Assembly (NCBI GenBank): GCA_029866325.1
Contig: JARWZO010000027.1
Span: 62,001 to 126,000, forward strand
Direction of reading: 5' to 3'
From: Fluviicola sp.
GTDB lineage: Bacteria; Bacteroidota; Bacteroidia; Flavobacteriales_D; Crocinitomicaceae
Length of the DNA stretch: 64,000 nt
In this document: positions 1-64,000 of the stretch, piece by piece
Layout of the letters: the number at the start of each line of letters is the position of its first letter
How positions within the stretch are numbered: the first letter of the stretch is position 1
Notes under the pieces: model-generated
What the model was told of the DNA's origin: nothing
The model's database searches: none
The model's input: only the letters and a program-made list of their open reading frames with translations
Translations under genes and position numbers: made by a program

Positions 1-1
1 A

Positions 2-1705
<1,704 letters not shown>

Positions 1706-1744
1706 TTCGTTTGAATAAATGCGACAATCGATCGCAGTAAAAAT

Positions 1745-2365
1745 ATGATGTTAGACTATTTCATAAAAGGATTGATCATCGGTTTTTCAGTGGCTGCACC
1801 CGTTGGCCCGATTGGTGTTTTAACGATCAAACGCACGCTCACTGAAGGTCGCGCTTCAGGATTTGTGACCGGAATGGGTGCCGCGATGGCCGATACTGTT
1901 TACGGAATCATAGCAGGTTGCGGACTCACTGCCATCTCGTCGTTTTTGCTCACTCAAGCATTTTGGATGAAACTGATTGGCGGATTGTTCCTGCTTTTTC
2001 TTGGCGTTAAATCCTTTATGAGTAAACCACCCGATAAATCTGCACCAGTTGCAGGCAAAGGATTGTTCTATAATTTCATTTCCACCTTTTTTCTTACCGT
2101 AACCAATCCATCGACGATCTTATCGTTTCTCGCTATTTTTGCAGGAATGGGACTCGGTTCGGAAAAAACCGATTATTCACTGTCAATGATCCTTGTTTTT
2201 GGGGTATTTCTTGGCTCCGCATTTTGGTGGTTAATTCTCAGTTTTACCGTTAGTTTTTTTCGGTCGAAAGTCACAAATACGCATCTGTTATGGATCAATC
2301 GACTTTCAGGAATGCTGATCACTGTATTCGGGTTGATAGCGATTTATACATGCTTTAACGAATAA
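1745..2365 (+). CDS. LysE/RhtB-family amino-acid exporter
   Basis: 206-residue inner-membrane protein of the LysE translocator family, which exports amino acids or similar small solutes. The N-terminal segment with APVGPIG is the family signature, and about six hydrophobic helices follow. The length fits the family. Two ATG codons are adjacent at 1745 and 1748; the first is used here. The gene begins 39 bases after ligA and could be co-transcribed with it. The substrate cannot be told from sequence. Confidence 0.85.
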   Translation: MMLDYFIKGLIIGFSVAAPVGPIGVLTIKRTLTEGRASGFVTGMGAAMADTVYGIIAGCGLTAISSFLLTQAFWMKLIGGLFLLFLGVKSFMSKPPDKSAPVAGKGLFYNFISTFFLTVTNPSTILSFLAIFAGMGLGSEKTDYSLSMILVFGVFLGSAFWWLILSFTVSFFRSKVTNTHLLWINRLSGMLITVFGLIAIYTCFNE

Positions 2366-2384
2366 CTTGATATGAACGAATTCA

Positions 2385-2426
2385 AGTTTTATAGTAAACG
2401 AACAAACTCAACAAACGTATAAAACT
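2385..2426. repeat. Inverted repeat after the LysE gene
   Basis: AGTTTTATA at 2385-2393 is matched by its complement TATAAAACT at 2418-2426, with an A-rich loop. A second small hairpin (CTTGA...TTCAAG) overlaps just upstream. It may stabilise the 3' end of the LysE mRNA. There is no convincing T-run, so a terminator is not claimed. Confidence 0.4.
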
Positions 2427-2524
2427 AAAAAACGGTCCAACTCAGTTTTTCTTTTCTTCTACTTTACCCTAATGCAATCGTTCAATTTATAACAATCAGT
2501 TAAATAATCACTTTTTAAAGAATG

Positions 2525-2559
2525 TTTCTTCCATGGCACTTGCTATTTCATTAACTTTG
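2525..2559 (+). promoter_or_regulatory. Putative Bacteroidetes-type promoter for dapA
   Basis: TAACTTTG at 2552-2559 fits the Bacteroidetes -7 consensus TAnnTTTG exactly. A weak -33-like TTTC lies at 2525-2528. The -7 box ends 26 bases before the ATG at 2586, giving a short leader of about 20 bases. Confidence 0.5.
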
Positions 2560-2585
2560 CAACTCAATTGGGTAATACATTTTTC

Positions 2586-3473
2586 ATGAAACAGTTTACA
2601 GGCGCAGGTGTTGCATTGGTTACACCTTTTTTGGCAGATATGACGATCGATTTTCCGGCTTTGCGTCGTTTGGTGCGCGAGCAAGTCGACGGCGGAACTG
2701 ATTTTTTGGTAGTTCAAGGTACTACCGGCGAATCGCCAACCCTTTCTGCTTCTGAAAAAGAGCAGGTATTGGAAACTGTGATGCTTGAAAATGATGGTCG
2801 ACGACCGATTGTTTACGGTGTTGGTGGAAACGATACACGCTCGGTATGCGAAGCGTTTGCTAAAATCCCAAAAGGGGTAGACGGAATCTTATCTGTTGCA
2901 CCTTATTATAACAAACCCATTCAACGCGGTTTTGTAGCGCATTACAAAGCCATCGCAAATGCTACCGATTTGCCAATCATTATGTACAACGTTCCTGGAA
3001 GAACCGGGGCTAACATGACGGCGGAAACAACTCTTGAATTGGCCGAAGTACACAACTTGGTTGCCATGAAAGAAGCATCCGGAAACATGGAGCAAATCAT
3101 GGAAATCATTCGTTGCAAACCCGCCGATTTCTTATTGCTTTCGGGCGATGATGCCATAACATTGCCGCTCATCGCAGCTGGAGCTGAAGGGGTGATATCA
3201 GTGGTAGCAAACGCATTCCCGAAACAATTCTCAACAATGGTTCAAACGTCTTTGAAAGGTGATTTTGCGGCTTCACGCAAAGAACATTACGATTTATTGC
3301 CGATCACAAAATTGTTTTTCGCCGAAGGAAATCCGGGTGGTGTAAAAATCGCGTTGGAAGAACTTGGCTGGATGCAACCACACATGCGCTTGCCGCTTGT
3401 TCAGGTATCCGATGCCCTGCGCCAGGCAATTATCGCAGAGACAAAACAACTGTCAACGGTTTTAGCGAAGTAG
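2586..3473 (+). CDS. dapA: 4-hydroxy-tetrahydrodipicolinate synthase
   Basis: Condenses pyruvate with aspartate semialdehyde in the lysine and meso-diaminopimelate branch, feeding peptidoglycan. TIM-barrel aldolase of 295 residues. The active-site pattern is intact: adjacent Thr46-Thr47 in GTTGE, Tyr134 in MYNVPGRTG, Arg139, and the Schiff-base Lys162 in VAMKEASG. An in-frame TTG at 2568 extends the frame by six residues, but the ATG at 2586 gives the usual MKQFTGAGVALVTPF-like start and follows a good -7 box. It is probably transcribed alone. Confidence 0.96.
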   Translation: MKQFTGAGVALVTPFLADMTIDFPALRRLVREQVDGGTDFLVVQGTTGESPTLSASEKEQVLETVMLENDGRRPIVYGVGGNDTRSVCEAFAKIPKGVDGILSVAPYYNKPIQRGFVAHYKAIANATDLPIIMYNVPGRTGANMTAETTLELAEVHNLVAMKEASGNMEQIMEIIRCKPADFLLLSGDDAITLPLIAAGAEGVISVVANAFPKQFSTMVQTSLKGDFAASRKEHYDLLPITKLFFAEGNPGGVKIALEELGWMQPHMRLPLVQVSDALRQAIIAETKQLSTVLAK

Positions 3474-3517
3474 AACATTTTTTCTCTGGTATTAGTCTGG
3501 TTTTCCGGATCATATTG

Positions 3518-3672
3518 TCAGTCCCGTAGGGACGCAAGATGTTAGAACTGAAATCATAAAACAGAAATTTACCCCGTAGGGTTAAGACATTGTTTATTTT
3601 TCCCGACCCTACGGGGCGGATATTAATGATATACATGGTGTGCTAAAATATTACGTCCCTAAGGGACTGACG
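3518..3672. repeat. Nested inverted repeat built on GTCCCGTAGGGAC
   Basis: The 320-base gap between dapA and the next gene has no gene. It holds a nested palindrome. The outer arms are CAGTCCCGTAGGGACG (3519-3533) and CGTCCCTAAGGGACTG (3654-3669), and each arm is itself palindromic. The inner arms are CCCCGTAGGGTT (3572-3583) and GACCCTACGGGG (3605-3616). The whole could fold into a long cruciform or RNA hairpin. It resembles a small palindromic extragenic element and has no coding capacity. Confidence 0.7.
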
Positions 3673-3793
3673 ATGATTTAAGTGTTGTATATTCAGAAAT
3701 GAAGATCATTCTTTTGATTTGAAATTAAACACTTCAAAAACATACCAAATAAAAGAAAAACACTAGTTTAGCATTCAAATTAAATTCACTTCA

Positions 3794-4666
3794 ATGAGAA
3801 AGTCGTTGGTTCTATTCGCTGGTTTAGCCCTTATCCTGTCCGCTTGCGGTGGAGGCGAAGAAAAGAAAGAAATTGATGCAGAAGCTGCAACTGAAACACC
3901 TCAGGAAACACCCTCATTTATTGAATTCAACATTCCTTCGCCGTCAGAGCAATTTGCGTTGATTTCCAAAATGGATGTGGTAAAAAACACCAAAGGATTA
4001 CACAATCCGGAGGCAGCGGATAGTTACAATACTTCCGCACAAAAAGCATTGAATTTCGGTGTGTATACAGCAGATGTGGCTTACCTTACAAGCTTCAATG
4101 AAACCAATAAATACCTCACTTATTTCGGGAAATTAGAAAAATTGGGGAACGATATCGGTGTAGCGCAAGTATTTGGGAAACAATTGGGTGAATTGGCCAA
4201 AAAGTGGGACGGTAATGCCGACTCATTGTTTCGTTTGAGCGATGAAACGTACAACAAAACGTTCCAGCGTTTGATCGAGATTGAGAAAGGAAATGAATTG
4301 TCATTGATGCTTGTTGGTGGTTGGATCGAATCAATGCACCTAATGATCGGAAGTTCAAAAGGATATGGTAAAAGCCCGAAACTGGAAGCAGCAATTGCAG
4401 ATCAGAAATTGGTGGCCGAAAACCTGTTTGAGTTTTTGGTGAGTTACCAAGACAACAAAGAAGTGGCATCTTATTCCAAAGAAATTGAAAGCATTCTGAA
4501 AATTTACGACGAAATGGATTGTTCATCGAGCGAAACCAAAGTTGAAAACGCCAACGGAAAACTCAATTTTTCAGGTGGCGAAGAATGCAAGATGACTGAA
4601 AAATGCTTCAACGACCTGAAGGCTCGTGTAGAAGCCATCCGAACTAAAATCATTTCCAACAATTAA
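3794..4666 (+). CDS. Uncharacterised lipoprotein, 290 aa
   Basis: I do not recognise a named family. The N-terminus is a lipoprotein signal: MRKSL, a hydrophobic stretch, then the lipobox LSAC with Cys at about residue 18, followed by GGGEEKK. This suggests anchoring at the outer membrane or periplasmic face. The mature part is helical and soluble with no obvious catalytic motif; two cysteines near the C-terminus (in MDCSSS and GEECK) could form a disulfide. The gene is followed after 10 bases by another secreted protein, so the two are probably co-transcribed. Confidence 0.8.
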   Translation: MRKSLVLFAGLALILSACGGGEEKKEIDAEAATETPQETPSFIEFNIPSPSEQFALISKMDVVKNTKGLHNPEAADSYNTSAQKALNFGVYTADVAYLTSFNETNKYLTYFGKLEKLGNDIGVAQVFGKQLGELAKKWDGNADSLFRLSDETYNKTFQRLIEIEKGNELSLMLVGGWIESMHLMIGSSKGYGKSPKLEAAIADQKLVAENLFEFLVSYQDNKEVASYSKEIESILKIYDEMDCSSSETKVENANGKLNFSGGEECKMTEKCFNDLKARVEAIRTKIISNN

Positions 4667-4676
4667 TTGATTGACT

Positions 4677-5156
4677 ATGAAAGCACTATTATTGACTTTC
4701 CTCGTTGTTTGTGTTTCAGCCGGTTACGCGCAATGTCCCACAGCTGAAAGCATCGTTAAAGAAAAATCAAAAACCAAAGATAGTTACGGGGTAAACTCGC
4801 AATCGCGTTCGGGTTCTGTTAAATCGGGTGAAACCTACGAAATGTCGTTCATCGCGCAAGATGGAATGGATTACCGCCTTTCATCAAAACTGGCAAATCC
4901 AAGCGCAGGAACGATCTCTATCGAAGTATACGAAATGATCGTTGAAAAGAAAACGGTGGACGGTAAAGTAGTTTACAAGCGTGTAAAACACGTGTTGGCA
5001 ACATCTAACGAGTCTGGTGGTAAAGGAATCGAATTTACCACAGATAAATCACGTAAGATGTTTGTAGCCGTAACCCTTTCGGGTGGCGATCCTAAAAAAC
5101 CGGTATGCGTTGGTGTATTGGTTGAAGACAAAAAAACGACTAAATTAGGGTTCTAA
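4677..5156 (+). CDS. Small secreted protein, 159 aa, unknown
   Basis: A Sec signal peptide (MKALLLTFLVVCVSAGYAQ) is followed by a roughly 140-residue beta-rich domain. I do not recognise the family. The frame extends back to a TTG at 4671, but the ATG at 4677 gives a clean signal peptide and is preferred. It lies 10 bases after the lipoprotein gene and is followed directly by a clear terminator at 5175-5206, so it is probably the last gene of a two-gene unit. It is likely periplasmic or surface-exposed. Confidence 0.75.
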   Translation: MKALLLTFLVVCVSAGYAQCPTAESIVKEKSKTKDSYGVNSQSRSGSVKSGETYEMSFIAQDGMDYRLSSKLANPSAGTISIEVYEMIVEKKTVDGKVVYKRVKHVLATSNESGGKGIEFTTDKSRKMFVAVTLSGGDPKKPVCVGVLVEDKKTTKLGF

Positions 5157-5174
5157 GAACTGAAACTTTTAGTG

Positions 5175-5206
5175 AAAAGCCTCGTATTCGTTGCGAGGCT
5201 TTTTTT
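5175..5206 (+). terminator. Rho-independent terminator
   Basis: Stem AAAAGCCTCG (5175-5184) pairs with CGAGGCTTTT (5194-5203) around a 9-base loop, followed by a T-run. It ends the two-gene secreted-protein unit. Confidence 0.85.
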
Positions 5207-5210
5207 ATAA

Positions 5211-5254
5211 GAGCCTGTTTAAAATTGTTTTATCAAACAAATTTAAACAGGCTC
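5211..5254. repeat. 20-bp near-perfect inverted repeat
   Basis: GAGCCTGTTTAAAATTGTTT (from 5211) is matched by its complement ending at 5254 with one mismatch and a four-base loop. It sits directly after the terminator, between genes of the same orientation. It could be a second hairpin of the terminator or a small extragenic palindrome. Confidence 0.65.
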
Positions 5255-5308
5255 TAAGTAAGTGTGTAATCAAATTAAATAGCTGAGTCTAAGCAGACTC
5301 TATAAATT

Positions 5309-6313
5309 ATGTCAGAAGCACAGTCCATTTTATCGGCTCTTCAAATAGCCAATCGTATTGTAGTTGTAGCACACAAATCGCCCGATGGTGATTCGATAGG
5401 CAGTTCTATGGCCATGTATCATTTACTCAAAAAATGGGGCAAAGATGTGCGTGTCGTGCATCCAGATGCTGCTCCGGAGTATTTGCAATGGGTGCCCGAT
5501 CAATCTACAATTGTTGCTTTCGATGAAAACACCGAAGAATCCAAAAAGCTGCTCGCTGATGCCGAGGTAATTTGTTGCCTTGATTTTAACGAACCAAGCA
5601 GAGTAGGGAAAGACATGCAACCTTTTCTAGAGCAAGCATCTGCAGTTAAAATTATGATTGATCACCACTTGAATCCGTCTGATTTTTGCCAATTCCGTAT
5701 TTCTGAAACCAGCGCTTGTTCTACCGCGCAGTTGTTGTATGAATGGATGGAGGAAGCTGGCATTCTTTCGGAATTGGATGCGATGATTGGTGCATGTATC
5801 TATTTGGGAATCATGACCGATACGGGTTCGTTTCGTTTTCCTTCCGTAACGCCGTATACGCATCGTATTTTAGCACATTTGATGGAAGTTGGGGTGGTAC
5901 ATTATCAGATCCACGAACAAATCTACGATACCAATACCATTGATCGTATTCGCTTGCGTGGTTATGCCTTGTCTGAAAAGTTAGTGTGCCTCGATGGACT
6001 GCCAATTGCCTATATTTCGCTTTCAGCGGAAGAATTAGAGCGCTTTCACTACCGCAAAGGCGATACCGAAGGTTTGGTGAATCAAGTGTTGGGAATTCAG
6101 GGAATTCAAATGGCCGCTTTGTTTGTGGAAAAAGACGGAGCTATTAAGATTTCATTCCGCTCAAAAGGTAATTTCAAAGTCAATGAATTGGCTGGCGCTC
6201 ATTTTGAAGGTGGCGGACACGGTTACGCAGCAGGTGGAATTTCCTTTACAACCCTCAAAGAAACCACCGAAAAATTTGTAACGAATGTTCATGAATTCAT
6301 TCCAGTAGCATGA
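5309..6313 (+). CDS. DHH-family phosphoesterase, NrnA-like (nano-RNase / pAp phosphatase)
   Basis: Likely cytoplasmic Mn-dependent enzyme that degrades very short RNAs and/or dephosphorylates 3'-phosphoadenosine 5'-phosphate. The 334 residues carry His22 and Asp26/Asp28 in AHKSPDGDSIGS, Asp92 in CLDFN, the DHH triad at 118-120 and a C-terminal DHHA1 glycine motif (EGGGHGYAAGG, about 300-312). Length and motif order fit NrnA. The stop overlaps the next start by four bases (ATGA), so it is translationally coupled to the FKBP genes. The precise substrate is inferred from family. Confidence 0.88.
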   Translation: MSEAQSILSALQIANRIVVVAHKSPDGDSIGSSMAMYHLLKKWGKDVRVVHPDAAPEYLQWVPDQSTIVAFDENTEESKKLLADAEVICCLDFNEPSRVGKDMQPFLEQASAVKIMIDHHLNPSDFCQFRISETSACSTAQLLYEWMEEAGILSELDAMIGACIYLGIMTDTGSFRFPSVTPYTHRILAHLMEVGVVHYQIHEQIYDTNTIDRIRLRGYALSEKLVCLDGLPIAYISLSAEELERFHYRKGDTEGLVNQVLGIQGIQMAALFVEKDGAIKISFRSKGNFKVNELAGAHFEGGGHGYAAGGISFTTLKETTEKFVTNVHEFIPVA

Positions 6314-6831
6314 AAACAGTGTGTTTCCTTCTCGGAGTAGTGTTTTTGGTTGCGTGCGAATCGGCACCACCAACTCCTGCACCTAAAAAAGATCCTCATT
6401 GGACCAAAGAACAATCTTCGGAAATGAACAAAGAATTGACCGTTGAGGAAGATATTGACATTCGTTTGTATGTAGAACAACATGTGGAATACAAAGCTCA
6501 AATCACAGGTTCCGGCTTACGTTATATTCCGTTGGTTACAACCAAAGGTCAGCAGGCCAAACCCGGCGATGATGCGCATGTAGATTACAGTGTTACTTTG
6601 TTGGATGGAACACAATGTTACAAAACTCCTTCCGATGAAATAGATATTTTCCGTGTGGATAAAAGTAACATCGAAACCGGCATTCAGGAAGGTATAAAGC
6701 GCATGCGCGTAGGAGAAAAATCCGTATTGATTATTCCGAGTCATCTGGCACATGGTCTTATCGGAGACATGGATAAAATACCACCACTCACACCCATAGT
6801 TGTTCAAATAGAATTATTGGAACTGAAATGA
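6310..6831 (+). CDS. GldI-like FKBP-type peptidyl-prolyl isomerase lipoprotein
   Basis: 173 residues. The N-terminal lipobox VAC (Cys16) indicates a lipoprotein. From about residue 60 an FKBP-type domain follows (GDDAHVDYSVTLLDG ... GIKRMRVGEKSVLIIPSHLAHG). Proteins of this shape include GldI of gliding Flavobacteria, a periplasmic folding factor. It overlaps nrnA by four bases and the next FKBP gene by four bases. Gliding itself cannot be concluded: gldI homologues also occur in non-gliders. The isomerase assignment is solid, GldI orthology is likely. Confidence 0.82.
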   Translation: MKTVCFLLGVVFLVACESAPPTPAPKKDPHWTKEQSSEMNKELTVEEDIDIRLYVEQHVEYKAQITGSGLRYIPLVTTKGQQAKPGDDAHVDYSVTLLDGTQCYKTPSDEIDIFRVDKSNIETGIQEGIKRMRVGEKSVLIIPSHLAHGLIGDMDKIPPLTPIVVQIELLELK

Positions 6832-7685
6832 AAAAGATTCTCATACTCACATTGGTGATCGGTTGTGCGGCATGCAGCACCGAAGGCGTAAAGAATGACC
6901 CAAAACCAAAGAAGAAGCACACCGAAACTGTTCAGAATGGCCCTAAAACCGCCGAACAATTACTGGTGCCTTACAAAACCGTTCAGGCGAAAAAGGAGTT
7001 CCCGAACGGATTGAAAATCCAATGGTTTGAAAAGGGAACCGGCGAAGCACTAAAAGAAGGTGAAGTCTACGAAATCAACTACAAAGTAAAATTGACAAAC
7101 GGAGAAGTGATTGATGGAAATCACTTGCTTAAACGCGATTGGCTGCCATTTTTGGTCGGTTTCAACATGCAGTCGAAAGGTTGGGATATGGCCATGACAG
7201 AAATGCATGTAGGTGATTTTACCGAAGTATACCTGCCGGCTAATTTGGCGCGCGGAAGAGAAAAAATAGACGGATTGGTCCCACCCAATTCACCGAATAT
7301 CATCTTCCTACGCATTGGAAAACGCATCAAACCGACACGTGAAATTGACGGAACAAGGGTATGGTGTCTGGAAGAAAAGAAAGACAACGACGTTGTAATC
7401 AAAGATGTATCGAGCGTCGGTGTTCACTATTTTGTGGGTTCCAAATCCAATCCGCGCTACGATAATTCATACCAGCGAAATCTACCTTTCCGCTTCCACA
7501 TGGACGATTTTGGCTTGGTTCCTGGCTTCCGGAAAGCGTTAATTAATGCTAAATTGTACGACAAACTCTGGATCATCGTTCCGGCAAATCAGGCTTACGG
7601 AAAAAAAGGCTACCTCGACCTTGTAGACCCCAATGAAAGTATGTTCTACGATTTATTTGTTGCCGAAGTTGACGGTAAAGAATAG
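6828..7685 (+). CDS. Two-domain FKBP-type lipoprotein
   Basis: 285 residues with lipobox CAAC (Cys16), so probably lipid-anchored in the periplasm. The first FKBP-like domain spans about 60-165 (YEINYKVKLTNGEVIDG ... MHVGDFTEVYLPANLARG). A second, degenerate FKBP-like domain spans about 185-283 and ends in a similar LWIIVPANQAYG segment. It overlaps the preceding FKBP gene by four bases. The second copy has lost several usual FKBP residues and may be a binding rather than a catalytic domain. It is the last gene of the three-gene unit. Confidence 0.78.
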   Translation: MKKILILTLVIGCAACSTEGVKNDPKPKKKHTETVQNGPKTAEQLLVPYKTVQAKKEFPNGLKIQWFEKGTGEALKEGEVYEINYKVKLTNGEVIDGNHLLKRDWLPFLVGFNMQSKGWDMAMTEMHVGDFTEVYLPANLARGREKIDGLVPPNSPNIIFLRIGKRIKPTREIDGTRVWCLEEKKDNDVVIKDVSSVGVHYFVGSKSNPRYDNSYQRNLPFRFHMDDFGLVPGFRKALINAKLYDKLWIIVPANQAYGKKGYLDLVDPNESMFYDLFVAEVDGKE

Positions 7686-7763
7686 GGTAAACTCAGAGCT
7701 TATCGACATTCCATTATGCATAACATCAGGCACTTTGAGCAAAGAGAACCGTTTTTTTTGTAG

Positions 7764-7771
7764 TATATTTG
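7764..7771 (+). promoter_or_regulatory. Putative -7 box for the M23 peptidase gene
   Basis: TATATTTG matches the Bacteroidetes -7 consensus TAnnTTTG and ends 38 bases before the start codon. A TTTG lies at 7734-7737, but the 26-base spacing is longer than usual, so only the -7 box is claimed. Confidence 0.4.
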
Positions 7772-7809
7772 CCACTGAACCCACAAACCAGTGATTAAAA
7801 CATCCTGAA

Positions 7810-8775
7810 ATGAAAGCTATTTTCCTCTTTTCCATCAGCTTATTTTCGTTCAACAGTTTTGCGCAGTCTGTAGTAGACACTATCAAAACGCCGGAAGGCA
7901 CGATGATTGTTTATTCAAACCGCACTTGGAAATACCTTGAAGACGAAAACTTCAACGGTATTATGAACGATGATCTCCACGACCTAATCGATAGCGACTC
8001 CACGCTTGGTTTTGTTCAAACATGGGACAATAACGTATGCTATACTTCTGATCGCGGCAACGATTTGATGAAATTGCGCGATACACTTTGGATGTGTTTG
8101 GCAGATGAATTGCACAGTGATTTTGTGATTCCAGTACCTGGTGTTGTAACATCACGCTACGGATACAGAAGTGGTCGTTACCACAACGGAATTGATTTGG
8201 ATTTGGAAATCGGAGATACGGTTGTTGCGGCATGGTCGGGCAAAGTTCGTTATGCCAAATTCAATGACGGCGGATTCGGAAACTTGGTCATCATTCGTCA
8301 CCACAATGGTTTAGAAACGTTTTATGCTCACTTAAGCAAGCATTTGGTAGCTCCCGATCAAGAAGTAAATGCAGGTGATCCAATCGGTTTAGGTGGAAAT
8401 ACCGGACATTCATTCGGTGCTCACCTTCATTTTGAGGTGCGTTTCTACGATGCAGCAATGAATCCTGAACAAGTAATCGATTTCAGTAAAAAAGAAATGA
8501 AAGACGAGAACCTATTGGTTCATAGTAGTTTATTCCGTCCGGGAGCAAAGCCTACAGATCAGAATGCTATTCCTGACGAACATGGTGAATCAATTGCATC
8601 GGTACAACGCAAAACCGAATCTACTGCAGGACGTAAATACTACAAAGTGCGTCCGGGTGATACACTTTCCGAAATTGCGGTACGTCACAACACAACGGTT
8701 TCGCGTTTGTGCAGCTTAAACGGTATCCGTCCGACCAAAACATTGCAAGTTGGTCAGTCTGTTCGAGTAAAATAA
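7810..8775 (+). CDS. M23-family peptidoglycan endopeptidase with C-terminal LysM
   Basis: Exported cell-wall hydrolase or organiser of 321 residues. A Sec signal ends at FAQ (residue 19). The LytM/M23 domain (about 105-225) retains zinc ligands His125 and Asp129 (HNGID), His174 (FYAHLS) and His205/His207 (GAHLHFE), so it should be active. A LysM peptidoglycan-binding domain occupies about 276-321 (YKVRPGDTLSEIA). It stands alone between the FKBP unit and the patatin gene. The likely role is cell-wall remodelling during growth or division. Confidence 0.92.
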   Translation: MKAIFLFSISLFSFNSFAQSVVDTIKTPEGTMIVYSNRTWKYLEDENFNGIMNDDLHDLIDSDSTLGFVQTWDNNVCYTSDRGNDLMKLRDTLWMCLADELHSDFVIPVPGVVTSRYGYRSGRYHNGIDLDLEIGDTVVAAWSGKVRYAKFNDGGFGNLVIIRHHNGLETFYAHLSKHLVAPDQEVNAGDPIGLGGNTGHSFGAHLHFEVRFYDAAMNPEQVIDFSKKEMKDENLLVHSSLFRPGAKPTDQNAIPDEHGESIASVQRKTESTAGRKYYKVRPGDTLSEIAVRHNTTVSRLCSLNGIRPTKTLQVGQSVRVK

Positions 8776-8863
8776 ATTCACGCTCAATTCGTTAATTTTC
8801 ATTAAGACCGAGGGTTTGCACATCTTTTTTTGATTTCAGCTAAAAAAATGCGTAAATTACTGC

Positions 8864-9718
8864 ATGTCGTGCAAATACAGAGTTGTTGTATCTATTGATG
8901 GTGGAGGTAAAAAAGGAATTATCCCGCTTCGCATCTTATCGTTCCTCGAAGAGCAACTACATGCCTATATTCCAGGAGCACATTTATCATCTTGGGTAGA
9001 CGTTTACGGAGGTACAAGTACCAGTGCAATCATCGCCGGAGCTTTGGCTGTTTCAGGAGTAGGAGGACGCAAACACAGCCCGACGGAAATAACCGATTTG
9101 TACCTGCATCGTGGAGAGCATTTCTTTGACTCGCCCAAAAGTCCTCATTCGGTTCATCCGCTCAATTTTTTGCTGGAACATTTTTACGGCGACCTTACCT
9201 TGGGTCAAATTCGCAAGCACTTCCTGTTTGTGAGTTATGATTTGGATAAAGACGAACCGTATTTGTTTACCGATTCGCAGCATCACATCCAGCAAATCAG
9301 TGTCGCCAAAATGATGCAGGCTTGCTGTGCCATGCCCGGCTTTTTAGAAGCAGTGATGATCGGAAACAAACGATTGGCAGATGGCGCGCTGACAACCAAA
9401 AATCCGTCAAAACTGGCATTTCAGTATGCGCGGGTGTTTTATCCTGACGATCCCATTGTACTGATTAGCATAGGAACAGGGAAATTGCAAGCAGGAACGT
9501 TTGAAGAAATGCAAGCCGAAGAACAGCATGAAACTTTATCCGAATTGGCGAAAAAGGATGCTAAACTGGTTTATTTCAGATTCAACCCAGAGTTGGAAGC
9601 CCGTGATTATTCTACAGAACAATTATTAGCGTTAACTGACGTTTACATTCAGGAAAATCTACGTTCCATTGAACGTCTTCTGCACCTTATGGAAATTAAG
9701 GCCGGACGTTTGTTGTGA
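8864..9718 (+). CDS. Patatin-like phospholipase with altered nucleophile elbow
   Basis: 284-residue cytoplasmic-type patatin domain protein, expected to be a lipid acyl hydrolase. The oxyanion-hole motif DGGGKKG is at 12-18 and the catalytic Asp lies in DGA (173-175). The nucleophile elbow reads GTSTS (50-54) instead of the usual GxSxG: Ser52 is present but the last glycine is serine, a one-base difference (AGT for GGT). Activity is therefore uncertain. No signal peptide or membrane segment is visible. It is a single gene, followed by bamD after 45 bases. Confidence 0.85.
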   Translation: MSCKYRVVVSIDGGGKKGIIPLRILSFLEEQLHAYIPGAHLSSWVDVYGGTSTSAIIAGALAVSGVGGRKHSPTEITDLYLHRGEHFFDSPKSPHSVHPLNFLLEHFYGDLTLGQIRKHFLFVSYDLDKDEPYLFTDSQHHIQQISVAKMMQACCAMPGFLEAVMIGNKRLADGALTTKNPSKLAFQYARVFYPDDPIVLISIGTGKLQAGTFEEMQAEEQHETLSELAKKDAKLVYFRFNPELEARDYSTEQLLALTDVYIQENLRSIERLLHLMEIKAGRLL

Positions 9719-9749
9719 AAAATTAAAGATTTTGTGTCAGCAATTATGC

Positions 9750-9757
9750 TATTTTTG
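9750..9757 (+). promoter_or_regulatory. Putative -7 box close to the bamD start
   Basis: TATTTTTG fits TAnnTTTG. It ends only six bases before the ATG at 9764, so a transcript from here would have almost no leader. TTTG at 9731-9734 could be a -33 box, but the 15-base spacing is short. Confidence 0.35.
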
Positions 9758-9763
9758 TGGCCT

Positions 9764-10558
9764 ATGAAGTTATTGATTGCCCTTACTTTTTTACTGATTT
9801 TAGGTGCTTGCAGCAGTTACAACAAGGTGCTGAAGTCAGATGATTACAACGAGAAATTTGTCATGGCGAATACGCTGTACGACAAAGGACAGTTTGATCG
9901 ATCGATAGCTTTGTACGAGCAAGTTTACCAACGTATGCCAAAATCGTCGGAAGGTGAAGTGGCTTATTACCGCTTGGGAAAAGCCTTTTACGCCGAAGAA
10001 GATTGGTATATGGCCAGTTATTACCTTAGTGCTTTCGGTATGCGTTTCCCGTTTTCACCGAAATGTGAAGAAACATTTTTCCTTTCTGCTTTGTGTGCGG
10101 TTCAAAACAGCCCCGAACCTTCGTTGGATCAAAGTGAAACCGAAGCGGCATTGAATGAATTGCAAAATTTCATTAGCCGTTATCCCGAATCCGTTTGGAT
10201 GGACACGTGCAATCAGGTAATGGATAAATTGCGTTTCAAATTGGAAACCAAAGACGTTCTCAATATTCGATTGTACGCAAAAACAGAGAATTACCGTGCG
10301 GCTACTGTAGCAGCAGAGTCGTTTTTAGAGAGTTATCCGATCTCGACCTACCGCGAAGAGGTTTCTGCCATTTTATTGCGCAATTCATATCTGTTAACCG
10401 TTAACAGTGTTGATACCAAATTGGAAGACAGGATTAAGAAAACCAGAGAAAGATACAGCATTTTTCTTGCAGAGTTTCCGGAATCTACCTATCTTCGCGA
10501 ATTCGATAATTATTTGGGGAAACTAGACGCTATCGTAGTGCCGAAGACCACCCCTTAA
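9764..10558 (+). CDS. bamD: Outer-membrane protein assembly lipoprotein BamD
   Basis: BamD/YfiO is the essential lipoprotein partner of BamA in inserting beta-barrel proteins. The ATG at 9764 gives a clean lipoprotein signal with lipobox LGAC; a GTG 30 bases upstream would spoil it. The mature part is a tetratricopeptide-type helical repeat protein (LYDKGQFDRSIALYEQVYQRMP ... spaced repeats), 264 residues in all, as usual. It heads the conserved run bamD-rpoZ-coaBC-porD-recN. Confidence 0.92.
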   Translation: MKLLIALTFLLILGACSSYNKVLKSDDYNEKFVMANTLYDKGQFDRSIALYEQVYQRMPKSSEGEVAYYRLGKAFYAEEDWYMASYYLSAFGMRFPFSPKCEETFFLSALCAVQNSPEPSLDQSETEAALNELQNFISRYPESVWMDTCNQVMDKLRFKLETKDVLNIRLYAKTENYRAATVAAESFLESYPISTYREEVSAILLRNSYLLTVNSVDTKLEDRIKKTRERYSIFLAEFPESTYLREFDNYLGKLDAIVVPKTTP

Positions 10559-10579
10559 AAATGAGTTAAATCAGAAGAA

Positions 10580-10897
10580 ATGAGTTTCAAAAACACGAAT
10601 GCTGAACGTTCTACCGTAACACGCGACACTATTGATTTGGAAAAAAACACCGGAAACATCTACGAGTCTATCGTGGTGATGGCGAAACGTTCCAATCAAA
10701 TCAGCACTTCTATGAAAGAAGAATTGACTACGAAATTGCAAGAGTTTGCTTCTTCAACAGATAACTTGGAAGAAATTTTCGAAAACCGCGAGCAAATTGA
10801 AATCTCACGTTACTACGAGAAATTGCCAAAATCGGTAGCAATCGCTATTGAAGAAATGAAAGACGACGCCATTTACGTTCGTAAAATAGAAGAATAA
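10580..10897 (+). CDS. rpoZ: RNA polymerase omega subunit, Bacteroidetes type
   Basis: 105 residues. Omega helps assemble and stabilise RNA polymerase. The sequence is the Bacteroidetes variety, with NIYESIVVMAKRSNQI in the first half and an acidic helical C-terminus. Position between bamD and coaBC is the conserved one in Flavobacteriia, which supports the call because omega sequences are divergent. It starts 21 bases after bamD and ends 6 bases before coaBC. Confidence 0.9.
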   Translation: MSFKNTNAERSTVTRDTIDLEKNTGNIYESIVVMAKRSNQISTSMKEELTTKLQEFASSTDNLEEIFENREQIEISRYYEKLPKSVAIAIEEMKDDAIYVRKIEE

Positions 10898-10903
10898 ATT
10901 CAG

Positions 10904-12106
10904 ATGTCGATGCATGGAAAGCATGTGTTGCTTGGAATTACAGGTGGCATAGCAGCATACAAAATAGCATCGCTCATACGCCTATTAAAAAGACAAGGGG
11001 CAGAAGTCAGATGTATGATGACTCCTGCCTCTTCTGATTTTATCACCCCGCTAACCGTTTCCACCCTTTCAGAACATCCCGTTGCGATTGATTTTTACGA
11101 TGCCAAAACCGGCGCGTGGACCAATCATGTAGAATGGGCTTTGTGGGCAGACGTAATGTTGTTTGCTCCGGTTACTGCCAATTCGCTTGCCAAAATGGCG
11201 CATGGATTTTCTGATAACTTTCTGTTAGCGACTTTCCTGAGTGCAAAATGTCCTGTCTATATTGCACCTGCAATGGATTTGGATATGTATGCACATCCTA
11301 CAACTGCCCGGAATTTGGATCGTTTACAGCAAGATGGTGCGCATATTATTCCGGCTGAATCGGGTGAGTTGGCTTCCGGATTAATTGGCATGGGAAGAAT
11401 GGCAGAGCCTGAAACCTTATTGCAAGTCATCGATGATCATTTCAGTTCCGATAAGTCATATTCAGAAAAAAAAATCTTGATTACCGCCGGACCAACCTAC
11501 GAAGCAATCGATCCCGTTCGTTTTATCGGAAATCATTCGTCGGGTAAAATGGGATTTGCTTTGGCAGAAAGAGCGTTGAAAAAAGGTGCTGAAGTAACGT
11601 TAATTACCGGACCAACCCAATGTAAATTGGAACATCCGAATTTACGGTTGATCCACATTCATTCGGCAGAAGAATTATTAGCAACTGTTCAGCAGGAATG
11701 GAGTAACCAAGATGTCGGTATTTTTTCAGCAGCTGTGGCAGATTATCGTCCGGCTGAAATAGCAGAACAAAAGATCAAGAAAAAAGAAGATGAGTTAACG
11801 ATTCGCCTCATCAAAAATCCGGATGTTTTGGCTTGGGCAGGTGCTCATAAAACCGATGCTCAATGCGTAGTCGGTTTTGCCTTGGAAACCAACAACGGCT
11901 TGGAAAATGCACTGGAAAAATTGCAGCGAAAACAACTTGATGCCATTGTGCTGAATGAAATGGGTGAAGCCGGAGTAGGTTTTGGTGGCGATACGAATCG
12001 TGTTCAATTGATTACTAAAAGCAATAAAATCACTAGATTTGAGTTACAATCAAAAACTGAAATAGCAGAACAGTTATTGAATGCTTTGAGAGAGATTATA
12101 CTATGA
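10904..12106 (+). CDS. coaBC: Bifunctional phosphopantothenoylcysteine decarboxylase / phosphopantothenate-cysteine ligase
   Basis: Catalyses two steps of coenzyme A synthesis. The N-terminal CoaC flavoprotein domain (about 1-180) has LLGITGGIAAYK, the catalytic His in TNHVEW and the PAMDLDMY loop. The C-terminal CoaB domain (about 185-400) has ITAGPTYEAIDPVRFIGN and HSSGKMG. 400 residues, normal length. The stop overlaps the next start by four bases. Confidence 0.97.
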   Translation: MSMHGKHVLLGITGGIAAYKIASLIRLLKRQGAEVRCMMTPASSDFITPLTVSTLSEHPVAIDFYDAKTGAWTNHVEWALWADVMLFAPVTANSLAKMAHGFSDNFLLATFLSAKCPVYIAPAMDLDMYAHPTTARNLDRLQQDGAHIIPAESGELASGLIGMGRMAEPETLLQVIDDHFSSDKSYSEKKILITAGPTYEAIDPVRFIGNHSSGKMGFALAERALKKGAEVTLITGPTQCKLEHPNLRLIHIHSAEELLATVQQEWSNQDVGIFSAAVADYRPAEIAEQKIKKKEDELTIRLIKNPDVLAWAGAHKTDAQCVVGFALETNNGLENALEKLQRKQLDAIVLNEMGEAGVGFGGDTNRVQLITKSNKITRFELQSKTEIAEQLLNALREIIL

Positions 12107-13005
12107 AACAACTATTTGTCGTAACCCTATTGTTTTTATCCACTGTAGGGTATAGTCAGGAGCTGAATTGCCAAGTGACAATCATCAATGATTCCCGTAT
12201 GGAAATTACCACGGTTGAAAAAGAGATTTTTGAACAGATGAAGCAAACCATCTACGAATTGATGAACAATACCAAATGGACCAAGGATAAGTTCAAGGTA
12301 GAAGAGCGCATCAATTGTCAGATTCAGTTGCAAATCAATTCGATACCAACACCCGGAACATATGAAGGTTCGCTTCAGGTGCAATCTTCACGTCCGGTAT
12401 TTAACGGTTCGTACAATACAACTTTGTTCAATTTTCAAGACGATGATATCACATTTGCCTATGCCAGAAACGCTGTATTGATTTATGCTCCCAATCAATT
12501 CAGAGACAACCTGACATCGGTATTGGCTTTCTATGCCTATTACATTATCGGAATGGATTATGATTCATTTTCGTTGAAAGGCGGAACACCTTATTTTACC
12601 GAAGCGCAACAAATTGTTTCCAACGCGCAAGCTGCCGGTGGAAAAGGCTGGAAATCGAACGAACAGGGAAAACGCAACCGTTATTGGTTGGTAGACAATA
12701 TTCAACAGCAATTGTTTGAACCGTTACGCGAGTGCTTGTATGAGTACCACCGCAAGGGAATGGACAACTTGTTTGAAAACAAAGAAACGGGGCGAAAAAA
12801 CATTTATGCCGCGCTGAATAAGTTGAGTAAGGTTTCTGCTACACGCCCCAACTCGGTAAACGTACTCAACTTTACCCAAGCCAAATTGCGCGAGTTAAAA
12901 GAACTGTATCGGGACGCCACGCCTGCCGAAAAAACGGAAGTTGTAACTGTGCTGAAACGAATTGATCCTGCTAACTCTTCCTTGTACGAAGAAATTCTAA
13001 ACTAA
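12103..13005 (+). CDS. porD: PorD / DUF4835 protein (type IX secretion-associated)
   Basis: 300-residue secreted protein with signal ending YSQ. Its body matches the DUF4835 family (NRYWLVDN, FAYYIIGMDYDSF-like segments), called PorD in Porphyromonas, where it affects type IX secretion; its exact role is unclear. It lies between coaBC (4-base overlap) and recN (stop/start TAATG overlap), the arrangement typical of Flavobacteriia. The family assignment rests on remembered motifs and synteny. No other clear T9SS structural gene except the PorE-like gene at 46962 is in the window. Confidence 0.83.
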   Translation: MKQLFVVTLLFLSTVGYSQELNCQVTIINDSRMEITTVEKEIFEQMKQTIYELMNNTKWTKDKFKVEERINCQIQLQINSIPTPGTYEGSLQVQSSRPVFNGSYNTTLFNFQDDDITFAYARNAVLIYAPNQFRDNLTSVLAFYAYYIIGMDYDSFSLKGGTPYFTEAQQIVSNAQAAGGKGWKSNEQGKRNRYWLVDNIQQQLFEPLRECLYEYHRKGMDNLFENKETGRKNIYAALNKLSKVSATRPNSVNVLNFTQAKLRELKELYRDATPAEKTEVVTVLKRIDPANSSLYEEILN

Positions 13006-14651
13006 TGCTTACTCAACTTTCCATTCGGAATTTTGCACTCATTGCCAGTGCAGATATTGCTTTTTCGACTGGATTTACCTCCATTACCGGAGAAACCGGT
13101 TCGGGGAAATCGATATTGCTAGGAGCCCTGAATTTGATTCTCGGTGAGCGTGCCGACTATTCGGTTATCAGAGATACAGGCAAAAAAACGGTTGTTGAAG
13201 CTGTTTTTCAAATTGCGGAGACGCATAAAGAATGGTTTTTGGCGCAAGACATCGATTGGGAAACCGAAACGGTGATTCGCAGAGAGATAACGGCTCAAGG
13301 TAAATCACGAGCTTTCATCAATGATACGCCTGTGCAACTCACGCAGTTGAAAGAACTCACCGAGCAGTTGATTTACATTCATAGCCAACATCAAACGTTG
13401 GAATTAAAGAAACCCGGTTTTCAATTGGCGTTGTTAGACGGATTTGCCGGAATTGCTGAGCAAGTTTCTCAATTTCAAACCAATTTTAAGCGTTTCAGAA
13501 AAGAACAGCAACAATTGGAACAATTGCGCCGACAACTCATCGAACAGCAGCAAGAATCGGATTACATTCGTTTTCAGCTGGAAGAATTGGAAGAGCTGGA
13601 ATTTGCGCAACACGATTATTCGGCTTACGAATTGGAATTATCGCGTTTTGGTCAGCTGGATGATCTGAAACTTGCTTACGATGCGCTGGCAAACGGCTTA
13701 ACTGTCGAAAACGGACCTGTTGACGGCGTTCGGTCCATTCGTTTATTGGTCGACAAATGGAAGCACGTGGATCCTGAATTGGAGAACCTTGCTAATCGAC
13801 TGGCGAGTGTTATGATCGAATTGGATGATATTTCCAACGAAGCTGCCTCGCAACTGGAATCGATGGAGATGAATCCTGAGCGTCAGGCAACCTTGATTCA
13901 GTTGGTAGATCGCTACAATCAATTATTGCGGAAACACCATGTTCAATCGCAGGAAGAATTGGTAGCGCTCATGCAATCGTACCAAAACAGATTTGAAAGC
14001 AACGAGGAGTTAGAGCAACAAATAGAAACATTATCCCAAAAAATAACGCGCGATTTAGGCGAATTGACCAAAATAGCGCAGTCATTTCATCAGCAACGAG
14101 TTGCATCGGCCAAAAAACTGGAGCAGCACCTCTTAGGTCTAATGGAAGAGTTGAAATTGCCGGATGCGCAGTTGAAATTCGAAGTAAATGCATTGGAACA
14201 ACTCAACGAAAACGGATTAACGGAAGTGCAATTGCTTTTCAGCGCCAATGCGGGTATGTCGCCCAAACCGATTGATAAAACCGCGAGTGGTGGAGAATTG
14301 TCGCGCTTAATGTTGGCTGTTCAGGCTACGATGAGCGATTTAAAATCCTTACCGACATTGATCCTCGATGAAATCGATACAGGAGTTTCAGGCGAAGTGG
14401 CCTTGCGCATCGGTAAATTGTTGCAGAAAATGGGCGAGCGCTTGCAATTGTTTACCATTACCCATTTGCCACAAGTGGCAGCCAAAGGACAGCAACAATA
14501 CGAAGTTGCCAAATCTTCTGAAGGAAATGAGACCATGACGCGCATTTACCAACTCAATGATACAGAGAGATTGGATGCGATTGCTCGCTTAATGAGCGGT
14601 GATTCGTTGTCTGAAGCCGCCAAGGCGAACGCACAGTTGTTGCTCAACTGA
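13005..14651 (+). CDS. recN: DNA repair protein RecN
   Basis: SMC-like ATPase of double-strand-break repair. 548 residues: Walker A GETGSGKS at 29-36, a long coiled-coil middle (about 150-370, with Q/E/L-rich EEQQQLEQLRRQL-like heptads), the ABC signature SGGELSR and Walker B LILDEIDTG near the C-terminus. All ATPase motifs are intact. It overlaps porD by one base and ends the bamD-recN operon. Confidence 0.97.
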   Translation: MLTQLSIRNFALIASADIAFSTGFTSITGETGSGKSILLGALNLILGERADYSVIRDTGKKTVVEAVFQIAETHKEWFLAQDIDWETETVIRREITAQGKSRAFINDTPVQLTQLKELTEQLIYIHSQHQTLELKKPGFQLALLDGFAGIAEQVSQFQTNFKRFRKEQQQLEQLRRQLIEQQQESDYIRFQLEELEELEFAQHDYSAYELELSRFGQLDDLKLAYDALANGLTVENGPVDGVRSIRLLVDKWKHVDPELENLANRLASVMIELDDISNEAASQLESMEMNPERQATLIQLVDRYNQLLRKHHVQSQEELVALMQSYQNRFESNEELEQQIETLSQKITRDLGELTKIAQSFHQQRVASAKKLEQHLLGLMEELKLPDAQLKFEVNALEQLNENGLTEVQLLFSANAGMSPKPIDKTASGGELSRLMLAVQATMSDLKSLPTLILDEIDTGVSGEVALRIGKLLQKMGERLQLFTITHLPQVAAKGQQQYEVAKSSEGNETMTRIYQLNDTERLDAIARLMSGDSLSEAAKANAQLLLN

Positions 14652-14764
14652 TTCGTTAAACTCTTGTTAAATAGTCTCCATTTCCGTAATTTCACGGCAC
14701 TCGAAGCGCATTTCGGGTTTGTTTGGCACGAACTTAGTAATGCGTCTCGCAAAAAAAATAAGTT

Positions 14765-16183
14765 ATGAAAATATTCGCTACTCTTTCAATGCTACTGATT
14801 GCCATGGCTTCGTTTGCGCAAAACGTTTCGATGACAATTTTCAACAACAACGGTCAACAATTCTTTGTTGTGATGAACGGAATTCGTCAGAATTCACTGC
14901 CGTTGACAAACATTAAAATCGGTGGAATGACAACCGGTTCGTATGAAATTAAATTGATTTTCGCTGATGGAAAAACAGGTGATATCAATAAGAAAATCTA
15001 CATCGATCAAACAGGTGATTATTTAGCTCGTGTGGTTTTCAAAGGCAAAAAACGCAAGTTACAATACTTCGGAATGTCGAATGAAGGAAATCCGGGTGGA
15101 GGAACCAATATTGATTACCGACCAAATGACCAATCGGTTTATTCTGATCAATCTTCAACGATGGGCGGAACACAAGGTCAAGGTAGCCAGAATGTCGGAT
15201 CGGGAACATCAGGACAAACTTCTCAATTGGGAACAGTCGGTTCCGGTCAGGGAACACAAACATCCGGAACAACTCAAGGCAGTGGTTCGATGTCAACCTC
15301 GGGAACAGTTACTGATCCGAACACCCAAAACGGTCAATTCGGCATGGGTACAAATGTGGTAGTTACCGATCCGGTAATGAGTGGTTCAGGTACACAGACC
15401 ACTACTTCAGGTTCACAATCAGGAACTGTTTCATCAGGAACAACGGTTACCGATCCGAACAGCCAGAACGTGGAGTTTGGGATGGGGATCAACATCAATA
15501 TCAGCGACCCGATGATGGGTGGAAGCGGTTCAGGTACTGGAATATCTACAAGCACAACAGTTACCGATCCGAATAACCCTAACGGTCAATTTGGTATGAA
15601 TATGAATGTTTCGGGAACAGGTCTTGGAAACGGAACCTCAACTTCGTCATCATCTTCCACATCTACAACTAGTTCTTCAACTACAGTCACCCAAAACGGT
15701 CAGGTAATTGAAGATTCGCATAATTACAATCAAACGACTACGGTTACTGAAAACGGTCAGACTACCACAACAACTCAATCTTCACAATCGGGAAATCCGG
15801 GCAATGGTTCCGCACAGATGAATGTGAATGGAATGGGAGGTACATCGACTTCTACGCAAGGAAACACACAGGTGTCCGGAAATAACTATACATGTACAAG
15901 TGTATTAACGGATACAGATGGATTTGTGAGTCGTTTGAAAGCGGAAAGTTTTGATGGAGATAAGCTTGAAATGATTCAAAATGAGTTGAAAATGAAATGT
16001 GTTTCTGCGGATCAGTCTTATCGTATTATCAAAGAGTTGACATTTGACGGAGATCGACTGGAAATGTGTAAATACTTGTATGATCGCATGACGGATCGTG
16101 TAAATGGTAACCGATTGTCGGAATTGTTGTCGTATGATATGGACAAAGAAGAATTCCAAACATACATGCAGACGCATAAATAA
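14765..16183 (+). CDS. Secreted Ser/Thr/Gly/Gln-rich repeat protein with C-terminal DUF4476
   Basis: 472 residues with a Sec signal ending FAQ. A small N-terminal beta domain (about 20-105) is followed by a long low-complexity linker (about 110-375) rich in S, T, G, Q and N. Three imperfect repeats with core TVTDPN..N..FGM lie at roughly 180, 225 and 268. The C-terminal about 95 residues resemble DUF4476: two helical repeats around FDGDKLEMIQNELK and FDGDRLEMCKYLYD. The linker looks like an extended, perhaps glycosylated, surface stalk. Function is unknown; DUF4476 proteins are common and uncharacterised in Bacteroidetes. Confidence 0.8.
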   Translation: MKIFATLSMLLIAMASFAQNVSMTIFNNNGQQFFVVMNGIRQNSLPLTNIKIGGMTTGSYEIKLIFADGKTGDINKKIYIDQTGDYLARVVFKGKKRKLQYFGMSNEGNPGGGTNIDYRPNDQSVYSDQSSTMGGTQGQGSQNVGSGTSGQTSQLGTVGSGQGTQTSGTTQGSGSMSTSGTVTDPNTQNGQFGMGTNVVVTDPVMSGSGTQTTTSGSQSGTVSSGTTVTDPNSQNVEFGMGININISDPMMGGSGSGTGISTSTTVTDPNNPNGQFGMNMNVSGTGLGNGTSTSSSSSTSTTSSSTTVTQNGQVIEDSHNYNQTTTVTENGQTTTTTQSSQSGNPGNGSAQMNVNGMGGTSTSTQGNTQVSGNNYTCTSVLTDTDGFVSRLKAESFDGDKLEMIQNELKMKCVSADQSYRIIKELTFDGDRLEMCKYLYDRMTDRVNGNRLSELLSYDMDKEEFQTYMQTHK

Positions 16184-16320
16184 GATTTTTGATGTTGGAT
16201 GCTTGATTTTTGATTAGAATTTGGTAAAGAGCACAATTTTAATTCTAAATTCCGATCATGTTAGATAAATCATTACTGATTTACGATACCTCATCAAGCA
16301 TCCAACATCAATAATCAAAC
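16184..16320. repeat. Heptad-word inverted repeat element, copy A
   Basis: It begins directly after the TAA of the DUF4476 gene. The left arm (16184-16215) contains GATGTTGGATGCTTGATTTT and the right arm (16291-16320) its complement core ATCAAGCATCCAACATCA. The unrelated AT-rich middle is about 75 bases. Four other copies occur in this window (21114, 29206, 30144, 42902). Confidence 0.8.
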
Positions 16321-16455
16321 ATAAGGCATGCGCAGATTTATTCAAAATCAAGTAAATCCGTAAAGATTTGAAAATCCTTGTTTTTTCCATTCAATTTGCT
16401 TAAATTTCTGAAAGGGTTTCGCGATATTCGCAATCTACTAATTAAACATACGACT

Positions 16456-16809
16456 ATGAAAGCACTACTATCTTTTGCATTATTGCTGTTGGTAACAGTG
16501 GTATACGCAGGTTCACCGGATACTAATCCGAATTTTTCAGGTTCGGAAGTGATTAAAATGCGCATTCAGTCTTCACAAGTAGATTGTGATGGAGTTATCG
16601 GAGGACCGCTTTGTTATAGTGTTCAGAAAGAATCCAAAATTGGAAAAGAGAATTGGGAAACGTTGGAACAATCGATTGAAGGGTTCAATTACGAAGCTGG
16701 ATTTGTGTACGATGTTACCGTAAAAATCGAGCGCATTGAAAATCCGGAACCGAACCAATCTCAGTTTCGCTATATTTTGATCGACGTTATTTCCAAACAA
16801 GCCGACTAA
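16456..16809 (+). CDS. Small secreted DUF4377-like protein
   Basis: 117 residues from the ATG at 16456, which opens a clean signal peptide (MKALLSFALLLLVTVVYAG). The frame runs upstream to 16378, but that extension is not signal-like. The mature part, with CYSVQKES, IEGFNYEAGFVYDVTVKIER and a C-terminal DVISKQ, fits the DUF4377 fold. Function is unknown; probably periplasmic. Its stop overlaps the next start (TAATG), so the two are coupled. Confidence 0.75.
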   Translation: MKALLSFALLLLVTVVYAGSPDTNPNFSGSEVIKMRIQSSQVDCDGVIGGPLCYSVQKESKIGKENWETLEQSIEGFNYEAGFVYDVTVKIERIENPEPNQSQFRYILIDVISKQAD

Positions 16810-17198
16810 TGACAATTGAGTTATCTGTTGACTTTCCGGTTAACGTTTCAACGCTCTACAGTGCTTGGTTGGATAGCGATCAACATGCTGCTATGACAGG
16901 TGGTGAAGCATCCGTTTCCGATAAAGAAGGCGATTCGTTTACAGCTTGGGACGAATACATTAGCGGTAAAAACATCGAGTTGATTCCGAATACCAAAATC
17001 AGACAAACGTGGCGAACGACCGATTTTCCGGAAACACAACCCGATTCGGAACTTGTTCTTGATTTTATTCCCACGGAAAATGGTACGCGATTGTTGTTGA
17101 AACATACTGGATTAAGTAAAACTGACGGACAGTATGAGTCTGGCTGGGAAGAGCATTACTTCACACCGATGGCTGAATATTTCGCCTCCTTAAGCTGA
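16809..17198 (+). CDS. SRPBCC / AHSA1-like START-fold protein
   Basis: 129 residues, cytoplasmic. Features of the Bet v1/AHSA1 helix-grip family: an N-terminal strand then YSAWLDSDQHAAMTGG, the segment FTAWDEYISGKNIEL, a TWRT strand, FIPTENGTRLLLKHTG and a C-terminal helix beginning GWEEHY. These proteins bind small hydrophobic ligands in a cavity. No catalytic role can be named. Coupled to the preceding DUF4377-like gene. Confidence 0.82.
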   Translation: MTIELSVDFPVNVSTLYSAWLDSDQHAAMTGGEASVSDKEGDSFTAWDEYISGKNIELIPNTKIRQTWRTTDFPETQPDSELVLDFIPTENGTRLLLKHTGLSKTDGQYESGWEEHYFTPMAEYFASLS

Positions 17199-17208
17199 TT
17201 TTATACCC

Positions 17209-17239
17209 TTTTTGAATGTTCGCTTTTTTCCTAACTTTG
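17209..17239 (+). promoter_or_regulatory. Consensus Bacteroidetes promoter, possibly giving a leaderless mRNA
   Basis: TTTG at 17209-17212, a 19-base spacer, then TAACTTTG at 17232-17239. Both boxes and spacing match the Bacteroidetes consensus. The -7 box ends four bases before the ATG at 17244, so transcription would start at or near the start codon. Confidence 0.65.
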
Positions 17240-17243
17240 AGAT

Positions 17244-17636
17244 ATGGAACGAAAGTGGATTATTACAGGATTGGTATTACTCATCACAGGAATTATACTA
17301 GGAGCATTTGGTGCACACGCGCTGAAAGACATTATTCATGATCAAGAGCGTTTGGCTTCATTCGAAACCGGAGTTCGTTATCAACTCATTCACGGAGTCG
17401 CATTTTTATCCTTGCCCTTTGTTGCGCGCCACTTCGAATTAGACACCAAATGGGTGTATCGTTTGTTACTCATCGGGATCTTGTTTTTTTCCGTTTCCAT
17501 TTATTTTCTGACCATGCGCGATGTTTGGTCGCTGGGTTCAGCTGCAAAAGTATTCGGACCGATAACTCCTATTGGTGGATTGTTGCTCATTATCGGTTGG
17601 GGAATCTTATTGCTGAAAGTAATCCGCAAACGCTAA
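17244..17636 (+). CDS. DUF423 family membrane protein
   Basis: 130-residue inner-membrane protein with four hydrophobic helices. The family signature is present: GAFGAHALK near residue 25 and RYQLIHGVAFL near 50. Function is unknown. It has its own consensus promoter very near the ATG. The next gene begins 26 bases downstream, so co-transcription is possible. Confidence 0.88.
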   Translation: MERKWIITGLVLLITGIILGAFGAHALKDIIHDQERLASFETGVRYQLIHGVAFLSLPFVARHFELDTKWVYRLLLIGILFFSVSIYFLTMRDVWSLGSAAKVFGPITPIGGLLLIIGWGILLLKVIRKR

Positions 17637-17662
17637 AATTGTATCTTCGTTAAAACACATTT

Positions 17663-18427
17663 GTGAAAATAACCATACTCGGTTCGGGCACATCTCAAGG
17701 CATTCCGGTGATTGCCTGCGACTGTCATGTCTGTACATCGACAGATGTTCGGGATAATCGATTGCGTTGTTCCGTTTTGATTGAATACGAAGGTGAAAAT
17801 TACGTGATCGATGCAGGTCCGGATTTTCGTCAGCAGCTTTTACGTGCGAAAGTGAAATCGTTGCGAGCTGTTCTTTTTACCCACGAACACAAAGATCACA
17901 TTGCCGGTTTGGATGATGTAAGAGCCTTTAATTTTCGTGAAAACCGTGATATGGAAATTTACTGCACATTTCAGGTCGAAGAGGCATTGCGACGCGAGTA
18001 CCATTATGCATTTGATCAAACACCGTATCCAGGGGTTCCCGAGCTAAACATCAATCTCATCAACCTCGATCCGTTTGTGTTGCCCAATGGTTTGGAAGTC
18101 ATTCCGATAGAAGTGATGCACCATAAAATGCCTGTGCTCGGTTTTCGGATGGGGAAATTTGCTTACGTCACCGATGCCAAAACAGTTGAGGATAGTGAGA
18201 TCGAAAAACTAAAAGGAGTGGAAGTGCTCATTATAAATGCCCTGCGTAAGGAACCGCATATTTCGCATTTTAACCTGGAAGAAGCGTTGGATTTTATCGA
18301 AAAAGTAAATCCCCAAGCAGCCTACCTGACGCACATTTCGCACATATTTGGCACGCATATTGAAATAGAACGCGAGCTGCCGGCTCATGTGCATGTTGCG
18401 TATGACGGCTTGCAATTTGAATTTTAG
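17663..18427 (+). CDS. MBL-fold metal-dependent hydrolase, PhnP-like
   Basis: 254 residues from a GTG start. The metallo-beta-lactamase motif HEHKDH is at 74-79 with further ligands downstream (MHHKMP, and THISH near the C-terminus). A short cysteine cluster (Cys19, Cys21, Cys24 in ACDCHVC) resembles the structural zinc site of PhnP, a cyclic-phosphate phosphodiesterase. No phosphonate genes are nearby, so the substrate is unknown. Likely cytoplasmic. It is followed after three bases by a secreted-protein gene. Confidence 0.85.
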   Translation: MKITILGSGTSQGIPVIACDCHVCTSTDVRDNRLRCSVLIEYEGENYVIDAGPDFRQQLLRAKVKSLRAVLFTHEHKDHIAGLDDVRAFNFRENRDMEIYCTFQVEEALRREYHYAFDQTPYPGVPELNINLINLDPFVLPNGLEVIPIEVMHHKMPVLGFRMGKFAYVTDAKTVEDSEIEKLKGVEVLIINALRKEPHISHFNLEEALDFIEKVNPQAAYLTHISHIFGTHIEIERELPAHVHVAYDGLQFEF

Positions 18428-18430
18428 CAC

Positions 18431-18973
18431 ATGAAAGCACTTCGACTACTACTGATTTTACTAACAATTAATCTTTCCATATCAGCACAAGAAGTCGTTC
18501 AGATTTCCGGTAAAGGGAAACTGATTTCCGATTTTACGTCGATTGGCGACAAGCCCAATTCAAAAGGACTGTACCTTAATCAATTCCAAACACTCGTTTC
18601 GCTTATTGAAGGAACCCAGTCGGTGAAATGCATGGTGCGCATCGAAAGCACGGTAAATGTGATTGGTGTTTGGGAACTCAACGATTTAAACGATGTTCAG
18701 GTAAAGGTTTACGAAGTGGAAATGGAAAAGGGAATAACCGACTTGCTGTTGATTTCAATTGCAGACGGAAAAGCCATTACGATGAATCTTTTTCGTAAGT
18801 CTGGCGAAGATTTGAATGATTTGGGATACAACTATATCGAACAGAAAGAACCGAATCAACCCATGACAATTGTGATCGGCGAAGACCGCATTCAGGTGGT
18901 GTACGATAAGGGTTCTGAAAAACCGTATTACGGATTGGTTGATGGACAATTCAGGGAGATTATCTCAAATTAA
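18431..18973 (+). CDS. Secreted protein, 180 aa, unknown
   Basis: An N-terminal signal peptide (MKALRLLLILLTINLSISAQ) precedes a beta-rich domain of about 160 residues. I do not recognise the family. It starts three bases after the MBL hydrolase and is followed by fabI after 29 bases. No catalytic motif is visible. Confidence 0.75.
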   Translation: MKALRLLLILLTINLSISAQEVVQISGKGKLISDFTSIGDKPNSKGLYLNQFQTLVSLIEGTQSVKCMVRIESTVNVIGVWELNDLNDVQVKVYEVEMEKGITDLLLISIADGKAITMNLFRKSGEDLNDLGYNYIEQKEPNQPMTIVIGEDRIQVVYDKGSEKPYYGLVDGQFREIISN

Positions 18974-18977
18974 ATCC

Positions 18978-18985
18978 TAAATTTG
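18978..18985 (+). promoter_or_regulatory. Putative -7 box before fabI
   Basis: TAAATTTG matches TAnnTTTG and ends 17 bases before the fabI ATG. No good -33 box is visible at the expected distance. Confidence 0.35.
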
Positions 18986-19002
18986 CCTCAAATCCAATTG
19001 AG

Positions 19003-19815
19003 ATGTCAAAATTATTAGAAGGAAAACGTGGAATCATTACCGGAGCTTTGGATCAGAATTCCATTGCTTGGAAAGTGGCTGAAAAAGCGCATGAACACGG
19101 AGCTACATTTGTGTTGACAAACGCTCCTATCGCTATGCGTATGGGTGAAATCAATGCCTTGGCTGAAAAAACCAACTCTCAGATTATTCCTGCAGATGCT
19201 ACCAGCGTAGAAGAGTTAACCAATCTCTTTACGCAATCGCAGGAAGTATTGGGCGGAAAAATTGATTTTGTGTTGCATTCTATCGGAATGAGCGTGAACA
19301 TTCGTAAAAACATCCCATATACCGAATCAAACTACGATTATTTCGCAAAAGGAATTGATGTATCGGCAATGTCGTTGCACAAAATGTTGGCGGTAGCTAA
19401 GAAATTAGATGCCATCAGCGATTGGGGTAGTGTAGTTGCTTTAACCTACATGGCTGCGCAACGTACCTACCCGTTCTACACGGATATGGCCGACATCAAA
19501 GCGATGTTGGAATCGATTGCACGCAGCTTCGGTTATCACTACGGTTTAGAGAAAAAAGTGCGGATTAATACCGTTTCTCAATCACCTACCAAAACTACGG
19601 CTGGTACAGGAATCAAAGGTTTCGGTGATTTTTACGATTACGCAGATGCCATTGCTCCGCTAGGAAATGCATCGGCTGAAGATTGTGCTAATTACTGCAT
19701 CACCTTGTTCTCTGATTTAACGCGTATGGTGACCATGCAGAACTTGTTCCACGATGGCGGTTATTCATCTACGGGTGTGAGCAATATCGTGATGGAGAAA
19801 ATGGGAATTGAATAA
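19003..19815 (+). CDS. fabI: Enoyl-[acyl-carrier-protein] reductase (NADH)
   Basis: Last reductive step of fatty-acid elongation. 270-residue short-chain dehydrogenase-type protein with the FabI features: GIITGALDQNSIAWKVA at the nucleotide site, LHSIGMS near 91-97, and catalytic Tyr149, Tyr159 and Lys166 with the exact Y-x9-Y-x6-K spacing of FabI. A strong terminator follows. Probably transcribed alone from the box at 18978 or with upstream genes. Confidence 0.95.
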   Translation: MSKLLEGKRGIITGALDQNSIAWKVAEKAHEHGATFVLTNAPIAMRMGEINALAEKTNSQIIPADATSVEELTNLFTQSQEVLGGKIDFVLHSIGMSVNIRKNIPYTESNYDYFAKGIDVSAMSLHKMLAVAKKLDAISDWGSVVALTYMAAQRTYPFYTDMADIKAMLESIARSFGYHYGLEKKVRINTVSQSPTKTTAGTGIKGFGDFYDYADAIAPLGNASAEDCANYCITLFSDLTRMVTMQNLFHDGGYSSTGVSNIVMEKMGIE

Positions 19816-19835
19816 GTATTTCAAGCAATAAATAG

Positions 19836-19864
19836 AAAAGGAGTCTTCGGATTCCTTTTTTTTT
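19836..19864 (+). terminator. Rho-independent terminator after fabI
   Basis: AAAAGGAGTC, loop TTCG, then GGATTCCTTTT and a run of T residues. One G-U pair in the stem. Confidence 0.85.
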
Positions 19865-19962
19865 GAATCAACGTAGGGGTAAACCCAAACATGGTTGTCC
19901 ATAGCGATAACTAAACCTGAGTTCAAATTTAAAATTGAACACAGGTTAAAAAACCAAGTAAG

Positions 19963-20583
19963 ATGAAACATCTCCTTTTATCGTGCTTTTTAAGTATTGC
20001 GGGAGCGGTGCTGGCACAAACAATGAACTACAAAGGTTCTCAGGGTGGAACACTTTCTTTCGGGCAACGAACCACCTTAAGTGCGTTCAATCACGGAAAC
20101 GAAGCATCTGCTTTGGGAATTGGCGGACAATTCCGGGTTCGACTCAGCGAGCGCATCAACACCGAATGGTTTTTTGATTATTTACCTGCAACGAATGAAT
20201 TTTCCAGAAGATCAGATTACCACATCGGTTGGAGTGTGATGTACTGTCCGTTTAACCACGCCAACGAGCGTTTTGTGCCGTATGTGTTGGCAGGACATTG
20301 TTTTGATTACACCAAACAGGTCGAAATTGCGAATACCAATAATACGGTTGATCGTTGGAGTAGCGCCGTTCAGGGCGGAATCGGAACACACGTGAATCTG
20401 ACCGAGCGTTTGGATATGAGTTTGAGTTCGCAGTATATGATTCACTTGGGTACAGATGTCAATAGTCACACACATGATGGTGCAGTGGAATTCCACAAGG
20501 AAAAGGGCGGTTCATTCGAAGGTCATTTGTTGTTTACATTGAGTTTTAACTACAAATTTATGGACTTATGGGCACGCGATTAA
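19963..20583 (+). CDS. Outer-membrane beta-barrel protein, 206 aa
   Basis: Signal peptide ending VLAQ, then alternating hydrophobic strands and a C-terminal FSFNYKF-like strand, as in small porin-like barrels. It has features of the outer membrane protein beta-barrel (OMP_b-brl) superfamily. No ligand is predictable. The last 16 bases overlap the start of a second barrel gene, so the two are coupled and may be related by old duplication. Confidence 0.75.
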   Translation: MKHLLLSCFLSIAGAVLAQTMNYKGSQGGTLSFGQRTTLSAFNHGNEASALGIGGQFRVRLSERINTEWFFDYLPATNEFSRRSDYHIGWSVMYCPFNHANERFVPYVLAGHCFDYTKQVEIANTNNTVDRWSSAVQGGIGTHVNLTERLDMSLSSQYMIHLGTDVNSHTHDGAVEFHKEKGGSFEGHLLFTLSFNYKFMDLWARD

Positions 20584-21116
20584 TCAAATTGCTGGTATGT
20601 ATGACGGTGGTTATACAGGTATCAGCGCAGCAGGTAGAATTGGGTGAACGACAAGGATTGTTGCAGGCTACAGGTTCGCTTTATCCCGGATGGATGCTCA
20701 ATCACAATGTCCGGAACAACTATGCTGGCGGTCATTTTGCTTATTACTTCGATGATCATTACAGTTTTCGTGGTGAATTTTTGGGATATGTAGATGCGCA
20801 GACCGACGAAAAGTACATCAAAAAACACTTGCAGGTTCAGGCCGGTTTTGGTCGTCATTTTCCGATGAAACGCTGGGATCCGTTTATCTATGCACAAATG
20901 GGATTGGCAGGTATCGAATTGCAAGGCAGTACAAACGCGTTTTTACGTCCGAATGTTGGGCTTGTGGCAGGAGTAAACTACAATGTTTCGCGCTTCTTCT
21001 ATTTTTACGGAGAATGTGAGTTTATCCACATGAAAGATCCTGAGCGGATGAATAACATGGATCAATTGTTGGTAACGGCGGGGCTGGGTTTTCAGATTTC
21101 TACGAAGAGGAAATGA
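20568..21116 (+). CDS. Outer-membrane beta-barrel protein, 182 aa
   Basis: Signal peptide ending VSAQ, followed by beta strands typical of an eight-stranded barrel (YAGGHFAYYFDDHYSFRGEFLG, GFGRHFPMKRWDPFIYAQMGLAG, a C-terminal GLGFQIS). It overlaps the preceding barrel gene by 16 bases. Its TGA stop is the first triplet of a heptad-word repeat element (copy B). Confidence 0.75.
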   Translation: MGTRLIKLLVCMTVVIQVSAQQVELGERQGLLQATGSLYPGWMLNHNVRNNYAGGHFAYYFDDHYSFRGEFLGYVDAQTDEKYIKKHLQVQAGFGRHFPMKRWDPFIYAQMGLAGIELQGSTNAFLRPNVGLVAGVNYNVSRFFYFYGECEFIHMKDPERMNNMDQLLVTAGLGFQISTKRK

Positions 21117-21254
21117 TGCTTCATTTTTGATGCTTGATGTTGGATTGGATATAGGTAAAAATCAAGTTTTTGGTTATAAACTTCAGTCAAGTTGGATGAA
21201 TCTTGATAATTTATAGGATCCAATCAAAAATTAAACATCAAGCATTAAAAATCC
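21114..21254. repeat. Heptad-word inverted repeat element, copy B
   Basis: The left arm (21114-21150) reads as words GCTTCAT, TTTTGAT, GCTTGAT, GTTGGAT; the right arm (21217-21254) is the approximate complement. The first TGA is the stop codon of the preceding beta-barrel gene. The middle is unlike the other copies. Confidence 0.75.
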
Positions 21255-21345
21255 TTATAGAGAGTATCGAACTTTTAACATTAGTTAATCAATATCATTT
21301 GTTCTTATAGAGGTTGCGTATTCCTTTTTTCGCCAAGTTTGTACC

Positions 21346-22692
21346 ATGAATGAACGAAAGGCACTTCCGATTTCAAAACAAATTGCGTACGCATCAGGAA
21401 TGATGGGATGGAGCATGATGATTAACCTGATCAGTGTCATTCTGATTTACCTGTATGCACCTACCAAAGACAGTGGAATTCCGGTGTTTATCACGCAAGT
21501 GGCCATTTTTGGGATTTTTAATGCAATTGCGCTCATCACGGCGGGCGGACGATTGATTGACGCCATTTACGATCCGTTTATTGCACAGAAAAGCGATCAA
21601 AGTAAACATCCGAAAGGTCGGCGCATTCCGATCATGAAATGGGCCATTTTCCCGTCGTTGATTTTTTGTTTTTTGGTGTTTTATCCGATTTTCAATGAAG
21701 AAAGCAATTGGAACGTTGTTTGGCTCACGGTTACATTGGTTGGGTTTTACGTTTCTTCCACCACTTACATTATTCCATACAACGCGTTATTGCCCGAGTT
21801 GGCTCCGTCTTCCGATGATAAGGTGAAACTGTCTACCTGGCAATCGGTTGGTTATGTTTTCGGGATTGGAATTGCTTCCAACGCTTTCAATTTGACCGAT
21901 TTGTACATGAATAAATTGGGGTTGAATCGGGTAGAGGCTTTGCAGTTGACGGTATTGAGTTTTGCTTTGTTAGCCGCGTTGTTTATGTTTATTCCGATCT
22001 GGACAATCAACGAAAAGAAATTGTGTGTGGGTAAACCGAGTGCCATTCCAATGAAAATTGCTTTGCGGCAAACACTCACCAATCGCAATTTTTTGTTGTT
22101 CATCGTAGCCGATTTCGCTTATTTCATTGCCATTACCATCATTACTTCCGGACTGATTTATTTTGTGACCGTTTTGCTAGAATTGCCCGAAAGCATCGGT
22201 AACAAGCTGATGATTACCATGGTGTTGGTGTCATTCCTGTTTTACCCGATTGTGAATTACCTAGCGCGCAGAGTGGGTAAAAAAATCATCGTGCTGGTTT
22301 CATTGGGATTTTTGTCGTTGATTTTTCTGGGAGTTTATTCACTCGGAAAATGGGATATAGATCCGCAAGTACAAATTTATGGACTGATTGCCTGTGCGGC
22401 TATTCCGTTGGCTTCACTGAATATTCTTCCGAACGCTATTTTGGCCGAAATCATTGAAAAGGATAGCCGTGATACGGGCGAAAGCAAAGAAGCCATTTAT
22501 TTCGCGGTGCGCTATTTTTTTGTGAAAATTGCTCAAACCATCGGAATTGCATTGTTTGCGATGTTCCTCTTGTACGGAAAAGACATAGGCGATGATTTCG
22601 GAATTCGCATGAACGGCTTACTTGGTTTTGGATTGTGTGTATTGGCAACCTTGATTTTCACCCGTTTTAAAGAGGAAAAGAGAGTTGATTGA
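21346..22692 (+). CDS. MFS transporter, GPH (MelB-like sugar:cation symporter) type
   Basis: 448-residue inner-membrane protein with about 12 helices. The early segment ISKQIAYASGMMGWSMMIN and the following DPFIAQKSDQSKHPKGRRIPI (the conserved cytoplasmic loop after helix 2-3) are typical of the GPH/MFS_2 family that imports sugars or glycosides with Na+ or H+. No sugar-metabolism neighbours reveal the substrate. A promoter-like element (TTG, then AGTTTG) lies just upstream, ending four bases before the ATG. Confidence 0.85.
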   Translation: MNERKALPISKQIAYASGMMGWSMMINLISVILIYLYAPTKDSGIPVFITQVAIFGIFNAIALITAGGRLIDAIYDPFIAQKSDQSKHPKGRRIPIMKWAIFPSLIFCFLVFYPIFNEESNWNVVWLTVTLVGFYVSSTTYIIPYNALLPELAPSSDDKVKLSTWQSVGYVFGIGIASNAFNLTDLYMNKLGLNRVEALQLTVLSFALLAALFMFIPIWTINEKKLCVGKPSAIPMKIALRQTLTNRNFLLFIVADFAYFIAITIITSGLIYFVTVLLELPESIGNKLMITMVLVSFLFYPIVNYLARRVGKKIIVLVSLGFLSLIFLGVYSLGKWDIDPQVQIYGLIACAAIPLASLNILPNAILAEIIEKDSRDTGESKEAIYFAVRYFFVKIAQTIGIALFAMFLLYGKDIGDDFGIRMNGLLGFGLCVLATLIFTRFKEEKRVD

Positions 22693-22766
22693 ATAGATCA
22701 GTACGAAAGACCTCATGGTTCGAACAAACGTTCATGATGAAACGTTGAATAACAAACACAGCAATT

Positions 22767-23204
22767 ATGAAAGATCAGAGTTACAGTAACCACAAGCGAT
22801 ATTACATTCCCCATCATTTGATTTTTTATCCGATTGCGCTTGCATTAATAGGTATGGGGATTTATCAAAGTGTGACAGTTGAATCACTTCGAGGGATTTG
22901 GTTGTTTATAACCGCATTGACAGCACTTGTTGCATGGCTCTCGTTTATGGTGCGTCAACACTATGGAATGACAGTGCAGGATAGAATCATCTTCCTAGAA
23001 TTGCGTTACCGGTATTTTGCATTGACAGGCGAACGATTCGAACCAATCGAAGAACAATTATCCAAAGGACAGTTGTTTGCCCTGCGTTTTGCTTCAGATG
23101 ATGAGTTTGTTCCTTTGGTGAAACGTGCAATTTCCGAGCAATTAAGCAGTGCTTCGATCAAACAATCAATTAAAAGCTGGAAAGCGGATAATCAACGGGT
23201 TTAG
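22767..23204 (+). CDS. DUF6526 family membrane protein
   Basis: 145 residues. The opening QSYSNHKRYYIPHHL followed by a hydrophobic hairpin (two helices, about 18-65) is characteristic of DUF6526, a Bacteroidetes membrane family of unknown function. The C-terminal half is soluble and charged, with a helical REQ-like end. It is a single gene. Confidence 0.8.
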   Translation: MKDQSYSNHKRYYIPHHLIFYPIALALIGMGIYQSVTVESLRGIWLFITALTALVAWLSFMVRQHYGMTVQDRIIFLELRYRYFALTGERFEPIEEQLSKGQLFALRFASDDEFVPLVKRAISEQLSSASIKQSIKSWKADNQRV

Positions 23205-23222
23205 CTAATGCAGACTGTTGAT

Positions 23223-23741
23223 TTAACCCTTGATCAACACCTTATCTACAATATGAACAACCCCATTTGTGGCATCAATGTCTGCTTTGGTTATCGTTGA
23301 TTTCCCTCCATTTCCGTCGGTGATGATGATATAACCTTTTACAAGACGAAACTTTAGTTTTCCACCTGCAACGGTTCTGAATTTGGCTTTTCCTCGTCCT
23401 TTTTTAATGGCTGCCAGCAAGGTTGCTTCGTCGTATTTCCCTTCCAACACGTGGTATTCAATAAAATTCCGTAGTTCTCGTTTGTTTTCAGGAAGCTGCA
23501 GCGTCTCTAAATCTCCAGTGGGTAATTGGGCAAATGCCTGATCAGTTGCGGCAAACACCGTAAAAGGACCTTTGCTTTTTAGCGTTTCTATTAGATCCGC
23601 AGTTTTGATCGCTTCAAATAGCGTTACATGATTTTTCGATTCACCAACAAGTTGAAAGACATCGCTTGTTGTTTGCGCTGTGAGTGTAACGGTTAAAAAT
23701 CCTGCGATGCCTAAAACGGCAATTTTTTGTATGAATTTCAT
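23223..23741 (-). CDS. Secreted fasciclin-domain protein
   Basis: 172 residues; signal peptide ending LTAQ, then one FAS1 (fasciclin) domain with GPFTVFAATDQAFAQLP, YHVLEGKY and NGVVHIVDKVL. Such domains mediate adhesion or surface interactions. A paralogue lacking a signal is encoded 192 bases upstream on the same strand. The compact single-domain form is common in Bacteroidetes. Confidence 0.92.
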   Translation of the reverse strand: MKFIQKIAVLGIAGFLTVTLTAQTTSDVFQLVGESKNHVTLFEAIKTADLIETLKSKGPFTVFAATDQAFAQLPTGDLETLQLPENKRELRNFIEYHVLEGKYDEATLLAAIKKGRGKAKFRTVAGGKLKFRLVKGYIIITDGNGGKSTITKADIDATNGVVHIVDKVLIKG

Positions 23742-23932
23742 GTTTATTTTTTTTAATGGGTGTTAAACAGGGAATGTAAGGACGTGTTCAATTCACTTCT
23801 CCAAAAATCAAACGCGCCCTTACAAAAGCCTGTCATTTTATATAAGCGTAACCAAAACCTGAACTTGCGCATACATCGGGCTCGTCATAAAACGATGCAA
23901 TAATACATGCGCATGGTTCAGAAGAAGGATCA

Positions 23933-24346
23933 TTACATCTTTGGCAATAAAACTTTGTCGATTACATGAATAACGCCATTCGATGCTGGGATGTCGGTTG
24001 AACTGACAGTTGCATTACCGATCATAACCTTATTGTCTTTGATACTTACTTTCAGTTTTTCACCTTCAACAGTGGTAATTTCCTGACCGTCTTTCAAATC
24101 GGCAAACATGGTCTTTCCTTTGATAACATGATAAGTCAATACTTTACCCAATTTCGTTTTGTTTTCGGGTTTCATTAAATTATCCACATCTTTTTGAATG
24201 GCAGTAAATGCACTATCTGTTGGAGCGAACACGGTAAACGGTCCTGCACCTTGAAGTGTTTCAACCAAACCTGCAGCTGTAACCGCCGATGCGAGTGTTT
24301 TGCAATTTTCAGCAGCTACTGCTACTAGATCATTTTTGTTGGTCAT
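23933..24346 (-). CDS. Fasciclin-domain protein without visible signal peptide
   Basis: 137 residues, one complete FAS1 domain (GPFTVFAPTDSAFTAI, TYHVIKGKT, NGVIHVIDKVLLPKM). The start MTNKNDLVAVAAEN has no signal peptide, and no alternative start upstream in frame was found. So it is either cytoplasmic or exported by a non-Sec route. Its domain is clearly related to the neighbouring secreted fasciclin. Confidence 0.88.
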   Translation of the reverse strand: MTNKNDLVAVAAENCKTLASAVTAAGLVETLQGAGPFTVFAPTDSAFTAIQKDVDNLMKPENKTKLGKVLTYHVIKGKTMFADLKDGQEITTVEGEKLKVSIKDNKVMIGNATVSSTDIPASNGVIHVIDKVLLPKM

Positions 24347-24474
24347 CTGTGTGTAATTTAATGATGCTGATGCGTTTCAACAACAGTGTAAAATTGCCCT
24401 GAAATGCGTTCGAATCTATTATAGAAAAGACCTTAAAATTTACATTATTCACAGGTAATCGCGTCATTATTAGG

Positions 24475-24723
24475 GGCGATTACCCATTTAAATGCACAAC
24501 TCCCGCATAATTTGACGTACGGCGTATTTTCCCACGAATAAACGAATAACGTGCCTTGTACCGATTATGGCGAATGATCAGCCGCAGCTGATCCCACTAA
24601 TCAAAATGGAAACAAGTTTCCATTATTAGCTTCGCTGAACTTACGTTTCGCTATAAATTCATGTGTAATTTTCATTCGTTTATTAGTGGGAGACTATGAT
24701 GTGCTCTTTAATGGGAAATCACA
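24475..24723. mobile_element. MITE-like element, copy 1 (non-autonomous)
   Basis: The region 24347-24863 has no gene. The element starts GGCGATTACCCATTTAAATG and ends with the imperfect complement of that (ATGGGAAATCACA), giving terminal inverted repeats of about 25 bases. It is flanked by the direct repeat TATTAGG (24468-24474 and 24724-24730), a target duplication. An inner inverted repeat (CCCACGAATAAACGAAT at 24531-24547, complement at 24674-24690) and two small palindromes lie inside. A second copy is at 54703-54937. No transposase is encoded. Confidence 0.8.
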
Positions 24724-24766
24724 TATTAGGCATTGGTGTATTCCTGTTGAATTTCCGGGAAATGAC

Positions 24767-24811
24767 AAAATCGACTTCAGAAGCTGCGCTGTTCGCTCTG
24801 AAGTCGATTTT
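24767..24811. terminator. Strong bidirectional hairpin terminator
   Basis: AAAATCGACTTCAG (24767-24780) pairs perfectly with CTGAAGTCGATTTT (24798-24811). It lies downstream of the DUF2383 gene on the minus strand. Confidence 0.75.
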
Positions 24812-24863
24812 GAAGTGATTAGACTATCGTAGAATCACCATTCAATAAATTGGTGAATCCGAA

Positions 24864-25325
24864 TTAAGCATGTTGTTTCAATGCATCACGCTTCGCTTTC
24901 ACCGAATTATGATCTGCTTTTAGCAAGTCAAGCTGGGCTTTGATCATTGTTTGTTGATTCTGGCTCAGATTAACGGAACATTCTTCTAAAACGGTGTTAT
25001 AGGTTTCGATTGCTTCATCTTCACCTTGTTCACATGAATTGAGAATAAACATTCTGTTTTTACCTGTTAAAGCTGCTTTTACATCCATCCAAACGCGGAA
25101 AAAAGTTCCGGATAGTTTGGTGTCTTCTGTTGCTACACCACCAAGACGTTTGATTTCAACGGTGAGATCGGTTGTGTTTTTCGTACTTGTTTTAGACAAT
25201 TGGGTGAAAAGTTTTTTTAAATCATCTTCATCCGTTTCTTTCATAGCGGTGTGATAACCTTCTACACGTTCGTTGTTGATTTGCACTAATTTGTTCAATG
25301 CATCAATTGTTTGCTGATTTTCCAT
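24864..25325 (-). CDS. PA2169/DUF2383 four-helix-bundle protein
   Basis: 153 residues, all-helical, without signal peptide. The sequence INNERVEGYHTAMKE, LSKTSTKNTTDL and the long C-terminal helices fit the DUF2383 ferritin-like fold, often stress-related. In Bacteroidetes such genes accompany envelope-stress or general-stress loci. No metal ligand set is evident, so an iron-binding role is not claimed. Confidence 0.85.
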   Translation of the reverse strand: MENQQTIDALNKLVQINNERVEGYHTAMKETDEDDLKKLFTQLSKTSTKNTTDLTVEIKRLGGVATEDTKLSGTFFRVWMDVKAALTGKNRMFILNSCEQGEDEAIETYNTVLEECSVNLSQNQQTMIKAQLDLLKADHNSVKAKRDALKQHA

Positions 25326-25463
25326 GTTCTTTTAATTAAGAGGTGTACGTGTTGTAGCTGCATTTCCGAATACAGATTTAAACACACAACAAAGATGCGT
25401 GCCGATTTAGCTAGAAGTGTTATTTCAATTGGAGCAGTTCTTACATGAATCACACAGTTTGTT

Positions 25464-26588
25464 CTACAATTTGATGCGAATCGGCTTTTTGGTGGCAATC
25501 ATAAAAAACACCCATTTTCCATCGAGTGAAACAGTATGAGAAATCTCTTCCATAGGGGTTTCAATAACCATGCCTTTCGAAGCCAGATTTACTTCTTTTA
25601 CAAGTGATTTGGTTGTTAAATCAAACCACGCGAGGTACCAAGGTGCCGTTCTGTCGACCGATTTTTGGTAATGGAACACAAACCGATTGTTGGATACTCC
25701 GATCCCTATAGCATTGATAAACGAACGATTGGTTAAACGTGTTTCCTGCTGCTCAACAGTTGGTGTTTGGGGAACAGATGTGATTACGGTACCGTTTTGA
25801 ATAACCGCTTGAGTAGAATCGGTAACGGTAACACTGATCTGTGGATCACCTAGATTCGGAGAACTAAAAAAGGATCGTTTGATAGAATTAGTTGGGTCAA
25901 TTGGTTTTAAGATATAGTCGGTTTTATTCACAGTTGCCACGCAATTATAGTTTTCCGAAAAACGGCTTCCGGTTAAGAATGAGGGAAGTTGATCAAGGAT
26001 GGAGTAATCTTTGTGATAAACATCGTAAAACGGTTTAGGTGCAGTTTGGCTTGTTGCAAACGTTTCTAGGTTCACAAAAAACACATCGCCGTTTTGATTG
26101 GTAGCTTTTAAATAACCTTCCACTTTGGCGAGTTCGATAACATCTTTAAACTGTTGGGGATTTTTCCCGCAAATCTTTTTCTTCAGAGTGGTGAAATCAA
26201 GAATGGTGTGATCAGCCGAACGCATATCAACCGCAGTCCATTGCGGTGTTGTGAGCCAGATATAGCGATCACTGTAACCTTTGTATTCAGATTGATAAGC
26301 CATGTTATCTTCAATCTGAATTTTGATGACTTCTTTGTACGTCTTCGTAGCAAAATCGAAGGTATGAATGAGGAAAAAATCTTCTTGTGTGCCTTTGTAA
26401 CTTTTGGAAACTTTATCAACTGATGTGAGGCAATTGTTCTGTTGAAAACTCTGCATGTATTTCCAAGAAGGTTCTCTAGTAGAGGACCAATATATAATTC
26501 CTATTGTCACGCCTACAGCTGCAAGAGTTATCATGGCTAATAACAATTTGCTTTTGGCAGAAATCGATTTTTTTGTGAGAGGTTTCAT
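25464..26588 (-). CDS. Membrane-anchored extracytoplasmic protein, 374 aa, unknown
   Basis: The N-terminus has a single hydrophobic helix (about 15-33) preceded by basic residues, so the rest lies outside the cytoplasm. The body looks like a beta-propeller-type sensor: strand-rich segments with FDFATKTYKEV and FDLTTKSLVKEV, reminiscent of units of a WD40/PQQ-like fold. I do not recognise a family. It begins three bases downstream of a lipoprotein gene with a similar layout, so the two are probably co-transcribed. Confidence 0.7.
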   Translation of the reverse strand: MKPLTKKSISAKSKLLLAMITLAAVGVTIGIIYWSSTREPSWKYMQSFQQNNCLTSVDKVSKSYKGTQEDFFLIHTFDFATKTYKEVIKIQIEDNMAYQSEYKGYSDRYIWLTTPQWTAVDMRSADHTILDFTTLKKKICGKNPQQFKDVIELAKVEGYLKATNQNGDVFFVNLETFATSQTAPKPFYDVYHKDYSILDQLPSFLTGSRFSENYNCVATVNKTDYILKPIDPTNSIKRSFFSSPNLGDPQISVTVTDSTQAVIQNGTVITSVPQTPTVEQQETRLTNRSFINAIGIGVSNNRFVFHYQKSVDRTAPWYLAWFDLTTKSLVKEVNLASKGMVIETPMEEISHTVSLDGKWVFFMIATKKPIRIKL

Positions 26589-26591
26589 CGC

Positions 26592-27665
26592 TTAAAATTT
26601 CCATTTGACCTTTCCTGTTTTGGCGTCTACCAAACTGAAAGGAGTATAATTATTCGAAGCTGCCCCAATAAAAAATGACGTTCCATCAGGATTCCATGAG
26701 AGGGTATAGGTGTTACTGTTTTCAACAGGATCATACAATGATTGAACAGGTTTGCTCCAACGAAAGGCATGCTTATCAAGCTGATACAGTCCAATGTATT
26801 CTTTGCCTGAGGATCCTAACGCGTTGAGATAGGTGAGTGTGAGGCCGTTGTCACTCAAACCGAGGATGTTACCTTGCAAAAACACAGCGCTGTCCAGTTT
26901 TTCATACTGCATGTTTCGCATCATTTCAACGTAGTTTTGTCGCGACGGATGGCTGGCTTTGTGCAGAAATGCCTGATACGAATTGGATGGATTGAAGGAC
27001 TCTAGTAAAAGAGTGGTGGTGTCACTCAAAACAAAGCCAAGTGATGAATTGCCGATGAGTTGGGTATTCCCGTAGAAATTTTCAATAAAAGACAATTGGT
27101 AGGCGGGATCCGTTTTCAATGAATCTTCGATCAATTTCCCTTTTAAGGTAGTACGATTCAGCAAGTATAGATCACCACTTGAAGTGATTACACGTAGATT
27201 CCGGTAAGCATCTACTTCAATACGTGCGATTGATTGCTTGATTTGCTGATTTTTGGAACGAATAAGAGCTTTTAGCGCAACCGGTTTCACGATTTTATTG
27301 TTCGCATACAGATCAATAGCATAGACCTCATCCTTCGCAGAAAAGAAGGCATATTGATCGGATACCCCGATAAAAGCGCCCGAATAATCACCGATTTCAT
27401 ATTCGGTACTGTAGACTTGTTTTCCAGTCTTGGCATCGAGTGTATAAGTGAGCCAGTAATAAAAATACCCGGTCGATTGATCTGCCGATTCGATGGTTTC
27501 CATGCGACTATAGACAAACACCGCGTAGTTTTTTCCGTTGTGTTTACTTTTCCCCACGTAATTGATCACGCCGCGCTTGGTGCCATCTTCGGCTAGATCT
27601 TCGCTGCAGGAAGAACCTGATAACACTACCAAAAGAAAAAGGCTGAAGCGGAGTAGTTGTTTCAT
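26592..27665 (-). CDS. Lipoprotein with propeller-like repeats, 357 aa, unknown
   Basis: Lipobox SGSSC (Cys at about residue 20). The mature protein carries two motifs LDAKTGKQVY and VDAKTGKVKW, typical of PQQ/WD40-like blades, and strand-rich sequence between. It may be a distant paralogue of the following membrane-anchored protein, based on shared layout only. Function unknown. Operon partner of 25464-26588. Confidence 0.72.
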   Translation of the reverse strand: MKQLLRFSLFLLVVLSGSSCSEDLAEDGTKRGVINYVGKSKHNGKNYAVFVYSRMETIESADQSTGYFYYWLTYTLDAKTGKQVYSTEYEIGDYSGAFIGVSDQYAFFSAKDEVYAIDLYANNKIVKPVALKALIRSKNQQIKQSIARIEVDAYRNLRVITSSGDLYLLNRTTLKGKLIEDSLKTDPAYQLSFIENFYGNTQLIGNSSLGFVLSDTTTLLLESFNPSNSYQAFLHKASHPSRQNYVEMMRNMQYEKLDSAVFLQGNILGLSDNGLTLTYLNALGSSGKEYIGLYQLDKHAFRWSKPVQSLYDPVENSNTYTLSWNPDGTSFFIGAASNNYTPFSLVDAKTGKVKWKF

Positions 27666-27923
27666 AAGTAATGTCTGTTAAAACGAAAGTAGCAGAACTA
27701 TCAGAATTGCAATGAATTGTGGAAAACTATTTGATGGAGAAACGATGAAATTGAAATGAGGGTGGAGTAGTATGATTGTGTCGAAAAAAAAAGCGCTTTA
27801 CATGTGTTATGTATTTGATTTTCAGTATTTTAAATTCAGTAATCCCGCAATATTACGGAATTTTTTATTCCTATTTTGTGAGCTCAAAATGTACCGGAAT
27901 TCTAACGAGAAATCCAACACCGT

Positions 27924-27942
27924 GTCCGCCTTTGGCGCGATC
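27924..27942. repeat. GTCCGCC palindromic repeat, left copy
   Basis: GTCCGCCTTTGGCGCGATC. Its inverted copy lies at 29186-29203 on the other side of CFAS 1; a third copy is at 59075-59093. Each contains a tiny CGCC-TTT-GGCG hairpin. The rest of 27666-27923 shows nothing recognisable. Confidence 0.55.
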
Positions 27943-29159
27943 TATCTCCCCGTATTATTTGGTCGTGCATACACCAACTGCATCACATTGATATTCCGCA
28001 TTTCAAATGCCGCTTCGCAATAACATAGGTAATAATTCCATTTACGGATAAACGAATCACTAAAACCGAGCTTCTTTACATCGTCTAATTGCTGATTAAA
28101 GTTTTCGAACCAGGTTTTGAGCGTACGTGCGTAATGCAATCCAAGGTCTTTTAAATCGACCAAGGTCAAATCTCCGGTGCGATTGATGGCTTCGTTCATG
28201 GAACCAACCGAAGGAAGGAGAGAGCCCGGGAAAATGTGTTTTTGAATCCAGTCAACGCCATCGCGCAAGGCTTCAAAACGCGAATCGGGACACGTAATCA
28301 CCTGCAACGCCAAAATACCATCTTGTTTCAACAGTTTGTGGCATTGCTCGAAGTAATTTTCGAAATAACGCGCACCAACGGCTTCCAGCATTTCTACCGA
28401 AACAATTTTATCGTATTGTCCCTTGATTTTGCGGTAATCCTGTATTTCTACAGAGATTTTATCGTCCAATCCGGCGGCTTTTACGCGTTCGATGGCCAGT
28501 TTTTGCTGTTCTTGTGAAATGGTGATCGTGGTGACCTTGCATCCGAAATTGGAAGCCATGTAAATGGCATTTCCGCCCCAACCGCTGCCAATTTCCAGCA
28601 CATGATCAGAAGGTTTGAGGTGCAGTTGTTCACACAAGCGCTGATACTTGGCTTTTTGTGCTTCTTCCAGCGTGAACGTTTCTTCTTTGAAGTACGCCGA
28701 AGAATAGGTCATGGTCGGGTCGAGCCACAAGGCAAAAAAATCGTTGCTTAAATCGTAATGCTCTGATATGTTCTTACGCGACCCGTTCAAACTATTGTCT
28801 CTGCGTGAGTGGAACAACCGGTTGTAAAACTTCATCAGATTCAACGCAACTGCTTTTACATTACTTCCGCTTACAGTTGGAGCATGCTCCACATTGAGAA
28901 TAAACCATTTGATCACATCTGTAATACTTTCCGTATCCCAATCGCCGTCAACGTAACCTTCTCCAAATCCGATATCGCCATACAAGACACAACGTTTGAA
29001 AAACGATTGATTGTGAATGGTCACTTTGGCTGCAACTCCTTCGCCATTACCGATTTGAATATGTTCACCATCCGGTAACGTGAGGCTCATACTGCCCAAG
29101 GGCATATTGGTCAATAAATTGAGAATGAGTTTTTCGTAGAGGGGACGTTTTTTCGTCAT
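27942..29159 (-). CDS. Cyclopropane-fatty-acyl-phospholipid synthase-like methyltransferase (CFAS 1)
   Basis: 405 residues from the ATG at 29159 (an in-frame TTG at 29195 would add 12 residues). It transfers a methylene or methyl group from S-adenosylmethionine to unsaturated acyl chains of phospholipids. Seen: N-terminal about 120-residue CFAS domain, YDLSNDFFALWLDPTMTYS, the SAM-binding LEIGSGWGGNA, and EMLEAVG. Residues fit the family. The product (cyclopropane or methyl-branched acid) cannot be told. It is the last gene of the lipid cluster; its ends are bracketed by an inverted GTCCGCC-type repeat. Confidence 0.9.
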   Translation of the reverse strand: MTKKRPLYEKLILNLLTNMPLGSMSLTLPDGEHIQIGNGEGVAAKVTIHNQSFFKRCVLYGDIGFGEGYVDGDWDTESITDVIKWFILNVEHAPTVSGSNVKAVALNLMKFYNRLFHSRRDNSLNGSRKNISEHYDLSNDFFALWLDPTMTYSSAYFKEETFTLEEAQKAKYQRLCEQLHLKPSDHVLEIGSGWGGNAIYMASNFGCKVTTITISQEQQKLAIERVKAAGLDDKISVEIQDYRKIKGQYDKIVSVEMLEAVGARYFENYFEQCHKLLKQDGILALQVITCPDSRFEALRDGVDWIQKHIFPGSLLPSVGSMNEAINRTGDLTLVDLKDLGLHYARTLKTWFENFNQQLDDVKKLGFSDSFIRKWNYYLCYCEAAFEMRNINVMQLVYARPNNTGR

Positions 29160-29185
29160 AGTTTTCAAAAATACTATTAATGTTT

Positions 29186-29203
29186 GATCACGCAAAGGCG
29201 GAC
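29186..29203. repeat. GTCCGCC palindromic repeat, right copy
   Basis: GATCACGCAAAGGCGGAC, the reverse complement type of 27924-27942. It lies just upstream of the CFAS 1 start. Confidence 0.5.
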
Positions 29204-29205
29204 AA

Positions 29206-29342
29206 GATGCTTGATTTTTGATGTTGGATTAAGAACATTAGTAAGAATTTAAGATTTCCCAAACAGTTAACTAGATTAGAGTATGTAGTATTTATTTAAA
29301 GTATCAGTTAATCAAAAATTCAACATCAAAAATCAGGCATCA
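29206..29342. repeat. Heptad-word inverted repeat element, copy C
   Basis: Left arm 29206-29232 reads GATGCTTGATTTTTGATGTT; right arm 29308-29342 is its complement. It lies between CFAS 1 and the DUF1365 gene and contains the DUF1365 stop codon (29340-29342). Confidence 0.75.
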
Positions 29343-30137
29343 CTTCGATTTACGATAAACATCGCGTTGCAGATCTTGATGATCATTCTTTTTATGGTAA
29401 GGAATTTTTTTCAACCACAGGATCAGTGCTTTCCAGTGAATAAGGGTAATAATTCGAAGGGTAATCAATGGGAACCGAAACGCATATCCGAACAAACGGG
29501 CGTTGGTCAATTCCTTCTTCGTGCCGGTGAGTGTACTGATGAAAAAGCGTTTTCCGTCTTTGTAATCATCGATGCCAATCCCTAGGTTTTCGTCGGGAAC
29601 CGGAAGATTAAAATCGAATTGGGTATCGTGATCAATGAAGGGCGAAACGTAAAAATACTTCGTGGTATTGAGGTGAAATTTGGTTCCGCTCAACTGTTCT
29701 TTCCCCAAAAAGTAAGGTTTCATTTCGCGATAGGTATTTTGAACTTCTGCAATGCTGCAAACGGGTTGCTGCTGTTGATCAAAGACAAAATAAAACGATA
29801 CGGGATTAAAATTATAGCCTAAAACACTGAAATTGGTCAATAACATGATTGGTCCGCCATCATACGAAACGCCGTTTTCTTTGAGGTAATCAATGATTTG
29901 TTCCTTAACTTGTTTGGAAGTATCAGGTTTCTCCAGCGGCAATTGCAAATGGTCTTTATCGCGAAAAGTGAAGACATTGAATCGGTTGCGACTTACAAGA
30001 ACGTATTTTTTAGGAAGCGCTTCCAGGTCGTCGAGATTTACATAAAAGAGAAACACGTTGTACCCGAAACGAAGTCTTTTCGGTTCCAAACGGTCGTGCA
30101 TGACCCGAGCTCGGTAAAGGGACGATGTGGTGTTCAC
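29340..30137 (-). CDS. DUF1365 family protein
   Basis: 265 residues from a GTG start; the segment SLYRARVMHDRLEP belongs to the family, so the later ATG in it is too short. DUF1365 proteins regularly occur beside CFAS-like methyltransferases and flavin amine oxidases in lipid-modification loci, but their activity is not established. Motifs seen: YNPVSFYFVFD and FHLNTTKYFYVSPF. It is bracketed by heptad-word repeat copies C and D. Confidence 0.85.
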   Translation of the reverse strand: MNTTSSLYRARVMHDRLEPKRLRFGYNVFLFYVNLDDLEALPKKYVLVSRNRFNVFTFRDKDHLQLPLEKPDTSKQVKEQIIDYLKENGVSYDGGPIMLLTNFSVLGYNFNPVSFYFVFDQQQQPVCSIAEVQNTYREMKPYFLGKEQLSGTKFHLNTTKYFYVSPFIDHDTQFDFNLPVPDENLGIGIDDYKDGKRFFISTLTGTKKELTNARLFGYAFRFPLITLRIITLIHWKALILWLKKIPYHKKNDHQDLQRDVYRKSK

Positions 30138-30143
30138 CTTCTG

Positions 30144-30292
30144 TGATGCTTGATGTTGGATTTTTGATGTTGGATGAAAGTGTCTGGAGAAAACTCAGGC
30201 TTTTCCAAACAACTATAACTTTTATTGCTTCCAAACATCTTCATAATTTAATTGTCATAATTCAACATCAAAAATCAAGCATTAAGCATCAA
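30144..30292. repeat. Heptad-word inverted repeat element, copy D
   Basis: Left arm 30144-30175 has words GCTTGAT, GTTGGAT, TTTTGAT, GTTGGAT; right arm 30259-30292 is the approximate complement. It contains the last residues and stop (TAA) of the PP2C gene. Confidence 0.78.
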
Positions 30293-31652
30293 TCCTGATT
30301 CCTATAACACAAATATCATCCACTTGTTCCAAATCGCCTTTCCATTGGTGCAATCTATCCAACAAAACCTGATGTTGTTTTTCAAGGCTTTCAGCGTAAA
30401 CGGAGATCAACAAATCTTCCAATTGTTTGTGCTTGAATTTCTTGCCTTTCGGTCCGCCAAACTGATCCGGATAACCATCGGTAATCAAATACACCATTCC
30501 ACCCGATTTTACGGAAAGTTGGTGCGTTGTAAACGGTTGTTTGTGGTGCGATTCGCCGATGGGCTGTTTATCGGCTTTTATTTCCTGAAATCCGTCTTCA
30601 TCGATGTACCACAACGGATTATTAGCTCCTGCCCATTTCAGCAGTGTTTCAGTTGACGTGGAGGTGATACTGAGTAAGGAAACATCCATTCCGTCTTGAA
30701 TTACTTCGCCGCTTTTGGAAAAACTATCAATCAATAAATCGCGCGTTTTGTCAAGAATTTCTCCCGGTTCTGATAACCCGAATTCTTTCACACTTCTGTT
30801 GAGTGCATTGCTACATACTACAGACATCATAGCTCCCGGAACTCCGTGACCCGTGCAATCTGCCGCCGCAATCAAAAAGGTATCGTCTATGGTTTCTGCC
30901 CAGTAAAAATCGCCGGCAACAATGTCTTTGGGTTGGTACAACACAAACGAATCTTTCAAATGTGAGCCGATGAATTCTAACGAAGGTAAAATAGCCGTTT
31001 GAATGCGCTTGGCGTAAGTGATACTATCGGTGATTTCCTTGTTGTTTTCTTCGACTTTGAGCAAAGTACCACGCAATTTTTCTTCGGTGATGTGTCGCAT
31101 GTTCACTTCCTTTCGAAATGAAAGATTCCAACCGATAAAGGTGACAAGTAGTATCAATGCGCCTAAACCAAGAATAATCGTTGAACCGGGCCAATGCAAC
31201 AATCGACCGAGAAGTCCCATTGATATGAAAACAATGGAGATTAAATCGGCAAAACTGAGTATGAGCGCCCGTTTAGACAAGATATTCCGACGACTTTCAT
31301 AGCGTGAACGAATGATTAATGGCAATCCTGAAGATGAAAAAAGCAATACGGAAACGATGATTTCGAGTCCGGCAAACGGAGCGTGGAGAAATTTGCTGAG
31401 AATTCCCATTGAAAGTGCGAGTCCCGAAAAAACGCTGACAATGATAATCATCCGTTTGCGTTTGATCGGAATGGCTTGGTAGTACATCAACGTGAAACTT
31501 AACCCGAAAAGTATGATGGATAAAAAGCTAAGAATAATTTTAATTGGCTCAGGTACGGCATCAAGAAAAGCAATAAACGGAGAACTGATCAGCATCGTAA
31601 TGAAAACGATACTAATACCAAGAAACCATTTACCTGCTTTGTTGAGATTCAT
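30282..31652 (-). CDS. Membrane SpoIIE-type protein phosphatase
   Basis: 456 residues. About six hydrophobic helices fill the first 190 residues; a short coiled coil (HITEEKLRGTLLKVEENN) precedes YAKRIQTAILPS and a PP2C-like SpoIIE domain: PKDIVAGDFYWAE, AAADCTGHGVPGAMMS, YLITDG and the final DDICVIGIR. All metal-binding acidic residues appear present. These phosphatases act on anti-anti-sigma-type partners or other phosphoproteins. It lies inside the lipid cluster, in the same direction; whether functionally linked is unknown. Confidence 0.85.
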   Translation of the reverse strand: MNLNKAGKWFLGISIVFITMLISSPFIAFLDAVPEPIKIILSFLSIILFGLSFTLMYYQAIPIKRKRMIIIVSVFSGLALSMGILSKFLHAPFAGLEIIVSVLLFSSSGLPLIIRSRYESRRNILSKRALILSFADLISIVFISMGLLGRLLHWPGSTIILGLGALILLVTFIGWNLSFRKEVNMRHITEEKLRGTLLKVEENNKEITDSITYAKRIQTAILPSLEFIGSHLKDSFVLYQPKDIVAGDFYWAETIDDTFLIAAADCTGHGVPGAMMSVVCSNALNRSVKEFGLSEPGEILDKTRDLLIDSFSKSGEVIQDGMDVSLLSITSTSTETLLKWAGANNPLWYIDEDGFQEIKADKQPIGESHHKQPFTTHQLSVKSGGMVYLITDGYPDQFGGPKGKKFKHKQLEDLLISVYAESLEKQHQVLLDRLHQWKGDLEQVDDICVIGIRIDA

Positions 31653-31661
31653 CCTATTACT

Positions 31662-31772
31662 AAGTTAATGAGTTTGTTGAGTTTGACAGTTTATAAGTTT
31701 GGCAATTCATCAAATTTTTGGGTTATCGGTGAAACTTAATAAACTTACAAAACTCATTAACTCAATAAACTC
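31662..31772. repeat. GAGTTTA-type inverted repeat element
   Basis: Left arm 31664-31700 has GTTAATGAGTTTGTTGAGTT; right arm 31732-31772 is the approximate complement (AACTCATTAACTCAATAAAC). Like the heptad-word family, arms are built of short shuffled words. The TAA and final residues (SLLS) of the flavoprotein gene lie inside the right arm. Confidence 0.65.
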
Positions 31773-33010
31773 TTTCTACAAAGCTCCACCGCACTTGCAT
31801 ACGCATCTTCATGAAACCCATATCTGAAATAACTTCCGCAAAAATAGATTGGTCCCGTTTCATTCAAGGTTTGCAGTTCTGCTTGTGCTTGAATGGCAGG
31901 CAAATCAAACAACGGATGCTCGTAATCAATTTCACGGATGATTTTCTTCGGATCAACAGAACCTTCCTGCGCGTTGATGCTCACAAAATAATTCTGTTTT
32001 TCCGAAACGCCTTGCAACGAGTTCATCCAGTAAATGGTAGAAGGAACCAGCTGACCGTTCATTTCCTGAATACGGTAATTCCAGCTGCTCCAGGTGAGTT
32101 TGGTCTTCGGCATAATGCTTTCGTCGGTGTGAACAGTTGCCTTATTGTATTGGTACTTGAACGGAGCTAACAAACGTTGTTGCTCAGCAGTGGGCTCTTC
32201 CAACATTTGCAAGGTTTGATCTCCATGCGAAGCAAAAATCACTTTATCAAACAGGTGAACCGAACCGTCTAAACAAGTAATTTGAACTTGCTCACCAACT
32301 TGTTTTACCCCTTTCACGCCTTTGTTCGTGAGAATCAGATCTTTAAACGGCTCAATGAGCAATTGTTTGTAGGCTTCGCTTCCACCTTCAAGCGTATACC
32401 ATTGGTGTTGGGTGTTTAATCCCAAAAAACCGTGGTTTTTAAAAAACCGAATGAGCGTAACTGCCGGAAAATCGAGCATCAGTTCCATGGGGGTAGACCA
32501 AACCGCCGAACTCATCGGGATGAGGTATTTCCACAACATGTCTTCACCAAAACCAAATTCTTCGATGTATTGCCCCAGCGAATAATTGGCATAAGCCGGA
32601 TCGTCCATGATCTCAATGCTTTTTTTGTTGAATTGGCTGATTTTCATCAACATTCGGATATAGCGCGGATTGAAAATATTCTTGCGCTGAGCAAACAAAC
32701 CATTCAAACCCGAGCCGCAATATTCCAATCCCGAAGGTAAGTGCTGCACGCTAAACGACATGTCTGTTTTTTTGATCGGTGCGCCTATTTCGGTGAACAA
32801 TTCACACAAATGCGGATAGGTTTCAAAGTTGAAAACCATAAATCCCGTATCCATAAACACATCGCTTCCGTTTTCGTTTACAGCTATGGTGTTGGTATGT
32901 CCGCCAACGTAATCGTTTTGTTCAAAAAGCGTAATGTCGTAGTGATTATGAAGCCAGTGTCCGCAGCCCATACCCGCTATTCCCGTTCCGATGATTGCTA
33001 ATTTTTCCAT
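31757..33010 (-). CDS. FAD-dependent amine oxidase-like oxidoreductase
   Basis: 417 residues from the ATG at 33010, which places the FAD-binding Rossmann motif (IIGTGIAGMGCG) at residues 4-16; the open frame runs 61 codons upstream without family sequence. The FAD motif is followed by EQNDYVGGHTNT and an amine oxidase domain. Related flavoproteins sit with DUF1365 and CFAS genes in Proteobacterial loci for modified fatty acids. Suggested role: desaturation or oxidation of an acyl chain. Substrate inferred from context only. Confidence 0.86.
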   Translation of the reverse strand: MEKLAIIGTGIAGMGCGHWLHNHYDITLFEQNDYVGGHTNTIAVNENGSDVFMDTGFMVFNFETYPHLCELFTEIGAPIKKTDMSFSVQHLPSGLEYCGSGLNGLFAQRKNIFNPRYIRMLMKISQFNKKSIEIMDDPAYANYSLGQYIEEFGFGEDMLWKYLIPMSSAVWSTPMELMLDFPAVTLIRFFKNHGFLGLNTQHQWYTLEGGSEAYKQLLIEPFKDLILTNKGVKGVKQVGEQVQITCLDGSVHLFDKVIFASHGDQTLQMLEEPTAEQQRLLAPFKYQYNKATVHTDESIMPKTKLTWSSWNYRIQEMNGQLVPSTIYWMNSLQGVSEKQNYFVSINAQEGSVDPKKIIREIDYEHPLFDLPAIQAQAELQTLNETGPIYFCGSYFRYGFHEDAYASAVELCRKSLLS

Positions 33011-33035
33011 GTAGTAATTCTTCTGTAAAATACGG

Positions 33036-34190
33036 CTATTCGTTGGTTGATGATTTCTGTTTTCCGAGTACCGCGTGAATAAACCGCTCAATGGCAAATG
33101 TGCTGGTTTGACCGCTTGGTCCGCTAAAATTATAATCGCAACCATGTGTAGCTGTTGGCAAATCCAATAAGTAATTCGGGATATGGTGTTCATCGAGTTT
33201 ACATTTCAATCGCAAGCTGTGATTGTAAGCCACCATTGCGTCAATTTGCCCGTGAATGAGCAAGGTAGGTGGTGTTGATTTTCCTACAAAAGGTGGAGCC
33301 GAACTGGCATCGTATTTTTCGGGAACCTCATGAACGCTTCCACCAATGTAATCGCTCAGCATTTTGTCGGCATCGAGAACCAGTTTATTGGTTACAATCC
33401 GCGCTCCCCAAGCCATATCAGCCGGAGCGTAAAACGACACCACGCCTTTTATTTGTGGAATGTTTTGCGTGTATGCTGCCTGAAGTGCAATTTGTCCACC
33501 GGCAGATCGACCTATCAGCACAATATTTGCCGTATCGATGTTCCAATCTGCTGCCTTACGGTTGATGTATGCCAATACTTCGTTGAAATCTTCTACCGGA
33601 GCAGGGTAATGATGCGTTGGTGCGAATCTGTAATTCATTGAAACGACATGAAATCCTTTTTGCGCCAAGTAGCTGTTTAAAGTCGGCAATTGCTGACTAT
33701 CACCTTGTTGCCATGAACCGCCGTGAATAACAATGATGCACGGTGCTTTTTTGTGAGATTGTGCCGGATAATAATCAAATGTCAAATCCCGATCAGGCAT
33801 TTCTTGGTAGGTATATGTTTGGTAAGCGACCTCTTCTTCGTCAATTCCTGAAAGCATGCGCCAGAAAGAAAATGGGCTTTTCAGCTGATTCGGAGCAGTT
33901 GTATTACCAAATGCCTGTTGCAGCTCTTTTTCAAGGTTTGCGGTTTTGGAATAGGTGAGAATAACAGGCAATGAAAACAGGATCAACACGATTCCGTGAG
34001 TAATCAACAAGGGCCATTTGTATTGGGTTGTCCAATAACCCCAGATTCCGAGAATCAAAGTGACTGCAATCGGAATGTATGGAAATTCGGTAATTGCAAC
34101 GGCAACTTTCCAAAAGAAATTGGTCGGCGCGCGAAATACTGTCAATAGCGACAGCAGTAATAAAATTCCCGCAATTGCCAAGCGAATCAT
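33036..34190 (-). CDS. Membrane-anchored alpha/beta hydrolase (esterase)
   Basis: 384 residues. About three hydrophobic helices occupy the first 95 residues, then a BD-FAE/esterase-type hydrolase domain: oxyanion motif IVIHGGSWQQGD, nucleophile elbow GRSAGG, and a late TLLIHGQIDAMV plus ATHGCDYNF containing the probable catalytic His. It overlaps the preceding CFAS 2 gene by four bases. Suggested action on lipid or polyester substrates is inferred from neighbours. Confidence 0.85.
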   Translation of the reverse strand: MIRLAIAGILLLLSLLTVFRAPTNFFWKVAVAITEFPYIPIAVTLILGIWGYWTTQYKWPLLITHGIVLILFSLPVILTYSKTANLEKELQQAFGNTTAPNQLKSPFSFWRMLSGIDEEEVAYQTYTYQEMPDRDLTFDYYPAQSHKKAPCIIVIHGGSWQQGDSQQLPTLNSYLAQKGFHVVSMNYRFAPTHHYPAPVEDFNEVLAYINRKAADWNIDTANIVLIGRSAGGQIALQAAYTQNIPQIKGVVSFYAPADMAWGARIVTNKLVLDADKMLSDYIGGSVHEVPEKYDASSAPPFVGKSTPPTLLIHGQIDAMVAYNHSLRLKCKLDEHHIPNYLLDLPTATHGCDYNFSGPSGQTSTFAIERFIHAVLGKQKSSTNE

Positions 34191-35221
34191 GCGCCGTGTT
34201 TAGTGAACAAGTAATGACTTACGATCCATTCTTCACCTTTGTTGAAGCCCCATAATTCGGCACACGACATGTAGAAAATGCGCCAGAAAACCCACCATTT
34301 CACCGCTTGATCTTTCCCATAAGTTTCTTCAAATAATGGCATAATGGAAGCTTTGTTGGCATCCATTCGCTGTAACCAAGCTTCAGATGTTTTTTGGTAA
34401 TGCGTTCCGCTTACATGCCAGTGATTGCTCACTTTGAGGTCGTCGTTAAAATAAAACAACAAATCGTCGCTGGGCATGATTCCGCCGGTGAAAAAGTATT
34501 TACTCATCCAATCGGTTTCGTCTTTTACTTCAAATTTGTAGGCAAATTCCTTGTGAGTAAAAATGTGAACGAAGAGTTTTCCGTCGGGTTTGAGTTTCGA
34601 AGCTACTTTCCGCATCAACAATTCATAATTGCGCATGTGCTCGAACATTTCAACGGAAACAACCCGGTCGAAGGTGTCATCTACATCAAACACATTCATG
34701 TCCATGGTGATGACCGTGAGATTGTTAATACCACGTTCTTTGGCCGTTTGGTCGATGTATTCTTTTTGTGTGCGCGAATTGGAAACCACGGTAAATGTGC
34801 TACTCGGAAACTTCGCCGACATAAACAGCGACAATGAACCCCAGCCGCAACCCAATTCAAGAACGTTTTGGTTCGCTTGTAAATCGGCCCGTTCGCAGGT
34901 GATTTCGAGCATGTCGCGCTCCGATGTTTCAATGTCGTTTACACCATCTTTCCAATAACCGGAACTGTACTTCAAATGCGGACCTAAACAATACTGGTAA
35001 AACGCCGTTGGTACTTCATAATGTTGTTCGTTGGCAGCAGCGGTATTGATCGCAATCGGTGAAGCTTTCAATTCTTGGATGAGTTCCATTAAATGCGCTT
35101 GCTGTAAATCGGGAGTTGCTTTTTTTTCTTCGTTGAGGCGTTGCTGCAGTAAATTGCGAATGCCTTTTCGGATCAGAAAATCGGGCACTTTATTGTTTTC
35201 GAGTAGTGATGTATACCACAT
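34187..35221 (-). CDS. Cyclopropane-fatty-acyl-phospholipid synthase-like methyltransferase (CFAS 2)
   Basis: 344 residues from the ATG at 35221; the frame extends to 35263, but that would overlap the upstream gene and lacks family sequence. SAM-dependent enzyme with YEVPTAFYQYCLGPHLKYSS, LELGCGWGSLSLFM and SVEMFEHMRN. It is a different subfamily from CFAS 1. It overlaps the esterase gene by four bases. Likely methylates an unsaturated acyl chain; product unknown. Confidence 0.87.
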   Translation of the reverse strand: MWYTSLLENNKVPDFLIRKGIRNLLQQRLNEEKKATPDLQQAHLMELIQELKASPIAINTAAANEQHYEVPTAFYQYCLGPHLKYSSGYWKDGVNDIETSERDMLEITCERADLQANQNVLELGCGWGSLSLFMSAKFPSSTFTVVSNSRTQKEYIDQTAKERGINNLTVITMDMNVFDVDDTFDRVVSVEMFEHMRNYELLMRKVASKLKPDGKLFVHIFTHKEFAYKFEVKDETDWMSKYFFTGGIMPSDDLLFYFNDDLKVSNHWHVSGTHYQKTSEAWLQRMDANKASIMPLFEETYGKDQAVKWWVFWRIFYMSCAELWGFNKGEEWIVSHYLFTKHGA

Positions 35222-35241
35222 AAAGTTGACTAAAATTGAAA

Positions 35242-36033
35242 CTAGATTGTTTTTTTGAACCAAGGCACAAATACGCTGGTCGTTTGTTGGTACTGACGGT
35301 AAGCTTCGCCTTTGCTACGCAAAGATTGTTCTTCGGTCATCGGAATGCCTGTAACTTTGAAAATCAGGTAAGCGATGACTAACGGACAAACAATAGCGAT
35401 ATATCCATAAGGACTGGAAAGCGCGAATATGAATACGGAAACCCAAATCATGCATTGGAAAAAGTAATTCGGGTGGCGCGAATAATTCCACAAACCAACG
35501 CTACACACTTTGCCTTTGTTAGCCGGATTTTTCTTGAATTGAGCCAACTGAAAATCAGACATACCTTCACCGATAATACACAGCAACCACATGGTGGCTC
35601 CGATGTATTCCAAGATGCTTAGTTGTGGCTCAGGATTCAAGGCAATGATGAAGTACGGAATGGCAAGAAAGACATTCGACAAGCCTTGCATTTGAAAAAA
35701 TAGGAAAAACTTGAAATGCAAGTTCGACGCCCATTCTTCACGCAGTTGTTTGTAACGACCTTCTTCTACTTTAATGTGCGACCCAACGCGAATGGTAAGG
35801 TACGTTCCTAAACGTAAACTCCAAAGCAACGCGAGTGAACACACCAGTAATTTACGCTCGTAGAAACCATTGGCCACCGTATAAATAATTGCTGCAATGA
35901 TTGCGAAATTGAACGCCCAAAACACGTCTACGATACTGTTGTTTTTAATCGTTCGGGCAATGCTCCAAATGACGGTCATAAAGGCTGCCAATACGACAAT
36001 ACAAATCAACGGAAGGTAAAAATACAAACTCAT
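35242..36033 (-). CDS. DUF1295 (steroid 5-alpha-reductase-like) membrane protein
   Basis: 263 residues from the ATG at 36033; the upstream in-frame extension is not used. Six or so membrane helices and the C-terminal signature WNYSRHPNYFFQ, which in this superfamily binds NADPH. Members reduce steroid double bonds or act on isoprenoid or fatty-acyl substrates. In bacterial lipid loci it could reduce an acyl double bond. It starts 10 bases after DUF1475 and 20 bases before CFAS 2. Confidence 0.85.
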   Translation of the reverse strand: MSLYFYLPLICIVVLAAFMTVIWSIARTIKNNSIVDVFWAFNFAIIAAIIYTVANGFYERKLLVCSLALLWSLRLGTYLTIRVGSHIKVEEGRYKQLREEWASNLHFKFFLFFQMQGLSNVFLAIPYFIIALNPEPQLSILEYIGATMWLLCIIGEGMSDFQLAQFKKNPANKGKVCSVGLWNYSRHPNYFFQCMIWVSVFIFALSSPYGYIAIVCPLVIAYLIFKVTGIPMTEEQSLRSKGEAYRQYQQTTSVFVPWFKKTI

Positions 36034-36043
36034 AATAGTTGGT

Positions 36044-36376
36044 TTAATGTTGTTTGATAAGCAAATCGCGCACAGTTTCACCTTTCTTGAGGCGGAATAG
36101 CGCGATCAATACATACAAGCAGGTAGCAATGCTTCCCAGTGTGCAGAAAAGCACGAGCCAAGTAATTTTCCAGATCCAGTTGGTTTCTTTGTAAAACACC
36201 CAACAAAGCAAAACCAGAACGTTGGTGTAAAAATCCCAAAGCGTTGCTGTCATCCATGGAATTGCCGCTAGAAAATCCCATTCTTCAAATAAGTTGCTTT
36301 TGAGCGAGGTATCGATGACAATGATGTTCATAAAAATGAACAAGCCACTAAAGAGGATTTTGAGGAATGTGATCAT
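36044..36376 (-). CDS. DUF1475-like small membrane protein
   Basis: 110 residues, three hydrophobic helices, with the sequence IPWMTATLWDFYTNVLVL and WVFYKE that I recall from DUF1475. No function is known. It sits 10 bases after the desaturase and 10 before DUF1295, so it belongs to the lipid operon. Assignment to the family is tentative. Confidence 0.7.
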   Translation of the reverse strand: MITFLKILFSGLFIFMNIIVIDTSLKSNLFEEWDFLAAIPWMTATLWDFYTNVLVLLCWVFYKETNWIWKITWLVLFCTLGSIATCLYVLIALFRLKKGETVRDLLIKQH

Positions 36377-36386
36377 AATGAATGGT

Positions 36387-37118
36387 TTACGCGGCTTTTC
36401 GCAAGCGGATAATGTGCATCCAATGCATGACGCGAATCACAGGATAAGTCGGATCAAATTCCCACCATTTGCGCGCAAAATTGATACTGTTGGGACTTTT
36501 GTGATGATTGTTTTGCATCAATTCGCCCATCAACAACAAATCGATTGGCAATGAATTTTTGCTATGATCCTCATTGTTGAAATTGCTGTAACCGTATTTG
36601 TGTCCGCACCAGTTCACGATAGCTCCATGTACAGGACCCATAAAAAAGTGAATCGGCAACAACAACATGAGCCAGTAAGTAGGAGCAAAGTAGAGGTAAA
36701 ACAAGAAATACAACACACCGAATGAAATACGAACTACCCAATTATCACTGATCGCATCCAGGGTTTTCCATTCGGGATAATTGCCTTGAAATGCTTTTTC
36801 TGGTTGTTTGTTGAATTTTACGTAATCGAGGTAAATATCTTTTGTGTGAATGGTCATTTGCCAGACATCTTTAAAGAAATGGGGCGAATGCGGATCTTTT
36901 TCGGTATCACTGTAAGCATGGTGCATGCGGTGCATAATGGCATACGCGCGCGGATTGAGAAAAGAGGAACCTTGTGTAATAAACGTAAACAGGTAAAAGA
37001 AACGATCCCAGAAACGGTTCATGGTGAACATCTTGTGCGATGCGTAACGATGCAGGAAAAATGTTTGACAGAAGAGCGATAAAAACCAGTGACCAATAAA
37101 GAAAAGCAAAATGTACAT
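36387..37118 (-). CDS. Acyl-CoA / fatty-acid desaturase
   Basis: 243-residue membrane di-iron desaturase. The three histidine boxes are intact: HRYASH (23-28), HRMHH (63-67) and NNHHKSP (about 204). Helical segments flank them. It introduces a double bond into a fatty acyl chain. The protein is short and lacks any cytochrome b5 domain, so an external electron donor is needed. First gene of the minus-strand lipid operon. Confidence 0.9.
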
Positions 37119-37308
37119 ATCAACCCGTTAACCTGCGTGAATCTACGTATAAAAACCATCTTTGGATTTTTTTGTTCAGAGATTTTCTGTTTTTTTTCTT
37201 AACCAGAGAACGTAAATGATCGTTTTTAGAAAGATGCATTTCAACACCGAATGATATAAAGCCTAGATCAGGTCATTTTCTTTACCAAACAACGCTCCAA
37301 TCATAAAT

Positions 37309-37367
37309 ACAACCATTAGTTGTCAAATATTACTAAAAGTAGCGCTATTACAACCATAAGTAGTTGT
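37309..37367. promoter_or_regulatory. Twin palindromes, possible operator for the XRE-pentapeptide gene
   Basis: ACAACCATTAGTTGT (37309-37323) and ACAACCATAAGTAGTTGT (37350-37367), two inverted repeats sharing half-site ACAAC, 41 bases apart. They lie between the divergently transcribed desaturase and XRE genes. A -7-like box TACCTTTG follows at 37398-37405. Confidence 0.45.
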
Positions 37368-37434
37368 ATTTTCATAAACTCAGGGAATGCTTCGAAATAC
37401 CTTTGTGGAGTTGAAACAATAAAAAGATAGTCGT

Positions 37435-38361
37435 ATGTTAACTAGTAAAATGATTGGTACTAAAATTACCGAAGCACGCAAAAAAATGCAGATCTCTCAA
37501 GCTCAGCTTGCAGAACACTTATTTATCAGTTCACAAGCGGTTGGGAAGTGGGAGCGCGGAGAATCCTTACCCGACATCATTACGTTGAACCGTTTGGCTG
37601 AAATTCTGGGTGTGACCCTGAACTATTTTTCAGAAAACGGAGAATCTGCGTCCTCCGAAAAAATATCAACGGAGTCTTCTGAAGAACAATCTGCTGAATT
37701 GCCGTTAGGAAAACCGAACTTATCTAATGGTAAAGCAAAAAAGCTCAGTTGGGATATGTCAAGCGGAAATTGGGGCGATGCCGACTTTTCGGGCTTGAAA
37801 AATTTGCAGGAACGATTCAGTTCTTCCAACATGCAGCGTTGTCTGTTTATCGGATCCGATTTATCGAACCTGCTCTTGAAAAGCAATAATATCGATAGTT
37901 GTGACTTTTCAGGCTCCGATATCACGAACAGTCGTATTCAAGGTTCTAATCTTGTCAACAATAAATTCATCGACTGTAAACTAAACGAAGCGGACTTTTC
38001 AGGAAGTCATATCTTAGGTGGTGATTTCACCGGTTGCGATCTTACCGGAGTAACGTTTAAATCAGGCGGTTTCGAGAAAAACACGATTGCGAATGCCGTA
38101 TGGAACCGTACTACTTTTAGTGCCATGTATCTTGCCGATCTTACTTTCGAAGGTACGGTAGAGGATTGTTGTTTTGAGAATTCCGCTTTCAAAAGAGTCA
38201 CCTTCCGAAACGCAACGCTCACAAATACCTTCTTCAAAAACAAGAGTTTGAAAAACGTAAAGTTTATTGACTGTCAAGCAGATCGTTTGACCTACGAATT
38301 CCTGAAAAACGGAAAGGCAGACTTGACCGGAATCACACTGTTAATCGAAGAAACAGAGTAA
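37435..38361 (+). CDS. XRE-family HTH regulator fused to pentapeptide repeats
   Basis: 308 residues. An N-terminal helix-turn-helix (about 8-64: ITEARKKMQISQAQLAEHLF ... VGKWERGESLPDI) is followed by an acidic linker (about 65-100) and then about 200 residues of pentapeptide repeats (pattern A/C-D/N-F/L-S-G-S, e.g. DFSGSDI, LVNNKFIDCKLNEADFSGS, DFTGCDL). Pentapeptide repeats form a beta-helix that can mimic DNA or bind proteins. The twin palindromes upstream suggest autoregulation. Divergent from the lipid operon. Ligand unknown. Confidence 0.9.
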   Translation: MLTSKMIGTKITEARKKMQISQAQLAEHLFISSQAVGKWERGESLPDIITLNRLAEILGVTLNYFSENGESASSEKISTESSEEQSAELPLGKPNLSNGKAKKLSWDMSSGNWGDADFSGLKNLQERFSSSNMQRCLFIGSDLSNLLLKSNNIDSCDFSGSDITNSRIQGSNLVNNKFIDCKLNEADFSGSHILGGDFTGCDLTGVTFKSGGFEKNTIANAVWNRTTFSAMYLADLTFEGTVEDCCFENSAFKRVTFRNATLTNTFFKNKSLKNVKFIDCQADRLTYEFLKNGKADLTGITLLIEETE

Positions 38362-38370
38362 TAATTGAAT

Positions 38371-38404
38371 AAAAGGAGGTTTTCCCTAGGTTAATCTCCT
38401 TTTT
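38371..38404. terminator. Bidirectional terminator between convergent genes
   Basis: AAAAGGAG (38371-38378) pairs with CTCCTTTT (38396-38403) and runs into T residues on + and A residues on -. It serves both the XRE gene and the YdcF gene. Confidence 0.7.
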
Positions 38405-38410
38405 ACTTTC

Positions 38411-39178
38411 TTAAATCTTCCCGGTCATACTATATGCCACATAACCGACCATTTCTTTCAACAAACCATGCCAGTCCGACATCGTAGAAACATCCGGAAC
38501 GACGAATTCATCAAACGTGTAGCTTCGTTTCGGGCCGGTGTATAAATCGGTCGAGTAGGGCGTGCAGTGCAAACCTGCAGCTTTGTAGCAAGCCAACGCA
38601 CGTCGCATGTGTCTGCCGGAAGTGATCAATATAAACGACTTGTACTTTGGATAGTATTTATCAAGCACTTTTTTGGTTTCCACGGCATTTTGATGTGTGT
38701 TGCGCGAAACGGTTTCGGTAATGATATCTTCCTTTGGAATTCCCCAACGAACGAGTACAACTTTCATTTGTTTGGCTTCATGCAAACCTTTGTTGGTCAA
38801 ATCACCATTATCACCGCTAATAAGTATTTTATCGATTTTCCCTGCTTTATACAACTCAATGGTTTGCCAAATGCGATCACCACCACGTCGAAGACTGAGC
38901 GTTTTCAAATCATTGTTGTATTCGGCCATTCCGCCTAAAACAATTCCTACATCGTGGTGTTTTACCTTTCCGATAGGCGTTCCGAAAACTTCCCACTGTC
39001 GGCAAAATTCCTTGTAGATAAAGGTGTTGCTGAAAAACAACAAACAAAATATAGCTGTGATTTTACCACGTTTCTTCCATTTGGCTGAGCGCGAAAAAAA
39101 GGTAAGTCCCAATCCGAGAATCACCCATGTGAGCGGAGAAAGCAGGAAGAGTAATAGTTTTGAAAGCAGAAAAAACAT
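38411..39178 (-). CDS. YdcF/ElyC-like membrane protein (DUF218)
   Basis: 255 residues. Two N-terminal helices (about 1-50) anchor a DUF218 domain: GIVLGGMAEYNND, the segment ISGDNGD, and late ILITSGRHMRRALACYKAAG. ElyC, a related protein, maintains cell envelope integrity in E. coli; YdcF binds SAM. Function here not proved. Stands alone, convergent with the XRE gene. Confidence 0.85.
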   Translation of the reverse strand: MFFLLSKLLLFLLSPLTWVILGLGLTFFSRSAKWKKRGKITAIFCLLFFSNTFIYKEFCRQWEVFGTPIGKVKHHDVGIVLGGMAEYNNDLKTLSLRRGGDRIWQTIELYKAGKIDKILISGDNGDLTNKGLHEAKQMKVVLVRWGIPKEDIITETVSRNTHQNAVETKKVLDKYYPKYKSFILITSGRHMRRALACYKAAGLHCTPYSTDLYTGPKRSYTFDEFVVPDVSTMSDWHGLLKEMVGYVAYSMTGKI

Positions 39179-39196
39179 GTGTCAAAGATATAATAT

Positions 39197-39268
39197 TTGG
39201 TGTAGGCGCAGGACGCATCCCGCGCCAATCACCAAATGATCAGATAAAGTTGTGAACGCGTCCCGCGC
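39197..39268. repeat. GGCGCGGGA-type palindrome cluster
   Basis: GGCGCAGGACGCATCCCGCGCC (39205-39226) forms a hairpin whose stem extends through TTTGGTG/CACCAAA (39197-39236). A partial second copy, ACGCGTCCCGCGC, lies at 39256-39268. The same core occurs at 62388-62481. Confidence 0.6.
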
Positions 39269-39296
39269 TTACTATAATCATTCCAAATGGGTGAAA

Positions 39297-39328
39297 CAAA
39301 AAAGACCGTCAATTTTTGATTGACAGCC
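39297..39328 (-). terminator. Rho-independent terminator of rplS
   Basis: On the minus strand the hairpin GCTGTCAA ... TTGACGGTC is followed by a run of T residues. Confidence 0.75.
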
Positions 39329-39356
39329 TTCTAATATCGAAAAAGTGTTGAGCTTC

Positions 39357-39716
39357 TTAGTTGTTAGTGAATCTTCTTTTCTCCTTGATACGAGCAGATT
39401 TACCTGTACGCTCACGGAAGTAGAAAATACGAGCACGACGAACAGCACCGTGTTTGTTCACTGTAATTGCGTCGATAAACGGAGAAGTAATAGGGAAGAT
39501 ACGTTCTACACCTACGTTTCCTGACATTTTACGAACCGTAAATGTTTCAGTTGAACCAGAACCGCGACGTTGTAATACAACACCTTGAAACTGCTGAATA
39601 CGCTCTTTGTTTCCTTCTTTAATTTTGTAAGACACAGTAACTGTATCTCCGGCACCGAATGCAGGAAACTCTCTTACTTCTACTAATTCTTTTTGAAGCT
39701 CTCTTATAAAATCCAT
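39357..39716 (-). CDS. rplS: 50S ribosomal protein L19
   Basis: 119 residues. Located at the 30S-50S interface. The sequence follows L19 closely: [54 protein letters not shown] and [19 protein letters not shown]. Transcribed alone with terminator at 39297 and promoter-like box at 39788. Confidence 0.98.
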
Positions 39717-39787
39717 GACTCTTAATTTCTATCGCTATCCCATAATTGGGGGTGCAATATTAGCAAATATTTTTCTAATTCAAAGCG

Positions 39788-39795
39788 CAAAGGTA
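39788..39795 (-). promoter_or_regulatory. Putative -7 box of rplS
   Basis: TACCTTTG on the minus strand matches TAnnTTTG, about 72 bases upstream of the rplS ATG. Confidence 0.4.
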
Positions 39796-39876
39796 CAACT
39801 TTTTTCAGCTTAATACTGTAATACCCGTTCACTTTCGCTTTTTTGATTATTTTCGGTTGATAAAACGACAATCAAT

Positions 39877-40596
39877 ATGAAAAAAATCAGCTTGCTGTTT
39901 GCACTACTTCCACTATTAGCCCTTGCTCAGGAATCAACTGAGGGCACGATGAGCATGTCCAATTGGTTAGGAATTTGGGACAATTTGGAAACCACTCCGG
40001 CTTTCAATATTCAGGCAATCGGTTACAACGATATACCACGCGATGTCTTTTACCGCGGAATCATTGTAGAATGCTTGGAATTTGACGACGCTAACGGACA
40101 CAACATCCTGATTCTTACACAAACAGGGATGTTTCCTGTAAGTGAGAAAAATGAAATCGGAGCATACGAAAAAGTCGGCGATAGAGCTGAAATTAATGCT
40201 TATTTGTTTGCACGTTCCGACGAAAAAAGCAACTATAAGTCTATCTGGAAGGTCACTGATTTTCAAGGGTGTAATGACTTTGATCTCTATGCCGGATTTA
40301 CCAAAAAATCGCTTTCGGTGACAGATGTGAATGCCGATGGCGTGGCCGAAGTTTCGTTTCAATACACGCTTTCATGCAGAAGTGACGTTTCACCGGCAGA
40401 TCGCAAGCTGTATTGCTTTAATTCGAATGAGAAGTTCATTTTCTTAGGAGTTACAACCTTAGAAGGAATGTCTACAGATGAACCTACAATTGAAGCGAAA
40501 ACCGAAATCCCGTCTTCGATAAAAGAACTGATGCAGCGAAAATGGCTGCGATATGAAGAAGACGCTTTTGGTCAGTTTAATTATCTGGAAAAATAA
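39877..40596 (+). CDS. Secreted protein, 239 aa, M949_RS01915-like
   Basis: Signal peptide ending LALAQ. The body has the segments GFTKKSLSVTDVNADGVAEV and TLSCRSDVSPADRKLYC, which I recall from the Flavobacteria family labelled M949_RS01915 (surface polysaccharide-related). The DVNADGVAEV segment resembles a calcium-binding FG-GAP-like loop. Assignment is tentative. It precedes the RimK group by six bases, so may be co-transcribed. Confidence 0.68.
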   Translation: MKKISLLFALLPLLALAQESTEGTMSMSNWLGIWDNLETTPAFNIQAIGYNDIPRDVFYRGIIVECLEFDDANGHNILILTQTGMFPVSEKNEIGAYEKVGDRAEINAYLFARSDEKSNYKSIWKVTDFQGCNDFDLYAGFTKKSLSVTDVNADGVAEVSFQYTLSCRSDVSPADRKLYCFNSNEKFIFLGVTTLEGMSTDEPTIEAKTEIPSSIKELMQRKWLRYEEDAFGQFNYLEK

Positions 40597-40601
40597 GAGC
40601 A

Positions 40602-41036
40602 ATGCACATTTTAGGGAGAAAAGACATTGTAACCTTTCCTGAGTTTGAGTTGATCAATGTTCCGGTGAAAATAGATTCGGGCGCCTATTCTAGTTCCATG
40701 CACTGTCATAACATCAATCTGGTGGAAATAGATGGTAAACAGGTACTTGAAGTTGTGTTTCTCGATCCGACAATAGAAGGCTATACAGGTAAGAAATTTC
40801 AGTTTGAAACGTATAAACGCAAGAAGGTGAAAAGTTCCAATGGAATGTCGGAGGAACGTTTTTTTGTACTTGGTTCGGTTCGTCTGTTCAACGAAACGGT
40901 GGAAACACTATTTTCGCTCACTGAACGCACCGGTTTGCGCAATCCTATTTTGTTGGGAAGAAGATTGCTGAACAAACGTTTTTTAATCGATTCGTCCAAA
41001 ACAAATTGTTCGTTCAAGGCAGAATCAAACGGTTAA
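40602..41036 (+). CDS. RimK-linked retropepsin-like 'ATP-dependent zinc protease' family protein
   Basis: 144 residues. The family has a retropepsin-like aspartic motif, here KIDSGAYSSSMH (Asp-Ser-Gly), and C-terminal RNPILLGRRLLNKRFLID. Such proteins are routinely encoded next to rimK (called RimB in some genomes). Zinc dependence and ATP dependence are only names of the family; no HExxH is seen. First of a three-gene unit with rimK and an AstE-like gene. Confidence 0.83.
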   Translation: MHILGRKDIVTFPEFELINVPVKIDSGAYSSSMHCHNINLVEIDGKQVLEVVFLDPTIEGYTGKKFQFETYKRKKVKSSNGMSEERFFVLGSVRLFNETVETLFSLTERTGLRNPILLGRRLLNKRFLIDSSKTNCSFKAESNG

Positions 41037-41068
41037 GTTGATTAATTTAAGAGAATTAAGAGTAGTAT

Positions 41069-41947
41069 ATGAAAATCGCCATCCTTTCACGCAACACTGA
41101 TTTGTATTCAACCCGTAGATTGGTTGAAGCGGCTGAAAAGCACGGTCACGAAGCTCATGTGATTGACCACCTTCGCTGCAATATCGAAATCGAACAAAAA
41201 GGGCCGTCGCTGTATTACGGTTCTGATTATCTGATTGGTTTTAATGCGGTCATTCCCCGAATTGGTGCCTCGGTAACGTTTTACGGAACGGCGGTAGTGC
41301 GCCAGTTTGAAATGATGAACGTGTTTTCGGTGGTGAGCTCCCGCGGAATTGTACACTCACGTGATAAACTTCGCTGTTTGCAGGTGCTTTCAAAAGAAGG
41401 GATCGGTTTGCCGAAAACGGTGTTTACCAACTATTCCCGCAATGTGGAGCACGTGGTGGAATCTGCCGGAGGAGCGCCTGTTGTATTGAAATTGCTGGAA
41501 GGAACACAAGGGTTGGGCGTTGTGTTGGCTGAAAACCAAAATGCCGCGCAATCGGTTCTGGAAGCGTTCAACGGCTTACGCGCCCGTGTGATTGTTCAGG
41601 AATTCATTCGCGAAGCCAAAGGAGCCGATATTCGTGCTTTTATAGTTGATGGAGAGGTTGTAGGTGCCATGAAACGTCAGGGAAAAGAAGGTGAATTTCG
41701 CTCGAACCTGCACCGTGGCGGTTCTGCCATGCAAATTGAATTGACTGAAGAAGAAAAATCAACTGCCATTCGCGCTGCAGAAGCTGTGGGCTTGGGTGTT
41801 GCGGGTGTTGATATGTTGCAATCAGAAAGAGGTCCGTTGGTGTTAGAGGTCAATTCTTCGCCCGGTTTGGAGGGAATCGAGCGTGCAACAGGTGTAGACG
41901 TTGCCGGAAAAATCATTCAATACATCGAAAAGAACGTAAAAGTATAA
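41069..41947 (+). CDS. rimK: RimK-type ATP-grasp ligase (ribosomal protein S6 glutamate ligase family)
   Basis: 292 residues. Adds glutamate residues to a protein C-terminus (S6 in E. coli). ATP-grasp features: [18 protein letters not shown] (nucleotide loop), [18 protein letters not shown], and [21 protein letters not shown], the metal-binding loop. Followed by the deacylase after three bases. The substrate in this organism is not known; S6 is an inference. Confidence 0.9.
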
Positions 41948-41950
41948 CGT

Positions 41951-42910
41951 ATGGCTAAGCGATTTTTCATTTTAGGCACTGAAGTTTTACCCGGAAAAGG
42001 GACAGAGCTAAGCATGAATGTTGCAAAATTGCATACCCATACTCCGGTCCAGGTTCCGGTAATTGTGCAGCGTGCCGAAAAAGACGGTCCTGTTTTGCTA
42101 TTGATGGCCGGTATGCACGGCGATGAGATCAACGGAATGGAAATGATTCGGCGCGTGATCCGCAAAGGATGGAACAAACCAACTGCCGGAACAATTATTT
42201 GTATTCCGGTGTTTAACGTGTTTGGTTACCTGAACGTGAAACGCGAATTGCCCGATGGGCGCGACCTTAACCGAAGTTTTCCCGGCACAAAAAACGGTTC
42301 GCTGGCCAGTCAGTTTGCTTACGAGTTTATGAAAGAAATTGCGCCAAACATTGATATGGTGATCGACTTTCATACCGGAGCGGCTCAACGCAGCAACATT
42401 GCTCAAATCCGTTGCCTAAAGACCGATGAAGTGAGCATGGAATTAGCCAAGGTGTTTAATCCGCCGTTTATCGTTCATTCGTCCTATATCAGTAAATCTA
42501 TCCGTGAGGCGATGAATAAACGCGGTAAAAAAATTCTGTTGTTTGAAGGCGGAAAAGCCAATTCCATCGATGAGAAAATTGTAGAAGAAGGTTTGGCCGG
42601 AATTCAGCGTATATTGACGCATTTGGGTATGCGAACTTTTAAAACGCTTGATCTAAATGATCGTGAACCGATTCTGATCACGTCCTCTAAATGGCTGAGA
42701 GCGCCCAACTCCGGAGTTTTTCAGGCAATCGTCAAAAACGGTGATGAAGTGGAAGTAGGAACCGTTTTGGGAATTGTTTGCGATCCGTATGGCGAAATTG
42801 AACGCAAGGTAAAATCAACCATGAAAGGATTTATCATTTGTGTGAACGAATCTCCGCTGGTCAATAAAGGCGATGCTGTTTTTCATATCGGCGTAGCTGC
42901 CAATGCTTGA
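41951..42910 (+). CDS. Succinylglutamate desuccinylase / aspartoacylase family protein
   Basis: 319 residues. Zinc carboxypeptidase-like fold (M14): His56 and Glu59 in MAGMHGDEINGM, PDGRDLNRSFPG, and His141 in DFHTG. It likely removes acyl groups or glutamate from a small molecule or protein tail. Always near RimK in many genomes, so a trimming partner for glutamylated products is a reasonable guess. The final GCT TGA is part of repeat copy E. Confidence 0.86.
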   Translation: MAKRFFILGTEVLPGKGTELSMNVAKLHTHTPVQVPVIVQRAEKDGPVLLLMAGMHGDEINGMEMIRRVIRKGWNKPTAGTIICIPVFNVFGYLNVKRELPDGRDLNRSFPGTKNGSLASQFAYEFMKEIAPNIDMVIDFHTGAAQRSNIAQIRCLKTDEVSMELAKVFNPPFIVHSSYISKSIREAMNKRGKKILLFEGGKANSIDEKIVEEGLAGIQRILTHLGMRTFKTLDLNDREPILITSSKWLRAPNSGVFQAIVKNGDEVEVGTVLGIVCDPYGEIERKVKSTMKGFIICVNESPLVNKGDAVFHIGVAANA

Positions 42911-43034
42911 TGTTGGATTTTTGATGAGATTGAGGTTAATTAGCACAGCTTGTCTAATTTAACTTAGATTTAGAACCGAAACTCGTCTTTTACCAATACT
43001 CCAATCCAACATCAAAAATCAAGCATCAAACATT
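42902..43034. repeat. Heptad-word inverted repeat element, copy E
   Basis: Left arm 42902-42927 (AATGCTTGATGTTGGATTTT) and right arm 43000-43034 (complement, with words for GTTGGAT, TTTTGAT, GCTTGAT). It includes the stop codon of the preceding gene and lies between convergent genes. Confidence 0.8.
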
Positions 43035-43512
43035 ATCCTTTGTGGTTTTCCGGCAGCTCAATCGGATTCTTCGCAACTCTGTCGTGTAGCACAATACTTC
43101 CCGTTACAGCCACATTTAAAGAGGAGTTCCCTGGCAATTTCACGGTAAAATGGCATTTTTCAAGCACGCTTTGCGGCAAGCCCTGATCTTCTGATCCCAA
43201 TAAATAAATCGCCCGCTGCGGATGCTGAAAATCGTGTAACATGGTGGCTTCGTCGGTCAATTCTATCCCAATCAAGCGACAGTCGTAGGGAATGTTTTCA
43301 AACAAATCCTCAATTGTATCGTAATGAAAATAGGGGATGCGCGCCCATGTTTTCAGTACGTCTGAAGTTTGTTTTTTGTAGCGCTTGCCAACTGTGAAAA
43401 TGTAACTTGCGCCCAGAATATAAGCCGAACGCCAAAGTGTACCGACATTGTGTTCCGTTTTGGCATTGAACACGCCGATGGCGCAATATCCTTGAATGTT
43501 ATTGGTTTGCAT
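43033..43512 (-). CDS. TrmH/SpoU-family RNA 2'-O-methyltransferase
   Basis: 159 residues. SPOUT knot fold: motif 1 NVGTLWRSA, motif 2 IYLLGSEDQGLP and motif 3 KLPGNSSLNVAVTGSIVLHD. It methylates ribose in tRNA or rRNA; single-domain length resembles TrmL. The exact target is unknown. Terminates close to repeat copy E. Confidence 0.9.
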   Translation of the reverse strand: MQTNNIQGYCAIGVFNAKTEHNVGTLWRSAYILGASYIFTVGKRYKKQTSDVLKTWARIPYFHYDTIEDLFENIPYDCRLIGIELTDEATMLHDFQHPQRAIYLLGSEDQGLPQSVLEKCHFTVKLPGNSSLNVAVTGSIVLHDRVAKNPIELPENHKG

Positions 43513-43544
43513 GGGGCGAAAGTAGTGAAATAATAAATCAGAGT

Positions 43545-45200
43545 TTAGGGTGCAATCAAACCATAGTAGATTAAATACTCTTTGAATTTATAGAAGTAAT
43601 AATCTTCATCCGTCATGATAAGAGAAAACTGGTTATATCTTCGCAATAACCGTTGCTGGTAGTTTGGATTCCTGAATTCCAATAAAAAGCGAATGACATC
43701 GATGCTACACCTATTTAGTTCATTCTCTTCTATGTTAGTGAGCAATACGTCAATTAGTTCCGGCTTGTTTGAAGATTTAATGATCTCTAAGTAAACAAAT
43801 GGGTCTAAAATTTCTTCGCATTTAACTAGGTTTTGTACTAGTTCATTGGCGAGTTTATCATTGGTTAATGTATCGTTTATGTAAGCAATGGCAGCAAGTA
43901 TGATAGTGAGTTTTGAATTTACCTTTACTGATTTTTCTTTCTGATATCGTTCAACTAAAATAGATGCTAGTTGTCCTTGATGAGTTGAATGGAGTGCGGC
44001 AATGGATTCGATTAACTCAGCTCCGTTAGAATTTTTGCAGACAGAAAGGCAAACTGCGATTTTTTCTGTTGTTGGTCTGGTCATAAAACGTTTAAAAACC
44101 TGCGAAGCAGTTTCAGTATCGAATGCGTCGCGGTCATTTTTTAATCGCTGTAAAACCCCGCTTTCAAACAACTCCGGATTTGATGACCATGCGAAATCCA
44201 AATCAATAGAGTCAATATGGTATAAAGATGGCAGTAATTGCAGTGTTAGTTGCGCTTTTTTATCTGTTGAAGAATTAAAGAAATAATCGGAATAGTAAAT
44301 GCTTGAAGCAATTCGATAAGCTTGCTGTCGGTCGAGTGACGAAGTGATTTGATCGTAGTATTCAGTTTGACCCGCTGAATCCATGAAATTAATAAGCTTA
44401 CAGAAGCCATTGTATTCCTCTAAAGTCCATTCGTTTTTTAGGGCGATTGATAGAGAAGTGTCTAGATAGGTGGTTTTACTTGAATGGGGATACAATTCCA
44501 TTAACTCATGGCATTTTTTACGATCAACTGAAGTGAATTGCGGGATCAATATCCGATCATTTGTATCTCCGTAACGCAACAGAAAGTCTAATGCTTTTAG
44601 TAGTTTGTGGTCAATGACCAATGATCGAAACAAAGCATAGTTTTCCGGTGTTTTTGGAATTTCATAAAGCACAGGGTCAATCAAGTAGCTGGGTTTGTTG
44701 TCAAACAAAATCAATTCTTGTAGCTCTCGTTTTCGTGCTGGTTCTAGACGTCTTGAAATAGAATAGTAAGCAATTTGACCGAATTCGTCCCGATTCGTTG
44801 TGCAATTATCAAAGTAAACGAGCACTGTTGTATCGTAGATCGTTGCTTTTAAGTAATTGTAAAGACTGTCTTGATTCTTGCACTGATAGCCGAATTTATC
44901 GACGAAAAGATGGCGAATGTGTTCATTCGGATGATTGGCTAGCATGTACAATTCCTCATTGGAGCAAGAAACCAACAACTCTTCTATACTGGAGTCTATA
45001 ATGTTAAACGGCGTCTTCACCTTAATTGAGGTGTCTCCAAGCTGTTCTAAAAGATGTACTTTTTCCAGTCTATCTGAAGGAAAAACAGATGGTTTGTAAA
45101 TGCTGGAATAATCCGGTTGACAAAATGCTTGTTGCCTAACCGATATGCTTATTAAAATGAATAAAATCCTGAGTATGTGAATACGTTTAAAGTAGTTCAT
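43545..45200 (-). CDS. Exported protein of unknown family, tandem copy 1 (551 aa)
   Basis: Signal-like N-terminus (about residues 10-28, FCQ near the cleavage site). The mature protein is helical with short repeating units reminiscent of HEAT-like arrays (LYMLANHPNEHIRHLFVDKFGY, LLRYGDTNDRIL). It resembles the neighbour at 45246-46955 in order and motif (LANHPNEHIRH vs LVNHPNAQIRY; RSLLSY vs DFLLRY), so the two are tandem paralogues. No catalytic motif is seen and no function is known. Confidence 0.75.
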   Translation of the reverse strand: MNYFKRIHILRILFILISISVRQQAFCQPDYSSIYKPSVFPSDRLEKVHLLEQLGDTSIKVKTPFNIIDSSIEELLVSCSNEELYMLANHPNEHIRHLFVDKFGYQCKNQDSLYNYLKATIYDTTVLVYFDNCTTNRDEFGQIAYYSISRRLEPARKRELQELILFDNKPSYLIDPVLYEIPKTPENYALFRSLVIDHKLLKALDFLLRYGDTNDRILIPQFTSVDRKKCHELMELYPHSSKTTYLDTSLSIALKNEWTLEEYNGFCKLINFMDSAGQTEYYDQITSSLDRQQAYRIASSIYYSDYFFNSSTDKKAQLTLQLLPSLYHIDSIDLDFAWSSNPELFESGVLQRLKNDRDAFDTETASQVFKRFMTRPTTEKIAVCLSVCKNSNGAELIESIAALHSTHQGQLASILVERYQKEKSVKVNSKLTIILAAIAYINDTLTNDKLANELVQNLVKCEEILDPFVYLEIIKSSNKPELIDVLLTNIEENELNRCSIDVIRFLLEFRNPNYQQRLLRRYNQFSLIMTDEDYYFYKFKEYLIYYGLIAP

Positions 45201-45245
45201 GTGTTAAGTTACATTCATTGAATCAAAAAGTTCCAAGATAATTCT

Positions 45246-46955
45246 TTATTGTTCTGATTCAAGCATATTTTCAAAACGATAAAGATTATCTGATTTGTTG
45301 GTTTTCTTGAGCTCCGAATAACGTTGTTGAAGTCGCTGTTTGTAGCTCTCATTGTAGAGGTCGAGCAAAAATTCCACGATTAAATTATACGTGAATTCGT
45401 AAGGCTGTGTTTCTATTTTTCGAAGCATTTGTTCGTAAAGAATCGGATCGTTTGCTTTTTTCAGCAGTATTTTTGAATAATCATCAAATGTTCCTGATCC
45501 GGGATTGCCTAAATATCCGGCAATGACAGGCGATATGCGTTTGATAAGTGACTCATCGTTTAGGTAAACCATCGCTTTCTGAATACTTTGCATCCAAAGC
45601 ATTTCCTCTAGGGTAAGGCCGTATGGTTCGTACGTTAGATAAGGTCGTTCAACGGTTTGTAATTTCACCAGTTCGGCATGACGCTGTTCCAGTATCAGTG
45701 CGATCTCTTCACGATGCGTTTCCCGAAGTTGCAGAACAGCTTCGATCAAAACCGGCCCGTAGGAAAATCCCACCAGTTTACGGTAAATAGCTGTTTTATG
45801 TTCGGATTTTTGTGCTGTATAGTCCCGGAGCATGAATCGGGCAAACGTTGAGTCATCATACATGTAATCTTCATAAGCGTCATGGACAAGCAGTAATCGC
45901 TGTTCCAATTTTTGCTCAAATTGCCGCGGATAGTGCGTTCGCAAATGGTTGACCAACGCTGTGTCAGGATGAATTAAGGATGGTAAGAGAATCAACGCAA
46001 ATGAATCGCGTTCGGCTTCACTAACCATCGATTCAACGACCGTGTAGAGGAAGTCGGCAGATATGTAAACGTGATCATCTCGATAATAACAAAGGACATC
46101 TTGAATTAGCTTATAGGCTTCTTCCGGCGGACATTTATTGATCAACGAAGCATATCCTCCATACGCGTCATTGGACCACGTATTATCGATTAAGTCCGGT
46201 ATACTTTCCAATAAATAGTGTTTATACGAAGGATGAAAATTGGAGATCATCGCATACTGCGCGTCTTCACGGTGATCCGGAAGAAACAAATACGGGGAAG
46301 TGATATCCTTTTCTTTTTTGTAAGATAACAACGATCTCAGCGCCATCACCTGATGTTTCTCGTAAATCAATTTCTCTAACACGTTGTAAGAAGAATCGCT
46401 TTTCGGAAGCTTTTGGATCAGTGACTGAAGGGCGAGTAAGGGAAGGCCGTTCTCCACTAATTGTATCCGAATTTGCAGCTGTTCAGCAGGAGTGAGGTGG
46501 TGATAAAGCTGATCATAACACTCATCATAAAATTGAATCTCTCCGATGATACATCCGCTTCGAAATTGTATCTCCGTTGGATCACTTATGTAGTGTTTGA
46601 GATAATCGAACAAGAAGGCACTGGAACCTGATTTTAGTTGAGAGTGTTTATACCAGAATAAAAAATGATATCGAATTTGCGCATTCGGGTGATTCACCAA
46701 CATGACGAGTTCGGAATTCTCGTATTTAAAGTGAAGTCGATCCAGTTTTGAGTCAACTAAGTCGGCGAGCATGTGATGCGTGGGTGAAACCGAATCGCGA
46801 AGGTAATGTTCTAGCTCAACGATCCTCGCGCGATTCTCTTCTGAAAGCTTCGTCGCGTCGTATTCCACGTATTGTCCATAAACAGGTAATCCCGGAAGGA
46901 AAAGAAAGATTCCGGCCGGGATTAAAATTCGTTTAATAAACCTGTTGAATATCAT
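45246..46955 (-). CDS. Exported protein of unknown family, tandem copy 2 (569 aa)
   Basis: Signal peptide (hydrophobic stretch ending VYGQ). Helical HEAT-like protein: KYENSELVMLVNHPNAQIRY near residue 75, ITSPYLFLPDHREDAQYAMI near 220, and repeated PEEAYKLIQDVL-type segments. Paralogue of the downstream gene, with 45 bases between them. Both may be scaffolding proteins at the envelope. Next upstream is the PorE-like gene six bases away, so the three are probably one operon. Confidence 0.75.
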   Translation of the reverse strand: MIFNRFIKRILIPAGIFLFLPGLPVYGQYVEYDATKLSEENRARIVELEHYLRDSVSPTHHMLADLVDSKLDRLHFKYENSELVMLVNHPNAQIRYHFLFWYKHSQLKSGSSAFLFDYLKHYISDPTEIQFRSGCIIGEIQFYDECYDQLYHHLTPAEQLQIRIQLVENGLPLLALQSLIQKLPKSDSSYNVLEKLIYEKHQVMALRSLLSYKKEKDITSPYLFLPDHREDAQYAMISNFHPSYKHYLLESIPDLIDNTWSNDAYGGYASLINKCPPEEAYKLIQDVLCYYRDDHVYISADFLYTVVESMVSEAERDSFALILLPSLIHPDTALVNHLRTHYPRQFEQKLEQRLLLVHDAYEDYMYDDSTFARFMLRDYTAQKSEHKTAIYRKLVGFSYGPVLIEAVLQLRETHREEIALILEQRHAELVKLQTVERPYLTYEPYGLTLEEMLWMQSIQKAMVYLNDESLIKRISPVIAGYLGNPGSGTFDDYSKILLKKANDPILYEQMLRKIETQPYEFTYNLIVEFLLDLYNESYKQRLQQRYSELKKTNKSDNLYRFENMLESEQ

Positions 46956-46961
46956 TTGTGT

Positions 46962-49016
46962 CTACATCCCCCGAATCAAGAAATCCGTACGACGATTTTT
47001 CGCTTTGTTCTCAGCCGTATCGTTAGCAACTTTCGGCTGGGTTTCTCCTAAACCTTTGGCTTCCAGACGGCTTTCATCGATTCCTAACGAAACGAGGTAA
47101 TCTTTTACGCCTTTGGCACGACGGTCAGATAAATCGAGGTTTTTAGCATCGTCACCGTCGCTATCCGTATGACCTTGAATGGTGATTTCGATCAGTTCGT
47201 TGCTTTTCATATAGCGGGCAAATTCGCGCAAAATGAACTTCGCTTTGTCTTTCAAGACATCCGAGTTGTAGTCGTACAAAATATCATTGATCGTATAAGC
47301 TTCGCCCACTTTCAGTTCTTTTACCGCCAAATCGTTGTTCACACGGTCTTCTTTTTTGGCAACTTCTTCCTTGGTAATCAGTTTTGAATCGAAAGCAGCA
47401 CCTTCTTTTTTCACGCTGATCATAATGTCTTGCGGCACTTCGGTTTTTACAACTACGGCATATTTCCCATCGTCACCGTTCACTTTTACGGTCTCTACTT
47501 TATCGGAGTTCTCGTAAGCCACTTCGATTGTTGCATCTGTGATCGGTGATCCGTCCGGAGCTTTTAATTCACCTTTCAAAATGGCTACCGATTTCGGACG
47601 TGCTTCTTCGTACAACTCAAAGCCGTAAATGTCCCATTTTCCTCTTACTTGTGAAGAATAATAGGCGAGTTTTCCATCGGTAGAAACAAAAAGACCTAGT
47701 TCATCTTCGGGAGTATTGATTGGATTACCAATGTTTTTCGGTTTCGACCACACACCGTTTTCTTCGCGCATGTAGAAAATATCCAAACCGCCCATTCCTT
47801 TTCGCGTACCCGAGCAGGTTGAAACAAAATACAGGGTTTCACTGTCTTGGTGCAGGAACGGACTTTTGTCTTTCCCATCGGTATTGATCTCGTCAAACGG
47901 CACTGCTGCTCCCCATGTTCCGTCAGGATTGCGTTTCACAATAAATACATCATTGTCTTTGGTTGTGATGCGATTTGCCGTATAAAACAAGGTGTTTCCA
48001 TCTGCTGACATAGAAGGTTGTCCTTCCCAACCATCAGGTGTGTTGATTTTTGGTCCGAGATTCACCAAAGGTGTCCACTCATAACCGGTTTTGGCAGATT
48101 CATTGCGCATGAAAGTGGTTGAGTACAAATCACAGTTTGTGTAAGGTTGACCTTGTACTTCTGTTTTTTTACAAGCGCAAATGATCATTTCCTTGTTATC
48201 CACAGACATGGATGCTGCACCAAAGCTGGAATACGTTCCATCGTTGAACGGTCTCGGGAAGGCTTCTCCTGTTGTAAAGGGTTGTGTTTCGTCTTTGCGT
48301 TTGGCTACTGTGAATTCTTCTTTCCAGTTCGAAAACGTATCACCTAAATTTTTGCGGTCTACTTTTCGTGTAAAAAACATCATTTCGTTGTCTGGAGAAA
48401 TCATAGGGAAGTATTCATCCCACTCGCCTGAAGAAACATTGGGAACCATTTTTGGGTTGAACGGAACAGTAGTTGACATCATTTCCTGCTCGTCTGCCAA
48501 TTCGGTCATCACTTCTTTGATATCCGCTAGCTGTTTTGCATAATTCTCACCGTAGCGTGAATTGTCGGAGTGTTTATAAGCAATGAACTTTTCAAACCAC
48601 TTTTTTGCATCATCCATTTCCGATTGCGAATAGTTGATCACACCAAGCAGGTATAACATTTCAGAATTGTAATCGTCGCAGTATTCCACAGCATTCTTCA
48701 ACATCACTTCTGCTTTTTCAAAACTACGCTCACCCAATGCAGGATTTGGTTGGGTTTTGAAATACTCCATTCCCATATCGTACGCATACTTTCCAAACGC
48801 AAAATAACACGCGGCGTTATCCGGAGCTGCATCAATCGCTTTCTGGTAATTATCGGAAGCTTCTTGAGGTGTTTTGGCACTGTTTCCCGCATCAATGTAT
48901 TTCTGCGCTTTTTTTGGCGGTGGCATACAAGACGGATCTTCTTCTTGTGCAAACGCAACGGAAGTAAACAATAATGAACCGGAAACAACAGTAAAAAGGA
49001 AGTAGTTTTTCAACAT
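46962..49016 (-). CDS. PorE-like protein: TPR, beta-propeller, carboxypeptidase-regulatory and OmpA domains
   Basis: 684 residues from the ATG at 49016 (the upstream frame extension spoils the signal). Order: signal peptide ending AFAQ, TPR helices (about 35-150), a PD40/WD40 propeller (about 195-480), a carboxypeptidase-regulatory-like domain (about 490-560: KGELKAPDGSPITDATIEVA), and an OmpA peptidoglycan-binding domain (about 580-680: GHTDSDGDDAKNLDLSDRRA). This matches PorE, which anchors type IX secretion rings to peptidoglycan, except for a signal-peptidase-I site instead of a lipobox. Similar domain orders occur in non-T9SS proteins, so the call is probable. Confidence 0.8.
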   Translation of the reverse strand: MLKNYFLFTVVSGSLLFTSVAFAQEEDPSCMPPPKKAQKYIDAGNSAKTPQEASDNYQKAIDAAPDNAACYFAFGKYAYDMGMEYFKTQPNPALGERSFEKAEVMLKNAVEYCDDYNSEMLYLLGVINYSQSEMDDAKKWFEKFIAYKHSDNSRYGENYAKQLADIKEVMTELADEQEMMSTTVPFNPKMVPNVSSGEWDEYFPMISPDNEMMFFTRKVDRKNLGDTFSNWKEEFTVAKRKDETQPFTTGEAFPRPFNDGTYSSFGAASMSVDNKEMIICACKKTEVQGQPYTNCDLYSTTFMRNESAKTGYEWTPLVNLGPKINTPDGWEGQPSMSADGNTLFYTANRITTKDNDVFIVKRNPDGTWGAAVPFDEINTDGKDKSPFLHQDSETLYFVSTCSGTRKGMGGLDIFYMREENGVWSKPKNIGNPINTPEDELGLFVSTDGKLAYYSSQVRGKWDIYGFELYEEARPKSVAILKGELKAPDGSPITDATIEVAYENSDKVETVKVNGDDGKYAVVVKTEVPQDIMISVKKEGAAFDSKLITKEEVAKKEDRVNNDLAVKELKVGEAYTINDILYDYNSDVLKDKAKFILREFARYMKSNELIEITIQGHTDSDGDDAKNLDLSDRRAKGVKDYLVSLGIDESRLEAKGLGETQPKVANDTAENKAKNRRTDFLIRGM

Positions 49017-49156
49017 AAGCTGTATTCTATAAAATTCAATAGCATTAGACAATATTCATGCCTAAAGAACTATATCGTAAAAAAGGGCAAAAAGTTACGC
49101 TTCTTGCCGAAAAATTGCATGATATTTGATTCGTTTCAAAAACCAATGATTACTAC

Positions 49157-51265
49157 ATGAAAAAACGATTGACTACTTCCATCCGTTTACGTGATTTGAC
49201 GCTGTGTTTTGTATTGCTTTGTTTTGTGTTTTTTTCCGTCGCTCAGGAAGAAGAAACCCTCGTATTTAAAGCTGTAAAAGCGAATAACCTGAAAGAAGTA
49301 AAACGTTTGGTAGAATCGGGCGCTGATTTTCAGACAGGCGATAATTGGAATGTTGAACCGGTAGAGATTGCCGTATCGAACTACTACAAAGACATTGCAC
49401 TTTATTTATTAAAAAAGGGAGCCACAGGCCGCGGTGGATTTTATCAGGCATGCGAGAAAAACGATCTGGAATGGATTCAAACCTTGCTCGATTACGGTTT
49501 CAGAGATTCAGAAGCAGTGCTTGCTGCCAGTGAATACGGAAATCTGAGTGTGGTAAAACTGCTGGTCAATGAAGGTTTTTCGGTGAATGTATCACAGAAA
49601 CGAAAACCGGGCTTGTTTCGGAAATATTACATTTCACCTATTGAAGCGGCAATCATGAATAACCATGATGAGGTTGCTGTCTTTTTGGTGAGAAATGGTG
49701 TTAAGGTCGATGAGGCGATCAACGTTGCATTTACCTATAAGCGCGAAGAACTGATCAAACAACTGGTTCCCCTTGGGGCTGATGCGAATGGTGTGTTTTT
49801 AAAAGCCATTGAAATTTCCAATCAACCGATTGCTGCTTTTGCCTTGTTAAATGGAGCTAGCAAATCGGCCGTAAACGAAGAAGGTAAAAATGCCTTGCTG
49901 CTTGCCATCGAAAACGGCGATCAGCAAATGATTGAATTTGCGATCAGCGAATTGAAACTGGATGTAAATGCGGTTTCTGCAGCCAATGAAAATGCGTTGA
50001 TGCTTTCGTGTAAATCGCAGAATCTGATGCTGGTGAAGCAATTACTCGATCAAACGGCAAATCTGGAATTCGAGAACAACCTTGGTGAAACAGCATTGTT
50101 TTATGCCAACAGAAACGATAATCCTGCGTTGTTTGATTTGTTTTTGCAGCGTAATGTCAACCTGAATCATACGGATCATGCCGGAAATTCTGTGCTGTTG
50201 AGAGCGGCGGCATTTAATAAAAGTGAACGCATAAAGTTGCTGATAGACCGTGGTGCCAATTGCGCACAGGTCAATGAAGACGGAATGAATGCATTGTCTT
50301 ATTTGGTAGAGGTGAATGGTGCGATGGTGGACATTCCACTCACGGAAATTTTGCTTGCAAAAGGATTGGGCATCAATTCGTGCGGAAAAGGAAAAGAAAC
50401 GTTGGTTTACAAGGCGGCATTGTCTGGTAATCTGAAGCTATTGGAATGGTTGCGTTCTAAGGGAGCCGATTTTAACCCAACAAATAGCAACGGTCAACGC
50501 CCGAAATGTAAGAATCCGCAAATCATCCGCTACTTGATTGAAAACGGAGCAGATATAAATGCCGTTGACGATTGGCATTCAACTTATATGTGTGTGGCGC
50601 TTGAATTACAGGATTTCGAATTGGCGCAATACCTCATTTCCAAAAAGATCGATTTAGAGCAGGCTTGTTATTTCAGCGAACCTGTGCTTATCAAAGCCAT
50701 TGAAAAGAAAGATTTGCCTTTTGTGAAGTTTCTGGTAGAAAACAAGGCCGATGTCAATGTGGTGGGTTATTTCGAGCGAAATGCAGCGCAATATGCCATC
50801 AAAAACGAGTTCCAACCTGTGATCGATTACCTGAAATCGAAAGGAGCGATGACGCCCGAAGAGCATAATTTGGCGGTGATGAAACGCCTTGAAGAAACCA
50901 AACAACTCAACCAATACCTTGATACGAAGAATACAACCGCCGTGTTGGAGATTTTGCATAAGTACCCCAATTTGCCATTGTCTCCGGACGAACAGAAAAA
51001 ACTGGCTTCGCTGGCAGTTACTGCGTCGTCGTTGGATTTGTTGCAGGTTGCGTTGGAAAATTACCGTTTCGATTTGAATCAGCCGGTCAATTTTCAGAAA
51101 CAATCATTGCTTTTTCTGGCAGTACAACAATCCAATAAAGATTTCGCTATGCTCCTGATCAACAAAGGTGCCGATGTGAACTTGGAGGATGGTTTTGGAA
51201 AAAAGGTAGATGAATATGCAACCGACAAAGAATTGAAGAAACTGCTGAAAGAGAAGATGAAGTAG
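49157..51265 (+). CDS. Large secreted ankyrin-repeat protein
   Basis: 702 residues. N-terminal hydrophobic signal ending SVAQ, then about 15-18 ankyrin repeats over most of its length (e.g. LVESGADFQTGDN, LLINKGADVNLED). Ankyrin repeats bind proteins, and export suggests an envelope or extracellular role. Divergent from the PorE-like gene, 140 bases between start codons. No enzyme domain is seen. Confidence 0.88.
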   Translation: MKKRLTTSIRLRDLTLCFVLLCFVFFSVAQEEETLVFKAVKANNLKEVKRLVESGADFQTGDNWNVEPVEIAVSNYYKDIALYLLKKGATGRGGFYQACEKNDLEWIQTLLDYGFRDSEAVLAASEYGNLSVVKLLVNEGFSVNVSQKRKPGLFRKYYISPIEAAIMNNHDEVAVFLVRNGVKVDEAINVAFTYKREELIKQLVPLGADANGVFLKAIEISNQPIAAFALLNGASKSAVNEEGKNALLLAIENGDQQMIEFAISELKLDVNAVSAANENALMLSCKSQNLMLVKQLLDQTANLEFENNLGETALFYANRNDNPALFDLFLQRNVNLNHTDHAGNSVLLRAAAFNKSERIKLLIDRGANCAQVNEDGMNALSYLVEVNGAMVDIPLTEILLAKGLGINSCGKGKETLVYKAALSGNLKLLEWLRSKGADFNPTNSNGQRPKCKNPQIIRYLIENGADINAVDDWHSTYMCVALELQDFELAQYLISKKIDLEQACYFSEPVLIKAIEKKDLPFVKFLVENKADVNVVGYFERNAAQYAIKNEFQPVIDYLKSKGAMTPEEHNLAVMKRLEETKQLNQYLDTKNTTAVLEILHKYPNLPLSPDEQKKLASLAVTASSLDLLQVALENYRFDLNQPVNFQKQSLLFLAVQQSNKDFAMLLINKGADVNLEDGFGKKVDEYATDKELKKLLKEKMK

Positions 51266-51279
51266 AACCGGATTGTTCC

Positions 51280-51876
51280 TTATTTCTCAAAGTCAAGGTT
51301 CACCGGTTCTTTTCTCGGCATCAAATGCTCGCTGCTTTCTCCTGTTGTAGGAACTGAATTGTCTACAATTTCAAACTTGATATCGTCGAACCAAATTTGA
51401 CCGGTTCCAACCAACAAAGCGCCATAAGCAAGATTAGAAGCGTTGGCCGGAACATCCAACACAATTTCATACCTCGTCCAATCGGTAGTTCCTTTGATCG
51501 ATCGGTCTTTTTTGCCATCGTGCATATTGTCAAAACCGATATCGCGATCAGAATCTTTTTGATCGATGCGAAACCACAATCCGGCCCAATCCGAAACTCC
51601 TTGTGTTTTCACCATTCCCGACATGCGAACACGCTTTCCCAAATAATTATCAGGCAAACAATCTTGCATCAACGTTCCAAACCCGTTGATTTTTTTGACT
51701 TTCGATTTAATGGTAGCGGCATTTTTACCGTCTTGACCGGCTCCTTGATCAATCCCCATATCATAACTATCCGGATCGCTTCCGGCTTCAAACCAACCTG
51801 TTGGACTGTCAAATGAAACGAGCGCGAGGGCAATGACAAGGATGAATGCACCTGCGAGTTGTTTTGTTATTTTCAT
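51280..51876 (-). CDS. Secreted jelly-roll (CBM-like) protein
   Basis: 198 residues with signal peptide. The body SWAGLWFRIDQKDSDR..., WTRYEIVLDVPANASNLAYGALLVGTGQIWFDDIKFEIVD resembles a galactose-binding-like beta-sandwich, as in carbohydrate-binding modules. No catalytic motif. Convergent with the ankyrin gene after 14 bases; a shared terminator is not obvious. Confidence 0.75.
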   Translation of the reverse strand: MKITKQLAGAFILVIALALVSFDSPTGWFEAGSDPDSYDMGIDQGAGQDGKNAATIKSKVKKINGFGTLMQDCLPDNYLGKRVRMSGMVKTQGVSDWAGLWFRIDQKDSDRDIGFDNMHDGKKDRSIKGTTDWTRYEIVLDVPANASNLAYGALLVGTGQIWFDDIKFEIVDNSVPTTGESSEHLMPRKEPVNLDFEK

Positions 51877-52003
51877 AGATGTAGTTGTGTTTACAGCTTG
51901 ATAAAAGTATTTTTCTGCTCAAGGTTACACATTTTTTGTTCTTTTAAAATAATACCGTTTATGGAAACACTCATTTTTCGTATCATTAATAAAAATCGTT
52001 TTT

Positions 52004-53167
52004 ATGAAACAACTCCTCGTTGCATTGTATTTACTAGTGACTTCCTCTTTGTTCGCACAGACACTTGCATCGATCAATCCGGTAATTGGCGATATCAGTT
52101 TTGTAGCGAAATACGGCGAACAACCAACAGCCGATTGCGATGAAAGAGATCGAATTAAAACGCATTTGGCTTATGTGGAAGCACAACTTCGTACTACCGA
52201 TGTTTCTGCTCTTACCGTTGAACAACAAGCAAAACGCAACGCGATTTTAGATCATTTGCAAGATTATTGGCAACGAGAACAATTTCCGTTGAATACGGCT
52301 TATCCGAATGAGCGCAGACCGTGCTTTATCGATGAAAAAGGAACCATTTGTGCTGTCGGTTACCTCGTTGAACAAACTGCAGGTCTCGCTGCTGCCGAAG
52401 CGATCAATGAACAATACCAATATGCCACTATTGCTGAAATGACAGATAAACTGCCTGAAATAGAGCAATGGGCCAAGGAAAATGGATTAAGCTTAAACGA
52501 ATGCGCGATGATTCAGCCAACCTATATGGTTGTGCGAATGGTCAAAAACCAGGTTGGTATTTATGGAGGTTATACACAAGCTTTTGGACGAATAGAAACG
52601 GCTATTCCCGGAAGTTCTATTCGGTCGAACGGCGGTTTTGAAGTAGCAATGACGGATTCCTATCGTTTTGCAAAGCTTAAATTGAGTGTTCAAACATCGT
52701 TAGGGTACAATTCGAGAAATTTCACTGTTAAAGCGTTCGATGAAACGTTTCAAGTTCGCAATGATCGCTGGTTTTTGTCTTCGACGTTGGCGGTTAGACC
52801 AATAAAAAAAGGTCCCAGGTGGATTCCGAAACCTGTTTTGAAATTAGGAGCGCAGGTTAACTTTTACAATCAAAATTCACCACAAACGTCTTTTTCTTCA
52901 TCAATGCTCGTGAGAAATACGGTTGTCAGAACTGGAAAGCCTGAAGTGTTGTTGGTTGGAGAGATGGGTTTTGGACTGAAAGCACTGGGGTATCATGGAC
53001 ATGGGCTATCGGTTAGCTACGCTTATGGTTTAACTGAAACGATGCAGGGAACAATCACTACCAACTCGAATACGGGTGTCTTTCGCTACAGCGATGCAGG
53101 ATCGTATTTGGGAATAAAATATACATTCTGGTTTACAAAAGGATACCGTACTTCCTATGGTGCGTGA
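52004..53167 (+). CDS. Secreted protein with beta-barrel-like C-terminus, 387 aa
   Basis: Signal peptide ending LFAQ. The N-terminal domain (about 20-175) has several cysteines: RPCFIDEKGTICAVGYLVEQT and NECAMIQPTY. The remaining about 200 residues are strand-rich (VGIYGGYTQAFG, LKLGAQVNFYNQN, SYAYGLTETMQG) and end YLGIKYTFWF, as in an outer-membrane barrel. I do not recognise a named family; the cysteine-rich domain with CAVGYLVE is distinctive. Single gene. Confidence 0.72.
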   Translation: MKQLLVALYLLVTSSLFAQTLASINPVIGDISFVAKYGEQPTADCDERDRIKTHLAYVEAQLRTTDVSALTVEQQAKRNAILDHLQDYWQREQFPLNTAYPNERRPCFIDEKGTICAVGYLVEQTAGLAAAEAINEQYQYATIAEMTDKLPEIEQWAKENGLSLNECAMIQPTYMVVRMVKNQVGIYGGYTQAFGRIETAIPGSSIRSNGGFEVAMTDSYRFAKLKLSVQTSLGYNSRNFTVKAFDETFQVRNDRWFLSSTLAVRPIKKGPRWIPKPVLKLGAQVNFYNQNSPQTSFSSSMLVRNTVVRTGKPEVLLVGEMGFGLKALGYHGHGLSVSYAYGLTETMQGTITTNSNTGVFRYSDAGSYLGIKYTFWFTKGYRTSYGA

Positions 53168-53219
53168 TTTCACGATTGACTGGCTAATTTAGAGTTGCCT
53201 CCTGCCGTTTTAAAAAGTA

Positions 53220-53260
53220 ATCCCGACACATTGCGTTGCAAAGCAACTTGTTATCGGGAT
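53220..53260. repeat. Bipartite hairpin after the 387-aa gene
   Basis: ATCCCGA (53220) pairs with TCGGGAT (ending 53260); inside, GTTGC pairs with GCAAC. No long T-run follows, so it may be a processing or weak terminating structure. Otherwise 53168-53336 holds nothing clear. Confidence 0.5.
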
Positions 53261-53336
53261 AAGTTGCTGCAATATTACTATATTTTTGAAAATCAGAATT
53301 TTAACCTCATTTTTATTGAGGTTCATCAACCTCCGT

Positions 53337-53978
53337 TTAATATTTCCGCGCAATCATTACGCCATCTCTGATCGGTAACAACACATTTTCCACGCGTTCA
53401 TCTTCCTGAATGAGTTGGTTGAAATCCATCAATAAACGCGTCTCTTTGTCTAGTTTTTCGTAATCGCCGGTTACTTTTCCCGACCAAAGCACGTTGTCGG
53501 CCAGGATGTAACCACCTTTTTTTACTTTGTCGAACACAAGATGATAGTAGTTGATATAGTTCATTTTATCTGCATCAATGAAAACGATATCAAATTGCTC
53601 ATCCAATTGCGGAATCAACTCGATTGCATTGGCGATGCGAAAGTCTATTTTTGAACCGAGTTCACTTTTTTCAAACTGACTGCGTACAAAAGCTTCCAGT
53701 TGTGCATTCACGTCGATGGTAATCAGTTTTCCGTTTTCGGTTAAACCTTCAGCCAAACAAAGTGCTGAATAACCGGTATATGTGCCTATTTCAAGAATCC
53801 GCTCCGGACGAATCATGTGTGAAAGCATACTCAAAACCCTTCCTTGAAAGTGTCCGCTGAGCATACGCGGTTGCATGACCTTGAGGTGTGTTTCGCGATT
53901 CAGATTCGCCAAAAGCTCATTTTCCGTGCTTGTATGTTTACAAACGTAATCGTCTAATTCTTGCGCAATAAATTCCAT
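53337..53978 (-). CDS. Class I SAM O-methyltransferase (CCoAMT-like)
   Basis: 213 residues. Contains SAM motif ILEIGTYTGYSALCLAEG, DIVFIDADKMNYINYYH and a DNVLWSGKV segment, as in caffeoyl-CoA O-methyltransferase-like proteins. Substrate unknown (small catechol or other hydroxyl compound). Two bases after the DUF1569 gene, likely same operon. Confidence 0.92.
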   Translation of the reverse strand: MEFIAQELDDYVCKHTSTENELLANLNRETHLKVMQPRMLSGHFQGRVLSMLSHMIRPERILEIGTYTGYSALCLAEGLTENGKLITIDVNAQLEAFVRSQFEKSELGSKIDFRIANAIELIPQLDEQFDIVFIDADKMNYINYYHLVFDKVKKGGYILADNVLWSGKVTGDYEKLDKETRLLMDFNQLIQEDERVENVLLPIRDGVMIARKY

Positions 53979-53980
53979 GA

Positions 53981-54430
53981 TTAAACTCCGAATTGTGTTA
54001 AATGGTGGTCGGTATGTTTATAGATTCCCATTGCCCACTGTTCTTCGGTCAGTTTCCCGAAAAAAGAGTGCGGCTGTTTGGTGCATTTTGCGATTCCACC
54101 TTCCTGAAAAGAACGTAAATGATTGATTAAATGTTCTTTTTCAGCTTCTAGTTCACGGGTATCAGTATGCACGAAATAGGGGTGAGTAGGACTATTTTTC
54201 TTAAATGGTTTATCGTTGTAAAACTGCTTTTTGAGCATGCCACCCAATACATAACCGATGAAGAGGCGTTTCAGGTGTTTTTGATCGCGTACTACTTCCA
54301 TTGCAGAAGAACTATGAGCAAGCATTTGACCGACGTTCATCTTTCCCCATAATGCTTGATGTTCAGGCGTTAGTTGCTGAATACGCTGAACCAGTGATTC
54401 AACATCTTCTTTGGAAAACAAACTGTTCAT
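53981..54430 (-). CDS. DUF1569 (DinB-like) protein
   Basis: 149 residues. Four-helix DinB-superfamily protein; HQALWGKMNVGQMLAHSSSAME contains the first metal-ligand helix and KHTDHHLTQFG the last. Such proteins may bind a metal through conserved histidines; function unknown. Cytoplasmic. Coupled to the O-methyltransferase. Confidence 0.88.
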   Translation of the reverse strand: MNSLFSKEDVESLVQRIQQLTPEHQALWGKMNVGQMLAHSSSAMEVVRDQKHLKRLFIGYVLGGMLKKQFYNDKPFKKNSPTHPYFVHTDTRELEAEKEHLINHLRSFQEGGIAKCTKQPHSFFGKLTEEQWAMGIYKHTDHHLTQFGV

Positions 54431-54478
54431 AGACCTAAAATTTTGGGAAAGATAGTAATAATGGGTGTATTTCTTTTA

Positions 54479-54624
54479 CCACCCTCCTCAATCCTCCCTC
54501 AAGGGAGGAGGCAGATTTTGATCGTATTTTCGGACCGCTTCCTAAACCCAAATATCTGTTTGATTGTTCTGTTTTTCTGAAGGCGTATCCACTTCCTCCC
54601 TTGAGGGAGGACCGAGGAGGGTGG
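54479..54624. repeat. GGAGG inverted-repeat element
   Basis: CCACCCTCCTC (54479-54489) and GAGGAGGGTGG (54614-54624) form the outer ends; inside each arm is CTCCCT(C/T)(A/G)AGGGAG. About 146 bases. Short frames overlapping it are not credible genes. A second such element just downstream was interrupted by the MITE at 54703. Confidence 0.7.
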
Positions 54625-54661
54625 CAATTATCTTTATTAATTTGAACCATCTCTATAGTCA

Positions 54662-54955
54662 CCTCCCTTCACAAGCAGTAATTGCTCTTCCCCTCCTCAA
54701 GGGGCGATTTCCCATTTAAACGCACAACCTTTGTAGAATTTGACGTGCTGCGTATTTTCCACCATCCGCCTCAGGCGGAAATGACGTATTGTGTACAATT
54801 CATTACGAATGGTCAGCCACGGCTGATCTCACTAATCAAAATGGAAACTTGTTTCCATTATTCGCTATAAATTCAGGTGTAATTTTCATTCGTTTATTCG
54901 TGGGAGACAGTTGTGTGCTATTTAATAGGAAATCATTCCTCAAGGAGGGAGACAA
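54662..54955. repeat. Second GGAGG element, interrupted by the MITE
   Basis: The remnant on the left (CACCTCCCTTCAC to CCCCTCCTCAA) and on the right (CCTCAAGGAGGGAGAC) join, after removing the MITE and one target copy, to CCCCTCCTCAAGGAGGGAG, a palindrome like the core of the neighbouring GGAGG element. Confidence 0.6.
54703..54937. mobile_element. MITE-like element, copy 2 (non-autonomous)
   Basis: Starts GGCGATTTCCCATTTAAACG and ends with the imperfect complement (AATAGGAAATCATT). It is flanked by the perfect 8-base direct repeat CCTCAAGG (54695-54702 and 54938-54945). Clearly homologous along most of its length to 24475-24723 (about four bases in five by eye), but the left inner repeat arm is replaced by a short CCGCCTCAGGCGG palindrome. 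Confidence 0.82.
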
Positions 54956-54990
54956 ATTTTTCTTCTAAATCTGGAGCTTTAGAAATCAAC

Positions 54991-55032
54991 AAAAAAGGAT
55001 GCCTGTTCCTGAGAACAACCACCCTTCCTTTT
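54991..55032 (-). terminator. Rho-independent terminator for the 55051 gene
   Basis: On the minus strand AAAAGGAAGGG ... TTGTTC, loop TCAG, GAACAG ... TCCTTTTTT. A T-run of six follows the stem. Confidence 0.6.
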
Positions 55033-55050
55033 AAATCGTTTATGAACGGA

Positions 55051-55389
55051 TTAATCCATCAAAACGCTGCATAGGTTTTGTCCGCGATTGGCGCCACTTG
55101 TAACGGCCACCGCAAAAATATACACTCCTGCTTTCCATGTTTGTCCGGCTGAAGGAATAACGTGAACAATGTACGTTCCGGCCATTCCGCCACCTGTAAC
55201 AGATGAGATACTTCCCAATGATCCGCCCGGACCGACAATGATTGGGGTTACTGCAAAGTTAGCAACACCTAGTCCCGCCACGGGAACTCCGTTAGCATCA
55301 GTTACTGAAACTACAACGTAGTTTTTTAGATTGTTTCCCGGAGCAGCAATTGTGTCTTCGGAAAGGGCATTTACAATTAAAAGTGCCAT
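55051..55389 (-). CDS. Small Ig-like-fold protein, 112 aa
   Basis: Starts MALLIVNALSEDTIAAPG with no signal peptide. Sequence VVVSVTDANGVPVAGLGVANF and AGTYIVHVIPSAG resemble bacterial Ig-like (Big/invasin) beta-sandwich domains. A lone Ig-like domain without export signal is odd. Followed by a terminator. The 372-base gap upstream to 55761 shows no gene or clear repeat. Function unknown. Confidence 0.62.
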   Translation of the reverse strand: MALLIVNALSEDTIAAPGNNLKNYVVVSVTDANGVPVAGLGVANFAVTPIIVGPGGSLGSISSVTGGGMAGTYIVHVIPSAGQTWKAGVYIFAVAVTSGANRGQNLCSVLMD

Positions 55390-55761
55390 AATAGTGATTC
55401 TTTTTGCCTACTCTTGGATCGGATTTTCGGCTTTCTCCGTTCAGTGATAGTGATAACCGAACACACCATTCCAAGTACGTCCAACTCAATTAAAGTATGC
55501 TAAACGAATGCTCTTCGGGTGATGAAAATCCCCAGGCAAATTCGCTCACATATCATCAGTTGTGATGATGCATTAAAATACTCCATGAAAAAACAGATTT
55601 CATGAATAGTGTACGGTTATGAGAACAAAATTAACTGAATTTCCAAAATGTGATGTTGGTTTTCAGCTTGTTAGTGTGTTTTTCGGAGTTGATTGTATGA
55701 ATGGTGAATTTGCATAAATAAATGACATTACATTCATGAAACGCTGATCCTATTCAAACTG

Positions 55762-56763
55762 TTAAAGTTGCGTCTTTAACCAGTTTCCTAAACGATTGTA
55801 CATATCCACTTTTACTTCGTGCGGAGACAACACCACGTCATGCAAAAGCCCATCCATCTGAACGGTATTAATCGATTTACAGTTTAACAACTCACTGATA
55901 CGGCGAATGTCTTCTACATTCAAAATGGCATCACCTTCAACCACTTCATCGCTCCATTTTTTGGGGTAAACCGATTTCATAGAGAAAATGACAATGGTTG
56001 GCACCGTAATTTCTTTGCCTGTTCTTACAGCCAATTGAGCCTCATGAATGGCGCGAATCCATCCGTAATTCACAGATGGTGCAATGTGCGGTTTCCAGGT
56101 TAAATTATAATCCCATTGCCCGTGTTCACTGGAGTGAATGCTATATCCGTACCATTTGGTAAATCCGCCTTTTTTGAGTTTGTCCGGCTTTTTGAGTGCG
56201 CGTTTGGCGATGAAGGGAACACCGAATTTGCGTTTGAACTTCGATTCATTGAATTCAAAAAACGGACTATTGAGAAACATGCCATGAAACAGCGCGCTAT
56301 TCGGATGTTCCTGGGCGTAGTAAGTGCAAATCAATCCGCCGGTGGAATGCCCATTGAGTAATACGGTTGTACTTCCTTCTGCTTGAATGATTTGCAAAGC
56401 AGTGTCTAGATCGGCGAAATACTCTTTCAGATCACGCACATTGTTCATTTTGTGATTGGGAAGAATGGATCGTCCGTATTTGCGCAAATCTACTGCATAG
56501 AAGTTGTAACCGTGTGCGTTGTACCAATTGGCCAGTTCAGCTTGAAAAAAGTAATCGTTGAATCCGTGCACATAGAGAACCGCTTTTTTAGAAGAAGTTT
56601 CCGTCTTTTTGCGGATCACGGTGCAGGTGACTTTTCCTTCGTAGTCATCGGGTTGATTGATGGTCAATTGCTCAAAACCGTTCCCTAAAATATCGGGTTG
56701 ATAGTTTTGCGACCAGTAACTCAACGTGATCAAACAACAAACGATGCACAGGATTGTTTTCAT
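55762..56763 (-). CDS. Alpha/beta hydrolase (monoacylglycerol lipase/lysophospholipase type)
   Basis: 333 residues. A signal-like N-terminus (MKTILCIVCCLITLSYWSQ) suggests export. Hydrolase features: AVLYVHGFNDYFF (oxyanion region), nucleophile elbow NGHSTGG, and late VQMDGLLHDVVLS with the probable catalytic His. It resembles the serine aminopeptidase S33/lysophospholipase family. Substrate not determined. Three bases after the FkbM-like gene in operon. Confidence 0.85.
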   Translation of the reverse strand: MKTILCIVCCLITLSYWSQNYQPDILGNGFEQLTINQPDDYEGKVTCTVIRKKTETSSKKAVLYVHGFNDYFFQAELANWYNAHGYNFYAVDLRKYGRSILPNHKMNNVRDLKEYFADLDTALQIIQAEGSTTVLLNGHSTGGLICTYYAQEHPNSALFHGMFLNSPFFEFNESKFKRKFGVPFIAKRALKKPDKLKKGGFTKWYGYSIHSSEHGQWDYNLTWKPHIAPSVNYGWIRAIHEAQLAVRTGKEITVPTIVIFSMKSVYPKKWSDEVVEGDAILNVEDIRRISELLNCKSINTVQMDGLLHDVVLSPHEVKVDMYNRLGNWLKTQL

Positions 56764-56766
56764 GGC

Positions 56767-57624
56767 TTATCCTTCTAAATACGTCCAGTCTTTGATCGCC
56801 TCAAACGATTGGAAACCGTCAATGGTTTGCGGATGCCACAGCGTTGAAGCAGGATCGATTGACGGAATTTCGTCCACAGCCAAATCGTTGCGCAGGAAAA
56901 TCTGATTGATTCCCAAATCGCTGGCGGCCACCAAACGATAGCCTTTTTTCTGCGCCAGTTTATTCATCGCAATCACCGAAGCACCGTGGTAGATTGGGTG
57001 TTTGCCCGGATACATGTAATCCGGATCGTAAGGAACCACAATGTTGTTGGTGCCAAATTCGGTATGCGTTTCAATGAGCACCACTTTCGGCGAAACCGCT
57101 TCAATGGCATCCCACACCCAATAATCATTTCCGTCAATGTCAATTGATAATAATTCGATATCGCCCGAAAGTCCGTTGTTGGAAATCAATTCATTGATAT
57201 TTTCACGTTTGATAATCGCTTGAACGTAAGTCGGTTTCGGATGATAAGGAGTCGGGATTTTAGCATAGAATTTCCGTCCGCGTTTGATGAGGTTTGCATC
57301 GCCTTCAAAAAACAACCCGCTCCACCCAAAATGAACAGCCAGATTACTGCAATTACTGTTGATTCCGTCGTTGGCGCCGATTTCAATAAAGGTTTTTTTT
57401 CCTTCACCGATCACCGAAAAAAGATACAGCAAGATGCCATCTTCCTCAAACTGCGAAAACACTTTGAATCCGGTTGTTTTAATATCGGGAAGCTGTTTGT
57501 TTTGTTTGCAGATCAGGTAATGCTGTATCAATTGCCGTTGTTGAATACCAACAGACGGGTGCAACTTGTCGCGGTGAATGCGTTTAACGAAATGGTATTT
57601 GATGAAGTTTTTCAGCCAACTCAT
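56767..57624 (-). CDS. FkbM-like SAM methyltransferase
   Basis: 285 residues, cytoplasmic. Contains KTFIEIGANDGINSNCSNLA (SAM-binding glycine motif) and ELLSIDIDGNDYWVWDAI, then KVVLIETHTEFG. It fits the FkbM-type methyltransferases that often modify sugars or lipids in surface polysaccharides. First gene of the pair with the hydrolase. Confidence 0.8.
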   Translation of the reverse strand: MSWLKNFIKYHFVKRIHRDKLHPSVGIQQRQLIQHYLICKQNKQLPDIKTTGFKVFSQFEEDGILLYLFSVIGEGKKTFIEIGANDGINSNCSNLAVHFGWSGLFFEGDANLIKRGRKFYAKIPTPYHPKPTYVQAIIKRENINELISNNGLSGDIELLSIDIDGNDYWVWDAIEAVSPKVVLIETHTEFGTNNIVVPYDPDYMYPGKHPIYHGASVIAMNKLAQKKGYRLVAASDLGINQIFLRNDLAVDEIPSIDPASTLWHPQTIDGFQSFEAIKDWTYLEG

Positions 57625-57737
57625 TTTACGAAGATACTTAGGAATTATAAATGAAGGAATTATGAATTATCAAGTTGGTGAAATTGAAAATCGGCCAAAG
57701 GCTTACGCGGTGTAAAACGTAAAAATGAACAGGGGGA

Positions 57738-58367
57738 TCATTTTTTCAATGGAAGCCATATCTTTCCATCTGGTTTGATACCACTTAATCGCGTGAGCAG
57801 ATCAAAAATGAAATCGTCGTGCGATAACTTGCTTTCTACAATGACACTATTAAATGCTGTTTCTCCCAAAGGAAAAATAGAAGTAAGGTCAATTTTCCAA
57901 TGTTTTTCTTCTCGATAAAAATGAAAGTAAACTGGTTGTGGTTTCCCTTTTACGGCAAGTTGACCTCGTGCAAAATCCTGATCAATTTTCACTTCTGACA
58001 CACTATTGTTGATCACGCTGTTTTTCCCAATCATTCCCAATTGAATAGCCAAAACGATTAATTTTTTTCCATCTAGGGAAAAAATAGTTGTGGTATCGAT
58101 CCTATGGCGAATCATCAATACCATGAGTTTATCCATAGTGGAAAATGTTGCCAATTTTGAAGAATCGGCTGTAATTGTTTGCGCAAGTATATAATCGTAA
58201 TAGGCAACAGTTCGTGAGTCCAGGTATTGAACGGCATCTTCTCCTCTGTCATTCAGAATAGCACTTCGGTAATTCATAAAACAGGTTTTGACCGAATCTT
58301 CACTTGATGTTTGTGAAAAGCCACGTAGTAAACAGATGCAACTTAAAATTAGCAGTATTGATTTCAT
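57738..58367 (-). CDS. Secreted protein, 209 aa, unknown
   Basis: From the ATG at 58367 the protein has a signal peptide ending GFSQ; the longer frame from 58421 is not signal-like. The body is an alpha+beta NTF2-like candidate (YRSAILNDRGEDAVQYLDSRTVAYYDYIL, then strands ending HWKIDLTSIFP), a fold common in periplasmic proteins. No function can be named. The 3' end lies near AT-rich repeat-like sequence. Confidence 0.7.
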   Translation of the reverse strand: MKSILLILSCICLLRGFSQTSSEDSVKTCFMNYRSAILNDRGEDAVQYLDSRTVAYYDYILAQTITADSSKLATFSTMDKLMVLMIRHRIDTTTIFSLDGKKLIVLAIQLGMIGKNSVINNSVSEVKIDQDFARGQLAVKGKPQPVYFHFYREEKHWKIDLTSIFPLGETAFNSVIVESKLSHDDFIFDLLTRLSGIKPDGKIWLPLKK

Positions 58368-58641
58368 ACATCGAAGATAATGCAGAATTGTGAATACATA
58401 ATGACGAATTGAAAATGTCACTTGTCACTATTTTATATTTACATTAATAATTCTGTTATTGACTTCTTTGGATAGTAGGTTGTTTTTAAGTGCTTTACAA
58501 ATCAATTTGGTTGGTTGAGACCTCAAAACTGAATTAAAATACGCAAAAGCATAAATTTAGCCGATAAATTACTTATCTTAGCAGGTTTAATTACGGAATT
58601 ATTGCAATATCAAATATTATTATCACAAAGATGAGGTTCTA

Positions 58642-58941
58642 TTGGCAGAAAACCATCTTGATTGTGACGAACGGTATTATGACTTTATAGTCGGTTTTAT
58701 GATGAGTTTTGAAATGACTTTAGAAATGTGTGGCTCTGATCGCATAAACACTGACCCATTACCGATTAGAGAATGCATCGGTTTATGTATTGAAAAGATG
58801 TTTCCTGATCGCTTAATCGTGACGGATATTCTTAACGAAATCAAAGATTCTGGTTGTTATGAGAGAGAAATTGATGGTTGTCTTTTACGCATTAGAGAAT
58901 ATATAACTCCCCATATTAGAGCTCAAATAGACGCCCATTAA
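58642..58941 (+). CDS. Small hypothetical protein, start uncertain
   Basis: Up to 99 codons. The reading frame looks coding (GSDRINTDPLPIRECIGLCIEKMFPDR), but the only start-like codon upstream is TTG at 58642; the first ATG in frame is at 58699. The frame is open back to 58591 without an ATG, so it may be a 5'-truncated remnant. A -7-like sequence is not clear. Function unknown. Confidence 0.4.
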   Translation: MAENHLDCDERYYDFIVGFMMSFEMTLEMCGSDRINTDPLPIRECIGLCIEKMFPDRLIVTDILNEIKDSGCYEREIDGCLLRIREYITPHIRAQIDAH

Positions 58942-59074
58942 ACCAACGATTATTTAAAGCTTTATAGAATACTACTTTCAATTTGATATTGTGCATCTTT
59001 CAACTTTTCAATTTTACATTTTCAATTTTCAATTTTCAATTGAATCACTTTGATAATTCATAATTCCTCACCGC

Positions 59075-59093
59075 GTCCGCCGTTGGCGTGATT
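59075..59093. repeat. GTCCGCC palindromic repeat, third copy
   Basis: GTCCGCCGTTGGCGTGATT, nearly the same as 27924-27942. The surrounding 58942-59146 also has TTTTCAATT tandem-like words (59010-59042) and no gene. Confidence 0.5.
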
Positions 59094-59146
59094 GATAATT
59101 CTTGTTTACCTTTCCCCCAATTCAACATTAGGTACAAAACAGTGTA

Positions 59147-59701
59147 ATGGAAAAGATCCTAAACAAAACCAACCTACAGGAAACGCAGTTGAAGGCGCTT
59201 TATAAAAAGTGGCCCGAGATCAAACGTTTTCTGAAAAGTCTGGGCTGTACCAAGAATGATGCTGAAGATGTATTTCAAGAAGCATTGGTGATTTATATCC
59301 GCAAGTGCGAACAGCCCGATTTTGTATTGACCGTAGAACCGTTTTTCTATGTGCGCAATACCTGCAAACTCTTATGGTATAATCAATCGCGCAAACAAGG
59401 CAAGCAACAAACGTATTCGCTGGAAACGGATGTAGCGCAGCTCGATGACGATTGGTTCAAAAAAGAAACGCAGATCAGAACCATTGAACAGGCATTAACC
59501 AAACTTGGTGAACAATGTCAGGAACTCCTGCAGTTGTTTTACGGCTTGGGCTGGAACATGGTGGATATTGCCGCAAAAATCGGACTGCGCAACGACAAAG
59601 TTGCCAAGGCGCAAAAGTACCGCTGCTTGCAAAAAGCCAAAGAGCTGGTACAAAGCCCCGAGCTACAACCGAATGTTGAACTTGAACTACAGAAACCATG
59701 A
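59147..59701 (+). CDS. ECF-type RNA polymerase sigma factor
   Basis: 184 residues. Sigma-70 region 2 (about 10-80: KKWPEIKRFLKSLGCTKNDAEDVFQEALVIYIRK) and region 4 (about 115-165: ALTKLGEQCQELLQLFYG, MVDIAAKIGLRNDKVAKAQKYRCLQKAKELV). Its stop overlaps the following large gene by four bases, the usual arrangement for a sigma and its anti-sigma. It probably drives its own operon and surface genes. Confidence 0.92.
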   Translation: MEKILNKTNLQETQLKALYKKWPEIKRFLKSLGCTKNDAEDVFQEALVIYIRKCEQPDFVLTVEPFFYVRNTCKLLWYNQSRKQGKQQTYSLETDVAQLDDDWFKKETQIRTIEQALTKLGEQCQELLQLFYGLGWNMVDIAAKIGLRNDKVAKAQKYRCLQKAKELVQSPELQPNVELELQKP

Positions 59702-62373
59702 ATCCTGAAATCACACAACTCATAGAGCGCTATTTGCTCAACGAACTGTCACAGGCAGAACGTCAATCATTTGAATTGCAACTGGCTGAAAACGATCAGT
59801 TATTGCAGGAACTCATTCTGCACAAACAAGTGCACGAAGCTGCCAAACGCGCTGCTCAACGCGACCTGGTACAACAAACAGCCAAGCGTTATCATTTCCG
59901 TAAAAACGTGGTGACATCTTCTATTGTTGTATTGGTTGTAGCAACGGTAACAGCCATCACACTTTGGTCGACCAACCGCAAAAACGATTTACAGCAAGAA
60001 CGTGCCAAACAAGCATTGGTTTCTCAACTGGAAGCGGATAAGCACACACCTTTGGAAAACATCGTAGCTGAGTATTTCCACCTGAATCAACAAGATACAG
60101 TGGTTCTTTCCAAAACGGGCGTGTTGCTTTCCATTCCGGATGGTGCTTTTTTACTGAACGGAAAGCCATATTCGGGTCCTAAAATGATTCAATGGCAGGA
60201 AGCAATAAATGCAGCCGATATTGTGAAAGCAGGTTTATCAACCTTTGCAGGAGAACATTTACTCGAAACACAGGGAATGTTTGCGCTGCAAGCTTTCGCA
60301 CCAGATGGCACTAAATTGGGCGTAAATCCGGAAGTTGGGGTTTACGTACAGGTTCCGGTAGATGAAATCAAGGAGGGAATGATGCTGTTTGAGGGTAAGA
60401 AAATGAAGAATGGCATTGTCGACTGGCAAAATCCGGAACAACTCACCAAGCTTCCGCAATTAGCGGATATGAAGGACCTGGATTTCTATCCGCCGGGCTA
60501 CGAAGCCAAATTGAATGAACTCAAGTGGAAAACCGGCAAAAAAGAACGGGATAGTTTGTACTTGAGTTTTGAGGATGAGCCGGAGGATGTTATAGCAGTA
60601 ACAGTTCCCAACGCTGGTCGACAGATGGATGTACAAGTTAGTTTTCCCGAACTAATAGTAGATCCTTTAAGAACTACATCCAATGTCAAGGCAGATACGG
60701 CTGAAAATAGTCTTCAGTTGAGATTGAATAAACTGAACGATTCATTAGCGCTTATAAACAGTGTTGCAAAAGATTTTAGTAATTCAGTATTTGAAACCCA
60801 TTATGGTGTTAATCCCTCTGTTACTCTTATTGGGAACAACCAGTTCTATGTTTTATTAGAAGTCAGACTTCTGAAAGGGTACCATGTTTTAAGTAATAAA
60901 GAACAAAAATTGGTTGGTATTGACTTAAACCGATTCCGTTTAATTGGCGGTTTGGAGGAAATAGATTCCCCCAAAACAGTTATGCTAAAAGGTAAGCCGG
61001 TATTGGGATTCGAAAAACAAGTGGTCTTCAGGCAAAAAGTGGAGGCATATTTACCACAGCCCACTTTCGGTTTTAATTTTCTGTATTCGGTTTATGACGA
61101 TGGAACCGGTGAAAAAGTCCAGTACAGAGGCAATGTTTCCTTAGTAGGCATGCCATTCGAGCAACTTTCTTCAGCTTATAGCAAAGGAACTATTTCTGAT
61201 TCCATTTCGGGAATCGAAACCAAAGAACATATTCCACCATCCGCGGTGATTGCTTTCTGGAAACCGAAATTCAACAATACTATTTTGGCAACCCGCGATT
61301 TTGAGAAACGGATGAAAGCCATTCATGCTACCTGCGACAAAAAGGTGTTGGAAGCTTACACCGATAACCTCAATAAACCATTGTACAAGATAGATGAGCA
61401 AGTTGTTGAAATGGGCTATCCTGAGTTCAGGGAATTTGCAGCCGAACGAGTAGGTGGAGTGGAATTAGATAATCCGCACATGAACAACTTGCGACAGTAT
61501 TACGAAGGTGCCGTTTCTAAAATTCGAAAAGAGCTGAAAAAAGACCGCGATTTTGTGCGCCGACAGGAAATAGCATGGGACAACCGTATGCAACGTTTAC
61601 GAACCGAAGAGTGGGGGCGCACTGCACGCAGGCAATCGCAGAACAGTACCGAAGAAGCGCGCTTTAATTACGAAGCAATGGTTCGTCAATTGGGTAAAAA
61701 ACCACAAATTGGATTCACCATTTTCAATAATGCGCCTGTGTTTAATTGCGATCAATTTGCACCAACACGTTATGCACAACGAGTGACTTGGAAAGGCAGT
61801 CGATTAAGACAACTATCCAAAGAACTCACCAAACCGCAAGCATTGCCATCCATGGCTTCTATGTATGCACCGCCGGCGTTAAAAGTTCCCGAATATAAAT
61901 CGTTCTCCGTTTCGCTAAAAAACAACACCGATTACGGAAAAACAATGGTGTACCTGTTTCCGAAACAAATTAAAAGTTTCCAGCGTTTGGAAGGATCAGG
62001 AGGGCAATTTAGCGGTCGCTTAAACAAAGACATGCAATATGATCTCTTAGTGGTTGGCATAGCCGAAAACGGATTCTATCTGTACGAAGAAACCGGAGTT
62101 GACGGTGGTCAAAAAACAATCAATCACCTCGAACAGGTTTCTGAAGCAGAATTTAACCGTCGAGTTGAAGCCATGAATGCCAATCGTTTGGACAAACCGA
62201 TGGCTGTTTTCGACGAACTGGAATGGCTGGTAAAAGAACAGCAGAATTACAAAGTTCAGCGTTTGCGCATGGAAAAGGCTGCTTTCCGCAATAAAATGAG
62301 ACCGATAGTGTTTCAGTGTCTGAAGGAACAGGGATCGGTTTGGGACATGGTTGAACTGAACTCACCCCAATGA
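59698..62373 (+). CDS. Giant membrane anti-sigma-like protein, 891 aa
   Basis: Cytoplasmic N-terminal about 68 residues (MNPEITQLIERYLLNELSQA..., anti-sigma-like helices), one transmembrane helix (about 71-91) and about 800 residues in the periplasm. The periplasmic part has a region with GAFLLNGKPYSGP (about 150) that resembles ZU5-like domains, and a long strand-rich remainder without recognised catalytic motif. The overlap with the sigma gene and topology point to an anti-sigma factor with an unusually large sensing domain. Function of that domain is unknown. Confidence 0.75.
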   Translation: MNPEITQLIERYLLNELSQAERQSFELQLAENDQLLQELILHKQVHEAAKRAAQRDLVQQTAKRYHFRKNVVTSSIVVLVVATVTAITLWSTNRKNDLQQERAKQALVSQLEADKHTPLENIVAEYFHLNQQDTVVLSKTGVLLSIPDGAFLLNGKPYSGPKMIQWQEAINAADIVKAGLSTFAGEHLLETQGMFALQAFAPDGTKLGVNPEVGVYVQVPVDEIKEGMMLFEGKKMKNGIVDWQNPEQLTKLPQLADMKDLDFYPPGYEAKLNELKWKTGKKERDSLYLSFEDEPEDVIAVTVPNAGRQMDVQVSFPELIVDPLRTTSNVKADTAENSLQLRLNKLNDSLALINSVAKDFSNSVFETHYGVNPSVTLIGNNQFYVLLEVRLLKGYHVLSNKEQKLVGIDLNRFRLIGGLEEIDSPKTVMLKGKPVLGFEKQVVFRQKVEAYLPQPTFGFNFLYSVYDDGTGEKVQYRGNVSLVGMPFEQLSSAYSKGTISDSISGIETKEHIPPSAVIAFWKPKFNNTILATRDFEKRMKAIHATCDKKVLEAYTDNLNKPLYKIDEQVVEMGYPEFREFAAERVGGVELDNPHMNNLRQYYEGAVSKIRKELKKDRDFVRRQEIAWDNRMQRLRTEEWGRTARRQSQNSTEEARFNYEAMVRQLGKKPQIGFTIFNNAPVFNCDQFAPTRYAQRVTWKGSRLRQLSKELTKPQALPSMASMYAPPALKVPEYKSFSVSLKNNTDYGKTMVYLFPKQIKSFQRLEGSGGQFSGRLNKDMQYDLLVVGIAENGFYLYEETGVDGGQKTINHLEQVSEAEFNRRVEAMNANRLDKPMAVFDELEWLVKEQQNYKVQRLRMEKAAFRNKMRPIVFQCLKEQGSVWDMVELNSPQ

Positions 62374-62387
62374 ACTCACAATTTGAT

Positions 62388-62481
62388 GGTTGTGGCGCGG
62401 GATACGTTCCGCGCCACAACCAATACAAACACGCCATGTTTGGCGCGGGATGGCTTGTTAGCCTCAGGATGATCCCGCGCC
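62388..62481. repeat. Two GGCGCGGGA-type palindromes
   Basis: Perfect 13-bp stem GGTTGTGGCGCGG (62388-62400) with CCGCGCCACAACC (62409-62421), loop of eight; then GGCGCGGGAT (62442-62451) with ATCCCGCGCC (62472-62481). Same core as the cluster at 39197. May act as terminator-like or processing structure between the two genes. Confidence 0.7.
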
Positions 62482-62549
62482 TACAGGCATGTTTGATCAA
62501 ATTTCACCAACCCTGCATTTTCGGCAACATTTTTGAATAGGGCGGTCGT

Positions 62550-64000
62550 ATGGAAAAAACGATTACCCGATTTTGCACTTATTCATTGTTTGTGGTTGGT
62601 TTGTTACTGTCGCCAACTATGTTGTTTTCGCAAGGATTACAACAGCAAAAGATCAATAAAATCTACAATGCCATCGACGGTGCAGAAAAGGCACTAAAAA
62701 CAACATATCAACCGGATAAAACCATTCGTTTATTGGCTACGGTGCAAGACGATATTCGTAAATACGGATTGCATGATGCGCAGACAAAAGCCTATTTATT
62801 GCTGGGTGGTGCTTATAATTTAAAAGGCAATTACAAATTGTCGGAGGTCTATTACAAACAAACCCTCAGTCATTCGAAACAACGAAGAGATAGCGTCAAT
62901 CTGATCAAGGCTTACATTGGTTTGGGAAATGTGTATTACGAAACTTTTCAATGGGTAAAACTGGATAAAATCGCTGAAAGTGTTGCTGAAATTCGGGTTT
63001 CTGAAAAAATCATTGTCCAGAAATTGCAGTTTGAGTCGATCATTGCCTCAAGCGAAATGGCCCGCAAAAAATACATCGCATCACTCACGCATTACAACCT
63101 AATTCGTGAACAAATGGAAAAGCGGGAAATGACCGCCGAATTGATTCCCTTGTATTTCAATTTGAGTTCGGTTTATGCTGAAATCGGTAAAAATGACCAC
63201 GCGATTTATTTCCTAAACAAAGCAAGCGGGCTCAACCACGGGAAAGACAAGCGCATTGATGCCTACGTTTTTTCTACCATTGGTGGAATTCAAGCCAACT
63301 CCGGAAAACCAAAATCGGCGATTAAGAATTACGAATCGGCTATTCGCTATTTCAAACAGTCCAACGACCACAAGGGAATGATGTATTGCGACATGGCGCT
63401 GGCGATTATTTACGAAGAGCAGAACGAGATCGAAAAAGCCAAAAATTATTCGCTCAAAGCATTGAAATACAGCACTGAATCGGGGAATGGAGTTATCAAA
63501 TCGCTGCATTTTATCGTTCTGGCCAAAATCGAACAAAAAAACAAGCGCTATCAGTCGGCTCTCAATTTTGCAGACAGTGCGTTGGTATACACTGAACAAT
63601 CAGGTGATTTGCTGCGAAAAGCAGAATCGTTGGAATTGAAATCAACATTACTCGGGAAATTGGGCGACTACGAACAGGCGCTGTTCTTTGCCAATCAGTT
63701 TCATCAACTCAATGATTCCATTGTTAACAAAGCCAATTTAGATAAATTGGAAAATGCGGAACTGATCAAAAGCCTCACACTTTCCGAAAAAGAAAAACTC
63801 CTAACGACCCAACAATTACAATTGAAAGAAAAAGATGCCGAAAATGCGCGGATTCGGTTTATTTTCATCACTTTAATGGCATCACTGGTTTTGGTGTTTT
63901 TCGCAGTGTATTATTTCAATCGGATGAAACGACTGAAAATCAAGAACGAGTTGATACAAGAGAAATACGCACTACAATTACTCAATGAACAAAACCTGAA
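62550..64000 (+). CDS. TPR sensor protein, C-terminus beyond window
   Basis: Open frame from the ATG at 62550 to the window end. Signal peptide ending LFSQ, then tetratricopeptide repeats (about residues 55-390: VYYKQTLSHSKQRRDS, YFLNKASG, IKNYESAIRYFKQSNDH), one transmembrane helix at about 440-460 (FITLMASLVLVFFAVYYF), and a coiled coil at the edge. In Bacteroidetes this design continues into a histidine kinase, LuxR- or LytTR-type domain. Which one is beyond the window. It follows the sigma/anti-sigma pair on the same strand. Confidence 0.85.
   Translation, partial: MEKTITRFCTYSLFVVGLLLSPTMLFSQGLQQQKINKIYNAIDGAEKALKTTYQPDKTIRLLATVQDDIRKYGLHDAQTKAYLLLGGAYNLKGNYKLSEVYYKQTLSHSKQRRDSVNLIKAYIGLGNVYYETFQWVKLDKIAESVAEIRVSEKIIVQKLQFESIIASSEMARKKYIASLTHYNLIREQMEKREMTAELIPLYFNLSSVYAEIGKNDHAIYFLNKASGLNHGKDKRIDAYVFSTIGGIQANSGKPKSAIKNYESAIRYFKQSNDHKGMMYCDMALAIIYEEQNEIEKAKNYSLKALKYSTESGNGVIKSLHFIVLAKIEQKNKRYQSALNFADSALVYTEQSGDLLRKAESLELKSTLLGKLGDYEQALFFANQFHQLNDSIVNKANLDKLENAELIKSLTLSEKEKLLTTQQLQLKEKDAENARIRFIFITLMASLVLVFFAVYYFNRMKRLKIKNELIQEKYALQLLNEQNL

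Follow-up and report, generated by a model that had tools for sequence, protein, structure and literature searches.

Which kind of element writes the same few 7-base words, in ever different order, at both ends of dispersed inverted repeats? The question is raised by the window analysed here, a stretch of 64,000 nucleotides from a Fluviicola sp. contig (JARWZO010000027.1). It holds five such copies, A to E, at the coordinates first read from the sequence alone, and their arms are indeed strings of GAT-ending 7-mers in varying order:

A, left arm: 16184..16214, plus strand; TTTTGAT GTTGGAT GCTTGAT TTTTGAT
A, core: 16215..16292, no strand; 78 nt
A, right arm: 16293..16320, minus strand; reads inward GTTTGAT TATTGAT GTTGGAT GCTTGAT
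B, left arm: 21114..21145, plus strand
B, core: 21146..21222, no strand; 77 nt
B, right arm: 21223..21254, minus strand
C, left arm: 29206..29229, plus strand; GCTTGAT TTTTGAT GTTGGAT
C, core: 29230..29310, no strand; 81 nt
C, right arm: 29311..29342, minus strand
D, left arm: 30144..30175, plus strand; GCTTGAT GTTGGAT TTTTGAT GTTGGAT
D, core: 30176..30259, no strand; 84 nt
D, right arm: 30260..30292, minus strand
E, left arm: 42902..42925, plus strand; GCTTGAT GTTGGAT TTTTGAT
E, core: 42926..43003, no strand; 78 nt
E, right arm: 43004..43034, minus strand; reads inward GTTTGAT GCTTGAT TTTTGAT GTTGGAT

All five adjoin the ends of reading frames. The left arm of A starts directly behind the upstream gene's stop codon (frame end at 16183), ORF 20568-21116 terminates within the left arm of B, its TGA being part of the arm, and ORF 41951-42910 terminates within the left arm of E. 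On the minus strand, ORFs 29340-30137 and 30282-31652 terminate within the right arms of C and D, respectively, and ORF 43033-43512 at the edge of the right arm of E. An Rfam scan of the window ruled out a known Rfam RNA as the identity of the elements; its sole match, DUF805b, lies elsewhere in the window.

Results

The elements belong to a genome-wide family. A search of this genome (G000) for the heptads, suggested by the sequence-only reading and run as three consecutive KNTKGAT words, gave 82 + 84 = 166 overlapping matches compared to 1 + 0 for the reversed pattern, a control that rules out chance occurrence. At least 52 elements were parsed, with A to E among them; this is a lower bound, built from about 100 listed places per genome plus the GYTTGAT-initial matches (63 of the 166), and nine of the 61 parsed arm pairs were left out as nested, duplicate or doubtful. 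The stretches L078 and L090 yielded no arm pair. The general plan is about four heptads, a core, and about four heptads inverted, with a core of 72-94 nt in 32 of the 52 and an arm-to-arm gap of only 2-25 nt in seven. The vocabulary is small and its order nearly free. GTTTGAT, TTTGGAT, GTTGAAT and TATTGAT join the three words noticed at first, and elements can be nested in one another (L025, L070).

The central bases had been described as completely different, and this proved incorrect: the cores are diverged relatives. An alignment of 31 typical cores (31 of 40, leaving out cores beyond 70-95 nt and one of a 90%-identical pair) had 18 columns with a majority of at least 60%, while 12 shuffled runs gave a mean of 8.5 and a maximum of 11, which rules out unrelated cores. 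In 16 of the 31 cores GGTA was close to one of the ends (shuffled mean 2.6), and the orientation-step score of the alignment, 3139, was inside the shuffled range (mean 2511, maximum 3460). The best pairwise core identity in G000 was 0.45-0.65, with a single pair at 0.90. A search for near-identical cores in G000 thus found no recent copying burst, because the cores there are old.

That a conserved vocabulary is permuted, rather than one unit plainly copied, was borne out. Left arms carry distinct word strings in 42 of the 52 elements, and word order at the orthologous site B differs between two species; therefore, a single element altered by point mutations does not account for the copies. The further claim, that the opposite arm mirrors the word order, survived only in part. 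The longest shared word run between arms was slightly greater in the same element than across elements (1.81 vs 1.64, p = 0.028, 52 elements), and shared word runs totalled 94 compared to 81.7 when the right arm's own words were shuffled (p = 0.001, 52 elements), but the RNA duplex energy between arms was no better within elements (-26.1) than across them (-25.8, p = 0.30). These values at best weakly favour a strict copying of order from arm to arm, and arm complementarity derives mostly from the common vocabulary.

How might the order arise? The sequence-only reading proposed slippage or recombination in a heptad array, coupled to arm-to-arm correction. Plain slippage should leave identical neighbours, and these were strongly depleted, with identical exact words in nine of 248 adjacent pairs compared to 59.5 expected, and with 11 observed compared to 32 in within-arm shuffles (p = 2e-4). 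Slippage is therefore not supported as the generator of the order. As for correction, no strict copying of order emerged, while the two arms of an element do have one dialect and differ jointly between species at some sites (see below). The proposal as a whole would explain the permuted order, the variable arm length, the weak excess of common word order and the single dialect of both arms; with identical neighbours so rare and duplex energies no better within elements, we consider it unlikely.

Genes of the family PF05635 (S23, '23S rRNA intervening-sequence protein') are flanked by like period-7 arrays, mostly inverted, each with its own dialect. Among 94 loci from this and related genomes (94 of 128 matches, picked mostly by best score), a lag-7 self-match of at least 19/28 was found in 36 upstream and 34 downstream flanks of 94 each, whereas Markov shuffles gave one and none, and gene bodies none. 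The association holds across phyla. Seven was the best lag in 34 of 60 flanks of 30 further loci, the best-scoring ones across the phylum, and in 112 of 156 flanks of 78 named loci retrieved with the L162 protein as query (78 of 80; two with short flanks were left out). At least one flank of the named loci reached 18/28 in 70 of 78 cases, and both flanks did so in 52. These loci are assigned to many phyla, although the labels are only as reliable as the binning, since many are metagenome bins, and the arrays of L257 and L258 are the same. Of 148 genomes sampled from the phylum 116 carry PF05635, as do none of 14 well-known control genomes, and its proteins recur at unrelated sites. Some relatives carry pure tandem arrays.

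At loci with two strong arms (101 of 204), the inverted 5-mer cosine exceeded the direct one in 90, with values of 0.52 inverted, 0.09 direct and 0.07 across loci. Alignment separated the arms less sharply: the inverted-repeat score was above every cross pair tried in only 46 of the 94 loci of the first set, 11 of the 30 of the second and 34 of the 78 of the third, and in the 94-locus set the scores were 19.3 inverted, 16.6 direct and 12.6 cross, so the direct orientation was also raised.

The gene and its arrays also occur on plasmids and in CRISPR-Cas and BREX/DISARM neighbourhoods. All eight plasmid copies fetched, of 22 records, had arrays of at least 20/28 on both sides; those of two of the eight, L344 and L348, look direct by eye, not inverted. 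Cyanobacterial plasmid copies with arrays lie between cas2 and cas1, csx2 and cas1, and drmD and pglX, and may be insertions in these operons. A PF05635 gene has been seen earlier in cas loci (PMC3936711), and the family in 16S/23S insertions of CPR bacteria, some without an ORF (PMC11270868); unlike the copies here, flanking heptamer arrays are not mentioned in the accessible portions of either paper. Searches of open-licence PMC text brought up no publication that connects PF05635 with heptamer arrays.

Short dispersed hairpins at gene 3' ends also recall REP/BIME palindromes, moved by Y1 (REP-associated tyrosine) transposases. Y1 enzymes act on hairpins, and of 30 genomes, G000 and its relatives, 23 carry Y1_Tnp genes, with three such genes in G000. 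However, the arrays that stand at PF05635 genes were found in none of 42 flanks of 21 Y1_Tnp genes (24 of 30 loci entered, three dropped as asymmetric), where the top value was 16/28, and we regard movement by a Y1 enzyme as very improbable. Alternatively, PF05635 could work in the manner of Avd, a distant relative, together with a reverse transcriptase from another locus, so that elements are copied through RNA. The family is said to resemble Avd (PMC10053308), and cores are highly diverged while arms are regular; yet the divergence may simply reflect age, and this route seems quite unlikely.

Dialect tracks protein lineage (Mantel rho 0.33, p = 0.001, 101 loci), the dialect cosine being 0.74 above 80% protein identity and about 0.04 below 30%. 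Gene-less and gene-bearing copies in G000 have a dialect in common: the PF05635 copy L036 sits amid the window's own GAT words, its gene disrupted relative to the ortholog in the sister species (G011). The sister species favours other words. GAT-word matches number 166 in G000 and 47 in G011, and AAT-word matches 44 and 174, respectively (all overlapping). Eight of the 44 AAT matches of G000 fall in one tandem array. GAT words are present in only three of the 14 genomes of the genus, this one included, and one of the three (G004) has two matches. G011 carries an AAT-dialect PF05635 paralog, L164; of the six PF05635 genes in G000 only L036 resembles it, and L036 is GAT.

At some sites common to the two species, both arms are in the other dialect. 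At sites E and L023, with both flanks matched, and at L068, with one flank matched, the arms are GAT in G000 bar one word (an exception stated jointly for the three sites), and both arms are AAT in G011. Site D has GAT left-arm words and a like core in both species, the core being recognisable by eye at the matching site, and thus not every site turns over. Both species have word elements at 11 of 15 compared sites. The G000 sites in this comparison lean to GAT because they were found through GAT words; the whole-genome counts are without this bias. A clean empty site in G011 was not obtained: L025, L030, L065 and L099 have no GAT or AAT word run there, but their flanks are rearranged, and L065 was matched on one flank only.

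In two same-site groups the arm match was greater within an element than among orthologs (p = 1.5e-4 for 15 loci, p = 5e-5 for nine). Proteins of the nine-locus site form one clade with support 99/97 (the tree contains eight of the nine; three of the 94 proteins, including that of L036, were left out of it for a length below 95 aa). A seven-locus group lacked word arms (p = 0.47), and p ranged from 0.17 to 0.67 in five small groups with 2-3 loci each.

Genome-wide, the elements are located at reading-frame ends. A frame of at least 90 codons ended within 25 nt of an arm or in it for 44 of the 52 elements, compared to 38 of 460 random positions, and 56 of 69 such ends lay at -16..+10. For gene-bearing loci (frames of at least 80 codons) the figure was 100 of 169 ends, compared to about 19 if uniform. 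As the arms contain stops, clustering inside them is partly trivial, and the cleaner evidence comes from ends before the arm: about 40 of the 56 in the G000 set, and 44 of 169 in the gene-bearing set (about 11 if uniform).

The arms also have an excess of inward stops, with 3.74 per 35 nt inward and 2.02 outward. More stops were read inward in 168 arms and outward in 37, with 38 ties (p = 4e-21, too small a value since arms of related loci are not independent); by locus, the excess was inward in 107 and outward in 22 of 148. All three frames were stopped in 131 of 243 arms inward, compared to 58 outward (shuffle 58.5), while array-less control flanks gave 10 inward and 13 outward of 82. For the arms of G000 the numbers were 36 inward and none outward of 104.

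The tight placement at frame ends would also be expected if the hairpins were not mobile but served the host at gene 3' ends, REP-like, as terminators or to stabilise mRNA, with S23 a host RNA-binding protein that uses them. The 11 of 15 sites with elements in both species fit this too, as do arms that stay regular while cores drift. It is harder to reconcile with the restriction of GAT words to three genomes of the genus, one having two matches, with nested elements, with the gene and arrays on plasmids and in defence neighbourhoods, and with PF05635 proteins at unrelated sites. We find it somewhat doubtful.

Discussion

We consider A to E to be, more likely than not, gene-less members of a small, dispersed and probably selfish element family, whose full members carry a PF05635 gene between inverted heptamer-word arrays. 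Our best reading is of selfish, intervening-sequence-like elements with hairpin ends that stop all frames, and whose mobility we infer.

A close known system is the 23S rRNA intervening sequence that encodes S23p, as in Coxiella, where a small single ORF lies between terminal inverted repeats with a 28-bp terminal stem and has been called selfish (Warrier 2016, PMC4990558). The protein family is the same, and gene-bearing relatives have an ORF between inverted repeats (90 of 101), but the window copies are without the ORF, the arms consist of shuffled heptamers in a dialect of their own, and many copies are gene-less. As to an rRNA location, Rfam scans found no rRNA in the window or in the 20 scanned of the 80 named PF05635 loci.

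Heptamer direct repeats are themselves a known class, the cyanobacterial STRR being one such family. TAACTGA repeats of Beggiatoaceae, cyanobacteria and five Bacteroidetes (MacGregor 2015, PMC4679880) have in common with ours the 7-base period, a mostly intergenic location near gene starts or ends, a scatter over phyla and a suspected horizontal spread. They differ in that the paper centres on one-word direct repeats, with no mechanism evident, and its accessible text mentions neither four helix, S23 nor 23S. In contrast to such head-to-tail families, words in G000 are mixed, identical neighbours are depleted and arms come in inverted pairs. Tandem TAACTGA was absent from the PF05635 loci examined, the nearest words being CAGTTAC/CAGTGAC beside a Euhalothece plasmid copy.

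Like MITEs, the elements (at least 52 parsed) are short and non-coding, with terminal inverted repeats, many copies and a presumed mother element. Here, however, the inverted repeats are word arrays of variable order, and the gene that like ends enclose is PF05635, which is not a known transposase; the Y1_Tnp flanks checked had no such arrays.

How could such elements persist? Gene-less members still have both arms and, in most cases, a core close to 80 nt in length. As the period is not divisible by three and most words contain a stop triplet, translation entering from a neighbour would be ended in any frame, and an element at a gene 3' end would therefore be harmless and insulated. Through their inverted arms the elements would have hairpins at their ends, like rRNA intervening sequences. 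S23, whose subunits are four-helix bundles, is cited as a toroidal homopentamer in PMC4990558, and PDB entries 2rld and 2gsc have five chains each. Such a pentamer may read the words, perhaps one per subunit; by this putative binding it could act in trans on gene-less copies and keep the vocabulary, while word order drifts, possibly via recombination between arrays. The elements encode no mobility enzyme, and movement would depend on the host or an unknown enzyme.

Taken jointly, these steps suggest a broader reading, which is possible and which we offer tentatively. There may be a pan-bacterial selfish class whose sole requirements are the S23 pentamer ring and ends of interchangeable heptamers, each subunit reading one word, so that order is free while vocabulary is constrained. 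Once a paralog of different specificity gained control, elements would be re-written genome-wide into its dialect, both arms together, at their old sites. Words that stop all frames would permit life exactly at host stop codons, and the puzzling heptamer repeats known from cyanobacteria and giant sulfur bacteria would be what is left of elements of this class.

The finding would set PF05635, a common family of unknown function, in a context and might assign it a role, and it joins three threads: rRNA intervening sequences, orphan heptamer repeats and PF05635 genes in defence operons. It poses the problem of how a single vocabulary persists in the scattered arms of a genome when the cores diverge, and it offers a simple rule, by which a non-triplet period and inward stops would allow harmless residence at gene ends.

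Heptad-armed elements across the genome

The sequence-only reading described five inverted repeats with arms of 7-base words (heptads), and all five were found where it placed them, with every arm a run of words ending in GAT. The window also holds other repeats and an RNA motif:

16184-16320: heptad-armed copy A
21114-21254: copy B
29206-29342: copy C
30144-30292: copy D
42902-43034: copy E
58997-59038: a further period-7 array, of TTTTCAA words, the dialect (word set) of L035, a PF05635 gene of this genome
~29190-29205 and ~59070: second dispersed repeat, around CGCCAAAGGCGGAC / GTCCGCCTTTGGCG
55405-55440, strand (-): DUF805b RNA motif (Rfam RF02914)

Throughout the 4.68 Mb genome (G000, window in contig C6), a three-heptad pattern gave 82 + 84 matches, compared with 1 + 0 for a backwards control. 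Among the matches listed and the stretches fetched, 61 arm pairs were parsed, and 52 elements were analysed once 9 nested, duplicate or doubtful pairs had been left out. Arms were most commonly four heptads long (62 of 104), and the gap between them was 72–94 nt in 32 elements; of the rest, 12 had 108–215 nt, seven had 2–25 nt and one had 43 nt. Some elements were nested in one another. L030, L091, L093 and L098 were core-less hairpins, with arms only and a gap of 2–11 nt. At G000:C13:39932-40001 lies a pure GTTGAAT tandem of ten copies, in contrast to the mixed arrays elsewhere. The CGCCAAAGGCGGAC / GTCCGCCTTTGGCG repeat, also found at L023, L073, L079 and L084, often lies beside or within heptad elements. 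For the TTTTCAA-word array, TTGAAAATTGAAAA has 11 + 12 matches in the genome, some within GAT elements (L025, L070).

Word order and cores

The elements draw on TTTTGAT, GCTTGAT, GTTGGAT, GTTTGAT and rarer words. The permuted order seen in the five copies extends to the whole set, with 42 of 52 left arms being different strings. Slippage had been proposed as its source; however, identical words were adjacent in only 9 of 248 pairs (59.5 expected), and in 11 cases compared with a mean of 32 after shuffling within arms, which speaks against simple slippage. The opposite arm had been said to match the order by complement, through arm-to-arm correction. This held in part: shared word runs were slightly longer within an element (1.81) than between different elements (1.64, p = 0.028, 52 elements; p = 0.001 against order shuffles within the arm), but arm–arm RNA duplex energy showed no gain within elements over arms of different elements (p = 0.30). 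There is thus little support for one arm being a strict copy of its partner.

Nor do the cores between the arms differ completely, as had been thought. Forty were oriented and aligned, and their common pattern was weak. Nevertheless, the 31 typical cores shared 18 columns at ≥60%, where 12 shuffled runs gave no more than 11, and 16 of them carried GGTA near one of the core ends (2.6 after shuffling), while the score of the orientation step for these 31 fell inside the shuffled range. The likeness is real. As the best core–core identities were 0.45–0.65, with 0.90 reached only by two copies around L036 (a PF05635 gene sharing the window's words), the cores are old.

Comparison with a sister species

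The window has a syntenic counterpart in the sister species (G011): of 17 alignment blocks, 14 are at 80–87% and three are lower, at 67, 69 and 73%. The proposed check of presence or absence in related genomes, made here between these two, found words in both species at 11 of 15 sites; no runs of GAT or AAT words were seen in G011 at L025, L030, L065 (one flank matched) or L099. At site A the left arm is kept word for word, the core does not align and the right arm has other GAT words. At B the word order differs and there is almost no core. At D (one flank matched) the left arm is kept, the core is alike by eye and the right arm in G011 is mixed. At E the G011 copy begins at the same base, with both arms in an AAT dialect. 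The dialect is switched on both arms at three sites (E, L023 and, matched on one flank, L068) and in part at C, L011, L069 and L070. In both species, the words at A, B, D and the gene site are all or mostly GAT. Genome-wide, GAT matches numbered 166 in G000 and 47 in G011, compared with 44 and 174 for AAT. G011 has two paralogs of the L036-type PF05635 lineage, one per dialect, whereas G000 has only the GAT paralog, disrupted. At the L070 site, a PF05635 gene (L164) lies between the arms in G011, with none in G000. At the L069 site, G011 carries ~900 nt of extra, seemingly coding sequence after the word array (L353, 3510-4530). The CGCCAAAGGCGGAC / GTCCGCCTTTGGCG repeat adjoins the site C element in both species.

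Period-7 flanks of PF05635 genes

We tested a starting guess that genes of PF05635 (S23, '23S rRNA intervening-sequence protein') bear flanks like those of the window's elements. All six in G000 had word-like flanks by eye, each with its own words; those of L036 use the window's words. The family occurs in 27 of 30 own and related genomes. For 94 of the 128 matches in these genomes, mostly the best-scoring, a lag-7 self-match of ≥19/28 was reached in 36 + 34 flanks, compared with 1 + 0 in Markov shuffles and none of the gene bodies. The best lag in the 188 flanks was 7 in 86, 8 in 34 and 14 in 18. In contrast, 21 Y1-transposase genes of this set of related genomes had no flank above 16/28 (42 flanks, lag 7 best in 6).

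Lag 7 was also best in 34 of 60 flanks across the phylum (best-scoring 30 loci) and in 112 of 156 flanks of 78 named loci, many from metagenome bins, covering Bacteroidota, Ignavibacteria, Desulfobacterota-like bins, Clostridia, Cyanobacteria, Chloroflexi, CPR and others. Arrays stood on both sides in all eight plasmid loci fetched (of 22 plasmid records), seemingly direct in two, but not in one phage record. Both arms were strong in 101 of 204 loci; in these, arm similarity was 0.52 inverted, 0.09 direct and 0.07 across loci, so the arms are inverted, and more similar proteins had more similar dialects (Mantel rho 0.33, p = 0.001). In a blunter test, the inverted-repeat alignment score was unbeaten by any cross pair in 46/94, 11/30 and 34/78 loci.

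Cyanobacterial plasmid PF05635 genes with heptad arrays (L343, L344, L347, L348) lie between cas2 and cas1, csx2 and cas1, or drmD and pglX. Reported links of PF05635 with cas loci, as in a passage of PMC3936711, may be insertions.

Different words at shared sites

Two groups, of 15 and 9 PF05635 loci, have common neighbours on at least one side; from reading the flanks we provisionally named their sites acyltransferase and sdh. At both, arms fit their own partner better than the arms of orthologs (p = 1.5e-4 and 5e-5, respectively). Five smaller same-site groups (2–3 loci each) gave p = 0.17–0.67, and a 7-locus group lacking word arms was a clear exception (p = 0.47). L131, L135, L137, L141, L142, L144 and L149 are PF05635 loci without word arms that have a common upstream neighbour. 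The acyltransferase group requires four changes on the protein tree. The sdh proteins (8 of 9 in the tree) form one clade, with support 99/97, which suggests long-standing vertical descent. Together with the own-partner match, this means that words changed in place, on both arms together, at least at the sdh site.

Frame ends and inward stop codons at the arms

A frame of ≥90 codons ends in an arm or ≤25 nt away at 44 of 52 elements, compared with 38 of 460 random positions. At the 104 arm ends in G000, 56 of 69 frame ends within a wider range fell at −16 to +10 from the arm's outer edge; at gene-bearing loci (≥80 codons) it was 100 of 169, with ~19 expected if uniform. Because frames entering an arm necessarily stop there, native stops just before it are the cleaner evidence: ~40 of the 56 ends in G000, and 44 of 169 at gene-bearing loci (~11 expected). 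Arms held 3.74 stop triplets per 35 nt inward and 2.02 outward; 168 were richer inward and 37 outward, with 38 ties (p = 4e-21, the arms not being independent), or 107 and 22 by locus (148 loci). All three frames were closed inward in 131 of 243 arms, compared with 58 outward and 58.5 by shuffling, and in G000 in 36 inward and 0 outward of 104. Array-less flanks showed no inward bias (10 inward, 13 outward of 82).

Arrays of ≥20/28 numbered 181 for period 7, 24 for 8, 2 for 6 and 1 for 9. A repeat period that three does not divide puts one stop triplet into every frame, which fits an element bound to end host translation at its own edge.

Relation to earlier work

Passages of earlier papers treat intervening sequences (IVS) with S23p (PMC4990558), TAACTGA repeats (PMC4679880), PF05635 with Avd (PMC10053308) and CPR rRNA insertions (PMC11270868), and a phage-region table for Flavobacterium columnare lists 'four helix bundle protein' twice (PMC5524665). 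No link between PF05635 and heptamer arms was found in the open-licence PMC text examined. S23p is cited in a passage of PMC4990558 as a toroidal homopentamer, and PDB 2rld and 2gsc have five chains each; such a pentamer would be the natural candidate for reading the words. The most likely reading is a selfish, presumably mobile element, kin to rRNA intervening sequences, that has hairpins at its ends and stops translation in all frames.
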